From Georgenia sp. M64 (lineage in GTDB: Bacteria > Actinomycetota > Actinomycetes > Actinomycetales > Actinomycetaceae), in the NCBI RefSeq assembly GCF_038049925.1, contig NZ_CP145809.1, positions 62,001-126,000 of the forward strand: a DNA stretch of 64,000 nt, read 5' to 3'. The notes under the pieces were generated by a model. That model searched no databases and had not been told where the DNA came from. It saw only the letters and a list, made by a program, of their open reading frames with translations. This document shows positions 1 through 64,000 of this stretch, piece by piece. Every line of letters starts with the position of its first letter. Within the stretch, counting starts at the first letter, position 1. Made by a program: the position numbers and the translations under genes.

Positions 1-522
1 GCGCTCGTGCCGCGCTTCGTCGTCCTGCACCTGGGTGAGGGGGTGCTGCGCGGGATCATGCCCACCACGTTCTGGCTCTTCGCGGTGGGCGCCTCGGTGG
101 CGCTCGCGGACACCCGACGACGCCGCCTGGCGGCCCTGGGCGTCGCGGTGGTCGGTGGGGCGTCCTTCTTCCCTGACGACCCGGTCCGCAACGCCACCGT
201 CGTCGCGGGGATCGTCGCCCTGGCCCTGGTGCCCCGGGTGCCCGTCCCAGCCGGCGCCGTGCGGGTGGTGGCCCTCCTCGCGTCGGCGTCCCTGTACATC
301 TACCTCGTGCAGTTCCAGATCCTCGACGTGGTGCGCGACCCCCTCGCCGGGACGGTGGTGTCGATCGCGGCGGGTTGCCTGCTGTGGCGGCTGGCGGACC
401 GCCCGGTGCGGCACCTGCAGGATCTCGTGCCCGTGCCCGTGCCCGTGCCCGTTCTCCCGTCGGACGACGGGGCCCGGTGTGCGGTCGGCGCCGAGCGGCG
501 CGACCTCAGCCGATCTCGCTGA
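1..522 (+). CDS. Acyltransferase-family membrane protein, C-terminal part (partial)
   Basis: The frame is open from the first base, so this is the 3' end of a gene that begins outside the window. About 173 residues remain. Hydrophobic segments alternate with short loops, including one ending SASLYIYLVQFQILDVV. That arrangement resembles the last membrane helices of acyltransferase-3 type proteins, or the acyltransferase tail of carrier-protein/adenylation fusions. The tail carries a VPVPVPVP run encoded by a hexanucleotide repeat. The last 17 bases overlap, tail to tail, the end of the oxidoreductase on the other strand. The enzymatic part lies outside the window, so substrate and exact family cannot be read. 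Confidence 0.55.
   Translation, partial: ALVPRFVVLHLGEGVLRGIMPTTFWLFAVGASVALADTRRRRLAALGVAVVGGASFFPDDPVRNATVVAGIVALALVPRVPVPAGAVRVVALLASASLYIYLVQFQILDVVRDPLAGTVVSIAAGCLLWRLADRPVRHLQDLVPVPVPVPVLPSDDGARCAVGAERRDLSRSR
427..450 (+). repeat. Hexanucleotide tandem repeat (GTGCCC x4)
   Basis: Four exact GTGCCC copies inside the coding end of the acyltransferase encode alternating Val-Pro. It is in frame and could expand or contract without a frameshift. Confidence 0.85.
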
Positions 523-1429
523 GGACCTCCGCGGCGATGAGGTCGAGGTGCTCGAGGTCGGTCATGTCCAGGCACTGCAGGTACAGCCGGGAGACCCCCA
601 GCTCGGCCATCTCCGCGATGCCCTCGAGCACCTCGTCCGGGGTGCCCGCCAGGCCGTGCTCGCGCAGCTCGGCCGGCTCGCGTCCGATGGCGTCGGCCCG
701 GCGGGTGACCTCGGCCTCGTCGGCGCCCACGCACGCGACGAACGCGGCCGAGTAGACGAGCTCGCCGGGGTCGCGGCCGGCCTCCTCGCACGCGGCCCGC
801 ACCCGGGCGATCTGGTGACGCATCTCGGACTTCTCGGGGAAGGACTGGTTGTACTCGGCGCCGAACCGGGCCGCCAGGCGCGGGGTCCGGCGGGGCCCGC
901 CACCGCCGATGATGATCGGCAGCGGGTCCTGCACCGGCTTGGGCAGCGCGGGAGAGTGCTCGAGGCGGTAGTTCTCACCGGTGAAGTCGAAGGTCTCGCC
1001 GACCGGCGTGCCCCACAGGCCCGTGACGATCTCGAGCTGCTCCTCGAGCATGCCGAACCGCCTGGCCGGGAAGGGCACCCCGTAGGCCCGGTGCTCCTGC
1101 TCGAACCACCCCGTGCCCAGGCCGAGCTCGACGCGACCGCCGGACATCGCGTCCACCTGAGCCACCTGCACGGCCAGCAGACCCGGGTGGCGGAAGGTGG
1201 CGGATGAGACGAGGGTGCCGAGCCGGATGGTCGAGGTCTCCCGCGCCAGGCCTGCGAGAGTCACCCAGGAGTCCGTGGGACCGGGCAGCGGGTTCCCGTC
1301 ACCCATGCGCAGGAAGTGGTCGGAGCGGAAGAACGCGTCGAAGCCCAGGGCCTCGGCGCGTCGGGCCATCGCGAGCTGGTCGTCGTAGGAGGCGCCCTGC
1401 TGGGGCTCGGTGAAGATCCTCAGGTCCAT
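506..1429 (-). CDS. LLM-class (luciferase-like) F420-dependent oxidoreductase
   Basis: A 307-residue luciferase-like monooxygenase-fold protein (TIM barrel, cofactor F420 or flavin). Near the N-terminus is the SDHF motif (about residues 36-39). A long conserved block then runs LGTLVSSATFRHPGLLA, VAQVDAMSGGRVELGLGTGW, typical of the F420-dependent group of this family. No signal peptide is present, so it should be cytoplasmic. I chose ATG at 1429 over a longer upstream frame because homologues begin at MDLRIF and a CAGGGT hexamer ends exactly 6 nt before this ATG. The substrate cannot be inferred and neighbours give no pathway. Confidence 0.88.
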   Translation of the reverse strand: MDLRIFTEPQQGASYDDQLAMARRAEALGFDAFFRSDHFLRMGDGNPLPGPTDSWVTLAGLARETSTIRLGTLVSSATFRHPGLLAVQVAQVDAMSGGRVELGLGTGWFEQEHRAYGVPFPARRFGMLEEQLEIVTGLWGTPVGETFDFTGENYRLEHSPALPKPVQDPLPIIIGGGGPRRTPRLAARFGAEYNQSFPEKSEMRHQIARVRAACEEAGRDPGELVYSAAFVACVGADEAEVTRRADAIGREPAELREHGLAGTPDEVLEGIAEMAELGVSRLYLQCLDMTDLEHLDLIAAEVLSEIG

Positions 1430-1441
1430 GCACCCACCCTG
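1430..1441 (-). promoter_or_regulatory. Probable leaderless -10 (CAGGGT)
   Basis: CAGGGT on the minus strand ends 6 nt before the ATG at 1429, and no Shine-Dalgarno is visible. This is a weak match to TANNNT but fits the pattern seen at many starts in the window. Confidence 0.35.
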
Positions 1442-1556
1442 CCAGAGCCGGCCGACGACCGGCCCGCGGGCGGGCACGAGTGCGCGGCCGGCTGCTCCGG
1501 GGATCCACGCGCTCGTGCGGCACGTGCGCGCGGGTGTGCCGGTCCCGTGCCACGCC

Positions 1557-1570
1557 TACCCTTGGACCAC
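1557..1570 (+). promoter_or_regulatory. Probable leaderless -10 (TACCCT)
   Basis: TACCCT at 1557-1562 lies 8 nt before the ATG at 1571. No ribosome-binding site is visible, so the transcript may start at or just before the start codon. Confidence 0.4.
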
Positions 1571-2686
1571 ATGACCGTCGACGTCGCGCGCCTCCGCCTG
1601 GCCGCACAACGCCTCGTCGGCCCGCGCGAACCGACCGCCGCCGCCGTGGTCCGGTGGATGACCGCGATGCAGGCGCAGGACTACCCAGGCGCCCTGGCGT
1701 CGGTGATGCTGCGTACGGAGCGCGCCGGCGCCCCCGACGGCGGCGGCGCCCCCCATCGCGGCCCGGACGACGGCGATGCCACCGACCACCGCGGCGTCCG
1801 CGCCGCCCTGGACACCGGCGCCGTGGTGCGCTCCTGGCCGATGCGCGGCACCCTCCACCTGGTGCCCGCCGAGGACCTGGGCTGGATGCTCGCGCTGACG
1901 AGCGAGCGGCTCCTCACCGGCGCCGCCCGCCGTCGCGAGCAGCTCGGCATCGACGAGGCGATGCTCGGGCGCGCGACGACCCTCGCCGTCGAGGCCCTCA
2001 ACGGCGGCCGCTCGATCCGTCGCGCCGAGCTCATGGCGCTGTGGGAGCGCGCCGGCCTGCTCGGCGTCCCGCAGTGCGGTTACCACCTGCTGTGGCACCT
2101 CTCCCAGCGCGGCGTGACGTGCTTCGGCCCCACGGACGGCGCCGAGCAGCGGATCGTCCTGCTCGACGAGTGGGTGCCCGCGCCGCACCGGCCCGGCCGT
2201 GAGGAGGCGCTGGGGGAGTGGGTGCGGCGCTACTTCCTCAGCCACGGGCCCGCCACTGTGGCCGACTTCCGGTCCTGGACCAAGCTCACCGCCGCGGACA
2301 CCCGCACCGGCCTCGCCCTCGCCCGGGACCGGCTCGAGGCGGTCGACGTCGGCGGCGTCGAGCACCTCATGGACCCGGCCACGCCCCAGCGCCTGGCGGA
2401 CGCGCGGGCCGAGGCCGGCGGTGTCCTCCTCCTGCCCGGCTTCGACGAGCTCATCCTCGGCTACGCCGACCGGACCGCGACCCTCGACCCCGCCCACGCC
2501 GAACGGGTGGTCCCCGGCGGCAACGGGATGTTCCGGCCGACGGTCCTCGCGCGCGGCCGGGTCGTGGGCACCTGGCGGCGGGTCGGCAGGGGGCGACGCA
2601 TCGAGGCCGAGCCGTTCACCGACCTCCCGGCAACCGTCCGGCGGGGGATCGAGCGCCGCGCGGCCGAGTACCCGGCGGTGGCATGA
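1571..2686 (+). CDS. Winged-helix DNA-binding / AlkZ-like DNA glycosylase family protein (HTH_42)
   Basis: A 371-residue protein of the HTH_42 family (PF06224), which includes the bacterial DNA glycosylases AlkZ and YcaQ/AlkX. Early in the protein is WMTAMQAQDYPGAL, giving Gln34-x-Gln36. A QxQ pair at this place is the catalytic signature of the AlkZ branch that unhooks interstrand crosslinks or bulky alkyl adducts; YcaQ-type members carry QxD. Later blocks, R-MRGTLHLV and LLPGFDELILGY, are also family hallmarks. The stop codon overlaps the start of the downstream lipoprotein (ATGA). The glycosylase role is inferred from motif position only. Confidence 0.82.
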   Translation: MTVDVARLRLAAQRLVGPREPTAAAVVRWMTAMQAQDYPGALASVMLRTERAGAPDGGGAPHRGPDDGDATDHRGVRAALDTGAVVRSWPMRGTLHLVPAEDLGWMLALTSERLLTGAARRREQLGIDEAMLGRATTLAVEALNGGRSIRRAELMALWERAGLLGVPQCGYHLLWHLSQRGVTCFGPTDGAEQRIVLLDEWVPAPHRPGREEALGEWVRRYFLSHGPATVADFRSWTKLTAADTRTGLALARDRLEAVDVGGVEHLMDPATPQRLADARAEAGGVLLLPGFDELILGYADRTATLDPAHAERVVPGGNGMFRPTVLARGRVVGTWRRVGRGRRIEAEPFTDLPATVRRGIERRAAEYPAVA

Positions 2687-3867
2687 CCTCGAACCGACCC
2701 ACCCGGCGAGCCGTCCTCTCGGGAGGCCTCCTCGCCGCGCTCGCAGCCTGCGCCGGACCGGAGACGGCCCGGCAGGTCGGCGCGCCCGCTCTCCGGCCGA
2801 CCGAGGCTCCCACGGTCTCCCTACCGGCACCCACGCCGACCCCGGCAGCGCCGCCGCGGCCCCAGCTGGAGGTGATGGCCGGCCAGATGCTCATGCTCGG
2901 CTTCCCCGGCGCCGTCCTCACCCCGGACAACCCGGTGCTCGCCGAGCTCACCGAGCGCCACCTCGGCTCGGTCGTCCTCTTCTCCGCCGGTGGCGCGTCG
3001 AACGTGGCCTCGCCCGAGCAGGTGGCCGCGCTGACGGCGTCGCTCCAGGAGGCGGCGGCGTCCCCGCTGCTCGTCGCCGTCGACCAGGAGGGCGGCCGGG
3101 TGGCTCGCCTCGGTCCGACGCGGGGCTTCCCGCCGACGTTGTCGGCGCGCGACCTCGGGCGCGGGGACCCCGCCGCCACCCGCGCGGCGTCGGCCGAGAT
3201 GGCCCGCACGCTCGCCGCGGCGGGCGTCACCCTCAACCTCGCGCCGGTCGTCGACGTCGACACCTACCCGGCCAACCCGGTGATCGGCTCCCTGGGGCGC
3301 AGCTTCTCGGCCGACCCCGCGGCGGTGGCCGCGCACGCCGCCGCGTTCGTCCAGGGCCACCACGACGTCGGCGTCCTCACCACGCTCAAGCACTTCCCCG
3401 GTCACGGGAGCTCGCGGGGGGACACCCACGCCGGGCTCGTCGACGTCACCGCCACCTGGGACGCGGTCGAGCTCGAGCCCTACCGCGTGCTCGTCGACGC
3501 CGGTCTCGCCGACGCGGTCATGGTCGCCCACGTCGTCAACACCGCCGTGGACCCGCGGTACCCGGCGTCGCTGTCCGCGGCGACCATCAACGGGCTGCTG
3601 CGCGGTGAGCTGGGGTACCGGGGCGTCGTCATCAGCGACGACCTGCTCATGGGGGCCGTCGCCCGGGAGTGGGGGTTCGAGGAGGCGGTGCGCCGCGCGG
3701 TGCTCGCCGGAACCGACATCGTCCTGCTCGCCTCGGTCACGCACGGGGCCCGGGCCCACGCGGCCATCCTGGCGATGGTCGAGGCCGGGGAGGTCAGCGA
3801 GGCGCGTATCGCGGCGTCCTACCAGCGGGTGCAGGCGCTCAAGGCCCGCTCGCTCGCCGCCGCCTGA
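2683..3867 (+). CDS. Glycoside hydrolase family 3 lipoprotein, NagZ-type beta-N-acetylhexosaminidase
   Basis: A 394-residue exported GH3 enzyme. The N-terminus has a twin-arginine-like start (TRRAVLSGGLL) and a lipobox LAALAAC with Cys23, so it is probably anchored outside the membrane. The body has the NagZ signature KHFPGHG near residue 237, followed by the D-T-H dyad used as acid/base in this subgroup. SDDLLM near residue 319 supplies the nucleophile Asp. It probably removes N-acetylglucosamine from muropeptides or cell-wall fragments; exact substrate is inferred. Its ATG overlaps the stop of the upstream HTH_42 gene by 4 bp, so the two are likely co-translated, although no functional link is obvious. 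Confidence 0.9.
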   Translation: MTSNRPTRRAVLSGGLLAALAACAGPETARQVGAPALRPTEAPTVSLPAPTPTPAAPPRPQLEVMAGQMLMLGFPGAVLTPDNPVLAELTERHLGSVVLFSAGGASNVASPEQVAALTASLQEAAASPLLVAVDQEGGRVARLGPTRGFPPTLSARDLGRGDPAATRAASAEMARTLAAAGVTLNLAPVVDVDTYPANPVIGSLGRSFSADPAAVAAHAAAFVQGHHDVGVLTTLKHFPGHGSSRGDTHAGLVDVTATWDAVELEPYRVLVDAGLADAVMVAHVVNTAVDPRYPASLSAATINGLLRGELGYRGVVISDDLLMGAVAREWGFEEAVRRAVLAGTDIVLLASVTHGARAHAAILAMVEAGEVSEARIAASYQRVQALKARSLAAA

Positions 3868-3928
3868 GCGCGGCTGGGCCGGCCGCCTGGGCGTGGACGA
3901 GCCCCGCCGCCTGAGCGCGGGCGTGGAA

Positions 3929-3991
3929 GAGCCCGCGGGTCCGGCCGTTCGGCCGGTGCCGTGTAGGACGAGCTCACGGCCCCGCGGGCTC
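3929..3991. other. Structured intergenic element with three-way-junction folding potential
   Basis: Between the NagZ-type gene and the phosphatase, an 11-bp perfect outer stem (GAGCCCGCGGG at 3929-3939 with CCCGCGGGCTC at 3981-3991) encloses two inner hairpins. These are CCGGCC-GTTC-GGCCGG at 3941-3956 and GCCGTG/CACGGC at 3958-3980. It may simply be a strong terminator, but the branched layout is more elaborate than the other hairpins here. The stretch just before it (3860-3928) holds degenerate copies of a CCGCCTGAGCGCGG unit. Confidence 0.5.
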
Positions 3992-4184
3992 CGGTGACCA
4001 CCTGGTTCTCGCCGCCGCCGTGGCGGGAGGACCGGCAGGTCCGTCCGCTGACGGCTAGCGGGTGGCCACCTCACGCGTCCTGCAGGAATTCACCTCTGGA
4101 CCACCTCCTCTCTCGTGTGCGCACCACGGTAAGCACCTCACCCGGGCGCTGTCACCCCCTTTTCGGGACGCAACGCTCCACTGG
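3992..4184. other. Intergenic region without a recognisable gene
   Basis: I see no convincing coding frame, tRNA or known riboswitch core between the structured element and the -10-like hexamer of the phosphatase gene. A T-box was considered and its conserved core is missing. Confidence 0.5.
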
Positions 4185-4196
4185 CACGATGGTGTG
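4185..4196 (+). promoter_or_regulatory. Possible leaderless -10 (CACGAT)
   Basis: CACGAT ends 6 nt before the GTG at 4197. There is no Shine-Dalgarno upstream, and this spacing is the main reason for choosing that GTG. Confidence 0.3.
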
Positions 4197-4730
4197 GTGA
4201 GCACCCCAGACCCGTACCGCGTCCTCGTCGTCTGCACCGGCAACATCTGCCGCTCGCCCATGGGCGAGGTGGTGCTGCGCGAGCGGCTGCGCGAGGCCGG
4301 GCTCGACGACGCCGTCGAGGTCGCCTCGGGCGGGGTCAGCGACGAGGAGCGCGGCAACCCCATCGACCCGCGCGCGCACTCGGTCCTCGTCGAGCGCGGG
4401 TACGACCCCCACGTGCACAGCGCCCACCGGGTCGAGGAGGAGGAGCTGGCCGCCTACGACCTCGTCCTCGCCATGACCACCGAGCACGCCCGCGTGCTGC
4501 GCCGACGGGCGCGCGGCCTCGACCGCGCCGCGGAGATTCGCCTCTGGCGCGAGTTCGACGCCACCGCGCCGCGGCTGGCCGACGGCGCCGCCGAGCACCA
4601 CCTGGACGTGCCCGACCCCTGGTACGGCGGCCGGGAAGGCTTCTACGACACTCTCGAGGTCGTCGAGCGCGGGGCCGAGAGCGTGCTGGCGCTCGTCCGC
4701 GAGCGGCTGGGAGTCAGTCCGCAGCCGTGA
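4197..4730 (+). CDS. Low-molecular-weight protein-tyrosine phosphatase
   Basis: A 177-residue cytoplasmic phosphatase. The P-loop CTGNICRSP places the nucleophile Cys13 and Arg19 in the C(X)5R signature near the N-terminus, as expected. The general-acid motif DPW lies near residue 139 (VPDPWYGG). Length is close to the family norm of about 150-180. GTG at 4197 was chosen because it leaves 12 residues before the P-loop and sits 6 nt behind a CACGAT hexamer; a GTG one codon upstream is an alternative. The last 17 bases overlap the 3' end of the phosphoribosyltransferase on the other strand. The target protein is unknown. Confidence 0.9.
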   Translation: MSTPDPYRVLVVCTGNICRSPMGEVVLRERLREAGLDDAVEVASGGVSDEERGNPIDPRAHSVLVERGYDPHVHSAHRVEEEELAAYDLVLAMTTEHARVLRRRARGLDRAAEIRLWREFDATAPRLADGAAEHHLDVPDPWYGGREGFYDTLEVVERGAESVLALVRERLGVSPQP

Positions 4731-5292
4731 CCGGTGGCTGCGCCGACCACGGGAACGTGATCCACAGGTCGGTGCGGCGCCAGACGTAGTCCGGCTCGAT
4801 GACCGAGCGGGGCTTGGCGTAGACGACGGCCGAGCGCGCGTCGACCGCGACCGTCTCCCCGGTGGTGACCGCACCGTCGCCGTCGACGTCGGCCGGCAGG
4901 CCCCGGGTGCGGATGAGGTCCATGACGAGCGCGAGCGTGCGGCCGGAGTCCGCGACGTCGTCGACGACGAGCACGCGCTTGCCCGGCAGCTCCGAGGTGT
5001 CCATGAGCGGGGGCAGCACGACCGGCTCGGGCAGGGTCTCGGCGACGCCGGTGTAGAACTCGACGTTGAGCGTGCCCATCGCCTTCGTCCCCAGCGCGTA
5101 CGCGACCGCCCCGGCGGGCACGAGCCCGCCCCGGGCGACGGCGATGACGAGGTCGGGCATCCACCCCGAGCGGACCACCTCGCGCGCGAGGTCCCGTGCG
5201 GCCTCCCCGAACTGGGCCCAGCCGAGGACCTCGCGCTCCTGCTCCTCAGCGGTGGTGGCGCCGTCGTCGAAGGCCCGTGTCGTCTCGCTCAT
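4714..5292 (-). CDS. Phosphoribosyltransferase (Gpt/xanthine-hypoxanthine-like)
   Basis: A 192-residue type I phosphoribosyltransferase. The PRPP-binding loop reads VLVVDDVADSGRTL at about 107-120, with the two acidic residues and the SGRT turn intact. An upstream AVARGGLVPAG segment (about 51-61) also fits the family. It probably transfers phosphoribose from PRPP to a purine base, but some members are annotated only as domain proteins. TAGGCT ends 6 nt before the ATG, and no Shine-Dalgarno is seen, so the mRNA is probably leaderless. It runs convergently into the phosphatase gene with a 17-bp overlap. Confidence 0.88.
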   Translation of the reverse strand: MSETTRAFDDGATTAEEQEREVLGWAQFGEAARDLAREVVRSGWMPDLVIAVARGGLVPAGAVAYALGTKAMGTLNVEFYTGVAETLPEPVVLPPLMDTSELPGKRVLVVDDVADSGRTLALVMDLIRTRGLPADVDGDGAVTTGETVAVDARSAVVYAKPRSVIEPDYVWRRTDLWITFPWSAQPPVTAAD

Positions 5293-5304
5293 CCGCCCAG
5301 CCTA
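5293..5304 (-). promoter_or_regulatory. Leaderless -10 (TAGGCT)
   Basis: TAGGCT on the minus strand (5304-5299) lies 6 nt before the ATG of the phosphoribosyltransferase. Confidence 0.6.
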
Positions 5305-5368
5305 CGGCCGTGCGGACCGGGACCTCCGCGACGGTGGCGGGGACCGTGCTCGGCGCGCGTCGACCTGC

Positions 5369-6079
5369 TCAGCGGCGCATCGAGACGTGCACGTGGTCGA
5401 AGTGGCCGCCGACGGCGTCGGTCGGGTCGTACACGCCCCCGCCGTCGTAGGGGGCCCAGCCCAGGTGCGGGCGCGACTCCACCCAGATCCGGCCCTGCCA
5501 GATCACGTACCGCACCTGCAGGGCGTCGGCGTGCCGGCGCAGCCACTCCGCGGTGGCCCAGCCCTCGGCGAGGTCGGTGCCCGCGGCGAACTCCCCGGCC
5601 GGGCCGGGGAAGAAGTCGCACGCCCGCCCGGCCGGGTGGTCGCTGCCCGGGTTCCAGGCGTGCTCGCTCCAGCACGTCGCCGGCTGCGCGCCGAACGCGG
5701 CGGTGACCTGCTCGAGCATCCACGACGTCGGCGCGGTCAGGCACCCGCCGGTGCCGGTGGGGTCCGCGGCCGTGCAGCCGCCCTTCTCGCCGGTGAAGGG
5801 CGCGGGCGCCCCGGGGAGGGGGGTGCTCACGGGCGCGGCGGGACCGCCGACGAGCCGGTCCGCCGGTCGGGCGTCCCAGGCCGCGAGGCCGGCCAGGGCG
5901 AGGGCGGCCAGCGCCACCGCGCGCAGCACCCGTGCTCGGCGACGCACCCTCCGGCTGCGCGCGGTCGGGCGGCGCGCCGTCGGCGGGCGTGCAGTCCCGC
6001 TCCGCGCGGTCGGCCGCTGCGAGGCTCCTCCTGAGGCAGACGGCCTCACCCCGCGCCCGCTGACCGCACCGCCTCCCAT
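5369..6079 (-). CDS. Secreted M15-like peptidase / ARB_07466-type C-terminal domain protein
   Basis: A 236-residue protein with a long Arg-rich N-terminus and then one hydrophobic segment (VLRAVALAALALAGLAAWDA), so it is probably exported or membrane-anchored. The C-terminal domain has HPAGRACDFF, YVIWQGRIW and HFDHVHVS. These supply the His/Asp/His zinc ligands seen in D-Ala-D-Ala carboxypeptidase-like (M15/VanY-fold) domains found in actinobacterial cell-wall proteins. The start is uncertain: I use ATG at 6079, but GTG at 6139 gives 20 more residues and neither has a clear ribosome-binding site. A role in peptidoglycan turnover is inference. Confidence 0.72.
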   Translation of the reverse strand: MGGGAVSGRGVRPSASGGASQRPTARSGTARPPTARRPTARSRRVRRRARVLRAVALAALALAGLAAWDARPADRLVGGPAAPVSTPLPGAPAPFTGEKGGCTAADPTGTGGCLTAPTSWMLEQVTAAFGAQPATCWSEHAWNPGSDHPAGRACDFFPGPAGEFAAGTDLAEGWATAEWLRRHADALQVRYVIWQGRIWVESRPHLGWAPYDGGGVYDPTDAVGGHFDHVHVSMRR

Positions 6080-6179
6080 GGCACCAGTGCAGCACGTCCG
6101 CAGCCGGACGGCCGGGTCCGTGCGTCGGACGCCCGCCACCAGATGGTGGATTCGGAGGGCGGGGCACCCGGACCCGGCC

Positions 6180-6191
6180 TAGCATCCGATC
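6180..6191 (+). promoter_or_regulatory. Leaderless -10 (TAGCAT)
   Basis: TAGCAT at 6180-6185 ends 6 nt before the ATG of the kinase gene; no Shine-Dalgarno is present. Confidence 0.55.
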
Positions 6192-6821
6192 ATGGAGCCA
6201 GTGCCGTCCTCCGCCCGCCGTTACGTCCTGAACCGCCTCGCCGAGGGCCTCGTGACGCGGGCCCGGGACGTGAGGTGCCTGCGGGTGGGGATCGACGGCC
6301 CCGACGCCGCGGGCAAGACCACCTTCGCGCGCCAGCTCGACGACATCCTCACCCCGATGCTCCACGACGGCGCCGAGGTCCGCCGGTTCAGCACCGACGA
6401 GTTCATGGTCCCCATCCAGGTCCGGCGCACCCCCGCGGCGGCGGACCCCGCCTGGCTCTACGCGCACGCCTACGAGCTCGACCGGATCCGCGACACCGCG
6501 CTCGGCGCGGACCACGACCCGCCGGGCACGATCGTCCTCGTCGACGGCATGTCCCTGCAGCGCCCCGAGCTCGCCGACCTCTGGGACGTGACGATCTACC
6601 TCTCGGTCACCGAGGACGTGGCCATGGGGCGGGTCCGCGTGCGGGACCGCCACATCTACAACGAGGACCAGCTCGGCGCCCTCGAGCACCGGTACCGCGA
6701 GCGGTACTTCCCTGCCCTGCGCCTGTACGTCGAGCGGGACGACCCCGTGACCAGGGCCGACGTCCTCATCGACATGCACGACGTCGACAAGCCGGTCGTC
6801 GTGCGCTGGGACGGCTTCTGA
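6192..6821 (+). CDS. Uridine kinase-like P-loop nucleoside kinase
   Basis: A 209-residue P-loop NTPase. The Walker A motif GIDGPDAAGKTT lies at 33-44, a form common in uridine kinase-like and phosphoribulokinase-like proteins. An acidic FSTDEFM segment follows near residue 60, and IVLVDGMSLQRPEL gives a Walker B-like strand. No transmembrane segment is present. It probably phosphorylates a nucleoside or small metabolite with ATP; the substrate cannot be assigned. It stands alone between a divergent peptidase gene and the pnt operon. Confidence 0.8.
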   Translation: MEPVPSSARRYVLNRLAEGLVTRARDVRCLRVGIDGPDAAGKTTFARQLDDILTPMLHDGAEVRRFSTDEFMVPIQVRRTPAAADPAWLYAHAYELDRIRDTALGADHDPPGTIVLVDGMSLQRPELADLWDVTIYLSVTEDVAMGRVRVRDRHIYNEDQLGALEHRYRERYFPALRLYVERDDPVTRADVLIDMHDVDKPVVVRWDGF

Positions 6822-6893
6822 CCGTCCCGGGCCCGCACCGGCGGTCCGGCGGGCGTTGGGGACAAAGTCCCAGAATCCGGACTCGGACGAGCC

Positions 6894-6905
6894 TAGGCTC
6901 GGTCT
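6894..6905 (+). promoter_or_regulatory. Leaderless -10 of the pnt operon (TAGGCT)
   Basis: TAGGCT at 6894-6899 ends 6 nt before the GTG start of pntAa, which has no Shine-Dalgarno. Confidence 0.6.
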
Positions 6906-8197
<1,292 letters not shown>

Positions 8198-8201
<4 letters not shown>

Positions 8202-8518
8202 GCGGCATCACGATCCTGACCCTCTTCGTCCTGGCGGCGTTCGTCGGCGTCGAGGTGGTCTCGAAGGTCTCCTCGACCCTGCACACCCCGCTGATGTCGG
8301 GCGCGAACGCCATCCACGGCATCATCCTCGTCGGCGCGATCGCCGTGACCGCCCACGCGACCGAGCCCTGGCTCATCGTGCTCGGGTCCCTCGCGACCCT
8401 CCTCGCGACCGTCAACCTCGTCGGCGGGTTCGTCGTCACCGACCGGATGCTCGAGATGTTCTCCGGCCGGCCCAAGCAGCCCCAGCGTGAGTCCGAGATG
8501 GCCGGTGACCCCCGATGA
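8198..8518 (+). CDS. pntAb: NAD(P) transhydrogenase subunit alpha part 2 (membrane domain)
   Basis: A 106-residue membrane protein with three hydrophobic segments. The block KVSSTLHTPLMSGANAIHG is diagnostic of the alpha-subunit membrane part. It forms the proton channel with PntB. It overlaps pntAa and pntB by 4 bp each (ATGA), which indicates translational coupling in one operon. Having the alpha chain split in two is normal for many bacteria. Confidence 0.95.
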
Positions 8519-9906
8519 ACCTCCTCCCCGCCGCCGTGGCCGAGGTCATCTACCTCGCCGCCGCCGTCTGCTTCATCCTCGCCCTCAAGGGCCTGTCGTC
8601 CCCGCGCGGCGCCCGACGCGGCAACCTCCTCGGCGCACTGGGCGCGGCGATCGCCGTCGTCACGGTGCTGCTCTCCACCGACTTCCACGGCGCCAACCTC
8701 GCCTTCGTCCTCGGCTCGGTCGGCATCGGCTCGGCCGTCGCCGTGCCCGCCGCGCGACGGGTCAAGATGACCGAGATGCCGCAGCTCGTCGCCATCTTCA
8801 ACGGTGTGGGCGGCGGCGCCGCCGCCGTCGTCGGCGTCATCGAGCTGGCCGAGTGGATGGGGACCGAGTCCGGCGCCGTCGCGACGACGGCGACCGCGTT
8901 CGCGATCCTCGTCGGCTCGACCTCGCTCCTCGGCTCGATCCTCACCTACTTCAAGCTGCAGGGGACCATCACCTCGCGGCCGATCGTCGTCCCCGGCGCC
9001 GCACCCCTCATGGTCGCGGCCCTGGTCGCCGGCGTCGGCGTTGGGGTCGCGGTGGCCGTCACCGGCAACGTGTGGCTCGGCGTCGTCCTCATGGTCGTCG
9101 GCCTGGCCTTCGGCGCACTGCTGGTCCTGCCGGTCGGCGGGGCCGACGTGCCGATCGTCATCTCCCTGCTCAACGCCTTCACCGGCCTGACGGTGGCGGC
9201 GTCCGGGTGGGCGATGTCCAACACCCTGCTGCTGGTGGCCGGCACCCTCGTCGGCGCGTCCGGCTCGATCCTCACCATCGCCATGGCGACGGCGATGGGC
9301 CGCTCCGTGACGGGCATCCTCTTCGGGGCGCTCAAGGGCGGCTCCACGGCCGGGTCCACGCAGACCTCGGACCGCCCGGTCCGCCGGGCGCAGGCCGAGG
9401 ACGTCGCGATCACCCTCGCCTACGCCAACAAGGTCGTCGTCGTCCCCGGCTACGGTCTCGCCGTGGCGCAGGCGCAGCACGTCGTCGCCGAGCTCGTCAC
9501 GGCGCTGCGGACCCGCGGCGTGGACGCCGTCTACGGCATCCACCCGGTGGCCGGGCGGATGCCCGGGCACATGAACGTCCTCCTCGCCGAGGCCAACGTG
9601 CCCTACGAGCTCCTCGTCGAGGCCGACGACATCAACGCCGCGATGCCCTCGACCGACGTCGTCGTCGTCGTGGGGGCGAACGACGTGGTCAACCCCGCGG
9701 CCCGGACCGACCCCGGCGCACCGATCTACGGCATGCCGATCATCAACGCCGACCAGGCCGGCCAGACGATCTTCCTCAAGCGCTCCATGCGGCCCGGGTT
9801 CGCGGGCATCGAGAACGAGCTCCTCTTCTCGGAGAAGACCCAGGTCCTCTTCGGTGACGCCAAGGAGTCCCTCACCAACGTGGTGGGTGCGCTGAAAGAG
9901 GTCTAG
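8515..9906 (+). CDS. pntB: NAD(P) transhydrogenase subunit beta
   Basis: A 463-residue beta subunit. The N-terminal two thirds hold about eight membrane segments. From about residue 300 the soluble NADP(H)-binding domain III follows, with VVVPGYGLAVAQAQH and the loop YGIHPVAGRMPGHMNVLLAEA, then VVVVGANDVVNP and IYGMPIINA. The enzyme couples proton movement across the membrane to hydride transfer from NADH to NADP, supplying NADPH. It is the last gene of the three-gene operon and is followed by a GTCGCGGCC hairpin. Confidence 0.95.
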   Translation: MNLLPAAVAEVIYLAAAVCFILALKGLSSPRGARRGNLLGALGAAIAVVTVLLSTDFHGANLAFVLGSVGIGSAVAVPAARRVKMTEMPQLVAIFNGVGGGAAAVVGVIELAEWMGTESGAVATTATAFAILVGSTSLLGSILTYFKLQGTITSRPIVVPGAAPLMVAALVAGVGVGVAVAVTGNVWLGVVLMVVGLAFGALLVLPVGGADVPIVISLLNAFTGLTVAASGWAMSNTLLLVAGTLVGASGSILTIAMATAMGRSVTGILFGALKGGSTAGSTQTSDRPVRRAQAEDVAITLAYANKVVVVPGYGLAVAQAQHVVAELVTALRTRGVDAVYGIHPVAGRMPGHMNVLLAEANVPYELLVEADDINAAMPSTDVVVVVGANDVVNPAARTDPGAPIYGMPIINADQAGQTIFLKRSMRPGFAGIENELLFSEKTQVLFGDAKESLTNVVGALKEV

Positions 9907-9929
9907 GTCGCGGCCCGGCCGGCCGCGAC
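9907..9929 (+). terminator. Hairpin after pntB
   Basis: Perfect 9-bp stem GTCGCGGCC / GGCCGCGAC with a 5-nt loop starting immediately after the pntB stop codon. No U-tract, as is common in actinobacteria. Confidence 0.65.
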
Positions 9930-9960
9930 ATGCAGCGATCTCGGCCGCGACACGCCGCGA

Positions 9961-9986
9961 TGGAGCCCTGGTGGATCAGGGCTCCA
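9961..9986. terminator. Hairpin at the end of the solute-binding lipoprotein gene
   Basis: Perfect 10-bp stem TGGAGCCCTG / CAGGGCTCCA with a 6-nt loop. On the minus strand it overlaps the last codons and stop of the lipoprotein gene; it may act for both converging transcripts. Confidence 0.6.
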
Positions 9987-11454
9987 TCGCCGTGTTGGCG
10001 GCGTCCTGCGCCCGGACGAGGGCCGCCGGCACGGGCGCGAGGCCGACGTACATCTCGCCGAGGATCGGCGTGAGGGCCGCCAAGCCGGCCCGGACCCGGG
10101 GGCCGGACGGTGCGGGCACGGCGGCGTCGACCTCGAAGAACGGTCGCACGTCGACCCCCTGGTCGGACCAGTGCTCGACGAACGCGTCCGTCGCGCCCAC
10201 CGCGGCGGGCGGGGCGACGCCCTGCCCGGCGAGCGCGGCCTGGCCGTCGGCCGAGCCGAGCCACCGTAGCACCGCGACGGCGGCGCCCTCGTCCTCCGTC
10301 GCGGCGTTGCCGACGGCGGCGACGCCGTCGACGACCGCGACCCGCCCCTCGGGACCGGCGATCAGCGGGGCGAGCGCCCACGGTCCGCGCGCCGACTCGG
10401 CGACGGCCCGCAGGTCCGTGGCACCGGACTGGAGGAGCGCGAGACGCCCGGCGGTGAACAGGTCCACCGCGGAGGGGCCGCCGGCGACGACGGGCGGTGC
10501 GGTCCGGTGACGGGTGACCATGTCGACGAGGTAGCCGAAGGTCTGCTCACCGCGCTCCGTGGCGAAGGCGAACTCCCCCTCGGCCATGAGGGCGGCGTCG
10601 TTCTGGGCGAGGAAGGAGCCGGCGACCGCGAGGAGGTCACCCTGCGCGTCGAAGCCGTACGTGGCCGGGGCGGCTGGGTTGAAGCCGTCCTCGTCCGCGC
10701 GGCGCCCCGAGGAGTCGGTCGTCAGGGCCCGGGCGGCGTCGAGCAGGGTGTCGTCCGCGGCAGCCGGGTCGGCGTCGTCGGTCTGGTCCTCGGGGGTCAC
10801 GTCCTCGCCGGGCGCGTCGCCGCCCTCGGCGGCCGCGTCGCCGCCGGCCGTATCCCCGTCGGCGTCGTCGGCGGCGTCGTCCCCGTCGTCGCCGCTCTCG
10901 CTCGCCCCCGTCGTGGTGCCGTCAGGGGACCAGGCGAGCTCCTCGACGTCGACCCCGGCCGACTCCACCATCTCCACGTCGTGGTACAGCGCGACGGGGT
11001 CCCACAGCTGCGGCACCCCCCACACCGTGCCGTCCCGGCTGAAGAGGTCGGTGACGGCGCCCACCCACTCGTCGTGCTCGTCGCCCAGGGCGGCGCCGAC
11101 GTCGACGAGGGCCCCCTCCTCGGCGTAGCGCGCGTAGCCGGCGCCGTCGGCCCAGAAGAGGTCGGCCATCTCCCCGGCCGCGAGGTCGCTCTCCACCCGG
11201 TCCCAGTACTCCGCACGCGGCACGACCTCGACCTCGACGCGGATGTCGGGCTGCTCGGTCATGAACGCGTCGAAGGACTCCGCGTAGGCCCGGGCGGCGG
11301 CCGCGTCCCACACGCGCAGCGTGACGCTCGACGAGCCGTCGTCGGTCGGGGCGGCCAGCCCGGCGTCGCCCGCCTCCGTGGTGCACGCGGCGAGGGCGAG
11401 CGCGCTCCCCGCGACCGCCGCGGCCGTGCCACGGGGGCGACGGGGGGATCTCAT
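9976..11454 (-). CDS. Extracellular solute-binding lipoprotein (family 1-like) with acidic insert
   Basis: A 492-residue exported protein with a lipobox LALAAC (Cys24), so it should be lipid-anchored outside the membrane. The sequence VTLRVWDAAAARAYAESFD, then FWADGAGYARYAEEGALVDV and WGVPQLWDPVALYHDVEM, matches ABC sugar-binding proteins. Residues about 180-236 are a low-complexity insert of Asp, Gly, Ala and Glu within the predicted binding fold. No permease or ATPase gene is adjacent, so it is an orphan. The ATG at 11454 has an AGGAG ribosome-binding site about 9 nt upstream. A longer upstream frame is spurious because it runs antisense through the dehydrogenase gene. Confidence 0.85.
   Translation of the reverse strand: MRSPRRPRGTAAAVAGSALALAACTTEAGDAGLAAPTDDGSSSVTLRVWDAAAARAYAESFDAFMTEQPDIRVEVEVVPRAEYWDRVESDLAAGEMADLFWADGAGYARYAEEGALVDVGAALGDEHDEWVGAVTDLFSRDGTVWGVPQLWDPVALYHDVEMVESAGVDVEELAWSPDGTTTGASESGDDGDDAADDADGDTAGGDAAAEGGDAPGEDVTPEDQTDDADPAAADDTLLDAARALTTDSSGRRADEDGFNPAAPATYGFDAQGDLLAVAGSFLAQNDAALMAEGEFAFATERGEQTFGYLVDMVTRHRTAPPVVAGGPSAVDLFTAGRLALLQSGATDLRAVAESARGPWALAPLIAGPEGRVAVVDGVAAVGNAATEDEGAAVAVLRWLGSADGQAALAGQGVAPPAAVGATDAFVEHWSDQGVDVRPFFEVDAAVPAPSGPRVRAGLAALTPILGEMYVGLAPVPAALVRAQDAANTAMEP
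10747..10920 (-). repeat. Low-complexity acidic coding segment
   Basis: About 57 codons almost entirely for Asp, Gly, Ala, Glu and Thr, inside the solute-binding lipoprotein. It looks like an expandable in-frame GAC/GGC/GCC-rich tract. Confidence 0.7.
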
Positions 11455-11628
11455 CGGGGCCACTCCTGGTACGGGCTCGGCGCTCCCGGGTCGGTGCCGG
11501 GATCGGGGCGCCTCCGGCAGGTTATCGTCCGGTCCGCGCTCCGTCATGCAAACGTCAAGCACCGGAATCGTTTTGTGACCTGCGGAGCGGTGGCACAGTA
11601 GGCGCACACGACGACGAGGTGGCAGGCA

Positions 11629-14589
11629 ATGACGCTCACGCTGGACCCCACCGCCCTGGCGGGCCTGTCGGCCGCCGGCGGCCCGGACCACGTCTCCACC
11701 GCGCTGGTGGACCGGGTACGCCTCGCGCACGACGCGTCGCACTACCTCCTCACGCCGAAGGCCGTCGTCACCGCGACGTCGCCCGAGCAGGTCGCGGCCG
11801 TCATGGCCGCCGCCACCCGTGCGGGCACGCCGCTGACGTTCCGCGCCGGGGGGACCTCCCTGTCGGGGCAGGCCTCGAGCGACTCGGTCCTCGTCGACGT
11901 CAGGCGTCACCAGGCGCGGGTGGAGGTCCTCGACGACGGCGCCCGGGTGCGCTGCCAGCCCGGCGCGGTCCTGCGCCGGGTCAACGCCGCCCTCGCCCCG
12001 CACGGCCGCCGCCTCGGCCCCGACCCCGCGAGCGAGATCGCGTGCACCCTCGGCGGCATCGTCTCGAACAACTCCTCGGGCATGACCTCGGGCACGACGA
12101 TGACGGCGTACCGCACCCTGGAGTCGATGGTCCTCGTCCTGCCCGGCGGCACGGTCGTGGACACCGGCCGGCCCGACGCCGACGAGCGCCTGCGCGTTCT
12201 GGAGCCGGACCTGTACGCCGGGCTGGCCCGGCTGCGCGACCGTCTGCGCGGCGACGCCGGGCTCCGGGCGAAGATCGAGCACCAGTTCTCGATGAAGAAC
12301 ACGATGGGCTACGCCCTCAACGCCTTCCTCGACCACGACGGCCCGGCCGACATCCTCGCCCACCTCGTCGTCGGGGCGGAGGGCACCCTCGCCTACATCG
12401 CCGAGGTCACCCTGCGCACCGTGCCCGCCCAGCCGCACGCCGCGACCGCGCTGTGCGTCTTCGAGACCATCGACGCGGCCACCGACGCGATCATCCCGCT
12501 CACCGCGGCCGGCGCGGACGCCGTCGAGCTCCTCGACGCGTCGTCGCTGCGCGTCTCCCAGCGCGACCCCAAGGCACCCGAGGTCATGCGCGCGCTCGCG
12601 GTGCGTGACCACACCGCCCTGCTCGTGGAGGTCCAGGACCCCACGGCCGAGGGCCTGGCGTCCCTGACCGCCGGACTCCGCCCGGTCATCGGGGGGCTGG
12701 CGCTGAGCGCCCCGGCCGAGCTCACCACCGACCCGGTCGCCCGCGGCCGGATGTGGGTGACCCGCAAGGTCCTCTACGCCGCCGTCGCCGGTGCCCGGCC
12801 GCAGGGCACCACGGCGCTGCTCGAGGACATCGTCGTCCCGCCGCCGGCGCTGCCCGCGACCGTCCGGGACCTCGGGGTCCTCCTCGCGCGGTACGGCTAC
12901 GACGACGCGGTCATCTTCGGCCACGCCAAGGACGCGAACCTGCACTTCCAGATCAACCCGCACCTCGACGTGACCGCCGAGCTCGACGCCTACGCTGCGT
13001 TCACCGAGGACCTCGTCGACCTCATCCTCGGTGCGGACGGCTCGCTCAAGGCCGAGCACGGCACGGGCCGGATCATGGCGCCGTACGTGCGCCGGCAGTT
13101 CGGCGACGAGCTGTACGAGGTCATGCGCGAGGTCAAGGCCCTGTGCGACCCGGCCGGGATCCTCAACCCCGGTGTGGTCCTGGACGACGACCCCGAGGCG
13201 CACCTGAAGAACCTCAAGCTCTTCCCGGCGGCCCACCCCGAGCTCGACCGGTGCGTCGAGTGCGGCTACTGCGAGCCGGTGTGCCCCTCGCGGAACACCA
13301 CGACGACGCCGCGCCAGCGCATCGTCCTCCTGCGCGAGATGGCGGTCTCGACGCCGGAGCGGCGGGCCGAGCTCGAGGACGAGTACACCTACCAGGCCGT
13401 GCACACCTGCGCCGCGGACTCGCTGTGCGTGACGGCGTGCCCGGTGGGCATCGACACCGGGAAGGTCATGAAGTCCTTCCGCGCGGCGTCACGGCCGCTG
13501 CCGGTCCGGACGGCGGGCGCGCTCGCGGCCGGGGCGTGGGGCCCGGCAACCACGGCCATCCGTGGCGCGCTGCGGGTCGCCGGTGCGGTGCCGACCCCGG
13601 TCCTGCGGGGCCTGACCGCGGGGGTGCGGGCGGTGGCGGGGGAGACCCTGCGCGACTGGATCCCCCAGGTCGGCGACGACCTGCCCGGCCCGGGCGGCTC
13701 ACGGCGGGCGCTGGCCGCCGCGTCCCCCGCGGTCGTGGCCGGACCTGGCCGAGGAGCCGGAACCGGCCGAGGAGCTGGAGCCGGCCGTGGAACCCGGCCG
13801 GGGCCGGGCGCCGGTGCGGACGCCGGGGCGGACGGCCCCATGGCGGCGGACGTCGTGTTCTTCCCGGCGTGCATCGGCTCGATCTTCGCCGCCGAGGGCG
13901 GTGGGGACGGCGCCGGGGCGGCGTTCCTGCGCCTGTGCGAGCGGGCAGGGCTGCGCGTCGCGGTGCCCGAGGGGATCGACTCCCTGTGCTGCGGCACCGT
14001 GTGGGAGTCCAAGGGCCTGACCGACGGCGCCGCCGACATGGCCGCCCGCGTCGCGGCCTCGGTGTGGCGGCTGACGCGGGGCGGTCGGGTGCCGCTGGTG
14101 TCGGACGCCTCGAGCTGCAGCCACGGCCTGGCCGGCATCGGCAAGCACCTCACCGGGACCGCCGCCGAGAGGTGGGGCCGGGTGCGCACGGTCGACGCCG
14201 TGACGTTCACCCGCGAGGAGGTCCTGCCCCGCCTGGACGTCGAGCCGTCCCGGCGGGTGCCCACCCTCGCGCTGCACCCGACGTGCTCGCTCGTCCACCT
14301 CGGTGCGGTGGAGGACCTCACCGAGGTCGCCCGCGCGGCCGCGGCCGACGTGACCGTCCCCGTCGCGTGGGGGTGCTGCGGCACCGCGGGCGACCGCGGC
14401 ATGCTCCACCCCGAGCTCACCGCCGGCGCGACCGAGGCCCAGGCGGCAGAGATCGCCACGCTCGAGCGCGACCAGGGCCCGTTCGCGGCCTACGCCTCGT
14501 GCAACCGCACCTGCGAGATGGGCATGACCGCCGCCACCGGCCGTCCGTACCGCCACGTCCTCGAGGTGCTTGAGGAGGTCACGCGGTAG
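11629..14589 (+). CDS. FAD-binding and Fe-S-binding D-2-hydroxyacid/D-lactate-type dehydrogenase
   Basis: A 986-residue fusion. Residues about 1-530 form an FAD-linked oxidase (FAD-binding segment TFRAGGTSLSGQASSDSVLVD near 68, FGHAKDANLHFQINP and KAEHGTGRIM further on). Two 4Fe-4S clusters follow: CVECGYCEPVCP from Cys542 and a CAADSLCVTACP set from Cys594. The C-terminal part has two CCG modules (SLCCGT near 787, GCCGTAG near 916). This order matches large FAD/Fe-S dehydrogenases that oxidise D-lactate, glycolate or D-2-hydroxyglutarate and pass electrons to quinone; the substrate is undecided. A Gly/Arg/Pro-rich linker at about 702-737 is an unusual insertion. A GAGGTGG ribosome-binding site precedes the ATG. 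Confidence 0.88.
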   Translation: MTLTLDPTALAGLSAAGGPDHVSTALVDRVRLAHDASHYLLTPKAVVTATSPEQVAAVMAAATRAGTPLTFRAGGTSLSGQASSDSVLVDVRRHQARVEVLDDGARVRCQPGAVLRRVNAALAPHGRRLGPDPASEIACTLGGIVSNNSSGMTSGTTMTAYRTLESMVLVLPGGTVVDTGRPDADERLRVLEPDLYAGLARLRDRLRGDAGLRAKIEHQFSMKNTMGYALNAFLDHDGPADILAHLVVGAEGTLAYIAEVTLRTVPAQPHAATALCVFETIDAATDAIIPLTAAGADAVELLDASSLRVSQRDPKAPEVMRALAVRDHTALLVEVQDPTAEGLASLTAGLRPVIGGLALSAPAELTTDPVARGRMWVTRKVLYAAVAGARPQGTTALLEDIVVPPPALPATVRDLGVLLARYGYDDAVIFGHAKDANLHFQINPHLDVTAELDAYAAFTEDLVDLILGADGSLKAEHGTGRIMAPYVRRQFGDELYEVMREVKALCDPAGILNPGVVLDDDPEAHLKNLKLFPAAHPELDRCVECGYCEPVCPSRNTTTTPRQRIVLLREMAVSTPERRAELEDEYTYQAVHTCAADSLCVTACPVGIDTGKVMKSFRAASRPLPVRTAGALAAGAWGPATTAIRGALRVAGAVPTPVLRGLTAGVRAVAGETLRDWIPQVGDDLPGPGGSRRALAAASPAVVAGPGRGAGTGRGAGAGRGTRPGPGAGADAGADGPMAADVVFFPACIGSIFAAEGGGDGAGAAFLRLCERAGLRVAVPEGIDSLCCGTVWESKGLTDGAADMAARVAASVWRLTRGGRVPLVSDASSCSHGLAGIGKHLTGTAAERWGRVRTVDAVTFTREEVLPRLDVEPSRRVPTLALHPTCSLVHLGAVEDLTEVARAAAADVTVPVAWGCCGTAGDRGMLHPELTAGATEAQAAEIATLERDQGPFAAYASCNRTCEMGMTAATGRPYRHVLEVLEEVTR

Positions 14590-14651
14590 CACCGCGTCAC
14601 CGACGAGGAGGCACGCGCCACCGACGTGATGCCACGCGCCATCGACGTGAC
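14589..14651. repeat. Three degenerate 20-22-bp direct repeats
   Basis: Units at 14589, 14611 and 14631 share the pattern CACGCGCCAYCGACGTGA with substitutions. They fill the gap between the converging dehydrogenase and SprT-like genes. Confidence 0.55.
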
Positions 14652-14667
14652 GACTCTCGCGTCACGT
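14645..14667. terminator. Hairpin between converging genes
   Basis: Perfect 8-bp stem ACGTGACG / CGTCACGT with a 7-nt loop, placed between the dehydrogenase stop and the SprT-like stop. Probably a bidirectional terminator. Confidence 0.5.
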
Positions 14668-14681
14668 GTGGACCCCGGAGC

Positions 14682-15584
14682 TCACCCGGGCGGGCGGACC
14701 GGCTCGACGTACTCGAACGGCACCGTGAGAACGCCGCGCCCGGCCCGCACGTGGTACCTCGTCCGCGCGCTCTTGACCACCGAGCCCTCGACACCGTGGT
14801 ACCGGCCCGGCGCCGTCAGCCGGACCGTCCAGCCCGGGCCCAGGCCGCCGCTCGCGGCACGCACCGCGAGGCGCATCTCGGGGGTCAGGGGCGGGTCCGC
14901 GATCTCGGGCGGCGGCTCCTCCAGCCGCCAGCGCCGCCCGTCGTCGTCAAGGACCCAGTCCTCGCCGTCGGCCTCGAGCTGGTCGTGCACCCACCAGGGC
15001 TCGCCCGGCCGGCGACTCGTCCCGGTGCCGCCGCGTCCGGCGAGCGCGTCGGCGTAGAGCTCGGCCGCCCGTCGCCGCCGGCTCCCGGCCAGCGCGTTGA
15101 GCAGCTCGCGCTCGTACCGCTGGCCCATCGGCACCTGCCGGCCGTGGAAGGTCCACCGGAGCAGGAGGTCGGGGTTGAACGACGGGTCGCAGCGCGCGCA
15201 GCTCGAGGGGCGGGCAGGGCGGCGGTGCCGGTCGAAGGCGTGGCCGCGCGGGCACACCCCCCGCCACGGCGCCGGCGCGCGCGGGGCCTCCGCGTCGACG
15301 AGGCGGGAGCCGGAGCAGTCGATGGCCAGCGCCTTCGCCCGCCAGACGGCGTCGTGGCCGTGCTTGGGCCCGACCAGCGCGTGGGCGATCTCGTGCAGGA
15401 CCGTGTCCCGGACCTGCTCGACGTCGTAGAGCGACATGAGGTGCCGCGAGACCGAGATCGTCCGACGGTCGAAGCGGCACACCCCCGCGCGCCGCTTCGC
15501 GCCGTCGAGGGTGAAGGCCCACGATGTCAGGCCGTGCCGGTCCAGGAGCTCCCGCCCGAGCGCCACCACCTCCCGCAGGTCCAT
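14682..15584 (-). CDS. SprT-like zinc metallopeptidase-domain protein
   Basis: A 300-residue cytoplasmic protein. The N-terminal SprT-like domain has the zincin motif HEIAH at 64-68. It is followed by a likely zinc ribbon with Cys111, Cys129 and Cys132 (CPRGH and CARCD). The C-terminal 100 residues are basic and end in a small beta-rich segment. In bacteria the role of SprT domains is unclear; eukaryotic relatives (Spartan) cut DNA-protein crosslinks. The ATG at 15584 has a strong GGGAGGGAG ribosome-binding site. It is divergent from the flavin monooxygenase gene. Confidence 0.83.
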   Translation of the reverse strand: MDLREVVALGRELLDRHGLTSWAFTLDGAKRRAGVCRFDRRTISVSRHLMSLYDVEQVRDTVLHEIAHALVGPKHGHDAVWRAKALAIDCSGSRLVDAEAPRAPAPWRGVCPRGHAFDRHRRPARPSSCARCDPSFNPDLLLRWTFHGRQVPMGQRYERELLNALAGSRRRRAAELYADALAGRGGTGTSRRPGEPWWVHDQLEADGEDWVLDDDGRRWRLEEPPPEIADPPLTPEMRLAVRAASGGLGPGWTVRLTAPGRYHGVEGSVVKSARTRYHVRAGRGVLTVPFEYVEPVRPPG

Positions 15585-15752
15585 CGCCGCTCCCTCCCTC
15601 GTGCCCGCTGAGAGGAGGTTACGGGGCGCTACCGACACCGGTGTCGAGCCTGGGGGCGGGGCGCGGGCACGAGTGGCTGTGGACGGGTGGCCATGTGGGC
15701 AGTCCCACGCCGCGCCCCGGAAGGAGCGACCAGCCCTGGGCGTTGTCCCAAT

Positions 15753-17006
15753 ATGACCGCCACCGCCACCGCGCCCGCCCGGACCGCCGAGCAGCGTCGT
15801 GGGCAGCCTCGCGTCGAGGCGCCGCAGGACGGAGCTCGTCAGGACGGGGCTCGTCAGGACGGAGCGCGTCAGGACGGCCGGCGCCGGGCGGACGTCGTCG
15901 TCGTGGGGGCCGGACAGGCCGGGCTCTCGGCCGCCTACCACCTGCGCCGTCTCGGGCTCGTCCCGGCCGGTCCCGCGGTCGGCCCCGCGCAGGGGTCGCC
16001 CACCGACGGCGCGGGCACCTACGTCGTCCTCGACGCCGAGGCCGGCCCCGGCGGGGCGTGGCGCCACCGGTGGCGGTCCCTGCGGATGGCCACGGTCAAC
16101 GGCATCCACGACCTGCCCGGAGCGCCCCAGCCGGTTGTCGATCCCGCCGAGCCGTCCGCCGAGGCACTGCCGCGCTACTTCGCCGACTACGAGAGCTCCT
16201 TCGACCTGCCCGTCCTGCGGCCGGTGTCCGTACGGACGGTCCGCCGCGCCGACGCCGACCCCGGCGGTGACCTCCTCCTCGACACCGACGCCGGGACCTG
16301 GGCCGCCGGCGCCGTCGTCAATGCCACGGGCACGTGGACCCGGCCCTTCTGGCCCCGCTACCCCGGCCAGGAGAGCTTCGCCGGACGTCAGCTCCACGTG
16401 GCCGACTACGTCTCGGCCGAGGAGCTCGCCGGGAAGCACGTCGCCGTCGTGGGTGGCGGGATCTCCGCCGTCCAGCTCCTCGAGGAGATCTCCCGGGTGA
16501 CCACCACGTCGTGGTTCACCCGGCGCGAGCCCGTCTGGCGTGACGAGGACTTCGACGCCGACGCGGGCCGCCGCGCCGTCGCCCTCGTCGAGGAGCGCGT
16601 ACGGCAGGGCCTGCCGCCGGCGAGCGTCGTCTCCGTGACCGGGCTCATCTGGCGCCCCGAGCTCCGTGCCGCAGCAGCCCGCGGCGTCCTGGACCGCCGG
16701 CCGATGTTCACCCGCATCGAGCCCCGTGGCGTCCGGGCGGCGGACGGGACGTTCCAGCCCGCGGACGTCATCGTGTGGGCCACGGGCTTCCGTGCAGCGC
16801 TCGACCACCTCGCGCCGCTCGGCCTGTGCTCGCCCGGGGGCGGGATCGTCATGGCCGGCACCCAGGTCGCGGGCGAGCCTCGCGTCCATCTCGTCGGCTA
16901 CGGGCCGTCGTCGTCCACCGTCGGTGCGAACCGCGCCGGCCGCGACGCCGCACGGGCTCTCGTCGGACGTCTGGCCGGGCAGCGCCCCGCGGTGGTGGGA
17001 GGCTGA
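15753..17006 (+). CDS. Flavin-containing monooxygenase / FAD-dependent oxidoreductase
   Basis: A 417-residue flavoprotein. The FAD Rossmann motif VVVVGAGQAGLSAAYHL (GAGQAG at 52-57) and a second nucleotide motif VAVVGGGISAVQLLEEI near 230-246 give the usual two-dinucleotide layout of NADPH-dependent monooxygenases of the CzcO type. IVWATGFR near 340 is also typical. The first 45 residues are a non-conserved lead with a repeated QDGAR unit. Start at 15753 is tentative, since an upstream in-frame ATG at 15687 exists and neither has a good ribosome-binding site. The next gene begins 6 nt after the stop, so they may form an operon. Confidence 0.83.
   Translation: MTATATAPARTAEQRRGQPRVEAPQDGARQDGARQDGARQDGRRRADVVVVGAGQAGLSAAYHLRRLGLVPAGPAVGPAQGSPTDGAGTYVVLDAEAGPGGAWRHRWRSLRMATVNGIHDLPGAPQPVVDPAEPSAEALPRYFADYESSFDLPVLRPVSVRTVRRADADPGGDLLLDTDAGTWAAGAVVNATGTWTRPFWPRYPGQESFAGRQLHVADYVSAEELAGKHVAVVGGGISAVQLLEEISRVTTTSWFTRREPVWRDEDFDADAGRRAVALVEERVRQGLPPASVVSVTGLIWRPELRAAAARGVLDRRPMFTRIEPRGVRAADGTFQPADVIVWATGFRAALDHLAPLGLCSPGGGIVMAGTQVAGEPRVHLVGYGPSSSTVGANRAGRDAARALVGRLAGQRPAVVGG
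15825..15884 (+). repeat. 15-bp tandem repeat, about 4 copies
   Basis: Units CAGGACGGAGCTCGT, CAGGACGGGGCTCGT and CAGGACGGAGCGCGT follow each other at 15825, 15840 and 15855, with a partial fourth. They encode the QDGAR repeat at the N-terminus of the monooxygenase. Confidence 0.9.
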
Positions 17007-17011
17007 GCCCC

Positions 17012-18577
17012 ATGGTCGACGTCCTCGCCGCCTCACCCCTGCTGACGATGATGGTGGTCGTGGCGGCGGGCACGCTCATCGGCACGATCCCGTTCGGCCC
17101 GTTGCGCTTCGGACCCGCCGGCGCCCTCTTCGTCGGGCTGGCCGCCGGGGCCCTGGACCCCCGGCTGGGCGAGGGGCTCGGTCTCCTGCAGACGCTCGGC
17201 CTGGCGCTGTTCGTCTACACCGTCGGACTCGGCGCCGGCTCCGGGTTCTTCCGCGACCTGCGCCGCCAGCTCCCGCTGCTGGGCGGCGCCGTCGGCGTCC
17301 TCGCGCTCGTCGCGGTCGCCGCGATCGTCCTGGGCACCGCGCTGGGGCTCACGCCCGGGCTGCGGTCGGGGGCATTCACCGGCGCCCTGACCTCGACCCC
17401 GGCCCTCGCGGCCGCGACGGAGCTCGCCGGGTCGGAGGAGCCCGCGGTCGGCTACGCCCTGGCCTACCCCGTCGGTGTCGTCGTCACCATCCTCGCGGTC
17501 GGGGCCGTCCTGTCCCGCTCGTGGCCGGCGCGGCGCGACCAGGGCTCGGTCGCCGGCGTGGGCCTGGTGGACATCTCCGTCGAGGTGCTCCACCCCGCAC
17601 GGATCGCGGACCTGCCCGAGGTCGCGGAGGAGCGCGTGCGGCTGTCCTACCTCCAGCGAGCGGGCCGCACCCGCGTCATCGACCCCGACGAGGAGCTCCT
17701 GGCAGGGGACCGGGTGGTCATGGTCGGGCCCGCGGAGGCGGTGGCCGCGGCGCGCGAGCGCCTGGGGCGCCGGGTCAGCGAGCACCTCGCGCACGACCGC
17801 AGCACGGTCGACTACCGCCGGTTCATCGTCTCCCGGCCGGCGCTCGCCGGCCGCACGGTCGCCGACCTGGACGTCCCCGGACGCTTCGACGGCGTCGTCA
17901 CCCGGGTGCGGCGCGGCGACCTCGACCTCCTCGCCTCGGACGACTTCGTCCTCGAGCTCGGCGACAAGGTCCGCGTCATCGTCCCGCGCGGGCGCATGGA
18001 CGAGGTGCGCGAGCTCTTCGGCGACTCCGAGCGCCGGGTCAGCGAGATCGACGCGCTCTCCCTGGGGATCGGCCTCGCCGCCGGTCTCGCCCTCGGCCTG
18101 CTCACCCTGCCCCTGCCCGGTGGGGCGAGCTTCGCCCTCGGCTCGGCCGCGGGCCCCCTCGTCGTCGGGATGGTCCTCGGCCGCCTCGAGCGCACCGGGC
18201 CGCTCGTGTGGGGCCTGCCGATGGCCGCGAACCTCACCATCCGCCAGCTCGGGCTGCTGCTGTTCCTCGGTGCGACGGGCCTCGCGTCCGGTCAGGCGTT
18301 CGCGTCGGCAGCGTTCACCGGCGACGGCCTGCGCGTGGTCGTCCTCGCGCTGGCCCTCAGCCTCCTCACGGCGGCGCTGTTCGCCGTCCTCGCCCGCACC
18401 GCGGGGGTGAGCACCGCCCGAGCGGCCGGCGCGCTCGCCGGGCTCGTGGGCCAGCCGGCGATCCTCGCCTACGCCAACGGGCGTGTCACCGACGAGCGGG
18501 TCGAGGCCGGGTACGCCGCCCTCTTCGCCGTCGGGATCATCGTCAAGATCCTCCTCGTGCAGGTCATCGGGAGCTGA
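17012..18577 (+). CDS. AspT/YidE-type transporter with TrkA-C domains
   Basis: A 521-residue membrane protein with two hydrophobic halves (about 1-180 and 350-521) flanking a soluble middle of about 170 residues. The middle has two TrkA-C (RCK-C) like units, recognisable by ISVEVLHPARIADLPE and FIVSRPALAGRTVADLDV. This is the layout of the aspartate:alanine exchanger family (AspT, YidE, YbjL). TSTPALAAATELAG near 130 and LVGQPAILAYANGRV near the C-terminus are the paired conserved segments. The substrate is unknown. It starts 6 nt after the monooxygenase stop, with GGGAGG overlapping the end of that gene. Confidence 0.87.
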   Translation: MVDVLAASPLLTMMVVVAAGTLIGTIPFGPLRFGPAGALFVGLAAGALDPRLGEGLGLLQTLGLALFVYTVGLGAGSGFFRDLRRQLPLLGGAVGVLALVAVAAIVLGTALGLTPGLRSGAFTGALTSTPALAAATELAGSEEPAVGYALAYPVGVVVTILAVGAVLSRSWPARRDQGSVAGVGLVDISVEVLHPARIADLPEVAEERVRLSYLQRAGRTRVIDPDEELLAGDRVVMVGPAEAVAAARERLGRRVSEHLAHDRSTVDYRRFIVSRPALAGRTVADLDVPGRFDGVVTRVRRGDLDLLASDDFVLELGDKVRVIVPRGRMDEVRELFGDSERRVSEIDALSLGIGLAAGLALGLLTLPLPGGASFALGSAAGPLVVGMVLGRLERTGPLVWGLPMAANLTIRQLGLLLFLGATGLASGQAFASAAFTGDGLRVVVLALALSLLTAALFAVLARTAGVSTARAAGALAGLVGQPAILAYANGRVTDERVEAGYAALFAVGIIVKILLVQVIGS

Positions 18578-18586
18578 GCGTTCCCC

Positions 18587-18607
18587 GCCCTACGGCGACC
18601 GTAGGGC
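18587..18607 (+). terminator. Hairpin after the AspT-type transporter
   Basis: Perfect 9-bp stem GCCCTACGG / CCGTAGGGC with a 3-nt loop, 10 nt after the stop codon. Confidence 0.7.
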
Positions 18608-18651
18608 GCCCCCGGGGTGATCGCCGGATACCGGGGCGGCGGCGGGCTTCC

Positions 18652-18842
18652 TAGGCTCGGGTCGGGAGAGTCCGGGCATTCGGCACATCCCGGCCGTGCC
18701 GGGACGACACACCGATGAGGTCATCCAGTCGTGCACGCTCGCCCCCGCGGGGCGACAGCGAGGCCGAGCCAGTCATGCGCCTCCGGGTCGACACCGGCCC
18801 GTCGAGTGCGAACCCCTGCCACCGCACACGAAAGGACTTCCC
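18652..18842 (+). promoter_or_regulatory. -10 (TAGGCT) and long structured 5' leader of the small secreted protein
   Basis: TAGGCT at 18652-18657 would start a transcript about 180 nt upstream of the next gene. The leader contains two perfect 7-bp hairpins, TCCCGGC-cgt-GCCGGGA at 18688-18704 and TCGCCCC-cgc-GGGGCGA at 18739-18755. No known riboswitch core was recognised (a c-di-AMP class was considered and does not fit). Confidence 0.45.
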
Positions 18843-19259
18843 ATGCGCCGCCTCCTCGCCACCCTCCTGACCGCACTTCTCGCCACCTTCCTCTTCGTCC
18901 CGCAGGCCTTCGCCGGCAGCCCGCACTTCGTGGGCGCCATCGACGTCGACCGCGCCGGCGACACGCTGACCGTCTCGGGCAAGATCGCCGGGCTCGGCAA
19001 CGAGGACCAGGTGGACGTCCAGGTCACCGCCGACGCCAGCTGCGTCAACCCCGGCGGCAACAAGCCCAGCGCCGACAACAAGCAGAGCTTCTCGGCCGAG
19101 GGTGAGTTCCCCGTGCAGAACGGCAAGGCGCTGTTCTCCCTGACCCTCACCGCGACGTTCCAGCCCAGCTGCACCCCGCCGATGACGGTCGAGTGGAGCA
19201 ACGTCGTGGTCACCGCCTACGACGGCCTGCTCACGATGGCCGTCCCCGGCACCTTCTGA
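18843..19259 (+). CDS. Small secreted protein of unknown function
   Basis: 138 residues. A classic signal peptide (MRRLLATLLTALLATFLF, cleavage probably after AFA at 24) is followed by a beta-rich mature part of about 114 residues. This includes GDTLTVSGKIAGLGNEDQV and a pair of cysteines (DASC, QPSC) that could form a disulphide. It resembles small immunoglobulin-like secreted proteins but I do not recognise the family. AAAGGA lies 6 nt before the ATG. The gene stands alone, behind a long structured leader, and converges on hrpA. Confidence 0.75.
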   Translation: MRRLLATLLTALLATFLFVPQAFAGSPHFVGAIDVDRAGDTLTVSGKIAGLGNEDQVDVQVTADASCVNPGGNKPSADNKQSFSAEGEFPVQNGKALFSLTLTATFQPSCTPPMTVEWSNVVVTAYDGLLTMAVPGTF

Positions 19260-19287
19260 CAGTCGGCTCTCAGGACTGACAGCCCGC

Positions 19288-22200
19288 TCACACCTCGGCG
19301 AGGGCCTTGCGGATCCGTTTCTCCGAGACCTTCACCGGGGTGCCGAGCTGCTGGGCGAAGAAGCTGACCCGCAGCTCCTCGATCATCCAGCGCACCTCGT
19401 CCAGCGCGGCGTCGCGGGCGGGGTCCGGCGCCATCCTCGCGCCGGCCTCGACGGCCGCCTCGTGGGCGTCCTCGAGCTCGCCGACCGTCCACGCCAGCTT
19501 CGCGTCCTGGTGGACGTTGACCTGGGCCCGCTCGATCCGCCGCTGCGCGGCCCGCAGGTAGCGCGGCAGGTGGACGAGACGCTCGGGCGGGGTGGCCGAG
19601 ACGAAGCCCGGACCCACGAGCCGTGCCACCTGGTCGCGGACCTCCGTGAGGGTGTTGAGGAGGAACATCGACGTCGCCCCCTTGATCGCCACGTCCAGCT
19701 CGCGCCGGGCGTCGAGGATCGCCACCACCAGGCCGACCAGCCGGTGGACGCGCTCCTCCAGCTCGGACCGCACGTGCGCGACGAGCGCGTCGTGACGCTC
19801 GGCCTCGCGGACCGGGCGCCCGCCGTGCGCGGCCGTCCACTCGTCGACGAGGGCGCCGACCGCGGCGAGCTGGACGTCGGCCACGAGCTCCTCGGTGGTC
19901 CGGTACGGGCTGGCCGCCAGGGTGAGCGCCTCACGTCCGGTCCACCGGGTCGTCACGCGCTGGGTGCTCAGCAGCGTCTGACCCAGGACCAGGCGCCGCA
20001 GCCCGAGGCGGTGGACGCGGGCCTGCTCGCCGGCGTCGGCCAGCACGCGCAGCGACACCGACACCGCGCCGCCCTTCCCGCGCGCCTCGACCAGCGCGGG
20101 GTACCCGCGCACCGTCAGCCCCTGGGCACCGGTGGACTCGACCACCGCGGGGATGACCCCACCGGGGACGTCGGGGAAGGCGGTGAGGTCGTGCTGCTCG
20201 GGGAGCATGGGGGTCAGGGCCGTCGCGCCGGGTCGCCCGGCGTCGGCGCTTCCCGTCGTGCCGGCGCCGCCCGTCGTGTCCGCCCTCCCGGCCGCCGCGG
20301 CACCCTGGCCGGCAGGACCGCCGCTCGCGCCGGCCCGAGCCTCCTCCATGGCCAGCGCCACCGCGCCGCGCACCGCGTCGCTGACCGCCTGCTGGGTCTG
20401 CGGTGCGAGCTCGCGCTGGAGCGCCACGAGGTTCTTGCCCTCGGACAGCACGGCGCCACGGGCGGAGAGCACCCGGAACGTCACCCGGAGGTGGTCCGGG
20501 AGCTTCTCGTCGTCCCAGGCCTCGTCGGGGACCTCCACCCCGCGCAGCCGCCGCACGGCGTCGGCGAAGGCCTCGTGATAGCTCGGCGCGCCCGGCGGTG
20601 CCGAGGCGACCTCCGCCCACGGCGGGAGGTGCGCGAAGACGTCGCGGGCGACGTCCGGGGCGGGGACCAGCTGGACGCGGACCTTCTTGGGCAGGGCCCG
20701 GATGGTCGCCGTCGCCAGCTCGAGGGCCAGGCCCGGCACCATCCAGTCGAAGCCGTCCGGGCGGAGACGGGCGAGGACCTCCACCGGCACGTGGACCGTG
20801 ACGCCGTCGGCGTGGGTGCCGGGCTCGAACTGGTACGTCAGCGGCAGGGTGAGGTCACCCTGGCGCCAGGTGTCGGGGAAGTCGTCACCGGTGATCTCCC
20901 CGGCCCCGGGCACGAGGAGGTCGAGGGTGAAGGTGAGCAGGTCCGGGTCCTCGCGGCGGGCGCGCTTCCACCAGGAGTCGAAGTGCCGGGCGGAGACGAC
21001 GTCGTCGGGCACCCGCTCGTCGTAGAAGGCGAAGAGGCCGTCCTCGTCCAGGACGAGGCCGCGACGGCGGGCCCGGGCCTCGAACTCGGAGGCCTCGGCG
21101 AGCAGCTCGCGGTTGCGCTCGTAGAACTGGTGGTGCGTGCGCCACTCGCCACCGACGAGCGCGTGCCGGAGGAACATCTCCCGGGCGAGCTCGCGGGCGG
21201 TGACGTCGCCCAGGACGAGGTCGCCGAGCCGGCCGAGGAGCACCGGCCGGTCGGCCACCAGGGTCATGCCGTAGAGCATGACCTTCTCCTTGACCATGGC
21301 CGCGCCCTGCTTGGCCGACCAGTACGGCTCGGAGTAGACCCGCCGGACGAGGTGCGCGGCGACCGGCTCGACCCACTCCGGCTGGATCCGCGCCACCGTC
21401 CGGGCGAACAGCCGCGAGGTCTCCACGAGCTCGGCGGCCATGACCCACGCGGGGGTCTTGCGGGCGAGCCCGGAGCCCGGCCAGATCGTGAACCGGGTGC
21501 CCCGGGCGCCGGCGTACTCGCGGCGCCGCTCGTCCCAGGAGCCGAGGTTCGACAGCAGGCCGACGAGGAGGGACTGGTGCAGCGCGTCGGCCGCGACGGC
21601 GTCGGCGGACCGCCCCACCGCGACGGCAGCGCGTGCGGTGTCGGGGCGGCCGTCCGGGGTGGCGCCGGCGGTGGCGGCGATGTCGTCCTCGTGGGGCAGG
21701 GCGATGGGCTTGAGGGTCAGCCCGAGCGGCTTGGCGAGCTGGCGCAGCTGGGCGACGACGTCCTGCCACTCGCGCACGCGCAGGTAGTTGAGGTGCTCGG
21801 CGCGGCACAGGCGGCGGAAGGCCGAGCCCGAGAGGTCACGCTGCTGGGTGCGCAGGTACCGCCAGAGGTTGAGGTAGGCGAGGAAGTCCGACGTCGGGTC
21901 CGCGAACCGGCGGTGCTTCTCGTCCGCCGCCTGCTGGTGCTCGGCGGGGCGCTCGCGGACGTCCTGGACGCTGAGCGCGGCGACGACGACCATCACCTCC
22001 GCGGCGCAGCCGTTCCGCTGCCCCTCGAGCAGCATCCGGCCCAGGCGCGGGTCGATGGGGAGCTGGGCGAGCTGGCGCCCGACCGGGGTGAGCCGGCGGC
22101 GCGGGTCGCTCGCCTCGGGGTCCAGCGCCCCGATCTCGTGCAGGAGCTGGACGCCGTCGCGCACGGCCCGGGTGTCGGGCGGGTCGACGAACGGGAACCG

Positions 22201-23733
22201 CGCGACGTCGCCCAGTCCCAGCGCCGCCATCTGGAGGATGACGGCGGCGAGGGAGGTGCGCAGGATCTCCGGCTCGGTGAACTCGGGGCGTGCGGCGTAG
22301 TCGGCCTCGGAGTAGAGCCGGATCGCGATGCCGTCCGCGACGCGTCCGCACCGGCCCGAGCGCTGGTTGGCGCTGGCCTGCGAGATCGGCTCGATGGGCA
22401 GCCGCTGGACCTTCGTGCGGGTGGAGTACCGCGAGATCCGGGCGGTCCCGGGGTCGATGACGTAGCGGATGCCGGGGACCGTCAGGGAGGTCTCGGCGAC
22501 GTTCGTGGCCAGGACGATGCGCCGGGTGCTGTGCGCCTCGAAGACGCGGTGCTGCTCGGCGGAGGACAGCCGCGCGTACAGGGGCACCACCTCGACCGCG
22601 CCGGGCACCGTCGAGCGGGCGCCCGGGGCGACGTACCGGTCCCCGAGGTGCTCGGCGAGCGCGACGTGGGTGTCGCGGATCTCGCGCTCGCCGGAGAGGA
22701 AGACGAGGATGTCGCCGGGCCCCTCGGCCATGAGCTCGTCCGCCGCCCGGACGATGCCGGTGACCTGGTCCAGCGGCTCCTCCGCGGGCGGCCGGGCGCG
22801 CCCGCCGGCCTGCTCCGCGTCGTCGTCCGCGTCGTCGTCCGCGTCGTCGTCCTCGACGAGGGGCCGGTACCGCAGCTCCACGGGGAAGGTGCGCCCGGAG
22901 ACCTCCACGACCGGCGCCGGGCGGAGCAGCTCGCCCTCGGGCCGGTCGCCCTCCCGGACGCCGAAGTGCGCGGCGAACCGGGCCGAGTCGATCGTCGCCG
23001 AGGTGATGATCACCTTGAGGTCGGGCCGGCGGGGCAGGAGGTTGGCGAGGTAGCCGAGGATGAAGTCGATGTTGAGGCTCCGCTCGTGGGCCTCGTCGAC
23101 GATGATCGTGTCGTACCGCCACAGCATCGGGTCCCGCTGGATCTCGGCCAGGAGGATGCCGTCGGTCATGAGCTTGACCAGGGTCGTGGGGGAGACCTGG
23201 TCGGTGAAGCGGACCTGGTACCCGACGGCGCCGCCGAGCTCGACACCGAGCTCCTCGGCGATGCGCTCGGCCACCGTTCGCGCGGCGATCCGGCGCGGCT
23301 GGGTGTGGCCGATCGTGCCGATGACGCCGCGGCCGAGCTCGAGGCAGATCTTGGGGATCTGGGTGGTCTTGCCCGAGCCGGTCTCGCCGGAGACGACGAC
23401 GACCTGGTGGTCGCGGATGGCGGCCGCGATCTCCTCGCGACGGGCCGAGACGGGGAGCTGCTCGGGGTAGGTGATCCGCGGCAGCGCGGCGCGGCGGGCG
23501 GCGAGCTGCTCGGGCGTGTAGGGGCGGAAGCCCCCGCGCTCTCGGGCGGGGTCGCGGCGCGCGCCGGCGGGCTGCTTGCCGGTCTGGCGCTCGCCGGGGG
23601 TGCTCTCGCCGGACTGGCGCTCACCGGCTGGGCGCTCGCCCGGGCCGCGCCGGGGACGGCCACGGCGGCGGCTGCGCCCGGCGCCGCCGGTCCCGGCCGC
23701 ACCGGCTGCCGTCGTCTCCTCGCTCACGGTCAC
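19288..23733 (-). CDS. hrpA: ATP-dependent RNA helicase HrpA
   Basis: A 1481-residue DEAH-box helicase. After an Arg/Gly-rich N-terminal extension of about 70 residues the core has Walker A GETGSGKTT (116-124), DEAH (213-216), SATID, and the family block QRSGRCGRVADGIAIRLYSE of motif VI. The HA2/OB-like helicase-associated region and the long DUF3418 tail characteristic of bacterial HrpA follow. It probably remodels mRNA or ribosome-bound RNA. A variable insert includes a repeated DDDA tract. Two starts are possible, GTG 23733 (used) or GTG 23727; the latter lies 8 nt behind a GAGAAT hexamer and would fit leaderless initiation better. Confidence 0.95.
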   Translation of the reverse strand: MTVSEETTAAGAAGTGGAGRSRRRGRPRRGPGERPAGERQSGESTPGERQTGKQPAGARRDPARERGGFRPYTPEQLAARRAALPRITYPEQLPVSARREEIAAAIRDHQVVVVSGETGSGKTTQIPKICLELGRGVIGTIGHTQPRRIAARTVAERIAEELGVELGGAVGYQVRFTDQVSPTTLVKLMTDGILLAEIQRDPMLWRYDTIIVDEAHERSLNIDFILGYLANLLPRRPDLKVIITSATIDSARFAAHFGVREGDRPEGELLRPAPVVEVSGRTFPVELRYRPLVEDDDADDDADDDAEQAGGRARPPAEEPLDQVTGIVRAADELMAEGPGDILVFLSGEREIRDTHVALAEHLGDRYVAPGARSTVPGAVEVVPLYARLSSAEQHRVFEAHSTRRIVLATNVAETSLTVPGIRYVIDPGTARISRYSTRTKVQRLPIEPISQASANQRSGRCGRVADGIAIRLYSEADYAARPEFTEPEILRTSLAAVILQMAALGLGDVARFPFVDPPDTRAVRDGVQLLHEIGALDPEASDPRRRLTPVGRQLAQLPIDPRLGRMLLEGQRNGCAAEVMVVVAALSVQDVRERPAEHQQAADEKHRRFADPTSDFLAYLNLWRYLRTQQRDLSGSAFRRLCRAEHLNYLRVREWQDVVAQLRQLAKPLGLTLKPIALPHEDDIAATAGATPDGRPDTARAAVAVGRSADAVAADALHQSLLVGLLSNLGSWDERRREYAGARGTRFTIWPGSGLARKTPAWVMAAELVETSRLFARTVARIQPEWVEPVAAHLVRRVYSEPYWSAKQGAAMVKEKVMLYGMTLVADRPVLLGRLGDLVLGDVTARELAREMFLRHALVGGEWRTHHQFYERNRELLAEASEFEARARRRGLVLDEDGLFAFYDERVPDDVVSARHFDSWWKRARREDPDLLTFTLDLLVPGAGEITGDDFPDTWRQGDLTLPLTYQFEPGTHADGVTVHVPVEVLARLRPDGFDWMVPGLALELATATIRALPKKVRVQLVPAPDVARDVFAHLPPWAEVASAPPGAPSYHEAFADAVRRLRGVEVPDEAWDDEKLPDHLRVTFRVLSARGAVLSEGKNLVALQRELAPQTQQAVSDAVRGAVALAMEEARAGASGGPAGQGAAAAGRADTTGGAGTTGSADAGRPGATALTPMLPEQHDLTAFPDVPGGVIPAVVESTGAQGLTVRGYPALVEARGKGGAVSVSLRVLADAGEQARVHRLGLRRLVLGQTLLSTQRVTTRWTGREALTLAASPYRTTEELVADVQLAAVGALVDEWTAAHGGRPVREAERHDALVAHVRSELEERVHRLVGLVVAILDARRELDVAIKGATSMFLLNTLTEVRDQVARLVGPGFVSATPPERLVHLPRYLRAAQRRIERAQVNVHQDAKLAWTVGELEDAHEAAVEAGARMAPDPARDAALDEVRWMIEELRVSFFAQQLGTPVKVSEKRIRKALAEV
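22819..22860 (-). repeat. 12-bp in-frame tandem repeat in hrpA
   Basis: CGTCGTCGTCCG-type units repeat about three times and encode the DDDADDDADDDA tract of the helicase between the two RecA domains. Confidence 0.7.
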
Positions 23734-23776
23734 CCATTCTCACCGATGCGCCGAGCCGCGGCGCCCGGGGGGCGTC

Positions 23777-23789
23777 TACCCTCGGCCGG
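23777..23789 (+). promoter_or_regulatory. Leaderless -10 (TACCCT)
   Basis: TACCCT at 23777-23782 ends 7 nt before the GTG of the efflux transporter gene; no Shine-Dalgarno. Confidence 0.5.
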
Positions 23790-24989
23790 GTGAGCACCGA
23801 CCGGCGGCGCGGCGCCGGCCTCGTCCTTCTCCTGGGCGCGCTGACCGCCCTGGGTCCGCTGACCATCAACCTCTACCTGCCGGCGTTCCCCGCGATCGCC
23901 GCGGAGCTCGGCGCCGAGCAGGGGCAGGTCCAGCTGACCATGACCTCGGCGCTGCTCGGCCTCGCCGTGGGGCAGCTCGTGGCCGGCTCCGTCTCCGACG
24001 CAGTCGGGCGCAAGCTCCCCCTCCTCGTCGCGTACGGGCTGTACGTGCTGGTCTCGGCAGGGATCGCCGCCGCGCCGGGCATCGAGGCGCTCCTCGTGCT
24101 GCGCGCCGCCCAGGGCGTCCTCGGCTCGGCCGGGATGGTCATCGCGCTCGCCGTCGTGCGTGACACCCGGGAAGGCGTGGCGGTGGGCCGGACGATCTCC
24201 CGGCTCATGCTCGTCGTCGGCGTCGCTCCGGTGCTCGCGCCGGCGCTGGGCTCGCAGCTGCTCCTCGTGGGCTCGTGGCGGCTGCTGTTCGTCGCCCTCG
24301 CCGTCCTCGCGGCGGTGCTCGTCGTGCTCGTGGCGCTCGCGCTGCCCGAGTCCCACCCGCCGGAGCTGCGACGGGTGGGCGGGACCGCAGGAGCGGTGCG
24401 CTCCTACCTCGGCCTGCTGCGCGAGCCCACCTTCGTCGGGCTGGTGGCCGTGGCCGGGCTCGTCATGGCCGGGCAGTTCACCTACATCACCGCCTCGACG
24501 TTCGTCTTCCAGGAGATCTACGGCCTCAGCGCCCAGCAGTTCGGCGTCCTCTTCGGGGTGGGCGCGCTGACCGTCACCGCGGGCACCCAGGTGACCGGCT
24601 ACCTCCTGGGCCGGCTTCGCGGCGAGCGCATCGCCGGCATCGCGATCGGCGTGGCCCTCACGGGTGCGGTCGGGATCGTCGTCGTCGCGCTCACCGTGGG
24701 TACCGGACCGGGGCTGCTCTGGCCGCTGCTGCTGGCCGTGCTGCCCACCATCGGGGCGGTCGGGATGATGTTCCCGGTGATCCCCGCGATCGCGCTGGGC
24801 CGGCACCGCCACGACGCCGGCAGCGCGGCCGCCCTCATCGGCGCCGCCCAGTTCGGGATGGCTGCGCTGGGCGCCCCGGTCTCGGGGCTGCTCGGCGGGT
24901 CGGTGGCCACGATGGGCGCCGTCATGGCGGTCGCCTTCGCTCTCGCCGGGGCGGTGATGGTCGCCGTGGCGCGGGCCGTGCGCGAGTGA
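23790..24989 (+). CDS. MFS multidrug efflux transporter, Bcr/CflA type
   Basis: A 399-residue major facilitator protein with about 12 membrane helices. The first helix runs LLGALTALGPLTINLYLPAFP, and the following QLTMTSALLGLAVGQLVAGSVSDAVGRK is the DHA1/Bcr-CflA signature loop between helices 2 and 3. It probably exports drugs or small metabolites by proton antiport. GTG at 23790 is supported by TACCCT 7 nt upstream. It is divergent from hrpA with only 56 bp between start codons, and is followed by a long repeat array. Confidence 0.9.
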   Translation: MSTDRRRGAGLVLLLGALTALGPLTINLYLPAFPAIAAELGAEQGQVQLTMTSALLGLAVGQLVAGSVSDAVGRKLPLLVAYGLYVLVSAGIAAAPGIEALLVLRAAQGVLGSAGMVIALAVVRDTREGVAVGRTISRLMLVVGVAPVLAPALGSQLLLVGSWRLLFVALAVLAAVLVVLVALALPESHPPELRRVGGTAGAVRSYLGLLREPTFVGLVAVAGLVMAGQFTYITASTFVFQEIYGLSAQQFGVLFGVGALTVTAGTQVTGYLLGRLRGERIAGIAIGVALTGAVGIVVVALTVGTGPGLLWPLLLAVLPTIGAVGMMFPVIPAIALGRHRHDAGSAAALIGAAQFGMAALGAPVSGLLGGSVATMGAVMAVAFALAGAVMVAVARAVRE

Positions 24990-25001
24990 TGCCCCGACAG
25001 T

Positions 25002-25205
25002 GCTGCTCGCCTGCCTCGGCGCGAGCGATCCCTTGGCGGGGGCTGTTCGCCTGCCCGGGCGCGAGCGATCCCTTTGTGGGGGGCTGTTCGCCTGCCTCGG
25101 CGCGAGCGATCCCTTCGCGGGGCGCTGTTCGCCTGCCTCGGCGCGAGCGATCCCTTCGCGGGGCGCTGTTCGCCGGCCTCGGCGCGAGCGATCCTTTTGT
25201 TGCCC
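25002..25205. repeat. Tandem array, five copies of a 40-41-bp unit
   Basis: Units begin with GCTGYTCGCC at 25002, 25042, 25083, 25124 and 25165. Each contains the core GCGCGAGCGATCCCTT. There are no unique spacers, so it is not a CRISPR. It starts 12 bp after the transporter stop and fills most of a 362-bp gap. Confidence 0.9.
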
Positions 25206-25230
25206 AGTGATCCTTGCACACCACTCTCAC

Positions 25231-25290
25231 TCGGTTACGAAGGGAGCGCTCGGCTACGAAGGGATCGCTGGGTTACCGGGGATCGTTCGG
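25231..25290. repeat. Inverted copies of the array core
   Basis: About three copies of a 19-20-bp unit containing CGAAGGGATCGCT or variants. This is the reverse complement of AGCGATCCCTTCG in the array just upstream, so the two arrays could pair with each other in RNA or cruciform DNA. Confidence 0.8.
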
Positions 25291-25338
25291 CGACGGGCAG
25301 CCACGGGTGCGCCGGCGGCCCGGCGGACCGCACGGTGC

Positions 25339-25351
25339 GAGACTCGGGGTC
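25339..25351 (+). promoter_or_regulatory. Possible leaderless -10 (GAGACT)
   Basis: GAGACT at 25339-25344 ends 7 nt before the ATG of the ASCH gene; no Shine-Dalgarno. Confidence 0.35.
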
Positions 25352-25861
25352 ATGGAGACGACCCCGCCCGACGACGTGGCGATCGAGCTGTTCTGGGCCG
25401 AGGCGCGCAAGGTCGTCGGGCTCACGCGCCTGGACGTCATCGTGGGCACCAGCGACACCGCCTCGCTCACCCCGCCGGCGTGGTCGTTCGGCGAGACGGC
25501 CGAGCAGGCGGACGAGCTGGTGGGACTGGTCCTGGCCGGGGACCGAACCGCCACGTCGAGCGCCCTGGGGGAGTGGGAGGCCGAGGATGAGGACCTCCCT
25601 CGTCCTGGCGACCTCGCCATCGTCTGCGACGGCGCCGGGCTCCCGCGGGCGCTCGTGCGCACCGACGTCGTGACGGTGGTCCCCTTCGACGAGGTCGACG
25701 CCGAGCACGCCCGCGCCGAGGGTGCGGCGAGCCTGGACTCGTGGCGGCGGGAGCACCGGGACCACCTCACCGCGGCGGTCGCGCCTCGCCAGTTCGCCCC
25801 GGACATGCCCGTCGTGCTCGAGCGCTTCACCGTCCTGCACCCGAGGCCCCCCCGGCCGTGA
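25352..25861 (+). CDS. ASCH domain-containing protein
   Basis: A 169-residue cytoplasmic protein. The ASCH-type segments are ELVGLVLAGDRTATSSALGEWEAE (the G-x-K/R-TAT-like ligand loop), then LPRPGDLAIVCDGAGLPRALVRT and a C-terminal WRREHRDHL. ASCH folds resemble PUA domains and are thought to bind RNA or nucleotides; some bacterial members hydrolyse modified nucleosides such as N4-acetylcytidine. The function of this one is not assignable. Start chosen at ATG 25352 because upstream in-frame codons lie within the repeat array. Confidence 0.82.
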   Translation: METTPPDDVAIELFWAEARKVVGLTRLDVIVGTSDTASLTPPAWSFGETAEQADELVGLVLAGDRTATSSALGEWEAEDEDLPRPGDLAIVCDGAGLPRALVRTDVVTVVPFDEVDAEHARAEGAASLDSWRREHRDHLTAAVAPRQFAPDMPVVLERFTVLHPRPPRP

Positions 25862-25863
25862 AT

Positions 25864-25902
25864 CGGGCCGGCTCCACACCCCTGCAGGGTGGAGCCGGCC
25901 CG
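25864..25902 (+). terminator. Strong hairpin after the ASCH gene
   Basis: CGGGCCGGCTCCA pairs with the complementary GGAGCCGGCCCG arm, with a short bulge and a CTGCA loop, starting 3 nt after the stop. Confidence 0.8.
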
Positions 25903-26075
25903 TGCCCGACCAGTGTGCGCACCACACGCCGACGAGCGCATCCCGAGTGGCCACCAAACGGACACGGCCATCCTGCATGTGAGACGAGGCGCGGGCCGAG
26001 CCGGGTCACCCGGTCGGTGCCGGCCCGGCGGGGACCCGCTCCGCCGAGGTCCCCGGCCGGGCGGTGCCCCGGTGC

Positions 26076-26086
26076 GAGGATGAGGC
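26076..26086 (+). promoter_or_regulatory. Possible leaderless -10 (GAGGAT)
   Basis: GAGGAT at 26076-26081 ends 5 nt before the GTG at 26087; no Shine-Dalgarno is separable from it. Confidence 0.3.
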
Positions 26087-27142
26087 GTGCGCGCGATCGG
26101 CTGGCTCCTCGTCCTGGTGATATCCGGCGCCGCCGCGCTCACGCTGGACCTCGAGTGGGCGGTCAACCTCCACCGGGACTGGACCGGGTGGACCATGCTC
26201 GCGCCGGTCTCCCAGGTCATCGCGATGCGCTCGCTCGTGGCGATCGGGTTCATCGTGCTGGCCGTCATCACCCTCGTCGTCGGGATCGTCCGCAAGGTCG
26301 GCTTCCGCGGCGGGACGCGGACGCTGGTCCTCGGCGTGGCGCTCGCCCTCGTCGGCGTCGGGCACGGCTGGGTCCTGACGGAACGCGGCCTGGACAACCC
26401 CGGACGTCTCACCGTGGATGGTGGCGTGCGGCCGGGCGACCTCGGCACGGGCGAGATCACGGTCCTGACGCTGAACACCCTCGGCGGGCGCACCGGCGTC
26501 GAGGATGTCGCTGAGCTCGCCGGTCCGAACGGCGCCGACGTCGTCGTCCTGCCCGAGACGTCCCGCGCGACGGCGGAGGAGCTCGCCACCGCCCTCGCCG
26601 CGTCCGGCGCCACCTTCCAGGTGTTCGACGCCGCCGGTGCGGAGGAGGAGCCCGCCGGCTCGACGGCGATGCTCGTCTCGGCCGCGCTCGGCGAGTACGT
26701 CCAGACGCCGGGCCCCGCCACCCGGTTCGGTGCGGTGCGGGCCGAGCCCGCGACGGGCGTCGGCCCGGTGCTGGTGGGGGTGCACCCTGCGCCGCCCAGC
26801 GGCGACCTCCACGACGTGTGGGAGGAGGACCTCGCCGCCGTCACCGCTCTCTGCGCGCCGCGCACCACGCGGGGCCTCATCCTCGCCGGTGACCTCAACG
26901 CCACCCTCGACCACGCCCCGCTGCGCGACATCGGCCGCTGCGTCCACGGCGCCGCCGGCGCCGGGGTGGGCGGGGTGGCGACCTGGCCCACCCGCACCCC
27001 GGAGTGGCTCGGTGCCGCGATCGACCACGTCATCGCCGACGGCGAGGCGTACGAGCCGACGCAGGCCGCGGTGGTCGAGGTCGGCGGGAGCGACCACCGG
27101 GCTCTGCTCGTGCGGCTGCGGCCGGTGGGCACCGACCAGTAG
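26087..27142 (+). CDS. Membrane-anchored endonuclease/exonuclease/phosphatase (EEP) family protein
   Basis: A 351-residue protein. Three hydrophobic segments (about 4-20, 46-68 and 77-95) anchor a C-terminal EEP domain. The domain has ITVLTLNTLGG (Asn metal ligand), VVVLPET (Glu ligand), VHPAPPS, LILAGDLNATLDH, IDHVIADG and GGSDHRALL, which is the full set of catalytic motifs. The domain probably lies on the outside of the cell, as in related actinobacterial proteins. It is a phosphodiesterase or phosphatase of unknown substrate. GTG is used as start. Confidence 0.85.
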   Translation: MRAIGWLLVLVISGAAALTLDLEWAVNLHRDWTGWTMLAPVSQVIAMRSLVAIGFIVLAVITLVVGIVRKVGFRGGTRTLVLGVALALVGVGHGWVLTERGLDNPGRLTVDGGVRPGDLGTGEITVLTLNTLGGRTGVEDVAELAGPNGADVVVLPETSRATAEELATALAASGATFQVFDAAGAEEEPAGSTAMLVSAALGEYVQTPGPATRFGAVRAEPATGVGPVLVGVHPAPPSGDLHDVWEEDLAAVTALCAPRTTRGLILAGDLNATLDHAPLRDIGRCVHGAAGAGVGGVATWPTRTPEWLGAAIDHVIADGEAYEPTQAAVVEVGGSDHRALLVRLRPVGTDQ

Positions 27143-27192
27143 GCCCTCGCGGCGGAGGAGAAAATCCCTCGCCCGGGCCGGTGGCGCGGTGC

Positions 27193-27204
27193 GACCGTGG
27201 ACCC
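27193..27204 (+). promoter_or_regulatory. Possible leaderless -10 (GACCGT)
   Basis: GACCGT at 27193-27198 ends 6 nt before the ATG at 27205. Confidence 0.35.
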
Positions 27205-28296
27205 ATGCGCACCATGAGCCTCCAGGAGTTCACGGCCGTCACGGACGCCCTGTCCTCGGCGGTGCTCGAGGGCTGCCACGAGGTGCAGACGGAGACCTTC
27301 GTGGCGGTCCTGGGCCACGACGACTTCGCCGAGCCCGCCACCGGGCTCCGCGCCGACCTGGCCGACCAGCGCCACGAGGACAAGGTCCTCCTCGTCGCCC
27401 TCGCCGACGGCGCCCGCGAGCGTCCCGCCGACGTGCTGGGCTACGCCTGGCTCGTCCTGCACCGTGAGGACAACCGCCACCTCGCCGGCGTCGACATCCT
27501 CGTGCGCCCCTCGGCGCGGCGGGCCGGCACCGGCACGGCGCTGTGGCGCGCGGCCGAGGCGCGGGTCCGCGCGGCCGGGCGCACCACCGTGACGTCGTGG
27601 AGCGTGCACGGCCCCGAGCCGGAGGACGGACCCGGCGTCCTCGCCGCGCCGACGGGGGCCGGGCGGGTCCGCGCCGACGACCCCGCCACCCGCTTCGCCC
27701 TCACGCACGGCTTCGTCCTGGAGCAGACCGAGCGCCACTCGACCCTGGCGCTGCCGGTCCCGCCGGAGCGGCTGGAGGCCTGGCGAGCCGAGGCGGGCGC
27801 CGTCGCGGGCCCGGACTACCGCCTCGTCTCGTGGACCGGGCCGACGCCGGAGGAGCGCCTCGCGGGGATGGCCGCGCTGCGCAGCCGGATGAGCACCGAC
27901 GTCCCCTCCGCCGGGCTCGAGTTCGAGGAGGAGGCGTGGGACGCCGAGCGGATGCGGCACGCCGACGAGCAGCTCGTCGCGCGCGGCGGCTCGCAGATGG
28001 TCACCGCCGTGGAGCACCTGCCATCGGCTGAGCTGGTCGCGTTCACCGCCCTGGACCGGCGCGAGCAGGACGTCATCTTCCAGCAGGACACCCTCGTCCG
28101 CGCCGACCACCGTGGGCGCCGCCTCGGGCTCCTGGTCAAGGCGGCCAACCTCCAGCTCCTGGCCCGGACCTTCCCGGGTGCGCGCCGGGTGCACACCTGG
28201 AACGCCGGCGAGAACCGCTTCATGCTCGACATCAACGAGCGCATGGGGTTCGTCCCCGCGAGCGTCGAGGGGGCGTGGCAGCTGCGCCTGGCGTGA
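27205..28296 (+). CDS. Tandem GNAT-family N-acetyltransferase
   Basis: A 363-residue protein with two GNAT domains. The first has the acetyl-CoA loop VRPSARRAGTGTALWRAAEA (about 100-120). The second has VRADHRGRRLGLLVKAANL (about 299-317) followed by NAGENRFMLDINERMGFVP, a block found in mycothiol-synthase-like tandem acetyltransferases. It is cytoplasmic. A substrate cannot be assigned; it could be a relative of MshD but the active-site comparison was not possible. An alternative ATG lies 3 codons downstream. Confidence 0.85.
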   Translation: MRTMSLQEFTAVTDALSSAVLEGCHEVQTETFVAVLGHDDFAEPATGLRADLADQRHEDKVLLVALADGARERPADVLGYAWLVLHREDNRHLAGVDILVRPSARRAGTGTALWRAAEARVRAAGRTTVTSWSVHGPEPEDGPGVLAAPTGAGRVRADDPATRFALTHGFVLEQTERHSTLALPVPPERLEAWRAEAGAVAGPDYRLVSWTGPTPEERLAGMAALRSRMSTDVPSAGLEFEEEAWDAERMRHADEQLVARGGSQMVTAVEHLPSAELVAFTALDRREQDVIFQQDTLVRADHRGRRLGLLVKAANLQLLARTFPGARRVHTWNAGENRFMLDINERMGFVPASVEGAWQLRLA

Positions 28297-28383
28297 GAGC
28301 GGCGCCTCCCTCGCTCGCCTGGGTCGGGAGCCTCGGTCGGGAGCCTCGCTGGGGCTCCTCGACCGGCAGCTCGTCCCGGGTGC

Positions 28384-29151
28384 TCAGCCCGCCGGGAGGT
28401 GGACGGCGAACCAGTCCAGTGCGAGCCGGGCGACCTCGTCCATCCGGTCGCCCACGCCGGGCTCGGCGCCCGCGAGGAGCTCGAGCCGGGAGCCGGCGGG
28501 CAGCAGGTGCAGCCCCTCGCGGGTGATGACCACCTGGTCGCTGGCCTCCTCGGTGTGGTCCCCGTGGACGAGGAGGACCGGCACCTTGACCGACCCGAGC
28601 AGCTCGGCCTGGTCGATGAGAGAGAAGTCGGCGAGGGTCTGGCGCGAGATCACGGAGTACTCCCGGGCGGCGGCGACGTTGTCGTCCGGGATCCGCGCGT
28701 GCCCCAGCCGTTCGAGGTCGTCGAGCTGTCCGGGCGAGAAGATCTCCTCCCACGGGTACGACATCGGTCCGGTCATCGCGCCGGTGAGGACCATGGTGAC
28801 GACGTGCGGCGCCGCCGCCCGCATCGCCGCGAACGTGCCGAACGAGTGGGCGTGCACGGCCTGGACCGGGTAGCCCTCCTCGGCGAGCCACGCCGACGCC
28901 GAGCGGATGTCCTCGACCTCTCCCGCCACCGTGACGACGTCGTCGTCGCTGGCACCGCAGCCGGAGAGGTCCACCTGGAGGGTGGCGTACCCGGCGGCGC
29001 GGTACGCGGCGGCGAGCCGGTCGAACCGGGTCGAGGAGTGGCGGTCGGCGAGGAAGCCGTGGACGAAGAGCACCGCCGCGTGGCCGCCGGCGGGCTCGAA
29101 GGTCCCCGCGAGGTGGACGCCGCGGGGCGTGTTGATCGAGACCTCGGCCAT
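28384..29151 (-). CDS. Alpha/beta hydrolase
   Basis: A 255-residue hydrolase. LFVHGFLADRHSS supplies the oxyanion-hole HG motif, AHSFGTFAA the nucleophile elbow (Ser in HSFG), and LLVHGDHTEEASDQ the acidic residue loop. No signal peptide. The closest type is the short dienelactone-hydrolase/esterase-like set with unknown substrate. ATG at 29151 was chosen because TACCGT ends exactly 6 nt upstream and the sequence before it looks non-coding. Confidence 0.85.
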   Translation of the reverse strand: MAEVSINTPRGVHLAGTFEPAGGHAAVLFVHGFLADRHSSTRFDRLAAAYRAAGYATLQVDLSGCGASDDDVVTVAGEVEDIRSASAWLAEEGYPVQAVHAHSFGTFAAMRAAAPHVVTMVLTGAMTGPMSYPWEEIFSPGQLDDLERLGHARIPDDNVAAAREYSVISRQTLADFSLIDQAELLGSVKVPVLLVHGDHTEEASDQVVITREGLHLLPAGSRLELLAGAEPGVGDRMDEVARLALDWFAVHLPAG

Positions 29152-29163
29152 GCCCCCACGGTA
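29152..29163 (-). promoter_or_regulatory. Leaderless -10 (TACCGT)
   Basis: TACCGT on the minus strand (29163-29158) is 6 nt before the ATG of the alpha/beta hydrolase. Confidence 0.5.
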
Positions 29164-29275
29164 AAGGGTTGGTATGGGGCCGGTCAGCCCCTTCGTCGCC
29201 GGTCTCGCATCGCGGTCGCGGGCTCGTCGGGCAGGTGGGCGCGCCGGGCGGGCGGACCCGCCCGCCCGTGCGGTG

Positions 29276-29848
29276 TCAGGAGCCGGTGCCGACGGCGGCC
29301 GCCAGCCGGTCGAGGCACGCCCGCCAGAACTCCTTGGTCTCCGCAACCGCGTCCGCGCCCGGCAACCTGGTGTGCTGGACCGCCACCCGGACCTTGGCGC
29401 GGCCGTCGCGGCCCGGCGGCACAGGCTGGACGAGGACGCTCACCCGGCTGCCGTCGTCGCCCCGGAGCCGGAGCGAGCGCGGCTCGGTCGCACCCACCAG
29501 CGGCCAGTCGACGTCGAGCCAGTCGCTGCGCAGATCCTCCTCGCCGAGGTAGGGCCAGACCTGCTCAGCGGTGGCGTGCAGGGTGCGGGTCACGCCGGCC
29601 TCGAAGTGCCCGAGCGAGCTCTGCCCCGGCAGGCGCAGGCCGCGGGCCTGCTCGTAGCCGACCGTCACCGACTGCGCCCACCAGGCGTCCACATCGTGCT
29701 CGCCGCCGAGCCAGCGCGCGATGTGGGCGTGGTCCCACTCGCGAGCGCCCGCGTCGTCGAGGAGCGTGTACCAGGACGTCCGCGAGCGGCCCGTGGCGGC
29801 CTGGAGCCGCTCGTCGCCGACCTGCTGCTCCTGGCCGCGGATGCCCAT
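29276..29848 (-). CDS. DUF4287-like / SRPBCC-family protein
   Basis: A 190-residue cytoplasmic protein. The N-terminal half has the block WYTLLDDAGAREWDHAHIARWL and WWAQSVTVGYEQARG, typical of DUF4287-like proteins. The C-terminal half (from VTRTLHATAEQVWPYL) looks like an AHSA1/START-type SRPBCC fold, a hydrophobic ligand-binding barrel. Function is unknown. TAGGCT ends 7 nt before the ATG. Confidence 0.78.
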   Translation of the reverse strand: MGIRGQEQQVGDERLQAATGRSRTSWYTLLDDAGAREWDHAHIARWLGGEHDVDAWWAQSVTVGYEQARGLRLPGQSSLGHFEAGVTRTLHATAEQVWPYLGEEDLRSDWLDVDWPLVGATEPRSLRLRGDDGSRVSVLVQPVPPGRDGRAKVRVAVQHTRLPGADAVAETKEFWRACLDRLAAAVGTGS

Positions 29849-29861
29849 GGCGGCGAGCCTA
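29849..29861 (-). promoter_or_regulatory. Leaderless -10 (TAGGCT)
   Basis: TAGGCT on the minus strand (29861-29856) ends 7 nt before the ATG at 29848. Confidence 0.55.
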
Positions 29862-29880
29862 CGCGCGGGCACCGGTCCGG

Positions 29881-30198
29881 TCAGCGCTGCTGGCGCAGCC
29901 GGTCCATCTCGGCGGCGATCTGCGCCGGTCCCGGCGGCGGGGAGTAGACGTCCATCGCGTGGAACAGCAGCCCGATGCCCCAGCCGAGGATCGGGAAGAC
30001 CGGCCAGAAGAACGACGCCGCCCCGGTCATCCACCAGATGACCACGAGCAGGAGGTTCACGCTGACGTAGGCCAGGAGGTGAGCCTTGAAGTCGCGCTTG
30101 TCCTTGAGCCGCTTGACCGCAAGACGGCGGAGCTCGGCCTCGTCCGGGACGGGGTCGGCTGCGCCCGAGGTGTACTGCCCGGGTGTGTACTCGGTCAT
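29881..30198 (-). CDS. 2TM-domain membrane protein
   Basis: A 105-residue protein with about 45 soluble residues followed by two hydrophobic segments (LLAYVSVNLLLVVIWWMT and FFWPVFPILGWGIGLLFHA), then a short C-terminal tail. This matches the small 2TM (PF13239-type) domain proteins, often fused to or near sensor proteins elsewhere. A GAGGAG ribosome-binding site lies before the ATG. Function unknown. Confidence 0.8.
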   Translation of the reverse strand: MTEYTPGQYTSGAADPVPDEAELRRLAVKRLKDKRDFKAHLLAYVSVNLLLVVIWWMTGAASFFWPVFPILGWGIGLLFHAMDVYSPPPGPAQIAAEMDRLRQQR

Positions 30199-30353
30199 CG
30201 TGATCTCCTCACTCCCCCCACAGCAGCGTCACCCCCGGGGCGACGCCGGGCAAGGGCCCTCGGTCCCCGCGGCCGGTCCGCCCGGGTACTCGCCCCCCGG
30301 GTGCGCCGTCCCGGCGCCCGGGGGGCGCGCCGGGTGGGCCGTCGCTCGTGCGC

Positions 30354-30575
30354 TCAGGTCCTCGGCAGCCGTCCCCTGGTGAGGTACAGGATCGGACCGA
30401 CCCAGCTGATCGCGATGACCCCCGCCCACCGCGTCTTGCTCCCGGCGACCGCCCACGCCGGCCGCCGGGCGAGGTCCACCCATGCCGTGACCGCCAGGGC
30501 GGCCTCCGCGACGCCGAGCGCGGTGACGGCCCGCCGCTGGGTGGTGCTCAGGTCGGACCAGCTGCGCGCGCCCAT
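30354..30575 (-). CDS. PLDc_N-domain small membrane protein
   Basis: A 73-residue protein with two hydrophobic helices and the block KTRWAGVIAISWVGPILYL, the signature of the N-terminal domain of cardiolipin synthases (PLDc_N) occurring alone. The phospholipase D catalytic part is absent. GAGGAG precedes the ATG by 5 nt. The 155-bp gap upstream of the 2TM gene holds GC-rich sequence with no gene. Confidence 0.75.
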   Translation of the reverse strand: MGARSWSDLSTTQRRAVTALGVAEAALAVTAWVDLARRPAWAVAGSKTRWAGVIAISWVGPILYLTRGRLPRT

Positions 30576-30701
30576 GGGGGACTCCTCGTCTCGGGTGGGA
30601 CCAGTCTTGCCCGTCCTCCCCGGCCCTGACCAGGGCCCAAGGGCTCGACGGCGCCGCCGGCCTGCGCCACGCTGGGCCCACGCCGAGCAGAAGGAGGCCC
30701 C

Positions 30702-31637
30702 GTGACCTGGCCCCGACCCCCGGCCGTCGGCGTGACCGGCTCGCTCGTGCTCGTCGCGCGCGCCTACGGCGGTCCCCAGCACCAGGCGCTCGTCGAGCGG
30801 GACGTCCCCGCGCCCGGCCCGGGCGAGGTGCTCGTCCGGGTCCGCGCGGCCGCGGTCAACCCGGCCGACGTCAAGCGGCGCGAGGGGCTCTTCGGGACCA
30901 CCCGCACGCCGCCCCTCGCCCTCGGCCTGGAGCTCTCCGGCGTCGTCGAGGCGCTCGGCCCGGACGTCACGGACCTCGACGTGGGCGACGGCGTCGTGGG
31001 CCGCCCGCGTCCGGGTGCCGGCGCCTTCGCCGAGCACACCCTCGCCCGGCGACGCGACGTCGTGGCCAAGCCGGCCGGTCTGCCGCACGAGGTCGCCGCC
31101 ACCCTCCCGATCGCCGGGACGGCGGCCTGGGACGCGTTCCACCAGGTCGACCCCGGCGCAGGCCGCACGCTCCTGGTCATCGGGGTGGGGGGCGGGGTCG
31201 GTGATCTCGTCGCCCAGCTGGCCCGGGCCGCCGGGACCCGGGTGGTCGGCACGGGCAGCGAGAGCAAGCGCGCCCGTGCCGAGAGCCTCGGGGTCACGTT
31301 CGTGGCCTCCGGTCCTGGCGCGCTCGCGGCCGTCCGGGCAGCCGGCCCGGTGGACGCCGTGCTCGACCTCGCCGGAGGTGAGGCGCTGCGCAGCCTCGTC
31401 GCGGTCGTGGCCGACCGTGCGAGCGTCGTCAGCGCGGCCGACCCCGCCGCCGCCGTCGCGCTCGGGGGGCAGGCGCTCGAGCGAGGACCGGACGTGCTCG
31501 CGGACGTCGTCGCCGCGGCCGCGGAGGGTCGTCTGCGCCCGAACGTCACCGCCACCTACCCGCTGACACGCGCGGCCGACGCCGTGGCGCAGGTCGAGGG
31601 CCGGCACGCCGCCGGCAAGGTGGTCGTCCTGCCCTGA
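30702..31637 (+). CDS. NADPH:quinone reductase-like zinc-binding dehydrogenase (MDR family)
   Basis: A 311-residue medium-chain dehydrogenase/reductase. The N-terminal GroES-like domain has VRVRAAAVNPADVKRREG and LGLELSGVVEALG. The Rossmann domain has LLVIGVGGGVGDLVAQLARAAG, and the end GKVVVLP is typical. No zinc-ligand cysteines are seen, so it belongs to the quinone-reductase-like group. GTG start with AAGGAGG about 6 nt upstream. Confidence 0.87.
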   Translation: MTWPRPPAVGVTGSLVLVARAYGGPQHQALVERDVPAPGPGEVLVRVRAAAVNPADVKRREGLFGTTRTPPLALGLELSGVVEALGPDVTDLDVGDGVVGRPRPGAGAFAEHTLARRRDVVAKPAGLPHEVAATLPIAGTAAWDAFHQVDPGAGRTLLVIGVGGGVGDLVAQLARAAGTRVVGTGSESKRARAESLGVTFVASGPGALAAVRAAGPVDAVLDLAGGEALRSLVAVVADRASVVSAADPAAAVALGGQALERGPDVLADVVAAAAEGRLRPNVTATYPLTRAADAVAQVEGRHAAGKVVVLP

Positions 31638-31707
31638 GGCCCATGTCTCAGGACGTGGGATGCGGGGCCCGCATGCTGGCGCGTGCACCCATACCCCGGC
31701 GAGTATG

Positions 31708-31797
31708 GAGCGTCCATCCCGAGCGGCCGAGAGACCTGGCTCCCCGACGCCGCAGCAACCCGCACCTGCGGGTGCTCCCGCCAGGACCGATGGAGCG
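31708..31797 (+). ncRNA. SAM riboswitch (SAM-I/IV-like class) controlling metF
   Basis: The core has GAGAGACCTGGC and GACGCCGCAGCAACC, as in S-box type RNAs. P1 is TCCATC (31713-31718) with GATGGA (31789-31794), P2 is GCGGC (31723-31727) with GCCGC (31749-31753), and P3 is ACCCGCA (31758-31764) with TGCGGGT (31767-31773). CCTGGC (31735-31740) can pair with GCCAGG (31780-31785) as the pseudoknot. A P4 helix is not evident, which favours the SAM-I/IV variant class. The GGAG that serves as Shine-Dalgarno overlaps the 3' strand of P1. Confidence 0.85.
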
Positions 31798-31804
31798 TGA
31801 TCCC

Positions 31805-32848
31805 ATGTCCACCTCTAGCCTCTTGGCTGTGCCGACCACCCGCCCCACGGTCTCCTTCGAGCTCTACCCGCCCCGGCGGCCCGAGCTCGGCGAGGTCGTG
31901 TGGCAGCGCATCCTGCGGCTGGCCGAGGCCGCACCGGACTTCTTCTCCGTCACCTACGGGGCGTCCGGGTCCTCCCGCGACGCCTCCGAGCGCCTGGTCC
32001 GCCGCATCCTCGACGAGACCGGCGTCCCGGTCATCGCCCACCTCACCTGCGTCGGGACCACCCGCGAGGAGCTCGGCGCGCTCGTGCGGCGCCTCCTCGG
32101 CCTGGGGGTGCGGGACTTCCTCGCGCTGCGCGGCGACCCGCCGGCCGGTCAGTCCGTGTGGGCCCCCGCGGCCGGTGGTCTCGCCCGCTCCAGCGAGCTC
32201 GTCGGGCTCATCCGCCAGGTCGAGGCCGAGGAGCTCGGCGCACCCCGCGCCGACGGCGGCCGGGAGGCCGGCGTCACGGCGGCCGGGCCCTCGCCCGTCG
32301 CCCGCGAGCTGGGGGTGGACCCGGCCGACGTCGTCTCCGTCGCCGTGGCCGCCTATCCCTGCGGGCGCAGCCACACCCGCGAGGCCGAGCTCGCGGCGCT
32401 GCGGGAGAAGCAGGCGGCGGGCGCGGACTTCGCCATCACCCAGGTCTTCTACGACGTCGACTCCTACGCCTCCCTCGTGGCGGACGCCCGGGCGGCCGGG
32501 GTGCTCATCCCGATCCTGCCCGGCATCATCCCGCTGACCGACCCCGGCCGCCTCGCCCGGCTCGGCGAGCTCACGGGCGTCGACGTGCCGCCGGCCCTGA
32601 CGGCTCTGCTCGCCGTCGACGACGAGGCCGAGCGCCTGCGCCGGGGCGTGGCGGCCACCGTGGACCTGGTCGAGGGCGCGCTCGCCGCCGGCGCACCCGG
32701 GCTGCACCTGTACACCTTCAACCGGGACCGGCCGGCGCTGGACGTCCTGGAGGCCCTGCGCGAGCGCGGGGTCAACAACCCCGCGCTGCCCACGGGCCTG
32801 CGCAGGAACCCGGCCCGGCCGGGCGCCCTGCCGCTCGAGCGCCGCTGA
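31805..32848 (+). CDS. metF: 5,10-methylenetetrahydrofolate reductase
   Basis: A 347-residue flavoprotein of the MetF family, reducing methylene- to methyl-tetrahydrofolate for methionine synthesis. Motifs: VSFELYPPRR at the N-terminus, FFSVTYGASGSSRD, HLTCVGTTREEL, DFLALRGDPPAG, ADFAITQVFYDVDSY and PILPGIIP. The enzyme is somewhat longer than E. coli MetF because of an insert around 145-165. The upstream SAM riboswitch means expression falls when S-adenosylmethionine is abundant. An in-frame ATG at 31790 lies inside riboswitch P1, so the ATG at 31805 is preferred. Confidence 0.94.
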   Translation: MSTSSLLAVPTTRPTVSFELYPPRRPELGEVVWQRILRLAEAAPDFFSVTYGASGSSRDASERLVRRILDETGVPVIAHLTCVGTTREELGALVRRLLGLGVRDFLALRGDPPAGQSVWAPAAGGLARSSELVGLIRQVEAEELGAPRADGGREAGVTAAGPSPVARELGVDPADVVSVAVAAYPCGRSHTREAELAALREKQAAGADFAITQVFYDVDSYASLVADARAAGVLIPILPGIIPLTDPGRLARLGELTGVDVPPALTALLAVDDEAERLRRGVAATVDLVEGALAAGAPGLHLYTFNRDRPALDVLEALRERGVNNPALPTGLRRNPARPGALPLERR

Positions 32849-32849
32849 C

Positions 32850-33356
32850 GTGGGGGCCGTGCTCGCGCGTCTGGACGTCGGCGGCGAGACGGTGGTGCTG
32901 CGCCGCGCCGTCGCCACCGACGTCGCCGGCATCGTCGATCTCCTCGCCGCCGACCAGCTCGGCGCCGGCCGCGACGGCGGCGACCTCGCCCCGTACCTGG
33001 CCGCCTTCGCCGCGATCGACGCCGACCCCGCGCAGCTGCTCGTCGTCGCGGTCGACGAGGGGGGCCGGCTCGCCGCCACCTTCCAGCTGTCCTTCATCCC
33101 GGGCCTCGCCCGGCGGGGGAGCCTGCGCGCCCAGGTCGAGGCGGTCCGCGTGGCGCCGGACCGCCGCGGCGACGGGCTGGGCCGAGCCATGATCACCTGG
33201 GCCGTGGACGAGGCCCGGCGGCGCGGCTGCACCCTCGTGCAGCTCACCACCGACAAGCGGCGGACCGACGCGCGGCGCTTCTACGAGGGGCTCGGGTTCA
33301 CCGCCACGCACGAGGGGATGAAGCTTCTGGTCGCAGCGGACGGCGACGGCGTCTAA
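32850..33356 (+). CDS. GNAT-family N-acetyltransferase
   Basis: A 168-residue single-domain acetyltransferase. The acetyl-CoA binding block VRVAPDRRGDGLGRAMITWAVDEARRRG lies near 104-131, and TDARRFYEGLGFTATHEGMKL near the end is the usual strand 6-7 region. The GTG start is 1 nt after the metF stop, so it is probably co-transcribed and under the same riboswitch. Substrate unknown; a GTG three codons downstream is an alternative. Confidence 0.83.
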   Translation: MGAVLARLDVGGETVVLRRAVATDVAGIVDLLAADQLGAGRDGGDLAPYLAAFAAIDADPAQLLVVAVDEGGRLAATFQLSFIPGLARRGSLRAQVEAVRVAPDRRGDGLGRAMITWAVDEARRRGCTLVQLTTDKRRTDARRFYEGLGFTATHEGMKLLVAADGDGV

Positions 33357-33361
33357 CGTGT

Positions 33362-33387
33362 TCGCGGGCCTCGACCGGGGCCCGCGA
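33362..33387 (+). terminator. Hairpin after the metF-GNAT unit
   Basis: Perfect 9-bp stem TCGCGGGCC / GGCCCGCGA with an 8-nt loop, 5 nt after the GNAT stop codon. Confidence 0.75.
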
Positions 33388-33404
33388 GCAACGTGGGAGG
33401 ACAC

Positions 33405-34262
33405 ATGCAGCAGCGCCGTATCGGCGACCGTCCCGTCAGCGCGATCGGTCTCGGTGGGATGCCGATGTCGATCGAGGGCAGACCGGACGAGGCGAGGTCC
33501 ATCGCCACCGTGCACGCCGCCCTCGACGCCGGCATCACCCTCATCGACACCGCGGACTCCTACCACCGCGACCCCACCGACGTCGGGCACAACGAGCTCC
33601 TCATCGCCAAGGCCCTGCGCCTGGCCGGGGCCTCCGCCGACGACGTCCTCGTCGCGACCAAGGGCGGGCACCGCCGTCCGGGGGACGGCACGTGGACCAA
33701 GCAGGGCGACGCCGCGTACCTGCGCAAGGCCTGCGAGGCGTCCCTGCAGCGGCTCGACGTCGAGGCGATCGGGCTCTACCAGTTCCACCGGCCGGACCCG
33801 GCGGTGCCGTACGAGGAGTCGGTCGGTGCGATCCGCGACCTGCTCGACGAGGGCAAGATCCTCATGGCCGGCATCTCCAACGCCGACCCCGACCAGATCC
33901 GCCTCGCCCAGGAGATCCTCGGCGGACGGCTCGTCTCGGTGCAGAACCAGTTCTCGCCGTCGTTCCGCTCCAGCGAGCCCGAGCTCGAGCTGTGCGCGGA
34001 GATGGGCATCGCGTTCCTCCCGTGGAGCCCGCTGGGCGGCATCAGCCGTGCGGGCGACCTCGGCTCCACCCACGCCGCCTTCGCCGAGGTCGCGGCCGAG
34101 CGGGGCGTGAGCCCCCAGCAGGTCGCCCTGGCCTGGGAGCTGGCCAAGGCGGACGTCGTCATCCCCATCCCGGGGGCCTCCCGGCCGGAGAGCGTGCTCG
34201 ACTCCGTCGCCGCGGTCGAGCTCGAGCTCACCTCCGAGGAGCTGGCCCGGCTCGACGGCTGA
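33405..34262 (+). CDS. Aldo/keto reductase
   Basis: A 285-residue AKR-superfamily TIM barrel. DTADSY (Asp and Tyr of the catalytic tetrad) is near residue 49-54, ATKGGH supplies Lys, and YQFHRPDP supplies His. The cofactor end block VIPIPGASRPESVLDSV is the NADPH phosphate-binding loop. GGGAGG lies 4 nt before the ATG. Substrate unknown. It is a single-gene unit between two strong hairpins. Confidence 0.92.
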   Translation: MQQRRIGDRPVSAIGLGGMPMSIEGRPDEARSIATVHAALDAGITLIDTADSYHRDPTDVGHNELLIAKALRLAGASADDVLVATKGGHRRPGDGTWTKQGDAAYLRKACEASLQRLDVEAIGLYQFHRPDPAVPYEESVGAIRDLLDEGKILMAGISNADPDQIRLAQEILGGRLVSVQNQFSPSFRSSEPELELCAEMGIAFLPWSPLGGISRAGDLGSTHAAFAEVAAERGVSPQQVALAWELAKADVVIPIPGASRPESVLDSVAAVELELTSEELARLDG

Positions 34263-34267
34263 GCGTG

Positions 34268-34299
34268 GGGGCCGGCCCGGCGCGCGCCGGGCCGGCCCC
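34268..34299. terminator. Bidirectional terminator, long perfect palindrome
   Basis: A 32-bp perfect palindrome (GGGGCCGGCCCGGCGC and its complement) between the converging aldo/keto reductase and thioredoxin-DsbD genes. Confidence 0.8.
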
Positions 34300-34305
34300 G
34301 CCGGC

Positions 34306-35778
34306 TCACCGGCGCAGGCTCTCCTCGGTCCCCACGTGGATCCCGAGCCGCGGCAGGACCACGCGGTGGACGAGCAGCACGAGCGCCGTCGCGGCGAGGG
34401 CCACGGCGAAGACGGCGACCGAGGAGCCGACGTCGCCCATGAGGTCGGGGTCGACGATCATGACCACGGCCAGGGTGAGCATGAGCATCCCGCCGGCGAG
34501 CTTGAGCAGGCGGCCCTGCTTCTCCTGCAGCCGGGTGGCCCGCAGCCCGACGACCGCGGCGCCGAAGAGGGCCAGCTCGTCGAGCTGGTAGATGAGCAGG
34601 TACAGCGCCAGCAGGAGGACGAAGGTGCCCGCGGTCGCGCCCTGGCTGGTGAGGAGGTTCGTCCACAGCACCGGGAACCCCGCGGTGCAGGAGAACTCCA
34701 CCAGCGAGACGCCCGCGGCGAGGACCACGGTCGCCCCCACGAGGGCGGGCAGCGAGTCGCCCTTGGCGATCACGGCGCGCATGCCGCGGTACAGCCCCGG
34801 CCGCCGCTCGTCCGCGATGGTGAAGGACAGGCCCTGCCGGTACCAGAAGTAGTCCTTGATGTTGACGACGGCGAAGAACAGCGCCACGAGCGCGACGAGC
34901 ACCCGCAGCCACGCCGACATGCCCACCACGGTGAGGACCGTGAACAGCCCGGTGATGAACAGGCCGTAGATCGCGGCGGTGACGGTGATGAAGGTCAGGC
35001 CGATGACGGCCGTGCGCCGGCGTGACCCGCTGTGCAGCGTCAGGGCGAGCAGGACGGAGAGCACCCACAGCGAGCACGGGTTGAACCCGTCGACGACGGC
35101 GATGAGCGCGGTGCTCACGGTGAGCGAGTGCGCCCCCAGGTCCACCTCGCCGAGGAGCGGCAGGCGCAGCACCTCCGTGGCGGCCGCGGGGGGTGCCGGG
35201 TCCGGCCCCGCCACCGCGGGCGGGTCGAGCACGCCGGGACCGCCCGCGCGGGCGACCTCGCGCGCGTCGAGGCACCCGTGTTCGGCGCACGTGGCGACGG
35301 CGGCCTCGATCTGGGCCCCGTTGAGCTCCTCGGAGAAGCCGACCCAGTACTTCTCACCGAGGAAGATCAGCGGCACGCCGGTGGGCTCGAACCCGAAGCC
35401 GGCGGCCATCTCGGCCATGGGCTCGCGGTTCTCGGGGTGGTTCCAGACCTCGAAGTCGACGACGGTGGCGCCGTAGGTCTGCGCCAGCGACGCGAGGAAC
35501 GGGCTGGCCTCGGCGCAGTGCGGGCACCCGTCGCCCCAGAAGTAGTAGATCGTCGGCGCGTCGGGATCCGCCGGTGCGGCCGCCGCACCCGCCGACCCGG
35601 ATGTCGCTCCGGCGACGCCGTCCGGCACGGAACGGGCGGTCGGGTCGATGACGCCGTCCGGCACGGAGCGGGCGGTCGCGGGGGTGACGACCGCGAGGGC
35701 GGTCGCGACGAGGATCGCGAGGAACGCCAGGACGGCACCGAGGCTCACCCGCCGCACCGGTCGCCTCACCCGCCGCAC
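34306..35778 (-). CDS. Thioredoxin-DsbD/CcdA fusion, membrane thiol-disulphide protein
   Basis: A 490-residue membrane protein. A signal-anchor (LGAVLAFLAILVATALAV) leads into an extracytoplasmic thioredoxin-like domain with GCPHC near residue 86. A hydrophobic CcdA/DsbD-like half follows with FNPCSLWVLSVLL and EFSCTAGFPVLW, the cysteine pair that passes electrons across the membrane. In DsbD the thioredoxin domain is C-terminal, so this is the opposite order. It probably supplies reducing power to exported proteins or cytochrome c assembly; no such genes are adjacent. The GTG start has GGGAGG 7 nt upstream. ARSVPDGV repeats twice near residue 40. Confidence 0.82.
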   Translation of the reverse strand: MRRVRRPVRRVSLGAVLAFLAILVATALAVVTPATARSVPDGVIDPTARSVPDGVAGATSGSAGAAAAPADPDAPTIYYFWGDGCPHCAEASPFLASLAQTYGATVVDFEVWNHPENREPMAEMAAGFGFEPTGVPLIFLGEKYWVGFSEELNGAQIEAAVATCAEHGCLDAREVARAGGPGVLDPPAVAGPDPAPPAAATEVLRLPLLGEVDLGAHSLTVSTALIAVVDGFNPCSLWVLSVLLALTLHSGSRRRTAVIGLTFITVTAAIYGLFITGLFTVLTVVGMSAWLRVLVALVALFFAVVNIKDYFWYRQGLSFTIADERRPGLYRGMRAVIAKGDSLPALVGATVVLAAGVSLVEFSCTAGFPVLWTNLLTSQGATAGTFVLLLALYLLIYQLDELALFGAAVVGLRATRLQEKQGRLLKLAGGMLMLTLAVVMIVDPDLMGDVGSSVAVFAVALAATALVLLVHRVVLPRLGIHVGTEESLRR

Positions 35779-35908
35779 CGGTCGCCTCCCTCGCCGCCCC
35801 GGCGCCGTCGCCGCCGGTCCGACCGGGCTCGAGACCGGCCCGGCCCTCCCATCGTGGGCCCGCGACCCGGCCCCCGCCGCGGACCCAGGTCCCGCCCGGT
35901 CGGGACGG

Positions 35909-37207
35909 TCAGGGGTGGCTGACCTCCGGCAGGGTGCGCCCGACCGCGACCCCCACCAGACCCAGGGCGGCGAGGAGGAGGAGCGCGGCCTCGGGTCCGA
36001 TCGTCGCCAGCGCCCCGGAGACGGCGCCGACGACCAGGAGCAGCACGCCCATCGCCGTGTTCGCCACCGCGACGTACTCGGTGCGCCGGTCGCCCTCGGC
36101 CATGTCGACGACGTAGGTCTTGCGCGCCACCCGGATCCCGGTGTGGGTCAGGGCCAGGAGCAGGTAGACGAGCGGGTGGAGCCACCACGACTCCCTGACC
36201 GCGGTCAGGAGCCGCAGGGCGAGGAAGGCCAGGACGAGCAGCGACGCGGCACCGGCCCCGGCCACGAGGAGGGCGCGGCTCGAGCGGTCGGCCAGCCGGC
36301 CGAACAGCCGGCCGCCGAGCAGGCCGGCCACGCCCGAGGCGATGACGAACGGGCCGAGGCCACCGAGACCCACCCCGCCCTCCGCGGCGGCGAGCGCGAC
36401 GACGAACGGCGGGCTCAGGGCCGAGACGAGCAGGAGGGTCCGCACGGTGACGAAGCGGCGGAACGGGGCGTCGGAGCGCAGCAGCGACCAGGCGCGGGTG
36501 AGCCAGCCGGGACCGTCCGGCGCCCGGACGGACGGCTCCGCCGGGGGCTCGACGATGCCGGAGTAGACGACCAGGGCGAGGACCCAGGCGAGGGCGGCCG
36601 CGCCGAGCAGCGCCGCGAGCACCGGCGGGGCGACGTCGTCCCCGCCGAGGGCCCGGATGCCGAGCCCCAGGGTGATCGCGACCAGGCCCGACAGGACGGT
36701 CGCGATGCCGTTGATCTGGCCGCGCTGGCCCTTCGGGACGGTCCGGCCGAGGACGTCCTTGTCCACCAGCGAGGTCAGCGCCCGGGCGAGGGCGAACACC
36801 GCCAGGGCAGCGAGCACGGCCACCCCCGCCACGGCGCCGGTCGTCGCCGCCGCCGCGAGGGCCATGGCCGCGGTGGCCCCGGCCTGGCCCGCGGCGCCGG
36901 CGACCCACAGGCCCTTGCGCACGCGGTGGCGCTGGACCCACGGCGACAGGGCCGCCTGGGGGAGCATCGAGCCGGACTCCCGCACCGGCACGAGGAGGGC
37001 GACGAGAACGGCGGGGGCGCCGAGGGAGGCGAGCAGCCAGGGCAGGACGGTCTTGGCGCTGACCACCTGGTCACCGGTGCTGAGCAGCGCGTTCGCGGCG
37101 ATCTGGCGCAGCCCGTTGCCGGGTAGGCGGGCCGGCTCCGGCGCCGCGCCGGCCCCGGCGGGACCGGGGCGGACGAGGCGGCGGTAGAGCCGTTCGGCGG
37201 TGGGCAT
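35909..37207 (-). CDS. MFS transporter
   Basis: A 432-residue major facilitator protein with about 12 hydrophobic helices. Landmarks are ALARALTSLVDKDVLGRTVPKGQRGQ between helices 4 and 5 and LGGRLFGRLADRSSRALLVAG between helices 8 and 9, which resembles the motif A loop. Substrate unknown. TACCAT ends 6 nt before the ATG, inside the 20-bp gap behind the ppk2 stop, so this gene may have its own leaderless promoter as well as read-through. Confidence 0.83.
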   Translation of the reverse strand: MPTAERLYRRLVRPGPAGAGAAPEPARLPGNGLRQIAANALLSTGDQVVSAKTVLPWLLASLGAPAVLVALLVPVRESGSMLPQAALSPWVQRHRVRKGLWVAGAAGQAGATAAMALAAAATTGAVAGVAVLAALAVFALARALTSLVDKDVLGRTVPKGQRGQINGIATVLSGLVAITLGLGIRALGGDDVAPPVLAALLGAAALAWVLALVVYSGIVEPPAEPSVRAPDGPGWLTRAWSLLRSDAPFRRFVTVRTLLLVSALSPPFVVALAAAEGGVGLGGLGPFVIASGVAGLLGGRLFGRLADRSSRALLVAGAGAASLLVLAFLALRLLTAVRESWWLHPLVYLLLALTHTGIRVARKTYVVDMAEGDRRTEYVAVANTAMGVLLLVVGAVSGALATIGPEAALLLLAALGLVGVAVGRTLPEVSHP

Positions 37208-37219
37208 GACGGAATGGTA
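37208..37219 (-). promoter_or_regulatory. Leaderless -10 (TACCAT)
   Basis: TACCAT on the minus strand (37219-37214), 6 nt before the MFS ATG. Confidence 0.5.
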
Positions 37220-37227
37220 GGAGCGGC

Positions 37228-38139
37228 TCAGGTCCGCGAGGGATCCTCCACCAGCGCCGAGGCGTGGTCGGGCACGTACGAGGACACCGACATCGGCGGA
37301 CGCCGGTAGCCCGTGCCGGCGGGCCGCTCGGGAAGCTCGACCGACCCCCGGGAGGGGACGTCGTGGTAGGGCAGGGACTCGAGCAGGTGGTGGATCATGT
37401 TCAGCCGCGCCTGCTTCTTGGAGTCGCTGGCCACGTGGTACCAGGGCGCCGACGAGGTGTCCGTGTGGACCATCATCTCGTCCTTCGCGCGGGAGAAGTC
37501 CTCCCACCGGGTGATCGACTCCAGGTCGATGGGGGAGAGCTTCCACTGGCGCAGCGGGTCGTGCAGGCGCTTGCGGAACCGGGCGAGCTGCACCTCGTCC
37601 GAGACGGAGAACCAGTACTTGCGCAGGTGGATGCCGTCCTCGACGAGCATCTGCTCGAAGATCGGGCACTGGCGCATGAACCGTTTGACCTCCTCCGCGG
37701 AGGCGAAGCCCATGACCTTCTCCACCCCGGCGCGGTTGTACCAGGAGCGGTCGAACAGGACCATCTCCCCGGCGGCGGGCAGGTGCTCGACGTAGCGCTG
37801 GAAGTACCACTGCCCCTTCTCGCGCTCGGTCGGTGCGGGCAGCGCCGCGATGCGCACCACCCGCGGCGAGAGGTACTCGGTGATCCGCTTGATCGTCCCG
37901 CCCTTGCCGGCGGCGTCGCGGCCCTCGAAGATCACCACCACGCGGGCGCCGGTCTCCTTGACCCATGTCTGGAGCTTGCCCAGCTCGCCCTGGAGCCGGT
38001 AGAGCTCGGCCGCGTAGACCTTCGGTGGGATCCGGGTCGTGCGGAACCCGCCCTCCTCGCCGCCGGCGACGCCGTCACGCTCGCCGTCGTGCTCGCCCCC
38101 GGGGCCGCCGTCCGTGTCGCGCCGCTTCGCGTGAGCCAT
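37228..38139 (-). CDS. ppk2: Polyphosphate kinase 2
   Basis: A 303-residue PPK2 (class I-like) kinase that moves phosphate between polyphosphate and nucleoside diphosphates. Walker A reads FEGRDAAGKGG near residue 70. The lid block FDRSWYNRAGVEKVMGF is diagnostic, and KYWFSVSDEVQLARFRKRLHDP, WKLSPIDLES and WYHVASDSKKQARLNMIHHLL are family segments. N-terminal residues about 1-35 are a charged, non-conserved lead. TAGCCT ends 6 nt before the ATG. Confidence 0.94.
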   Translation of the reverse strand: MAHAKRRDTDGGPGGEHDGERDGVAGGEEGGFRTTRIPPKVYAAELYRLQGELGKLQTWVKETGARVVVIFEGRDAAGKGGTIKRITEYLSPRVVRIAALPAPTEREKGQWYFQRYVEHLPAAGEMVLFDRSWYNRAGVEKVMGFASAEEVKRFMRQCPIFEQMLVEDGIHLRKYWFSVSDEVQLARFRKRLHDPLRQWKLSPIDLESITRWEDFSRAKDEMMVHTDTSSAPWYHVASDSKKQARLNMIHHLLESLPYHDVPSRGSVELPERPAGTGYRRPPMSVSSYVPDHASALVEDPSRT

Positions 38140-38151
38140 GGCGCCAGGCTA
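38140..38151 (-). promoter_or_regulatory. Leaderless -10 of ppk2 (TAGCCT)
   Basis: TAGCCT on the minus strand (38151-38146) is 6 nt before the ATG of ppk2, back to back with the TAGGCT of the next gene. Confidence 0.55.
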
Positions 38152-38187
38152 GACCTGGCACCGCGCGCGCGGCGGGGCGATCAGACC

Positions 38188-38231
38188 TAGGCTCGGGGCC
38201 AGACCGCACCACTGACGCACGGAGGTATTTC
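38188..38231 (+). promoter_or_regulatory. -10 (TAGGCT) and short leader of the YtxH-like gene
   Basis: TAGGCT at 38188-38193 faces the ppk2 promoter. A GGAGG ribosome-binding site lies about 7 nt before the ATG, so this transcript carries a normal leader of about 30 nt. Confidence 0.5.
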
Positions 38232-38558
38232 ATGGGCAAGCTCTCGTTCCTCACCGGCGCCGGCATCGGCTACGTCCTCGGCGCCCGCGCCGGCCGGGCC
38301 CGTTACGAGAAGATCAAGGGCGCGACCGCGAAGCTGTGGGAGAACCCGAAGATCCAGCAGAACGTCCACAAGGTCGAGGCCAGGGTCACCGACGCCGCGA
38401 AGAACAGCGGGTCGCAGCTGACCGACAAGGTCGCCTCCACCGTCAAGGGCAAGCTCTCCGGCTCACGCGGCGCGCACCACCCCGACTTCCCCGTGGGCAA
38501 CACCGGCCGGGGTACGGACGGCCCGATGCCGCCCACCACGCCGCAGCCCCCGCTCTGA
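38232..38558 (+). CDS. YtxH-like small protein
   Basis: A 108-residue protein with one short hydrophobic stretch (LTGAGIGYVLGARAGRARY) at the N-terminus. An amphipathic Lys/Ala-rich region follows (EKIKGATAKLWENPKIQQN), and then a Gly/Pro-rich tail. The start and the GYVLGARAGR motif match YtxH-like general-stress-type proteins of actinobacteria. Function unknown. Confidence 0.78.
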   Translation: MGKLSFLTGAGIGYVLGARAGRARYEKIKGATAKLWENPKIQQNVHKVEARVTDAAKNSGSQLTDKVASTVKGKLSGSRGAHHPDFPVGNTGRGTDGPMPPTTPQPPL

Positions 38559-38575
38559 CGCCGGCGACCGTCCGA

Positions 38576-38611
38576 CCGACACCGGCGGCCCGTCGTGGCC
38601 GCCGGTGTCGG
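38576..38611 (+). terminator. Strong hairpin after the YtxH-like gene
   Basis: Perfect 15-bp stem CCGACACCGGCGGCC / GGCCGCCGGTGTCGG with a 6-nt loop. Confidence 0.85.
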
Positions 38612-38621
38612 CGCGCAGGTG

Positions 38622-38633
38622 AAGACTGATCCC
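38622..38633 (+). promoter_or_regulatory. Possible leaderless -10 (AAGACT)
   Basis: AAGACT at 38622-38627 ends 6 nt before the ATG at 38634. Confidence 0.35.
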
Positions 38634-39422
38634 ATGCCCGTCCTGCGTGCCCTGGTCCGCCGTCCCGGACCCCGCCTCGCCGAGGGGATCGTCACCCACG
38701 CGAGCGGCGGCCCCGTGGACGTCGCCCTCGCGCACCGGCAGTGGGCCGAGTACGTCCGCACCCTCCAGGACGCCGGCTGGCAGACCCTGGAGGTCGAGCC
38801 CGCCGACGACCAGCCCGACGCCGTCTTCGTCGAGGACACCCTCGTCGTCTACGGCGACCTCGCCGTGCTCACCCGGCCCGGCGCCCCCGGGCGGCGGGGC
38901 GAGCTGCCCGCCGTCGCGGAGGCCGCCGCCGAGGCCGGGTACCGGGTCGCGCGGATCGAGGCGCCGGGCACCCTCGACGGTGGCGACGTCCTGAAGTTCG
39001 GTGGCACCGTCCGGGTGGGGCGTAGCGCCCGCACCGACGACGACGGCATCCGCCAGCTCGCCGCCCTCCTCGGGCCGATGGGGGCGCGCGTCGTTCCGGT
39101 CCCGGTGCGCTCGGTCCTGCACCTGAAGTCTGCCGTCACCGCCCTGCCCGACGGCACCCTCGTCGGCCACCCGCCCCTCCTCGACCACCCCTTCGACGAC
39201 CTGCTGCCCGTCCCCGAGCCCAGCGGTGGCCAGGTCGTCCTCCTCGAGCACGGCACCGTCCTGCTCGCGGCCAGCGCCCCGCGCACCGCGGAGCTGCTCC
39301 GCAGGCGTGGCCACCGGGTGGTCACCGTCGACATCAGCGAGCTCGAGAAGCTCGACGGCGGCGTGACGTGCCTGTCGGTGCGCCTGCGCGACGAGGGCGC
39401 CGCCGCCGGCGCGCGGTCGTGA
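38634..39422 (+). CDS. Dimethylarginine dimethylaminohydrolase-like amidinotransferase-fold enzyme
   Basis: A 262-residue protein of the arginine deiminase/DDAH fold. Motifs: FVEDTLVV, LDGGDVLKF, the catalytic His in LHLKSAV, and the catalytic Cys in GGVTCLSVR near the C-terminus. It probably hydrolyses dimethylarginine or a related guanidine to citrulline plus amine. The stop overlaps the start of the following dehydrogenase as GTGA. The pairing with a beta-hydroxyacid dehydrogenase is not one I know from a defined pathway. Confidence 0.86.
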   Translation: MPVLRALVRRPGPRLAEGIVTHASGGPVDVALAHRQWAEYVRTLQDAGWQTLEVEPADDQPDAVFVEDTLVVYGDLAVLTRPGAPGRRGELPAVAEAAAEAGYRVARIEAPGTLDGGDVLKFGGTVRVGRSARTDDDGIRQLAALLGPMGARVVPVPVRSVLHLKSAVTALPDGTLVGHPPLLDHPFDDLLPVPEPSGGQVVLLEHGTVLLAASAPRTAELLRRRGHRVVTVDISELEKLDGGVTCLSVRLRDEGAAAGARS

Positions 39423-40372
39423 GCGCACCGGACCGGCTCGTGCCGGGGCCCGGCACGCCGGTGCCGGCCTCGACGACGGCGCGGGGCGTGGGTCTCGTCG
39501 GTCTCGGCGCGATGGGCCGGCCCATGGCCCTCCACCTCGCCCGCGCCGCCGCCGAGCGCGGGACCGAGCTCGTGGTCACCACCAGGCGGCCCGCCACCGC
39601 CGCGGCGGCGCTCGCGGCCGGCGCGCGCTGGGCAGCCACGCCGCGCGAGCTGGCGGCGCGCTGCGACGTCGTCGTCGCGATGGTGCCGGACCTGCCCGAC
39701 GTGCGAGCGGTCACCGACGGCGAGGACGGACTCCTCGCCGGGGTCGCCGGGCCCACCGTCCTCGTCGTCGGCGCGACCGTCTCGCCGCAGGGGGTCCGCG
39801 ACCTCGGAGGCGACCTTCGCGCGCGCTCCGCCGGCCGGTTGCGCCTGGTCGACGCCCCCGTCAGCGGCGGGGTCGAGGGCGCCGCCGCGGCGACGCTGTC
39901 GATCATGGTCGGCGGCGACCCGGAGGACGTCGCCCGCGCGGAGCCGTGGCTGCGGGCGCTCGGCCGGCCGGTCCACCTGGGCCCGCTCGGCAGCGGCGAG
40001 GTCGCCAAGGCGTGCAACCAACTCGTGGTGGCCGCCACGACGGCGGCGCTCGGGGAGGCGGCCGTCGTCGCCGAGCGCGCCGGGCTCGACCTCGCGGCGC
40101 TGCTGGACCTCCTGGGCTCCGGCTACGCCGGCTCCCGGCTCCTCGAGGTCAAGAAGGACAAGCTCGTCGCCCACGACCACAGCCCGGCCTCCCCGGCACG
40201 CTTCATGATCAAGGACCTGGCGTTCGCCGCCGAGGCCGCGGAGGGGGCCGGGGTGGTGCCGGCGCTCCTGCCCGCCCTGCGTGAGCTGTACGCCGCCCTC
40301 ACCACCGCGGGTCTCGGCGACCTCGACTCCACGGTCGTCCAGCGCTACCTCGACGAGCACTCCCCCGACTGA
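39419..40372 (+). CDS. 3-hydroxyisobutyrate dehydrogenase-type NAD(P)-dependent oxidoreductase
   Basis: A 317-residue member of the beta-hydroxyacid dehydrogenase family. GLVGLGAMGRPMALHLARA near residue 23 is the Rossmann motif, VDAPVSGGVEGAAAATLSIMVGG the substrate block, and GEVAKACNQLVVAAT carries the catalytic Lys. It reduces or oxidises a small hydroxyacid or semialdehyde; substrate unknown. The GTG start overlaps the upstream DDAH gene by 4 bp, so the two are probably translated together. Confidence 0.88.
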   Translation: MSAPDRLVPGPGTPVPASTTARGVGLVGLGAMGRPMALHLARAAAERGTELVVTTRRPATAAAALAAGARWAATPRELAARCDVVVAMVPDLPDVRAVTDGEDGLLAGVAGPTVLVVGATVSPQGVRDLGGDLRARSAGRLRLVDAPVSGGVEGAAAATLSIMVGGDPEDVARAEPWLRALGRPVHLGPLGSGEVAKACNQLVVAATTAALGEAAVVAERAGLDLAALLDLLGSGYAGSRLLEVKKDKLVAHDHSPASPARFMIKDLAFAAEAAEGAGVVPALLPALRELYAALTTAGLGDLDSTVVQRYLDEHSPD

Positions 40373-40504
40373 CCGGTCAGCACCGGACGGCCGGTTCCTG
40401 GTCATCCCGACCTCAGGTTTCCTTGCCCCGACGGCGATTCTTCGGTCCGGCGAACAGTGGGCGATCCCACCCCGGCCGGGGTTGGGAGGGCTCTTGTCCG
40501 CTGC

Positions 40505-40516
40505 GACGATGGACGG
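40505..40516 (+). promoter_or_regulatory. Possible leaderless -10 (GACGAT)
   Basis: GACGAT at 40505-40510 ends 6 nt before the ATG at 40517. Confidence 0.4.
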
Positions 40517-41608
40517 ATGTCCTCCTCCTCCGCCGATCCCGTGCACCGCCGCCCGAGCAAGGAGCAGGTGCGCCGGTGGCGCCAGTACCTCGCCGACGAA
40601 CGGGCCGAGGCGGCGGTGTACCGCCACCTCGCCGCCCGTCGCCACGGCGAGGAGCGTGAGATCCTCCTGGGCCTGGCCGAGGCCGAGGCCCGGCACGAGC
40701 AGCACTGGCGCGACCTCCTCGGTGATCAGGTGGGGCGCCCCGTCCGCGGTGCGCTGCGGGTCCGGCTGCTCGCCCGGCTGGCCCGGATGTTCGGCGGGGT
40801 CTTCGTCCTCGCGCTGGCGCAGAGCGCAGAGCAGCGCTCTGCCTACGACGGCGACGGCGACGCGACCAGCGCGATGGCGGCGGACGAGCGCGTCCACGGC
40901 GAGGTGGTCCGGGCGCTGGCCGCGCGTGGCCGCTCCCACATGTCCGGCACGTTCCGGGCTGCCGTCTTCGGGGCGAACGACGGCCTCGTGTCCAACCTCG
41001 CCCTCGTCCTGGGGGTGGGGGCCGCGGGCGTGAGCTCCGGGACGGTGCTCCTGACCGGTGTGGCGGGTCTGCTCGCCGGCGCCCTGAGCATGGGGGCGGG
41101 GGAGTACGTCTCGGTCCGCTCCCAGCGCGAGCTCCTCGACTCCTCCCGGCCGGACCCCCGCTCGCACGAGAGCCTGCCGGACCTCGACGTCGACGCCAAC
41201 GAGCTCGCCCTGGTCTACCGCGCCCGCGGGATGGACGCCGCCGCGGCGAGCGCGCACGCGACCGAGGTCCTCGAGCGTGTTCGCGACGGCCACCACGTCC
41301 CGGACCGGGCGGAGCCCGACTACGAGGAGATCGGCACCGGCTGGCGGGCCGCGACGTCGAGCTTCACGTTCTTCGCCGTCGGTGCCCTCGTCCCGATCCT
41401 GCCCTACCTCCTCGGCGCCACGGGGCCGGCGGCGGTCCTGCTCTCCGCCGGGCTCGTGGGGCTCGCGCTGCTGGGCACGGGTGCCGTCGTCGGGGTCCTG
41501 TCCGGCGCCCCGCCGCTGCGCCGCGCGCTGCGCCAGCTGGCCATCGGGTACGGCGCGGCCGGGGTGACCTACCTCCTCGGCCTCGCCTTCGGGACCACGG
41601 TGGCCTGA
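40517..41608 (+). CDS. VIT1/CCC1-family protein with N-terminal ferritin-like domain
   Basis: A 363-residue fusion. Residues about 15-130 are a rubrerythrin/ferritin-like helical domain: RRWRQYLADERAEAAVYRHLA and EAEARHEQHWRDLLG contain the E/ExxH-type iron ligands. The rest is a five-helix VIT1/CCC1 transporter, with FRAAVFGANDGLVSNLALVLG (the conserved metal-site helix) and ALSMGAGEYVSVRSQREL. It probably moves Fe2+ or Mn2+ out of the cytoplasm. Confidence 0.88.
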   Translation: MSSSSADPVHRRPSKEQVRRWRQYLADERAEAAVYRHLAARRHGEEREILLGLAEAEARHEQHWRDLLGDQVGRPVRGALRVRLLARLARMFGGVFVLALAQSAEQRSAYDGDGDATSAMAADERVHGEVVRALAARGRSHMSGTFRAAVFGANDGLVSNLALVLGVGAAGVSSGTVLLTGVAGLLAGALSMGAGEYVSVRSQRELLDSSRPDPRSHESLPDLDVDANELALVYRARGMDAAAASAHATEVLERVRDGHHVPDRAEPDYEEIGTGWRAATSSFTFFAVGALVPILPYLLGATGPAAVLLSAGLVGLALLGTGAVVGVLSGAPPLRRALRQLAIGYGAAGVTYLLGLAFGTTVA

Positions 41609-41663
41609 GGCGGTCACGTACGTCCCGCTCGTGATGCCCCCATAACCATCGTCACCTGAACTC

Positions 41664-41704
41664 TTGACCCCTGTAGTGCATGTCACCTACGTTGAATCGT
41701 TACA
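41664..41704 (+). promoter_or_regulatory. Promoter and LacI-type operator of the first PL11 gene
   Basis: TTGACC (41664-41669), an 18-bp spacer and TACGTT (41688-41693) form a good sigma-70 promoter. A near-palindrome TGAATCGTTACA at 41693-41704 covers the start point. Its reverse complement, TGTAACGATTCA, differs by one base from the site at 51107-51118. Confidence 0.7.
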
Positions 41705-41735
41705 AAGGCCATCCAGCCCAGCGAAGGATTCGACG

Positions 41736-44291
41736 ATGAGTCTCAGCCCCACACTGTCCGCCCGCGTCGTCGCCGCTCTCGCGGCGTCCGCCCTGGTCAC
41801 CGGCGCGGCCGGTGCCGCGTCGGCCGCCCCGCCCGCGCCGCCCCCGCAGGAGCCGCAGCTCGAGGTCCTCGACCGCGGTCTCGTCGCCGCGGTCACCGAC
41901 GACGGCGTCTTCCTCAGCTGGCGCCTCCTCGGCCACGAGGTGACGGGCGCGACGGCGACCGGGATGACCGGCGCCGACTTCAACGTCTACCGCGACGGTG
42001 AGCTCCTGACCACGGTCACCGACAGCACCAACCACCTCGACGCCGGCGGCTCGGCGACGAGCGAGTACCGGGTGGTCGCCGTCGTCGACGGCGTCGAGGT
42101 CGACCGCGGGGCCACGACCTCCCCGTGGACCCAGCCGTACACCGAGCTGCCGCTGCAGCGGCCGGCCGACGGCGTCACCCCGGTGGGGGAGGCGTACACG
42201 TACTCGGCCAACGACATGTCCGTCGCGGACGTCGACGGCGACGGCGCGTACGAGTACGTCGTCAAGTGGGACCCGTCCAACTCCAAGGACGTCTCCCAGA
42301 AGGGCTACACCGGCCCCGTCTACATCGACACCTACGAGGCGGACGGCACGCTGCTCCACCGCCTCGACCTCGGCCCGAACATCCGCGCCGGCGCCCACTA
42401 CACGCAGTTCATGGTCTACGACTTCGACGGCGACGGCCGGGCCGAGACGATGCTCAAGACGGCGCCCGGCACGAAGACCGTGACGTACGGCCCCGACGGC
42501 TCCCCGACCGAGGAGTACATCACCCTGCCGGCCGAGGACGTCGCCGCCGGGTACTCCAACGATGACGACTACCGGCTCAGCGCCGAGGGCTACCGCGACC
42601 ACCTGGTCGAGGTTTTCCGGGGCTGGGACTCCCACCCCGAGGTCGTCGCGGGGAGCTGGCCCGCGACCATCGAGGAGGCGCTCGGCATCGACCCCGTCCA
42701 CGACTACCCGCTCTCCCAGGAGAGTGCCGAGGCGCTCGTCGACCACTTCATCGACGTCTACGCCCCGCAGCGCAGCGGCCGCAACGACCTCACGACCTTC
42801 GAGGGCTTCATCCTCTCCGGGCCCGAGTACCTCACCGTGTTCGACGGAGCCACCGGCGAGGAGCTCGAGACGGTCCACTACAAGCCGGGCCGCCACGACG
42901 ACGGCCTCATGTGGGGCGACTACGCGATGTCGCGCATCGAGCCGGGCAACCGCGTGGACCGCTTCCTCGCCGGCGTCGCCTACCTCGACGGCGTCAACCC
43001 CTCGGCGGTCTTCGCTCGCGGCTACTACACCCGCTCCACCCTCGTCGCCTACGACTGGGACGGTGAGCACCTGAGCGAGCGGTGGTACGTCGACTCGGGC
43101 TGGACGCCGATGTCCAACCCGTTCAACGACGGCCCGCACGGCGTCGACGGCACCGACCCGGAGTTCGCGACGCTGACCACGCAGGGCTTCCACTCCCTCA
43201 GCGCCGCCGACGTCGACGGCGACGGCCGGCACGAGATCGTCTACGGCGCCGCCACGATCGACCACGACGGCTCGCTCCTCTACTCCTCCTTCGACACCAT
43301 GCCCGCGGCCAGCGCCCAGCCCGGTGCTACCGCCCGCCTGGGCCACGGCGACGCCATGCACGTCACCGACATCGACCCCGACCGGGAAGGCCTGGAGATC
43401 TTCACCGTCCACGAGGGCGGGCCCTGGGCGCCCTACGGCAACGCGATGCGCGACGGCGCCACCGGTGAGGTCCTCTTCGGCACCTACTCCGGCCGGGACA
43501 CCGGGCGCGGCATGATCGGCGACGTCGACACCTCCACCCGCGGCATCGAGGTGTGGGCGTCCATGCCCGGCGGCACCGACGGCTCGGGCCTGCTCAGCGC
43601 CACCGGCGCCCAGCTCGCGCCGACGACCCCCGGCACCAACCAGTCCATCCGCTGGGCCGCCGACGGCAGCACCCAGATCGTCAACGGCTCGCGCGACGAC
43701 ACCCCGACGATCGACGACCGGGAGCGCGGCACCCTCCTCACCGCCGAGGGCACCCGCACCAACAACTGGACCAAGGGCAACCCCTCGCTCGTCGCCGACG
43801 TCCTCGGCGACTGGCGCGAGGAGCTGCTCGTCCGCACGGTCGACAGCTCGGCGATCCGGATCTACCTCTCGACCGAGGTGACGGACCGCAAGCTCTACAC
43901 GCTCATGCACGACGTGCAGTACCGGGCCGAGGTGGCCCGGCAGAACACGACGTACAACCAGCCGTCGTACACGAGCTTCTACCTCGCCTCGGACACCGAC
44001 TTCACCGAGGTCCCGGTGCCGGCCTACCGCGCCCCGGGGGCCGCAGCGGCGCCGGCCGACGTCCTGGCCGGGCTCGTCGAGGACGGCGAGGTGAGCGGTG
44101 CGGCCGCCGCCAAGCTCACCGAGACGGCGGAGCAGGCCGAACGCCACGCGGCGGCCGGGCGGTTCGACCAGGCCGCCGACGCCCTCGACCGGCTGGTGCG
44201 GCACCTCGGCTCGCCCGCGGGCACGGTCTCGCCCGCGGCCGCGGCGATCCTCACCCACCAGGCGGGGGTGGCGAGCGGGCTCCTGGGCTGA
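41736..44291 (+). CDS. Secreted rhamnogalacturonan lyase, family PL11
   Basis: An 851-residue secreted enzyme. The signal peptide ends near ASA (residue 30). A short FN3-like domain at about 38-145 (FNVYRDGELLTTVTDSTNHLD) precedes the eight-bladed PL11 propeller. The propeller carries repeated calcium loops DVDGDG and DFDGDG and the segment YTYSANDMSVADVDGDG. The last 80 residues resemble a small helical FIMAH-like domain. PL11 enzymes cut the rhamnose-galacturonic acid backbone of pectin rhamnogalacturonan I by beta-elimination. The ribosome-binding site is GAAGGA. It is the first gene of the pectin locus. Confidence 0.9.
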   Translation: MSLSPTLSARVVAALAASALVTGAAGAASAAPPAPPPQEPQLEVLDRGLVAAVTDDGVFLSWRLLGHEVTGATATGMTGADFNVYRDGELLTTVTDSTNHLDAGGSATSEYRVVAVVDGVEVDRGATTSPWTQPYTELPLQRPADGVTPVGEAYTYSANDMSVADVDGDGAYEYVVKWDPSNSKDVSQKGYTGPVYIDTYEADGTLLHRLDLGPNIRAGAHYTQFMVYDFDGDGRAETMLKTAPGTKTVTYGPDGSPTEEYITLPAEDVAAGYSNDDDYRLSAEGYRDHLVEVFRGWDSHPEVVAGSWPATIEEALGIDPVHDYPLSQESAEALVDHFIDVYAPQRSGRNDLTTFEGFILSGPEYLTVFDGATGEELETVHYKPGRHDDGLMWGDYAMSRIEPGNRVDRFLAGVAYLDGVNPSAVFARGYYTRSTLVAYDWDGEHLSERWYVDSGWTPMSNPFNDGPHGVDGTDPEFATLTTQGFHSLSAADVDGDGRHEIVYGAATIDHDGSLLYSSFDTMPAASAQPGATARLGHGDAMHVTDIDPDREGLEIFTVHEGGPWAPYGNAMRDGATGEVLFGTYSGRDTGRGMIGDVDTSTRGIEVWASMPGGTDGSGLLSATGAQLAPTTPGTNQSIRWAADGSTQIVNGSRDDTPTIDDRERGTLLTAEGTRTNNWTKGNPSLVADVLGDWREELLVRTVDSSAIRIYLSTEVTDRKLYTLMHDVQYRAEVARQNTTYNQPSYTSFYLASDTDFTEVPVPAYRAPGAAAAPADVLAGLVEDGEVSGAAAAKLTETAEQAERHAAAGRFDQAADALDRLVRHLGSPAGTVSPAAAAILTHQAGVASGLLG

Positions 44292-44295
44292 TCCC

Positions 44296-44331
44296 CGCGG
44301 GGGTGGCGGTCACCCGGCCGCCACCCCCGCG
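44296..44331 (+). terminator. Hairpin between the two PL11 genes
   Basis: Perfect 14-bp stem CGCGGGGGTGGCGG / CCGCCACCCCCGCG with an 8-nt loop, 5 nt after the stop. The second lyase therefore probably has its own promoter, or is transcribed at reduced level by read-through. Confidence 0.75.
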
Positions 44332-44412
44332 CGCCGCCGCCACGGCGGCGCGCGACCACGCCGCAGCCCTCGCGGGGCACGGCGTCCGACCGGAACGACC
44401 CCACCGACAGGC

Positions 44413-44434
44413 CGGACGGCAGCGACGCCGTCCG
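44413..44434 (+). other. Small hairpin just upstream of the second PL11 ribosome-binding site
   Basis: CGGACGGC / GCCGTCCG (8 bp) with a 6-nt loop, ending 3 nt before the GAGGAG that serves the ATG at 44449. It could affect ribosome access. Confidence 0.4.
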
Positions 44435-44448
44435 CCGAGGAGCAAGAG

Positions 44449-47400
44449 ATGACATCACCCACCCCACCCGGGCGCCGGCGCGGCGTCCTGGCCGCGGTCG
44501 TGGCCACGGGCGCCCTCATCGGAACCGTGTCCGTCCAGGCGACGGCGTACGCCGAGCCCGGCGAGCCGGTCGTCCACCGCTTCGACCTCCAGCCGCCGGG
44601 CGCGCCGGTGGCGGAGGGCTTCACCGAGGTGACCCGCACCGCCACCTACACCGCGGAGAACGGCTACGGCTTCACCGAGCTCAACCTCGGTGACCGCGAC
44701 CGCGGAGGCGCGCTGGACGCCCTGCGTCGGGACTTCGTCCTGCCCCCCGTCGGCTCGGGCAGCACCTTCGTCGTCGACGTGCCGGACGGCGAGTACCACG
44801 TGACCACCTGGTCGGGGGACGGCATCGCCTCGAGCCGCACCGCCTACACGATCGAGGGCGTCGCCTACGGGGACCAGGGCGCCTCGAGCGGGACCGTGAA
44901 CGAGCGCGTCTTCGACCCGGTCGTCGTCGAGGACGGTCAGATGACCATCCACGTCGCGGGCAGCTCGCCGCGGCTCAACGGCATCCAGATCCTCTCCGCC
45001 CTCGCCGCGCCCACCGGACTCGCCGCGAGCGTCGACTTCGCGGCCCCGTCGGTGACGCTCACCTGGGACGCCGTCCCGGACGTGGACGGCTACCGCCTCT
45101 ACCGGACCGCCGCGGACGGCGAGGCGGAGCTCGTCACCGAGCAGCCCGGCACCAGCTACACCGACGCCGGGGTCCAGCTCGCCGGTGAGTACTCCTACCA
45201 GGTGGCCGCCGTCGCGCAGGGCCGTGAGGGCACCCTCTCCGACCCGGTCGACGTCAGCGTCGTCGACCCCGACGTCGCGCCGCCCGCCACGCCCACCGAC
45301 CTCACCCTGGCCGACATCGGCAAGGAGCACATCGCGCTGACGTGGACCGGCGACGACGCCGCCACCGCCTACGACGTGCAGCGGTCGCGCTCGCCGGAGG
45401 GACCGTTCGCCACCCTCGCCCGCGTGAGCGAGACGTCGTACACCGACGAGGACGTCCTCACCACCGTCGAGTACTCCTACCGCGTCGTCGCGGTCAACGC
45501 CGGCGGCGCCTCGCAGCCCTCCGCCGTGCTCACGACCGAGGCCGTGACCACCCTCGTCCGCCAGGCCGAGCACCTCGACCGCGCACCCGTCGCCGTCCGG
45601 TCCGACGACGGCGTCCACGTCGGCTGGCGCCACCTGGGCACCGACCCCGACGGCATCGCCTTCCACGTCTACCGCGACGGCGTGCGCATCACCGACGAGC
45701 CCGTCACCGGGGCGACGAACCTCCTCGATGAGGGCGGCGACGCCGGCTCCACCTACCGGGTCACCGTCGTCACCGACGACACCGAGGCCGACGCCACCGA
45801 GGACTTCGGCGTCTGGGCCGAGGGCCACCTCGACATCCCGCTGGACAAGCCCGCCGACGGCGTCGTGAACGGCCAGCCCTACAGCTATCGGGCGAACGAC
45901 GTCTCGGTCGGCGACCTCGACGGCGACGGCACCTACGAGGTCGTCCTCAAGTGGGACCCGACGAACTCCCAGGACAACTCCCGGTCCGGGTACACCGGGA
46001 ACGTGCTCGTCGACGCCTACGAGCTCGAAGGCACCCGGCTGTGGCGCGTCGACCTCGGCCGCAACATCCGCGCGGGCGCCCACTACACCCAGCCCATGGT
46101 CTACGACCTCGACGGCGACGGCCGGGCCGAGGTCGTCATGAAGACCGCTGACGGCACCACCGACGGTGCCGGCACGGTCATCGGCGACGCCGACGCGGAC
46201 CACCGCAACTCGGGCGGCTACGTGCTCGCCGGGCCCGAGTACCTCACGCTCTTCGACGGGGAGACCGGGGCCGCGCTCGACACGGTCGACTACGTGCCCC
46301 CGCGCGGGAACGTCGGCGCCTGGGGCGACGGGTACGGCAACCGCGTCGACCGGTTCCTCGCCGGCGTGGCCTACCTCGACGGCGAGCGGCCCAGCGTGGT
46401 CTTCAGCCGCGGGTACTACACCCGCACCGTGGTCGCGGCGTGGGACGTCGTCGACGACGCCCTGGTCGAGCGGTGGGTGTTCGACTCCGACGAGGCCGGC
46501 GAGCAGTACGAGGGCCAGGGCAACCACCAGTTCTCCGTGGCCGACGCCGACGGCGACGGCAAGGACGAGATCGTCTTCGGGGCCATGACGATCGACGACG
46601 ACGGCACGGTCCTCAACAGCTCCGGGCTGGGCCACGGCGACGCCATGCACGTCTCGGACCTCGTCCCCGACCGGGAGGGCCTGGAGGTCTTCCAGGTGTT
46701 CGAGTGCATGAGCTGCTCCGGCAACCGGGCCGCCGCCATGCGTGACCTCGCCACGGGCGAGGTCATCTGGGACATCCCGGGCAACCGGGACACCGGGCGG
46801 GGTGCGGCCGCGGACATCGACCCTCGGTTCGACGGCGCCGAGGCGTGGGCCATCGGCGGCGACTACGCGTGGAACTCTCAGGTCGGCCACCTCATGGCGG
46901 CCGACGGCACCCGCATCGGCGAGCAGATCCCGGCGGCGAACTTCGTCACCTGGTGGGACGGCGACCTCCTGCGGGAGATCACCGACCACGACTTCGACGC
47001 CACGACCCGCGAGGGCGTGCCCACGGTGTCCAAGTGGGACTACGAGGCCGGCGAGCAGGTCGAGCTCATGACCCTGACCGACCTGCGCACCAACAACGAC
47101 ACCAAGGGCAACCCCGCACTCCAGGCCGACCTGTTCGGCGACTGGCGCGAGGAGCTCGTCTACCGCACGGCGGACTCCACCGCCCTGCGGGTGCTCACCA
47201 CCACCGACGTCACCGGGCACCGGCTTCGCACGCTCATGCACGACCCGGTCTACCGGCTCGGCGTCGCGGGGCAGAACGTCGCCTACAACCAGCCCCCGCA
47301 CACGAGCTACTTCCTCGGTGAGGGCATGGAGCGGCCGCCGGCACCGAGCATCACCACGGTCGGCGGCCCGGACGTGGCCCGGCCGCCGTCGGCGCCGGGC

Positions 47401-47691
47401 AACGTGCGCCTGAACGACGACAACGCGCGCGGCACCGGTGTGCACGACGGCGACTACACCGTCACCGCGACCATGAACGCCGGCCAGAACGCCACGGTGT
47501 TCCGCCTCTACGAGAACGGGGTGGTCATCCACTCCGAGCTCCTGACGGACGACACCGCCGAGCCGCAGGTCGTCGAGGTCGCGATCACCGGCCGGGCGAA
47601 CGGCGACTACCGGTACGTCGCCGAGCTCGTCAACGCGACCGGCACCACGACCTCGCCCGAGCGGAAGGTCAAGGTCAAGGACGCCGGCTGA
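44449..47691 (+). CDS. Multidomain secreted rhamnogalacturonan lyase, family PL11
   Basis: A 1080-residue secreted enzyme with a signal peptide ending near AYA (about residue 34). A galactose-binding-like N-terminal module (about 39-183, FDLQPPGAPVAEGF to NGIQIL) resembles the N-domain of rhamnogalacturonan acetylesterases. Two FN3 domains (about 187-365) follow, then the PL11 propeller (about 370-960, with YSYRANDVSVGDLDGDG) and a C-terminal Ig-like module. No FIMAH-like tail is present. Binding modules suggest attachment to intact pectin. GAGGAG precedes the ATG by 6 nt. Confidence 0.9.
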   Translation: MTSPTPPGRRRGVLAAVVATGALIGTVSVQATAYAEPGEPVVHRFDLQPPGAPVAEGFTEVTRTATYTAENGYGFTELNLGDRDRGGALDALRRDFVLPPVGSGSTFVVDVPDGEYHVTTWSGDGIASSRTAYTIEGVAYGDQGASSGTVNERVFDPVVVEDGQMTIHVAGSSPRLNGIQILSALAAPTGLAASVDFAAPSVTLTWDAVPDVDGYRLYRTAADGEAELVTEQPGTSYTDAGVQLAGEYSYQVAAVAQGREGTLSDPVDVSVVDPDVAPPATPTDLTLADIGKEHIALTWTGDDAATAYDVQRSRSPEGPFATLARVSETSYTDEDVLTTVEYSYRVVAVNAGGASQPSAVLTTEAVTTLVRQAEHLDRAPVAVRSDDGVHVGWRHLGTDPDGIAFHVYRDGVRITDEPVTGATNLLDEGGDAGSTYRVTVVTDDTEADATEDFGVWAEGHLDIPLDKPADGVVNGQPYSYRANDVSVGDLDGDGTYEVVLKWDPTNSQDNSRSGYTGNVLVDAYELEGTRLWRVDLGRNIRAGAHYTQPMVYDLDGDGRAEVVMKTADGTTDGAGTVIGDADADHRNSGGYVLAGPEYLTLFDGETGAALDTVDYVPPRGNVGAWGDGYGNRVDRFLAGVAYLDGERPSVVFSRGYYTRTVVAAWDVVDDALVERWVFDSDEAGEQYEGQGNHQFSVADADGDGKDEIVFGAMTIDDDGTVLNSSGLGHGDAMHVSDLVPDREGLEVFQVFECMSCSGNRAAAMRDLATGEVIWDIPGNRDTGRGAAADIDPRFDGAEAWAIGGDYAWNSQVGHLMAADGTRIGEQIPAANFVTWWDGDLLREITDHDFDATTREGVPTVSKWDYEAGEQVELMTLTDLRTNNDTKGNPALQADLFGDWREELVYRTADSTALRVLTTTDVTGHRLRTLMHDPVYRLGVAGQNVAYNQPPHTSYFLGEGMERPPAPSITTVGGPDVARPPSAPGNVRLNDDNARGTGVHDGDYTVTATMNAGQNATVFRLYENGVVIHSELLTDDTAEPQVVEVAITGRANGDYRYVAELVNATGTTTSPERKVKVKDAG

Positions 47692-47730
47692 CGCCTCAAG
47701 GGGTGCGGCGGCGCAACATCCGCAGAACGG

Positions 47731-47762
47731 GCGGGCCCGGTGGGATCACCCACCGGGCCCGC
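47731..47762. terminator. Bidirectional terminator after PL11 and GH42 genes
   Basis: Perfect 14-bp stem GCGGGCCCGGTGGG / CCCACCGGGCCCGC with a 4-nt loop, between two converging genes. Confidence 0.85.
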
Positions 47763-47774
47763 TCTGCGTGGGGC

Positions 47775-49751
47775 TCAGCTCTCCTGCACGACGGCGACGC
47801 CGTGCGCGGGTACCCGGACCTCGCCGTCGACGTCGGTCGCCCGGATCAGCTCGCGTCCGTGCGTGGCCACGGTGACGTCCGCGCCGGTGTGGTTGACGAC
47901 GAAGAGGAAGCTCGTCCCCTCGCCGTGCCGCCGGACGACCTCGACCCCGTCGGGTGCCTCAGCCGCCGGCGCCACCCCGGCCTCGGTGAGGAGCGCGTCG
48001 ACGACCCGGGCGGTGCCGGTCTCGTCCAGCCGGGTCGCGGCGTACCAGGCCACGCCGTCGCCGACCGCCCGGCGGGTGACCGCGGGCCACCCCGCCAGCG
48101 GGCCGTCGGCGTACGTGCGCACCGCCTCCGCGCCGGCCAGGTGCGTCTTCTCGGTCCACAGCTGCGACGACGTGCCGTCGTCGAGGGTGCGCCGCTCGCC
48201 GTCGAGGAGCGGGAAGAACTCCTCGGTGCGCACCCCCAGCAGATCGCGGAAGGCCCCGGGGTAGCCGCCGAGACGGACGTGGTCGTGCTCGTCGACGATC
48301 CCGCTGAAGAACGTCACCAGGACCGAGGCACCCGCCTCGGCGGCCCGGGCGACGGCCGCGGCGGCGTGGTCGGTGACGCAGTAGAGCGTCGGGATGACGA
48401 CGACCCGGTAGCCCGTGAGGTCCGCCCCGGCGGGGACGAGGTCGACGGTGACGTTGCGCCGCCACAGCGCCCGGTACCAGGCGAGCACCTCGTCGGTGTA
48501 GCGCAGCGCCTGGGTGGGGTGGGAGTCCAGCTCGGCGCCCCACCAGGCGGGGTAGTCGAAGACGAGGGCGACATCGGCGCGCACGCGGCTGCCGCGCACC
48601 GGGCCCAGGGCGCCCAGCGCGGCACCGAGCTCGACGGTGCGCCGCCACACGTTTGTGTCCCGCCCGGCGTGGGGGACCATCGCGGAGTGGAACTTCTCCG
48701 CCCCGGCGGCGGACTGGCGCCACTGGAAGAACATCACGGCGTCGGCGCCCCGGGCGACGTGGGTGAGGGAGTTGCGCAGCATCTCGCCCTCGCCCTTGGC
48801 GCGGTTGCGCGGCTGCCAGTTCACCGCCGAGGTGGAGTGCTCCATGAGGATCCACGGGTCGCCGCCGGCGACGCCGCGGGTGAGGTCCGCGCTGAAGGCC
48901 AGCTCGACGTGGCCCTCCGGGTCGTGGGCGCGCAGGTAGTGGTCGTTCGCGACGACGTCGAGGTCGCCCGCCCAGGAGAAGTAGTCCATCCACTTCGTGC
49001 CGGTGGAGAGCATGAGGTTCGTCGTCGTCGGCACGTGCGGGGTGACCTCGCGCAGGACGTCGCGCAGCGCCCGGTAGTGGACGAGGAGCTCGTCGGAGGA
49101 GTACCGCGCGAAGTCCAGCTGCTGGGTCGGGTTGGCGTACGTCGGGGCGGTCCGCGGGGGCAGCACCTCGTCGAAGGAGCCGTACCGCTGGGACCAGAAC
49201 GCCGTCCCCCAGGCGGTGTTGAGCGCCGCGACCGTGCCGTAGCGTCGCTCGAGCCACCGCCGGAAGGCGGCCGCGGCGTCGTCGGAGTAGTCGTGCGGGA
49301 CGTGGCAGCCGAGCTCGTTGTCCACGTGCCACAGCGCCAGCGCCGGGTGCTCGCCGTACCGCTCGGCCATGGTCCGGGTCATGCGCAGGGCGTAGTCACG
49401 GAAGACCGGCGAGGACACCGAGTAGGCCTGGCGCCCGCCCGGGTGCAGCACCGTGCCGTCGGCGAGCTCGGGGAGGATCTCCGGGTGCTTGCGGGTCAGC
49501 CACGGCGGTGGGGAGGCGGTCGCCGTCGCCAGGGCCACCCTGATGCCGGCGCCGTGGAGCCGGTCGAGCGTGTCGTCGAGCCAGCCGAAGTCGTGCTCGC
49601 CCTCGCGCGGCTCGAGCATCGCCCACGAGAAGATCCCGACGCTGAGGATGGTCACCCCCGCCTCGCGCATGAGCCCGACGTCCTCCAGCCGGACGTCCAG
49701 CGGCCACTGCTCGGGGTTGTAGTCGGCGCCGTAGTCCAGGCCTCGGGTCAT
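47775..49751 (-). CDS. Beta-galactosidase, family GH42
   Basis: A 658-residue cytoplasmic enzyme (no signal peptide). It starts MTRGLDYGADYNPEQW, with NPEQW the GH42 hallmark. The acid/base Glu is in WHVDNELGCH (E146) and the nucleophile in WILMEHSTSAVNW (about 304). The trimerisation and beta-sandwich domains are present by length. It should release galactose from beta-1,4-galactan oligosaccharides, the main side chains of rhamnogalacturonan I. Its ATG overlaps the MFS stop by 4 bp, so the two are one operon transcribed away from the ABC genes. Confidence 0.93.
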   Translation of the reverse strand: MTRGLDYGADYNPEQWPLDVRLEDVGLMREAGVTILSVGIFSWAMLEPREGEHDFGWLDDTLDRLHGAGIRVALATATASPPPWLTRKHPEILPELADGTVLHPGGRQAYSVSSPVFRDYALRMTRTMAERYGEHPALALWHVDNELGCHVPHDYSDDAAAAFRRWLERRYGTVAALNTAWGTAFWSQRYGSFDEVLPPRTAPTYANPTQQLDFARYSSDELLVHYRALRDVLREVTPHVPTTTNLMLSTGTKWMDYFSWAGDLDVVANDHYLRAHDPEGHVELAFSADLTRGVAGGDPWILMEHSTSAVNWQPRNRAKGEGEMLRNSLTHVARGADAVMFFQWRQSAAGAEKFHSAMVPHAGRDTNVWRRTVELGAALGALGPVRGSRVRADVALVFDYPAWWGAELDSHPTQALRYTDEVLAWYRALWRRNVTVDLVPAGADLTGYRVVVIPTLYCVTDHAAAAVARAAEAGASVLVTFFSGIVDEHDHVRLGGYPGAFRDLLGVRTEEFFPLLDGERRTLDDGTSSQLWTEKTHLAGAEAVRTYADGPLAGWPAVTRRAVGDGVAWYAATRLDETGTARVVDALLTEAGVAPAAEAPDGVEVVRRHGEGTSFLFVVNHTGADVTVATHGRELIRATDVDGEVRVPAHGVAVVQES

Positions 49752-51061
49752 GTCTGCGGTTCCTCTCTGGTGGTCGTGCCCGACGGCACGGTCGTCTCGT
49801 CCGGCCGGCGGCCGGTGGTGTGCCGGAGCTGGTCACGGTCGTGCCGAACCTCGTCCGGGGTGCGGGCCCGCCACCACAGCACCGCCGCGACCGCCGCCGT
49901 GGCGGTCAGGGCGAGCGCGCCGGTGACGGCGAGCCCGGCGCGCACGCCGAGCTCCTCCGCGAGCCGTCCCTGCAGCAGGCCGCCCAGGGCGTGGCCGACG
50001 AGCAGGACGGGGGTGTAGATGGCCAGCACCCGCCCGCGCACCTGCGCGGCGGCGGTGAGCTGGACGTAGGAGACCGCACTGGTGAGGAAGAACTGTGTCG
50101 TGGCGCCGACGACGGTCAGCGCCGCGAGGAAGGCGGCGTGCCCGGGCACGAGCGCCGCCGCGGTCTCGGCGACGGCGAACGCCGCGGAGCCGGCCACGAC
50201 GGTGCGGACCCGCAGACCCGGGAGCCGGGAGGCCAGGAGCGCCCCGACGAGGGCGCCGGCCGCGGCGAGGCTGTTGTACAGGCCGAACCCGCGGGCGCCG
50301 GTGTCCCACACCTCCTCGGCGAACGCGGAGTACACGACGGGTCCGTTGAGCCCGAAGGCCCCCATGAGACCGGCGAGGACGACGACGGCGGCCAGGCGCG
50401 GGCGGGTCAGGACGTAGGCGAAGCCCTCCCGCAGCTGCCCGGGCGCGCGGGCCACCGGCGCGGCGCGGTGCAGGTCGGCCGGCCGCATGGCCGCGACGAG
50501 CGTCACGACCGCCAGGCAGACGAGGGCGTTGAGACCGAACGACCACCCGTCGCCGACCTCCGCGATGAGCAGCCCGGCCAGGGCCGGGCCGACGAGCCCG
50601 CCGCCCTGGTTGAGGGCGTTCGTCACCGAGACGGCGGTGCGCAGTGAGGCGTCGCCCGCCACCTCGCCGACGAGCACCTGACGGGCCGGACCCTCGACGG
50701 CGGCGACGACGCCGAGCAGGGTGGCGGCCACGTAGAGGTGGGCCACGGTGACGACGCCGGTGAGGGTGACCGCGGCCAGGGCCGCCGCGAGGAGCGCCGT
50801 GGCGGTCTGGGCGCCCATGACGAGGCGGCGCTTGTCGTGGCGGTCGGCGAGCAGCCCGCCCGCCGGTCCCAGGAACAGCAGGGGGAGGAACTGCAGGGCC
50901 ACGAGCACCCCGACGGCGGCGGGGCTGCCGGTGAGCTCCAGGACGAGCCAGTCCGTGGCCATGCGGAGCATCCACGTCCCGGCGCTGCCCAGGGCCTGGG
51001 CGCCGAGCAGCAGCCGGAAAGCCGGTCGCCGCAGCAGCGGAGCAGGCGGGACGGGATTCAT
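49748..51061 (-). CDS. MFS transporter (enterobactin-exporter-like MFS_3)
   Basis: A 437-residue major facilitator protein, about 12 helices. FRLLLGAQALGSAGTWMLRMATDWLVLELTGS and FLGPAGGLLADRHDKRRLVMG (motif A) are typical of the EntS/MFS_3 group, which mostly export small molecules. In this locus its role is unclear: it could move a pectin-derived sugar or simply be carried along with GH42. The ATG at 51061 has GAGGAG upstream. Its promoter has TACAAT as -10 and is overlapped by an operator. Confidence 0.85.
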   Translation of the reverse strand: MNPVPPAPLLRRPAFRLLLGAQALGSAGTWMLRMATDWLVLELTGSPAAVGVLVALQFLPLLFLGPAGGLLADRHDKRRLVMGAQTATALLAAALAAVTLTGVVTVAHLYVAATLLGVVAAVEGPARQVLVGEVAGDASLRTAVSVTNALNQGGGLVGPALAGLLIAEVGDGWSFGLNALVCLAVVTLVAAMRPADLHRAAPVARAPGQLREGFAYVLTRPRLAAVVVLAGLMGAFGLNGPVVYSAFAEEVWDTGARGFGLYNSLAAAGALVGALLASRLPGLRVRTVVAGSAAFAVAETAAALVPGHAAFLAALTVVGATTQFFLTSAVSYVQLTAAAQVRGRVLAIYTPVLLVGHALGGLLQGRLAEELGVRAGLAVTGALALTATAAVAAVLWWRARTPDEVRHDRDQLRHTTGRRPDETTVPSGTTTREEPQT

Positions 51062-51104
51062 GCGACTCCTCGGCGAGGTCGGCCCTTGTGACCCGGACAA
51101 CAAT

Positions 51105-51118
51105 ATTGTAACGTTTCA
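51105..51118 (-). promoter_or_regulatory. -10 and LacI-type operator of the MFS-GH42 operon
   Basis: On the minus strand TACAAT (51110-51105) is a near-consensus -10. The operator TGTAACGTTTCA on the plus strand (51107-51118), palindromic at 10 of 12 positions, overlaps it directly. Confidence 0.75.
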
Positions 51119-51128
51119 CTCACGCACC

Positions 51129-51174
51129 TTGTCCGGCCGGTCGCACGGCACCTACGTTCGGGAATGCGCTTACA
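51129..51174 (+). promoter_or_regulatory. Promoter of the sugar ABC operon with possible second operator
   Basis: TTGTCC (51129-51134), 18-bp spacer, TACGTT (51153-51158), the same -10 as the PL11 promoter, within a shared CACCTACGTT decamer. GGAATGCGCTTACA at 51161-51174 is a weaker LacI-like dyad at the start point. Confidence 0.6.
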
Positions 51175-51202
51175 CACCCTACTGAGCAAGGAGGCTCATC
51201 CG

Positions 51203-52531
51203 ATGAAGCGACAGCTCATCAAGATCGCCGGCACGGCGACTGCCATGACCCTGGTTCTCGCCGCCTGCTCAGGCGGCGGCACCGGGGACGAGACCGCCAC
51301 CGAGGGTGGCGCCACTGCCGGGGCAGGGGGTGGCGAGCCCGTCACCCTCACGTTCACCTGGTGGGGCAACGACGACCGCGCCTCCCGCTACGAGCAGGCT
51401 CTCGAGCTCTTCAACGAGGAGTACCCGGACATCACCGTCCAGACCTCCTTCGCCGACTTCCCCAACTACTGGACCGCTCGCGCGACCGAGGCCGCGGGCC
51501 GCACCCTGCCCGACGTCATGCAGTTCGACCTGTCCTACCTGCGGGAGTACAGCGAGAACGGTCACCTCCTCGACCTCGCCGAGCACACGGACGCCACGAT
51601 CGACGTCTCCGGCTTCGACCAGTCGCTCCTGGACTCCGGCGTCATCGACGGCGCCCAGATCGGCATCCCCACCTCGACGAACACGCTCGCGCTGTTCGTC
51701 AACCCCAACCTCGTCGAGCAGGCCGGCGTCGAGCCCCTCCCGGAGGACTACACCTGGGAGGACTACAACGCCTTCCTCGCCGCCGTCTCGGACGCCGGCG
51801 CCACCACCGACGAGGGTCAGCCGATCTACGGCGGCGCCGACTACACCGGCACCTTCTGGTTCTTCATGCAGTGGCTCGTCCAGCAGGGCGTCACCCCCTT
51901 CGAGGACGACGGCTCCTTCGGCTTCGACGAGCAGCACATGAAGGACTTCCTCGCCATGACCGAGGACCTCCGTGCGGCCGAGCAGGTCTACCCCGTCGAC
52001 CGCGGCATCCAGCTCCTCCCGCTGGGCGGCTTCACCGTCAACGAGTCGGCCTCGGAGTTCAGCTGGGACAACTTCCTCGCCGGCTACACCGCCGACTCGG
52101 GCACCGAGAACATCGAGATGCTCCCCATGCCGGTGCCCGAGGACGGCGAGCGGGGCATGTTCTTCAAGCCGTCCATGCTGCTCTCGTCCGGCGCGAACAC
52201 CGAGCACCCGGAGGAGGCGGCCATGCTCATCGACTTCCTCGTCAACGACCCCGAGGTCGGCGCCATCTTCGGCACCTCGAAGGGCGTCCCGGCGGTCGCC
52301 GCCCAGCGTGACGCGATGGAGCTCGAGGAGGGCAGCGTCGACGCCCGCGTCGTCGCCTACGAGGACGCCGTCGCCGAGTACGTCACCGAGCCCGTGCCGA
52401 TCCCGGTCAAGGGCTTCGGCTCCATCGAGGCGGAGTACAAGCGCCTCGCCGAGGAGCTGGCCTACGGCACGATCACGGTCGACGAGTTCGTCGAGACGTG
52501 GTTCGCCGAGGCCCAGCTCATGACCCAGTAG
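51203..52531 (+). CDS. Sugar ABC transporter substrate-binding lipoprotein
   Basis: A 442-residue family 1 binding protein. The lipobox VLAAC gives Cys22, so it is anchored outside. VTLTFTWWGNDDRASRYEQALELFNEEYPDITVQ and TLPDVMQFDLSYLREY are typical of oligosaccharide-binding proteins. It is the first gene of a five-gene run with two permeases, a DUF624-like membrane protein and a DUF6807 protein. In this locus the ligand is probably an unsaturated rhamnogalacturonan disaccharide or oligomer (inference). AAGGAGG precedes the ATG. Confidence 0.92.
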   Translation: MKRQLIKIAGTATAMTLVLAACSGGGTGDETATEGGATAGAGGGEPVTLTFTWWGNDDRASRYEQALELFNEEYPDITVQTSFADFPNYWTARATEAAGRTLPDVMQFDLSYLREYSENGHLLDLAEHTDATIDVSGFDQSLLDSGVIDGAQIGIPTSTNTLALFVNPNLVEQAGVEPLPEDYTWEDYNAFLAAVSDAGATTDEGQPIYGGADYTGTFWFFMQWLVQQGVTPFEDDGSFGFDEQHMKDFLAMTEDLRAAEQVYPVDRGIQLLPLGGFTVNESASEFSWDNFLAGYTADSGTENIEMLPMPVPEDGERGMFFKPSMLLSSGANTEHPEEAAMLIDFLVNDPEVGAIFGTSKGVPAVAAQRDAMELEEGSVDARVVAYEDAVAEYVTEPVPIPVKGFGSIEAEYKRLAEELAYGTITVDEFVETWFAEAQLMTQ

Positions 52532-52563
52532 GACTCCCGACGCCCACGAACGGATCGACAACC

Positions 52564-53517
52564 GTGACCACCACCGACACGGTGACCGGTCGGCGTGCCG
52601 CCGTCCCGCCGTCCCCCGCCCCGCGGCGGAGACGGCGGGCGGCGGAGACCCGGGCCGGCTACGCCTTCCTCACGCCCTGGCTGCTGGGCTTCTTCGCCCT
52701 GACCGCCGGCCCCATGCTCGCCTCGCTCTACCTCGCCTTCACCGACTACAACCTCTTCGCCGCCCCGTCGTGGGTGGGGCTGGAGAACTTCCGGCTCCTG
52801 TTCGACGACCCGAGGTTCATCCAGTCGGCGAAGGTGACGCTGACCTACGCGGTCCTGGGCACGCCCATCAAGCTCGCCGCCGCCCTGGCGGTGGCGATGC
52901 TGCTCAACACCGCCCACCAGGGCAAGGGCTTCTACCGGTCGGTGTTCTACGCACCCTCGCTCATCGGTGCGAGCGTCTCGATCGCCATCGTGTGGAAGGC
53001 GATGTTCATCGACAACGGCATCGTCGACCGTCTCGGACAGTCGGTCGGCCTCGAGGCCGGCGGCTGGGTGGGCAACCCCGACATGACCATGCCGATGTTC
53101 ATCCTGCTGACCGTCTGGCAGTTCGGCGCCCCGATGGTCATCTTCCTCGCCGGCCTCAAGCAGGTCCCGGCCGAGCTCTACGAGGCGGCCTCCGTCGACG
53201 GTGCCGGCCCGGTGCGCAAGTTCTTCTCCATCACCCTGCCGATGCTCTCGCCGGTGCTGTTCTTCAACCTCCTGCTCGAGACCATCCACTCGTTCCAGAT
53301 CTTCGCCTCCGCCTTCATCATCTCCGGCGGCACCGGCGGGCCCGCGGGCTCGACCCTCTTCTACACGCTCTACCTCTACATCCGCGGCTTCCAGGACTTC
53401 CGCATGGGCTACGCCTCGGCGATGGCCTGGGTCCTCGTGGTCGTCGTGGGCCTGATCACCATCGTCTTCTTCCGCACGTCGAAGTCCTGGGTGCACTACA
53501 GCGGGGAGGGAAAATGA
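52564..53517 (+). CDS. Sugar ABC transporter permease (MalF-type)
   Basis: A 317-residue permease with six membrane helices; YAFLTPWLLGFFALTAGPMLASL is the first. The EAA loop reads ELYEAASVDGAGPVRKFFSITLP, the contact site for the ATPase. It forms a heterodimer with the next gene product. GTG start 32 nt after the binding-protein stop; no strong ribosome-binding site is visible, so translation may be coupled. No ATPase gene is present in the locus. Confidence 0.92.
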   Translation: MTTTDTVTGRRAAVPPSPAPRRRRRAAETRAGYAFLTPWLLGFFALTAGPMLASLYLAFTDYNLFAAPSWVGLENFRLLFDDPRFIQSAKVTLTYAVLGTPIKLAAALAVAMLLNTAHQGKGFYRSVFYAPSLIGASVSIAIVWKAMFIDNGIVDRLGQSVGLEAGGWVGNPDMTMPMFILLTVWQFGAPMVIFLAGLKQVPAELYEAASVDGAGPVRKFFSITLPMLSPVLFFNLLLETIHSFQIFASAFIISGGTGGPAGSTLFYTLYLYIRGFQDFRMGYASAMAWVLVVVVGLITIVFFRTSKSWVHYSGEGK

Positions 53518-54428
53518 CCGCCGTCGACACCGCGCCGGCCACCACGCGCGACTCCGAGGAGCACAGCGCCGCCCTGCGCAGCAGGCACCAGCGCTCCTCC
53601 CGGGTCCGCTCGCTGCTGTTCCACCTGTTCGTCCTGGCCGTCGCCGCCGTGGTCCTCTACCCGGGCCTGTGGATGCTCATGTCCTCGCTCAAGCCCACGT
53701 CGGAGATCGTCGGCAACGTCAGCCTCATCCCCACCAACGCCTCGCTGGACAACTTCACCAAGGCGCTGCAGGGCATCGGTGGGATCTCGTTCTGGACGTT
53801 CTTCTGGAACTCCACGATCCTCGCGGTGGGGGCCGTGGTGGGCACCGCGCTGTCGGCGTCGGTCAGCGCCTACGCGTTCTCACGCATCGAGTTCCCCGGC
53901 CGCAAGGTCTTCTTCGCGCTGATGATCGCGACGCTCCTGCTGCCCTTCCACGTCGTGATCATCCCGCAGTACATCGTCTTCAACAATCTCGGCCTGGTGA
54001 ACACCTACGTCCCGCTCCTCATCGGCAAGTTCCTCGCCGCCGAGGCGTTCTTCGTCTTCCTCATGGTCCAGTTCATGCGCAACCTGCCGCGCGAGCTGGA
54101 CGAGGCCGCCCGCATCGACGGCGCGGGACACCTGCGGATCTTCACCTCGATCATGCTGCCGCTGATGAAGCCCGCCCTGGTGACGTCCTCGATCTTCGCG
54201 TTCATCTGGTCCTGGAACGACTTCTTCGGTCCGCTGCTGTACCTCAAGGACCCGTCGTTGTACTCCCTGCCCATCGCGCTGCGGCTGTTCGTGGACCAGA
54301 CGTCGACGTCCGACTACGGCGCCCAGATGGCGATGGCCGTGCTCGCCCTCATCCCCGTCCTGCTGTTCTTCCTCCTCTTCCAGCGTCACCTCATCGAAGG
54401 TGTCGCCACCCAGGGGCTCAAGGGCTGA
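53514..54428 (+). CDS. Carbohydrate ABC transporter permease (MalG-type)
   Basis: A 304-residue permease, six helices, with the EAA loop ELDEAARIDGAGHLRIFTSIMLPL and the C-terminal WNDFFGPLLYLKDPSLYSLPIALR. The ATG overlaps the stop of the first permease by 4 bp, with GGGGAGGG as ribosome-binding site. Together with the previous two genes it forms the importer. Confidence 0.92.
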   Translation: MTAVDTAPATTRDSEEHSAALRSRHQRSSRVRSLLFHLFVLAVAAVVLYPGLWMLMSSLKPTSEIVGNVSLIPTNASLDNFTKALQGIGGISFWTFFWNSTILAVGAVVGTALSASVSAYAFSRIEFPGRKVFFALMIATLLLPFHVVIIPQYIVFNNLGLVNTYVPLLIGKFLAAEAFFVFLMVQFMRNLPRELDEAARIDGAGHLRIFTSIMLPLMKPALVTSSIFAFIWSWNDFFGPLLYLKDPSLYSLPIALRLFVDQTSTSDYGAQMAMAVLALIPVLLFFLLFQRHLIEGVATQGLKG

Positions 54429-55138
54429 TGGGGACGGCGGCGCGGGAGCGGGCGACGGTGACAGGCGGGACGAGCGGGGACCGACCCCGGGACCGGTTCG
54501 AGGGCCTGCCCGACGACCGGTCCGACGCGAGCGGGCACGAGCTGCCCGACGGCGGCGAGACGGACCGGTCCGCCGACCGCGCCGCAGGCTTGACGTCGCG
54601 GATGTCGCTGTTCACCGAGGTCGCCGTCGTCGGTGCCGCCGTCGCCGTCGCCGCGATCACCGTGGTGCTGGCGGTGCTGGTCATGGCGGCCGGGGCCGCG
54701 CACCTGCGTTGCCACCTCGCAGGCGAGCCGGACACCGTCCGGCGCCTGCTGACCGACGTCCGCTCCGCCGTCCGTGACCTGTGGCCGCTCGCCCTGGCGG
54801 TCCCGGCCGCACTCGCCCTGCTCGCCACGAACGTGTGGGCCGGGCTCAACGGCCTCCCCGGCGGCACCGTCGTGGCGGCGGTCAGCGCCGCGACAGCCGT
54901 CGCCGTCACGGTGGTCACCCTCCGGGTGGTGGGCACGTGGGAGCCGGGACGGTCCTGGCGGCCCGCCGTCCGGGCGGCCGCCTCGTGCTCCGTCACCGAC
55001 CTCACGGGGTCGGTGCTGCTCGTGGCCGCCGTCGTCATGGTGGCCACCATGGTGTGGATGCTGCTGCCGCTGCTCCTCCTCGCCGGTGGGCTGCTCACCA
55101 TGGCCGCCCTCGCCGTCGAGCGACGGGCCGGGCGATGA
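54428..55138 (+). CDS. DUF624 (YesL)-like membrane protein
   Basis: A 236-residue protein. The first about 58 residues are polar and variable. The rest has four to five hydrophobic segments, beginning MSLFTEVAVVGAAVAVAAITVV. The block CHLAGEPDTVRRLLTDVRSAVRDLWPLAL and the location right behind sugar permeases suggest the DUF624/YesL family, which accompanies such transporters in Bacillus pectin loci. Its biochemical role is unknown. The ATG shares one base with the upstream stop. If an internal ATG at about residue 59 were the true start the soluble lead would vanish. Confidence 0.6.
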   Translation: MGTAARERATVTGGTSGDRPRDRFEGLPDDRSDASGHELPDGGETDRSADRAAGLTSRMSLFTEVAVVGAAVAVAAITVVLAVLVMAAGAAHLRCHLAGEPDTVRRLLTDVRSAVRDLWPLALAVPAALALLATNVWAGLNGLPGGTVVAAVSAATAVAVTVVTLRVVGTWEPGRSWRPAVRAAASCSVTDLTGSVLLVAAVVMVATMVWMLLPLLLLAGGLLTMAALAVERRAGR

Positions 55139-56160
55139 GCGTGGCGCTGACCGGGGTGACGAGTTCGGCGCCGACCGACGCGGCGCTGAGGGTCCGGCAC
55201 GACCTCGGCCACCGGGTCGTCGTCGGTCACGGCGACGTCGATCTCGTCACCTACGTCTACGGCCCCGATGACGTCCAGCTCGAGTCCCCCCGGCCCTACC
55301 TCCACCCCGTGCGCACGCTCGGCGGGGAGCTCATGACGCTCTTCCGCCCGCACGACCACGTCTGGCACAAGGGCATCGCCCTGTCGCTGCCGAACGTCGG
55401 GCGCCACAACTTCTGGGGCGGACCGACCTTCGTGCGCGACGAGGGCTACGTGCAGCTGGCGAACAACGGGAGCATGGACCACGTCCGGTTCACCCAGCTC
55501 GAGGTCTCCGGCGACGCCGCACGTCTGGCCCACGAGCTCGCCTGGCACACCCAGCCCGACGGTCCCGACGGCGGCGCCGAGGTGGTGCGCGAGACGCGGC
55601 GGATCACGGCCACCGTGCCGCCCGACGACGGATCGCGGGCGGCGTCGACGGCCTGGGTGCTCACGCTGGAGTCGTCGTTGACCAACGTCTCCGACGAGGC
55701 GCTCGACATCGGCTCGCCCACGACGAACGGCCGCGAGAACGCCGGGTACGGCGGTCTCTTCTGGCGTGGTCCCAGGGCCTTCACCGGCGGCACCATCCTG
55801 TGGCCCGGGCAGGCGGGCGGGGAGGAGGCCCGCGGCACCCGCGCGGAGTGGATGGGCTTCACCGGCCGCCACGACGGGTCCGGGGAGTCCTCGAGCCTCG
55901 TCGTCGTCGACGACGGCGCCAACCCCCACCACCCGCCCGAGTGGTTCGTGCGCAACGAGTGGTTCGCCGGGGTGAACCCGGCGCCGTTCTTCAGCGAGGA
56001 GGTGCCGTTCCCGCCCGGTGGGACGCTGGACCTGCGCTACGCCGTCGTGATCGCCGACGGCGCCGCCGACCCGGTCCGGGCCGAGGCGCTCGCCGGGTTC
56101 GGCCGCACGGCGCTCGCGGGGCTGGATGCGGCTGAGCCCGAGGGTGTTGCTCGGGGTTGA
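55135..56160 (+). CDS. DUF6807 / PmoA-family protein
   Basis: A 341-residue protein of the so-called PmoA family (PF14100/DUF6807), a misleading name with no methane-oxidation role. It has several His-rich segments: RPHDHVWHKGIALSLPNVGRHNFWGG near 79-104 and NPHHPPEWFVRNEWFAGVNP near 263-282. The fold is thought to be a beta-sandwich like that of sugar-active enzymes. Relatives commonly sit beside Gfo/Idh dehydrogenases, as here. ATG overlaps the upstream stop (ATGA). The function in sugar breakdown is unproven. Confidence 0.78.
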   Translation: MSVALTGVTSSAPTDAALRVRHDLGHRVVVGHGDVDLVTYVYGPDDVQLESPRPYLHPVRTLGGELMTLFRPHDHVWHKGIALSLPNVGRHNFWGGPTFVRDEGYVQLANNGSMDHVRFTQLEVSGDAARLAHELAWHTQPDGPDGGAEVVRETRRITATVPPDDGSRAASTAWVLTLESSLTNVSDEALDIGSPTTNGRENAGYGGLFWRGPRAFTGGTILWPGQAGGEEARGTRAEWMGFTGRHDGSGESSSLVVVDDGANPHHPPEWFVRNEWFAGVNPAPFFSEEVPFPPGGTLDLRYAVVIADGAADPVRAEALAGFGRTALAGLDAAEPEGVARG

Positions 56161-56275
56161 GCCCGCAGGTGTTGCTCGTTTGAGCCCGCCGGATTCGCCC
56201 GGTTGAGCCCGCCGGATTCGCCCGCGGGTGAGTCCGTGGGCTTCGCTCGGGGGGTGAGCCCGCGGCTGAGTCAGG
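56133..56275. repeat. Tandem array, about six GAGCCCGC-headed units of 22-27 bp
   Basis: Units starting GAGYCCG recur at about 56133, 56159, 56182, 56205, 56230 and 56255, with internal variants of GGATTCGCCCG or GTGTTGCTCG. The first unit overlaps the coding end of the DUF6807 gene. Confidence 0.75.
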
Positions 56276-56287
56276 ACCCTCCGGCGC

Positions 56288-56315
56288 GAGTCAGCAGCAA
56301 CGTTTCTGCTGACTC
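56288..56315. terminator. Bidirectional hairpin between converging genes
   Basis: Perfect 10-bp stem GAGTCAGCAG / CTGCTGACTC with an 8-nt loop (CAACGTTT), in the convergent gap between DUF6807 and Gfo/Idh. Confidence 0.75.
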
Positions 56316-56320
56316 GACCC

Positions 56321-56410
56321 GGTGGGTACTGACTGGGCGAAGCCGCGTCCGATGGGTACTGACTGGGCGAAGACGTGCCCGGCGGGTACTGACGGGGCGG
56401 ATCGGTGCCG
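56321..56410. repeat. Three 30-bp direct repeats
   Basis: GGGTACTGACTGGGCGA starts at 56324 and 56354, and a variant with GACGGGGCG at 56384, exactly 30 bp apart; a weaker fourth copy lies near 56441. Confidence 0.85.
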
Positions 56411-56471
56411 GGCGGCCGAGGTCTCGGGCGGTTCGGCCTGGGCGGCTACCGACTGGACGGCGCCCGTCCGG

Positions 56472-57590
56472 TCACTCGCGACCGGACGCGCTGCTTGCCG
56501 GCCCGGCGGCGCCCGGCCGGAGGTCGGTGACCTCCGCGCGCAGCCCGGTGGTGAAGCGCTCGTCGGCGTCGAGCACCTCCGGCGTCACCGATCGGCCGTG
56601 GGTGGCTGAGGCGTAGATCGCGGCCACGAGCTCGAGCGGACGGCGGGCGTGGGTGAGCAGGTCCGGGAGCGGCTGCCCCGCGGCGACGGCGTCGACGAAC
56701 GCGCGCACCAACGGGATGTGCCCGCTCGGCTCGTCGTCCTCCGGCAGCTCCCACGTGCGGGCCCGCTCCGGGTCGACGCCGCGGGCAGGGGTGACCCTCC
56801 AGCTGCCGCGGTCGTGACCGTAGAGGTGCTCGACCTCGATCGTGGCCAGCTCGGTGTCGATGCGCAGGTAGCTCGTCTCGCGCGGCGAGAGCACCGAGGA
56901 CACGGCGGTGGCGACGACCCCGTTGTCGAAGCGGATGATCGCGGTCGAGGCGTCCTCCATCTCGATCTCGCGGGCCAGCCGCCACAGCCTCGCGTCGACC
57001 TCGGCCCAGTCGCCGAGGAGGTGCGCGAGCAGGTCCATCTGATGGATCCCGTGGCCGAAGGTGGTCCCGCCGCCCTCGCCGTCCCACGTGCCGCGCCAGT
57101 CGACGGCGTAGTAGTCGTCCTGGCGCAGCCAGAGCGTCTGGCACTGCGCCAGGAGCGGACGGCCCAGCTCGCCGGAGTCGAGGAGCGACCGCACGTGCGC
57201 GGCCGCGGTGCCGGTGCGCTGCTGGAAGACCATGCCGAACGCGATGCCCGCCGCGTCGGCGGCCGCCTGCATCTCGTCGAGCTCGGTGAGGGAGAGCGCG
57301 GGCGGCTTCTCGCACAACACGTGCACGCCCGCCGCGCAGGCGGCGAGGGTCTGCTCGCGGTGGAGCTCCGGCGGCGTGCAGAGGATGACCAGGTCGAGGT
57401 CCTCGCCGTCGAGCAGCGAGTCGAGCGTCTCGTGCCGGCCGGGGACCGCCCATCGGTCGGCGAACTCCTCCCGGCGCCGGGCGCCGCGGTTCGCCACCGC
57501 GACGAGGTCGACGCGTGGGTCGGCGGCGAGCGCCTCGGCGTGCAGGTGGGCGACGGCACCGGTGCCGACGATGGCGGCCTTGAGAGTCAC
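56472..57590 (-). CDS. Gfo/Idh/MocA-family oxidoreductase
   Basis: A 372-residue NAD(P)-dependent sugar dehydrogenase. AAIVGTGAVAHLHAEALAAD is the N-terminal Rossmann motif, LCEKPPALS the EKP motif, and WDGEGGGTTFGHGIHQMDLLAHLLGDW carries the conserved His of the C-terminal domain. Substrate unknown; the locus suggests a uronate or rhamnose derivative. The GTG start has AAGGAG 6 nt upstream. It faces the DUF6807 gene tail to tail, and its promoter has an operator like those of the other locus genes. Confidence 0.88.
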   Translation of the reverse strand: MTLKAAIVGTGAVAHLHAEALAADPRVDLVAVANRGARRREEFADRWAVPGRHETLDSLLDGEDLDLVILCTPPELHREQTLAACAAGVHVLCEKPPALSLTELDEMQAAADAAGIAFGMVFQQRTGTAAAHVRSLLDSGELGRPLLAQCQTLWLRQDDYYAVDWRGTWDGEGGGTTFGHGIHQMDLLAHLLGDWAEVDARLWRLAREIEMEDASTAIIRFDNGVVATAVSSVLSPRETSYLRIDTELATIEVEHLYGHDRGSWRVTPARGVDPERARTWELPEDDEPSGHIPLVRAFVDAVAAGQPLPDLLTHARRPLELVAAIYASATHGRSVTPEVLDADERFTTGLRAEVTDLRPGAAGPASSASGRE

Positions 57591-57620
57591 CGCTGCTCCT
57601 TCGCTCGGGGGACTCTCCGC

Positions 57621-57649
57621 AGCGTAGCCGCATGTCTAAAACGTTTCAA
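57621..57649 (-). promoter_or_regulatory. Promoter and LacI-type operator of the Gfo/Idh gene
   Basis: Minus strand: TTGAAA (57649-57644), 17-bp spacer, TACGCT (57626-57621). The dyad TAAAACGTTTCA on the plus strand (57637-57648) overlaps the -35 and shares the core AACGTTTCA with the site at 51107. Confidence 0.7.
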
Positions 57650-57678
57650 TCCACGAATGGGCGCGTCCGTCTTCAGCT

Positions 57679-57751
57679 CCGGGCAACGTGTCTGCTCCGG
57701 ACCCGGGCAACGCGTCTGCTCGGGACATTGACGACGCGTCCTGCTGCAGAC
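57679..57751. repeat. 24-bp direct repeats, two full and one partial copy
   Basis: CCGGGCAACGYGTCTGCTCS starts at 57679 and 57703; a degraded copy (GACGACGCGTCCTGCTGCAG) follows to 57751, at the stop of the ROK gene. Confidence 0.75.
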
Positions 57752-58996
57752 CTACGCGTGAGCCGCGACGCCCGCGAGCTCCGGCAGCTCGAACCGGAGT
57801 GGGTCGGCCCGGACCATCGCGACGCCGCGGTGCACCGCACCGAGGGTGACGCTGTCGGCCCCGAGCGTGGACGCGACGAGCGTCGGGACCGGCAGGTGCG
57901 TGTGCGCGGGGAGCTTCGCCGCGGCACTCTCCACGATGGGGCCGGCGGCCTGGGCCAGGGCGCCGGCGACGATGACCCGCTCGACGTCGAGCAGGCCCGT
58001 GAGGACGGCGGCCACCCGGGCGAGCCGCTCGCCCAGGCGGTCGACGATCGCGGCGGCCGCCTCCTCCCCGGCCTGCGCCGCCTCGACGACGTCGACCAGC
58101 TCGGCCGGCTCGGCGGCCCGGCGGCGCATCAGCGACCCGGGGGGGACATCGCCCGCGTCGATGGCCTCCTGCGCCCAGGCGCGGGCGACGAAGCCCAGGC
58201 CGTCCGCGGACCCGACGTCCTCGACGAGGTCGAGGAGGTGCAGCTCTCCGGCGCCGCCGTGCCGGCCACGCAGGAGCGTGCCGTCGACGATGAGGCCCGC
58301 GCCGAACCGCTCCCCGGACAGCAGGGCGACGAACGACGACGCACCCACCCCGGCGCCGACGCTGCCCTCGGCGATCGCGGCCAGGTTGGCGTCGTTGTCG
58401 ACGACGGTCCGCCCGGCCGCCAGCTCGGTGGCGAGGTCGGCGTTCATCCTCGGCCAGTATCCGTCCTGCCCGGCAGGTGAGCGTCCGCGGTCGTCAGCGG
58501 GTGCGGGGATGCCCACGACCGTGACGAGAACGGCCCGGTCGTCGGCGCCGACGGCGTCCAGCGCCTCGGCCACGGCGGCGCGTGTCACGGCCACGCGGCT
58601 GGCGGCGTCCTCGTCGTCGCGCTGGGTGCGTTCCGCGCGGGCGAGGACGCCCCCCCGAAGGTCGGCGACGCACGCGGTCACCCGGTGCTGGCCTGCGTCG
58701 ACCCCCAGGACGTACCCCGCCCGCGGCTCGAAGGCGTAGTGCCGGGCGGGCCGGCCCTTGGTCGCCCCGCCCGGCGGCCGGTGGTCCTCGACCTCGCGGA
58801 GCCAGCCGAGCCGGACGAGGTCGTCGGCCCGCGCCAGCACGGTCGCGCGCGTGAGGCCGGTGGCGGTCATGGCGTCCGTCGCGGTGAACGTGGGCACGTC
58901 CCAGGCGTGGTCCAGCACCGCGGACATGTTCGTCCGGCGCAGCAGCTGCGGCGGGGGCGGCGTGCTGCGGCTGGGGTCTTGACCTGGGTGGCGCAC
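57752..58996 (-). CDS. ROK-family transcriptional regulator
   Basis: A 414-residue protein. A winged-helix domain (FTATDAMTATGLTRATVLARADDLVRLGWL, about 36-65) is followed by the ROK sugar-kinase fold with GVDAGQHRVTACVADLRG (the DxG phosphate loop) and VVDNDANLAAIAEG. The zinc-binding CxCGxxGC motif of true ROK kinases is not seen, which favours a regulator. It is divergent from the ABC-GH13 operon and probably controls it. TAATGT ends 6 nt before the GTG, and a CTAAATTTAG dyad lies just behind, suggesting autoregulation. Confidence 0.87.
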   Translation of the reverse strand: MRHPGQDPSRSTPPPPQLLRRTNMSAVLDHAWDVPTFTATDAMTATGLTRATVLARADDLVRLGWLREVEDHRPPGGATKGRPARHYAFEPRAGYVLGVDAGQHRVTACVADLRGGVLARAERTQRDDEDAASRVAVTRAAVAEALDAVGADDRAVLVTVVGIPAPADDRGRSPAGQDGYWPRMNADLATELAAGRTVVDNDANLAAIAEGSVGAGVGASSFVALLSGERFGAGLIVDGTLLRGRHGGAGELHLLDLVEDVGSADGLGFVARAWAQEAIDAGDVPPGSLMRRRAAEPAELVDVVEAAQAGEEAAAAIVDRLGERLARVAAVLTGLLDVERVIVAGALAQAAGPIVESAAAKLPAHTHLPVPTLVASTLGADSVTLGAVHRGVAMVRADPLRFELPELAGVAAHA

Positions 58997-59008
58997 GTCC
59001 CTACATTA
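58997..59008 (-). promoter_or_regulatory. Leaderless -10 of the ROK gene (TAATGT)
   Basis: TAATGT on the minus strand (59008-59003) is 6 nt before the GTG at 58996. Confidence 0.6.
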
Positions 59009-59018
59009 AACCCTGCGC

Positions 59019-59037
59019 CTAAATTTAGATGCTAAAT
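59019..59037. promoter_or_regulatory. Palindromic operator in the ROK/ABC divergent region
   Basis: CTAAATTTAG (59019-59028) is a perfect 10-bp palindrome followed by a half site CTAAAT (59032-59037), in the AT-richest stretch of the divergent gap. Confidence 0.55.
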
Positions 59038-59088
59038 CAATCCCTGGCCGCACCGTACCGCCACGTTCGCATCGAAGGAGACGACGAC

Positions 59089-60372
59089 GTGCCCTCCCAG
59101 CCTCCCCTGCCCTCCCGGGCCCTGACCCGCCGGACGTTCCTGCGCGGTCTCGGTGCTGCCGGGGCCGGCCTCGCCCTGTCCGGCTGTGCCCCGACCTCAC
59201 GGTCCGGGGTCACGGAGATCACCTTCTACCAGTCCAAGCCCGAGGTGATCGGCTACTTCGACGACCTCATCGAGCAGTTCCACCAGTCGCAGTCGAGCAT
59301 CCGGGTGCGCCACGACGCGACCTCCAACCTCGCCGGCTCCTTCGTGCGGGAGTCCCCGCCGGACATCGGCTGCCTCAACTACAACTTCGAGATCTCCCGC
59401 TACATCGAGCGTGGGGCCCTGAGCGACCTCGGCGACATGCCGGAGGCCGCACGGATCAAGGACGAGCTGCAGCCCCTCATCGACGTGACGGCCACCTACC
59501 CCGGCCGGACGAGCGTCATCCCGTACTCCCTCATGGCGGCCGCCGTGCTCTACAACCGCGACATCTTCGCGGAGCACGGTCTCGAGCCGCCGACGACGTG
59601 GGAGGACTTCGTCGCCCTCTGCGAGACCCTCACCGCGGCCGGCGTCACACCCGTCTACAGCACGTTCCGCGACCCGTGGACGATCGCCCAGGGCCACTTC
59701 GACTACTCCGTCGGCGGCATGCTCGACACGACCGACTTCTTCACCCGGCTCAAGGCGCAGGGGGCGGACGTCGGCGCGGGCTCGCCGGTCGCGTTCCAGA
59801 AGCAGTTCCTCGAGCCGGTCGAGCGGATGACCCAGATCGCCGCGTACTCCAACGACGACGCGCCCAGCCGAGGCTACGGCGACGGCAACCTCGCGTTCGC
59901 CAACGGCGAGGCCGCCATGTACCTGCAGGGGCCGTGGGCCCTCACCGAGATCGCCAAGACGAACCCCGACATGAACGTCGGGGCGTTCCCCCTGCCGATG
60001 ACCCAGGACCCGGAGGACCGCAAGGTCCGGGTGAACATCGACCTGGCCCTGTGGATCCCGGAGGGCTCCACCAAGAAGGCGGCGGCGCGGGAGTTCCTCG
60101 CGTTCCTCATGCAGCCGGAGATCATCGACACCTACAACGCCGACAACCTCGGCTTCGGCGTCACCAAGGACGCCGCAGAGGTCACGAACCCGACCCTGGT
60201 CGAGCTCAAGGAGTACTACGACCGCGCCGCCTTCTACATCGGCGCCTCGCAGCTGGTCCCTCAGTCGATCCCGCTGCAGAACTACGCCCAGTCGTTGGTG
60301 GCCGGGGCACGCCCGGAGTCCGTCCTGCGCACCCTCGACGCGGACTGGGCCCGCCTCGCCTTCCGATCCTGA
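59089..60372 (+). CDS. Sugar ABC transporter substrate-binding lipoprotein (Tat-type signal)
   Basis: A 427-residue family 1 binding protein. The N-terminus has a twin-arginine motif (TRRTFLRG, 13-20) and lipobox LSGC with Cys33. ITFYQSKPEVIGYFDDLIEQF and AAMYLQGPWALTEIAKTNPDM are typical binding-protein segments. The GTG at 59089 has GAAGGAG 8 nt upstream; an ATG at 59029 would add 20 residues and lies inside the operator region. It probably binds alpha-glucosides, given the downstream GH13 enzyme (inference). Confidence 0.9.
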   Translation: MPSQPPLPSRALTRRTFLRGLGAAGAGLALSGCAPTSRSGVTEITFYQSKPEVIGYFDDLIEQFHQSQSSIRVRHDATSNLAGSFVRESPPDIGCLNYNFEISRYIERGALSDLGDMPEAARIKDELQPLIDVTATYPGRTSVIPYSLMAAAVLYNRDIFAEHGLEPPTTWEDFVALCETLTAAGVTPVYSTFRDPWTIAQGHFDYSVGGMLDTTDFFTRLKAQGADVGAGSPVAFQKQFLEPVERMTQIAAYSNDDAPSRGYGDGNLAFANGEAAMYLQGPWALTEIAKTNPDMNVGAFPLPMTQDPEDRKVRVNIDLALWIPEGSTKKAAAREFLAFLMQPEIIDTYNADNLGFGVTKDAAEVTNPTLVELKEYYDRAAFYIGASQLVPQSIPLQNYAQSLVAGARPESVLRTLDADWARLAFRS

Positions 60373-60404
60373 CCAGCCTCACCGCCGAGAACTGGAGTCA
60401 CCCC

Positions 60405-61331
60405 ATGGCCACCACCACAGCCACCCGACCGGATCGGGGCACCGCCGCCGTGCCCGCGAGATCCGGCAGCGGCCGGCGCCCCGCCGGCCTGACGTTCTAC
60501 CTCTTCCTCGTGCCCTCGCTCGTCCTGTTCACCCTCGCCATCACGGTGCCGGCGATCATGGGTATCACGCTCAGCTTCACGAACTCCGTCGGCTTCGGCG
60601 AGTTCGACTTCGTCGGCCTGACGAACTACGTCGCGATGGTCTCCGACCCGGCGATCCTCAGCTCGTACGGGTTCACGGTCGGCTTCGCCCTGGTCACCGT
60701 CCTGCTGGTCAACGTCGTCGCCTTCCTCCTGGCGGTCGGCCTGACCGCCAAGATCCGGGGCAAGATGGCGCTGCGGGCGATCTTCGTCCTGCCCATGGTC
60801 ATCTCGGGCATCGTCATCGCCTACGTCTTCAACTTCCTCTTCTCCAACTCGCTGCCCCAGCTCGGGCAGGCGATCGGGTTCGGACCCCTCGAGCAGAGCC
60901 TGCTCGCCGACCCCGACCTCGCGTGGGTCACGATCGTCATCGTCACCGCCTGGCAGGCGATCCCCTCCGCCCTGCTCATCTACATCGCCGGCATCCTGTC
61001 CATCCCCGGCGAGGTGTACGAGGCCGCCTCTCTCGACGGTGCGTCGGCGACCAGGCGACTGCTCGCCATCACGCTGCCGCTGGTGGCGGGCTACGTCGTC
61101 ATCAACATCATCATCGGCTTCAAGAACTTCCTCAACGCCTACGACATCATCGTCGGCCTCACCAACGGCGGTCCCGGCACCGCGACCCGGAGCGTCGCGA
61201 TGACGATCTTCTCGGGCTTCACCGGCGGCGACTACGCCTACCAGATGGCCAACGCGACGATCTTCTTCCTCATCGCCGTCGTCCTGGCCGTGCTCCAGCT
61301 GCGCCTCACGCGCGGAAAGGCTGCGTTCTGA
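60405..61331 (+). CDS. Sugar ABC transporter permease (MalF-type)
   Basis: A 308-residue permease with six helices (LTFYLFLVPSLVLFTLAITVPA is the first). The EAA loop reads EVYEAASLDGASATRRLLAITLPL, and GLTNGGPGTATRSVAM follows. Ribosome-binding site CTGGAG. No ATPase gene in the module. Confidence 0.92.
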   Translation: MATTTATRPDRGTAAVPARSGSGRRPAGLTFYLFLVPSLVLFTLAITVPAIMGITLSFTNSVGFGEFDFVGLTNYVAMVSDPAILSSYGFTVGFALVTVLLVNVVAFLLAVGLTAKIRGKMALRAIFVLPMVISGIVIAYVFNFLFSNSLPQLGQAIGFGPLEQSLLADPDLAWVTIVIVTAWQAIPSALLIYIAGILSIPGEVYEAASLDGASATRRLLAITLPLVAGYVVINIIIGFKNFLNAYDIIVGLTNGGPGTATRSVAMTIFSGFTGGDYAYQMANATIFFLIAVVLAVLQLRLTRGKAAF

Positions 61332-62230
61332 TGACCACCAGCCAGACGGGCGTCACGACCGCCCCCGCACAGGTCCCCGTGAGACGGCGCCCGCTCAAGG
61401 CCCGGTCGGGCGACACCCGGCCGAGCTGGTCGGCGACCACCGTGCTCCTCCTGTGCTCGCTCGCCGTCTTCGCCCCGCTCTACGCGACCCTGACGATGGC
61501 CTTCAAGACCACCCAGCAGTCCGTCGACGGCCAGGCCTTCTCCCTGCCCTCCCCGCTCAGCGTCGACGGCTTCGTCGCCGCCTGGGACCTCACGAACTTC
61601 CCCCGCGGGTTCGGGATCTCGGTGTTCGTCACCGCGATCACCGTGGTCGGCACGGTGATCCTCGCGGCCTTCGCCGCGTTCGCCATCGCCCGGAACTGGG
61701 ACCGGCGGTTCTTCCGCTGGTCGTTCTTCTACCTCCTCGCCGCGATGTTCCTGCCCTTCCCCGTCCTGGCGCTGTCCCAGGTCAAGCTCACCGGCATGGT
61801 CGGGCTGGCGAACCCGGTCGGCGTCGCGATCCTGCACGTGATGTTCCAGCTGTCGTTCAGCGTCATGCTCTTCACCGCGTTCATCCGCTCCCTGCCCGAG
61901 GAGCTCGAGGAGAGCGCGCGGCTCGACGGTGCGTCGACGTGGATGACCTTCCGCCACGTCGTCTTCCCGATGATGGCGCCCATGAGCGCGACGGTCGCGA
62001 TCTTCGCGTTCCTCGCGTCGTGGAACGACTTCATGATGCCCTCGCTCATCATCGCCGACTCCACGCAGCAGACCCTGCCGGTGCTGCAGAGCGTGTTCCA
62101 GACCCAGTTCAGCAGCAACTACAACGTCGCGTTCGCGTCCTACCTCATGGCCATGGCGCCCGCGATCGTCGTCTACGTCTTCACCCAGCGATGGGTGATG
62201 GCCGGCGTCACCCAGGGCGCCATCAAGTAG
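61331..62230 (+). CDS. Carbohydrate ABC transporter permease (MalG-type)
   Basis: A 299-residue permease. The EAA loop ELEESARLDGASTWMTFRHVVFPM and the following WNDFMMPSLII are diagnostic. The ATG shares its first base with the stop of the upstream permease. Confidence 0.92.
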   Translation: MTTSQTGVTTAPAQVPVRRRPLKARSGDTRPSWSATTVLLLCSLAVFAPLYATLTMAFKTTQQSVDGQAFSLPSPLSVDGFVAAWDLTNFPRGFGISVFVTAITVVGTVILAAFAAFAIARNWDRRFFRWSFFYLLAAMFLPFPVLALSQVKLTGMVGLANPVGVAILHVMFQLSFSVMLFTAFIRSLPEELEESARLDGASTWMTFRHVVFPMMAPMSATVAIFAFLASWNDFMMPSLIIADSTQQTLPVLQSVFQTQFSSNYNVAFASYLMAMAPAIVVYVFTQRWVMAGVTQGAIK

Positions 62231-62352
62231 CACCGGCCCGACAGGCACCGCCGAACCGGCACACCCGCGGGCACACCCGCACCGCACCGGCACGTCCGCA
62301 CGGGCGAGTCGCACCGACACACCCGCACCGGCACACCGCACCGACACACCCG
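62231..62352. repeat. C-rich low-complexity intergenic segment
   Basis: Irregular repeats of CACCGGCACACCCG/CACCGACACACCCG with almost no secondary-structure potential, between the permease and the GH13 gene. No gene seen. Confidence 0.65.
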
Positions 62353-62380
62353 ATCCGTACAGAGAGCGAGCCCGAAGCCC

Positions 62381-64000
62381 ATGACCGAAGTTCTCGACGT
62401 CCGCGCCATGCCCGACCTGGGCAAGGACGACGCCGCCTGGTGGCGCCAGGCGGCTGTCTACCAGATCTACCCCCGCTCCTTCGCGGACTCCGACGGCGAC
62501 GGCATCGGCGACCTGCCCGGCATCACCTCGCGGGTGCCGTACCTCCGGCGCCTGGGCGTCGACGCCGTGTGGCTGAGCCCGTTCTACCCCTCGGCGCTCG
62601 CCGACGGCGGCTACGACGTCGACGACTACCGCGACGTCGACCCGCGCCTGGGTACGTTGGCCGACTTCGACGCCCTCGTCGCCGCCCTGCACGGGGAGGG
62701 GATCCGGCTCGTCGTCGACCTCGTCCCCAACCACACCTCCGACCGCCACGAGTGGTTCCGGGAGGCGCTCACCTCACCGAAGGGCTCCCCGGCGCGGGAC
62801 CGCTACATCTTCCGCGACGGCAAGGGCCCGGACGGCGCCGAGCCGCCCGCCGACTGGACCTCCGCCTTCGGTGGCCCCGCCTGGGAGCCGGTCGGTGACG
62901 GCCAGTGGTACCTGCACTACTTCGCGACCGAGCAGCCCGACCTCAACTGGGACAACCGAGAGGTGCGCGACGACTTCCTGCGCACCCTTCGGTTCTGGTC
63001 CGACCGTGGCGTCGACGGCTTCCGGGTCGACGTCGCGCACGGCCTGGCCAAGCAGCTGCCCGACGAGCTGCCCACGCAGGCCGAGCTCGACGCCCTGCCC
63101 AAGGACGGGACCCACCCGCTCTGGGACCGCGACGAGGTCCACGAGATCTACGCCGAGTGGCGTGCGGTCTTCAACGCCTACGACCCGCCCCGCACCGCGG
63201 TCGCGGAGGCGTGGGTGCAGGCGTCGCGCCGGGCGCGCTACGCCAGCGCCGAGGGCCTGGGCCAGGCCTTCAACTTCGACCTGCTCGAGGCCGACTTCGA
63301 CGCCGAGCAGTTCCGTGAGGTCATCACGTTCAACCTCGAGCTCGCCGAGACGTCCGGCTCGTCGACGACGTGGGTCTTCTCCAACCACGACGTCGTTCGT
63401 CATGCGACGCGCTACGGACTGCCCCCGCGGCACGGCAGCACGGACAAGCACGGCGGGAGCTGGCTCCTCTCCGGCGGCACCGAGCCCGAGCTGGACCGGG
63501 AGCTCGGCGTGCGCCGCGCCCGCGCCGCGACGCTGCTCCAGCTCGCGCTGCCCGGCTCGTCCTACCTCTACCAGGGTGAGGAGCTGGGTCTGCACGAGGT
63601 GGCGGACATCGCCCCCGACGCCCGGCAGGACCCGGCGTACTTCCGCAACGCCGGCGTCGACGTCGGCCGGGACGGCTGCCGTGTGCCGCTGCCCTGGGCG
63701 CGGGAGGGGGAGTCGTTCGGGTTCGGCCCGGCGGCGGCGGTCATGCCCCAGCCGGACTGGTTCGGTGACCTCTCGGTCGAGGCGCAGGACGGCGTCGCGG
63801 GCTCCACCCTCGAGCTGTACCGCGACGCCCTCGCGCTGCGCCGGGAGCTCCAGAGCGACGAGGACCTCGTCTGGGTGAGCACCGACGACGACGTGCTCGC
63901 CTTCCGCAGGTCCAACGGCTGGCTCAACGTCACGAACTTCGGGGCGCGGACCGTGGCCCTTCCCGCGGGTGAGGTCCTCCTGAGCAGCGTGCCGCTCACC
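62381..64000 (+). CDS. GH13 alpha-glucosidase / oligo-1,6-glucosidase-type enzyme (partial, runs off window)
   Basis: 540 codons are open to the end of the window with no stop. WWRQAAVYQIYPRSFADSDGDGIGDLPGI is the GH13 subfamily 17/23/31-like N-terminus. LVVDLVPNHTSDRH holds region I, GFRVDVAHGL the nucleophile Asp217, AVAEAW the acid/base Glu276, and FSNHDVVRH the third acid Asp337. It should cleave alpha-glucosides (maltose, isomaltose or sucrose-like) in the cytoplasm. The ribosome-binding site before ATG 62381 is weak (AGAGAG), and the preceding 150 nt are C-rich repeats. Confidence 0.9.
   Translation, partial: MTEVLDVRAMPDLGKDDAAWWRQAAVYQIYPRSFADSDGDGIGDLPGITSRVPYLRRLGVDAVWLSPFYPSALADGGYDVDDYRDVDPRLGTLADFDALVAALHGEGIRLVVDLVPNHTSDRHEWFREALTSPKGSPARDRYIFRDGKGPDGAEPPADWTSAFGGPAWEPVGDGQWYLHYFATEQPDLNWDNREVRDDFLRTLRFWSDRGVDGFRVDVAHGLAKQLPDELPTQAELDALPKDGTHPLWDRDEVHEIYAEWRAVFNAYDPPRTAVAEAWVQASRRARYASAEGLGQAFNFDLLEADFDAEQFREVITFNLELAETSGSSTTWVFSNHDVVRHATRYGLPPRHGSTDKHGGSWLLSGGTEPELDRELGVRRARAATLLQLALPGSSYLYQGEELGLHEVADIAPDARQDPAYFRNAGVDVGRDGCRVPLPWAREGESFGFGPAAAVMPQPDWFGDLSVEAQDGVAGSTLELYRDALALRRELQSDEDLVWVSTDDDVLAFRRSNGWLNVTNFGARTVALPAGEVLLSSVPLT

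Follow-up and report, generated by a model that had tools for sequence, protein, structure and literature searches.

The pectin locus of Georgenia sp. M64 carries related palindromes at three promoter regions, which raises the question of which regulator binds them and how many genes it controls. An earlier note on this DNA had proposed that a single LacI-family repressor, encoded outside the window (the whole 64,000-nucleotide stretch analyzed here, positions 62,001 to 126,000 of contig NZ_CP145809.1), governs the lyases, importer, GH42, and Gfo/Idh oxidoreductase of this locus as one regulon. All three 12-mers were found exactly where that note had placed them (Table 1), as were the three promoter elements that they were said to cover, namely the start region of TTGACC-18-TACGTT, a TACAAT -10 element, and a TTGAAA -35 element. 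The last of these precedes TACGCT at a spacing of 17 bp (TTGAAA-17-TACGCT, minus strand), and the promoter script found no TTG-type -35 element for the minus-strand TACAAT on the MFS side. The frame of the second PL11 lyase overlaps the end of the first and, therefore, the two are probably carried by one transcript. The PDB relatives of the Gfo/Idh oxidoreductase include a glucuronide-3-dehydrogenase.

Table 1. Genes and predicted regulatory sites of the pectin locus (window positions, unless marked C1)
Feature	Coordinates	Strand	Remarks
PL11 rhamnogalacturonan lyase (RGL11_C, RGI_lyase, FIMAH)	41736..44291	+	ATG located
Second PL11 lyase, fn3 and YXIM-like binding domain	44098..47691	+	exact start uncertain
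GH42 beta-galactosidase, second gene behind MFS	47775..49832	-	start uncertain
MFS transporter, divergent from ABC operon	49748..51061	-	
ABC solute-binding protein, importer operon gene 1	51203..52531	+	ATG located
ABC permease 1	52501..53517	+	start uncertain
ABC permease 2	53514..54428	+	
DUF6807 protein, likely end of importer operon	55135..56160	+	
Gfo/Idh/MocA oxidoreductase	56472..57590	-	
ROK-family protein, divergent from SBP2 operon	57752..58996		
Operator 1, TGAATCGTTACA	41693..41704	+	begins on last T of the -10 of the PL11-gene promoter (TTGACC-18-TACGTT)
Operator 2, TGTAACGTTTCA	51107..51118	+	covers minus-strand TACAAT -10 (MFS side); 10 bp upstream of likely ABC -35 TTGTCC
Operator 3, TAAAACGTTTCA (minus strand, TGAAACGTTTTA)	57637..57648	-	overlaps TTGAAA -35 of Gfo/Idh
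Second ABC-promoter dyad, GGAATGCGCTTAC (conserved element GGAATGCGCTTWC)	51161..51173	+	2 bp after likely ABC -10 TACGTT
Five exact and two one-mismatch sites	window 41693, 51107, 57637; C1:127274, 127871, 548466, 548509		

Operators 1 and 2 fit the pattern TGWAWCGNTWCA exactly, and operator 3 has one mismatch. The exact pattern has 4 strand matches in the window versus 0.01 expected, a count reached by none of 100 shuffles; with one mismatch allowed there are 7 versus 0.42 expected (0/100 shuffles). The seventh of these, at position 37677, falls within a PPK2 gene and was rejected as background. A genome-wide motif search, which the earlier note had called for, places the exact pattern at just 5 sites in the 4.18-Mb genome, every one of them preceding rhamnogalacturonan or rhamnose genes (a PL11 lyase gene, the ABC importer/MFS-GH42 region, lacI/rhaM, rhaI, and a third PL11 gene), with no matches for the backward control. 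The pattern was built from the two exact window sites and the lacI/rhaM site, so that only the sites at rhaI and the third PL11 gene are independent matches. In the promoter of the latter gene (C1:548451-554015), two operators lie at a distance of 43 bp from each other; one of them has one mismatch, and one sits in the spacer of TTGTCG-18-TAGTGT. At up to one mismatch, there are 38 strand matches genome-wide versus 26 for the backward control; with a count this close to background, one-mismatch sites elsewhere in the genome were not accepted as regulon members. Because this class does not greatly exceed its control, the case for operator 3 comes from where it lies and from its being conserved in relatives, and not from rarity.

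None of the 20 LacI-family genes that score above the Pfam cut-off in this genome lies inside the window, where the sole regulator among the annotated proteins is the ROK-family protein. Regulation of the three sites by that protein is hardly conceivable, since it has a divergent operon of its own, that of SBP2, and the sites recur with homologs of a LacI-family protein. When the LacI-family genes were examined for a copy of this site in front of them, a single candidate emerged, encoded outside the window as the earlier note had predicted, ∼116 bp past its edge (C1:126116-127204, minus strand; window-equivalent 64116-65204): of the 20 LacI-family genes, it is the sole one for which the 300 bp preceding the HTH contain the exact pattern. 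Its predicted product, with an N-terminal LacI HTH (64 bits in Pfam) and a periplasmic-binding-type sensor domain, is by its sequence a member of the LacI/GalR family and aligns over nearly the full length with PDB chains and with LacI-family models (the latter at scores below the equivalog cut-offs); none of the NCBIfam models reaches its cut-off on this protein. The gene and rhaM are divergently oriented, the operator lies in the region that separates them, and the L-rhamnose genes divergent from it comprise rhaM, rhaI, rhaEW, and rhaB. RhaI and RhaEW are recognized by curated models (612 bits versus a cut-off of 531 and 1053 versus 568, respectively), RhaM by Pfam (90 versus 23; the NCBIfam score misses the cut-off), and RhaB as the best NCBIfam match, under the cut-off (407 of 528). 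As is characteristic of the LacI-type RhaR of Actinomycetales, the repressor gene adjoins L-rhamnose catabolic genes, including those for RhaI and RhaEW, and palindromic operators lie upstream of rha and oligosaccharide uptake genes. The three dyads are very likely to be operators of this one putative LacI-family repressor, an RhaR of the Actinomycetales type encoded just past the window.

LacI-family operators share a centred palindrome, and one or several of the 19 other LacI-family proteins, including one encoded nearby at C1:138951, might bind such generic LacI-like sites. This is improbable: the exact pattern is missing from the 300 bp in front of each of the 19 genes, and with no matching self-site these paralogs were rejected as the regulator; where a palindrome is visible at one of these genes, it has a different core, and the pattern travels with RhaR homologs. 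The recognition helix GTVSNV[LFI]N is kept in the repressor and in 36 homologs that are at least 49% identical to it and is absent from its own paralogs.

Conservation was assessed in the best 79 loci among the matches listed (40 actinobacterial and 39 remoter LacI loci). In this set, the repressor gene has a self-site in 27 of the 40 actinobacterial loci (0/40 for the reversed-pattern control), in none of the 39 remoter ones, and in 20 of the 21 loci that are at least 64% identical and have a full flank. Genes of the rha type were seen in 26 of the 38 scanned homolog loci with at least 49% identity and in 20 of 21 scanned loci with at least 64% identity (the exception is L111; L142 was outside the scan). 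Some relatives come without sites or without rha genes. The repressor gene is also bordered by a GH13 operon, whose GH13 gene is convergent with it, and in five loci (L128, L130, L132, L134, and L137, 55-56% identical) the homolog lies beside GH13, with the same operator upstream in four. The protein could, then, be an alpha-glucoside (GH13) regulator whose control of rhamnose and pectin genes through these sites is secondary. Such a role is improbable given the rha genes at nearly all of the closest scanned loci; moreover, no site of the RhaR type, even with one mismatch allowed, occurs in the SBP2-GH13 region, which comes with a divergent ROK gene of its own.

The ortholog scan, in which operators were counted within 300 bp upstream, also points to RhaR. 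Operators precede rhaI in 16 of 24 cases, rhaM in 16 of 20, and the importer SBP gene in 5 of 6 (reversed control, 0 throughout), compared with 0/16 for rhaB and 0/13 for permease genes, which lie inside operons; 7 of the 24 rhaI relatives are without a site even at one mismatch. Among the PL11 relatives, 2/7 have an exact operator, 4/7 have one at one mismatch, and 3/7 have none. A one-mismatch operator was found in all four Gfo/Idh orthologs with at least 60% identity, and 6 of the 12 Gfo/Idh relatives overall lack one. It was absent before both MFS relatives and before two of three GH42 relatives; in L110, an operator lies directly before GH42. The imperfections of the importer and Gfo/Idh sites are themselves preserved in relatives: the operator 2 form TATTGTAACGTTTCA is invariant in the window and three relatives, and the imperfect half GTTTTA of operator 3 is common to L104, L107, and L139. 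Genus mates are a weak control, with no exact site in 4 of 8 and 1-5 strand matches, counted irrespective of genomic context, in the other 4; G007, in which the exact pattern is missing, encodes RhaI, and 63 bp before the RhaI match lies a site with one mismatch. Of 30 family genomes surveyed (own included), 6 have an exact site in the 500 bp preceding RhaI; this count says little, since in many cases another gene seems to stand ahead of rhaI.

The earlier note had also ascribed a weaker dyad to the ABC operon promoter. A dyad, probably the one meant, is present there and is conserved in the window and three relatives, but its motif differs from that of operators 1 to 3, and it probably serves another regulator. 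In the likely ABC promoter, TTGTCC-18-TACGTT, operator 2 lies upstream of the -35 element and the second dyad covers the start; an alternative promoter, TTGTGA-17-TAACGT, would have its -10 element inside operator 2.

The match between the sites at the pectin genes and those beside the rhamnose-use genes indicates that one rhamnose-type repressor probably controls the whole set. The proposed single regulon of lyases, importer, GH42, and Gfo/Idh is thus supported in silico by the exact sites and the LacI self-site, but the set is larger, forming a rhamnose/rhamnogalacturonan regulon that extends beyond the pectin locus to rhaM, rhaI-rhaEW-rhaB, and the third PL11 gene. In the mechanism that we infer, including binding by RhaR, repression rather than activation, and the identity of the effector, an RhaR dimer would occupy TGAAWCGWTTCA-like operators without inducer and, where these overlap the -35/-10 spacer, the -10 element, or the start region, block transcription of the rhamnose genes, the three PL11 lyase genes, the oligosaccharide ABC importer, MFS-GH42 (GH42 being controlled as the gene behind MFS), and Gfo/Idh. 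Accumulation of rhamnose or an early intermediate would release RhaR from DNA and turn on the polymer-degrading, import, and catabolic genes together. The ABC importer probably also answers to a second regulator.

These data put forward a likely regulator for a rhamnogalacturonan I (pectin) regulon in plant-degrading actinobacteria and outline how far that regulon reaches, and co-regulation suggests roles for Gfo/Idh, DUF6807, and the importer. They also expose a gap, as the three tested families of rhamnosidases and unsaturated-uronyl hydrolases, GH88/105, GH78 (catalytic domain), and GH106, all have no match in the genome. A speculative and rather unlikely joint reading is that the RhaR regulon degrades rhamnogalacturonan I with neither a known rhamnosidase nor a known unsaturated-rhamnogalacturonyl hydrolase: following cleavage by PL11 lyases and import, the RhaR-controlled Gfo/Idh, with DUF6807, would open the glycosidic bond by oxidation/elimination, and the importer would combine the RhaR-mediated rhamnose signal with another one that acts through the AAGCGC-type dyad.

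Literature searches that targeted this regulon, or rhamnogalacturonan in connection with LacI or RhaR, yielded a single pertinent paper, which predicted a LacI-type RhaR regulon for Actinomycetales (Rodionova et al. 2013, PMC3870299). Compared with its text description, the present system fits that regulon: in that description, as here, a LacI-family regulator lies beside rha genes and has palindromic operators, rhamnose catabolism is co-regulated with import of rhamnose oligosaccharides (rhiLFG), and the regulon includes the RhaEW fusion. Several Actinomycetales RhaR regulons described there contain putative rhamnosidases (ramA/rhmA), whereas here there is no match to the GH78 catalytic domain or GH106, and the predicted members include PL11 lyases, MFS-GH42, and Gfo/Idh. 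According to the same account (PMC3870299), RhiR (LacI family; Rhizobiales/Erwinia) and RhgR (Bacillales) likewise regulate rhamnogalacturonide or rhamnogalacturonan use, but as specialised regulators apart from the rha genes, whereas here both groups of genes have the same type of site. In Erwinia, a single regulator, RhaS, serves rhamnose and rhamnogalacturonide (rhiTN) genes (PMC3870299), as RhaR would here, but it belongs to the AraC family, and neither the protein nor its site is related to those described here. Control of the Georgenia pectin locus is, therefore, probably of a known kind, with some new member genes.

The three dyads that the earlier note assigned to one LacI-family repressor lie, as it had placed them, at window positions 41693 (PL11), 51107 (ABC importer/MFS-GH42) and 57637 (Gfo/Idh; one mismatch), and their frequency in the window is above chance. 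The likely repressor gene, which the note expected outside the window (C1:62001-126000), was found just past its end: the genome, a single contig (C1) of 4,183,773 bp with a GC content of 74%, has 21 LacI-HTH matches, and none of the 20 above the cut-off falls inside the window. The proposed check for a LacI-family gene carrying the same site upstream yielded this very gene, with TGAACCGATTCA (C1:127274) between it and rhaM. Among the adjacent rhamnose proteins, RhaI and RhaEW score above NCBIfam cut-offs, RhaM above the Pfam and below the NCBIfam cut-off, and RhaB has rhamnulokinase as its best NCBIfam match, with a score below the cut-off. A ROK-family gene and an SBP2 gene, divergently oriented, lie between the pectin and rhamnose genes (window 57752-64000); together with GH13 farther along they apparently form a separate alpha-glucoside system.

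The pattern TGWAWCGNTWCA, built on the lacI/rhaM site plus the two window sites that are exact, occurs exactly at five genome places (C1 103693, 113107, 127274, 127871 and 548509, the first two being window 41693 and 51107), and its reversed control at none; strand matches number 8 versus about 0.8 expected from composition. Two places are independent of the pattern's derivation, namely rhaI, whose start region holds the perfect palindrome TGAAACGTTTCA, and a third PL11 gene, whose product also carries GDSL and fn3 domains; this gene has a one-mismatch site 43 bp from the exact one. PL11 domains are confined to three genes genome-wide (four matches).

Features of the predicted RhaR regulon. 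Promoters are consensus readings by script, not mapped. Fractions give the loci with the exact site upstream (one mismatch where stated) out of those that have both a match and a full flank, from 38 loci (without L142 and L174) drawn from the best 80 of 121 repressor relatives.
Feature	Position	Strand or arrangement	Promoter	Operator placement	Site in relatives
Pectin locus	window 41.7 to 57.6 kb
Two PL11 rhamnogalacturonan lyases	within 41.7-57.6 kb		TTGACC-18-TACGTT	begins at last base of -10	exact 2/7; one mismatch allowed 4/7
GH42 and MFS	within 41.7-57.6 kb	minus	no such -35/-10 pair found by script (MFS direction)		GH42 1/3; MFS 0/2
ABC importer operon, last gene DUF6807	within 41.7-57.6 kb		TTGTCC-18-TACGTT	RhaR-type, 10 bp upstream of -35	SBP 5/6; DUF6807 0/3; permease (operon-internal) 0/13
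Further gene of the importer operon	about 54.4-55.1 kb
Gfo/Idh	within 41.7-57.6 kb	minus	TTGAAA-17-TACGCT	covers -35, reaches into spacer	exact 2/12; one mismatch allowed 6/12
Repressor (rhaR)	C1:126116-127204	minus, divergent from rhaM			27/36
rhaM	C1:127311	divergent from repressor gene	TTGACG-17-TAGCGT	12 bp downstream of -10	16/20
rhaI	GTG about C1:127920	after rhaM	TTGACG-18-TACGCT	3 bp downstream of -10	16/24
rhaEW, then rhaB		downstream of rhaI			operon-internal: rhaEW 2/19; rhaB 0/16
Third PL11			TTGTCG-18-TAGTGT	a: end of -35 into spacer; b: 17 bp after -10

An alternative script reading of the ABC promoter, TTGTGA-17-TAACGT, would put its -10 inside the RhaR-type operator. In the first reading, a dyad of another type, GGAATGCGCTTAC, lies 2 bp downstream of the -10. 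This second, AAGCGC-type dyad (GGAATGCGCTTWC; window 51161-51173, just past the likely ABC -10) is conserved and recurs elsewhere (C1:142181, C1:133729), where it precedes a Gfo/Idh gene in exact form and genes for SDR and FAD enzymes with two mismatches; genes nearby encode KDPG aldolase, PfkB kinase, IclR and LacI proteins, and a LacI gene at C1:3665807 has a similar GTAAGCGCTTTC upstream.

The repressor was searched against contigs of one genome per species (84,980 species), and the best 80 of 121 relatives, representing 79 distinct loci, were retained. Among these, 40 loci were classed as actinobacterial (39 at 49-78% identity and a Streptomyces at 37%; two have short flanks), and 27 of them carry the exact site between 300 bp upstream of the homolog and 60 bp inside it, as do 20 of the 21 that are 64% or more identical and have a full flank; the reversed pattern occurs in 0/40, and the exact site in none of the remaining 39 loci, which are 33-39% identical and almost all enterobacterial. 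The recognition helix is conserved in the 36 homologs of at least 49% identity that were listed, and not in L141, L145 and L174. A 15-bp stretch of the importer dyad does not vary between the window and three relatives; the imperfect half GTTTTA of the Gfo/Idh dyad is likewise retained in three relatives. In L105 (18916-20124), L106 and L108, an FMN-dependent dehydrogenase (identified by Pfam for L105 and by similar N-termini for the others) replaces the MFS gene divergent from the ABC operon, which would fit the use of lactate from rhamnose. In L104 (135-2063), an exact operator (2051) sits where a class II aldolase gene starts, and an iron alcohol dehydrogenase gene comes next; this may be a further branch of the regulon.

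Other comparisons are weaker or count against the assignment. Neighbors were scanned at 38 homolog loci with 49% identity or more (from the best 80 of 121 relatives); 26 have a rha gene nearby and 12 do not, five of the latter adjoining GH13. These GH13-linked homologs come from actinobacterial drafts (L128, L130, L132, L134, L137), four of the five with TGAATCGATTCA upstream. In the wider family, 13 of 26 RhaR-like loci at 40-64% identity have the exact site within 400 bp upstream. The repressor is mostly absent from eight genus mates (best match 44-47% in two, under 40% in the rest); four lack the exact site, and the remaining four show between 1 and 5 strand matches (backward control: 0 to 2). 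One mate (G007) encodes RhaI and a 47% homolog and has no exact site; a one-mismatch site lies 63 bp before its RhaI match.

Besides its three PL11 lyases the genome encodes a rhamnose pathway, yet GH88/105, the GH78 catalytic domain and GH106, candidate families for releasing rhamnose from the lyase products, had no match anywhere in it. Because of these absences, and because the Gfo/Idh gene under a conserved operator has a glucuronide-3-dehydrogenase (8tdi) among its PDB relatives, there is room, speculatively, for an oxidative route.

Sequence comparisons give good support to a predicted RhaR regulon that is real, belongs to a known kind and extends it usefully. PL11, GH42, DUF6807 and Gfo/Idh were not found as RhaR regulon members in the portion of the PMC3870299 text available. 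That portion describes a LacI-type RhaR of Actinomycetales that co-regulates the use of rhamnose and rhamnose oligosaccharides, and the Georgenia regulon fits this kind.
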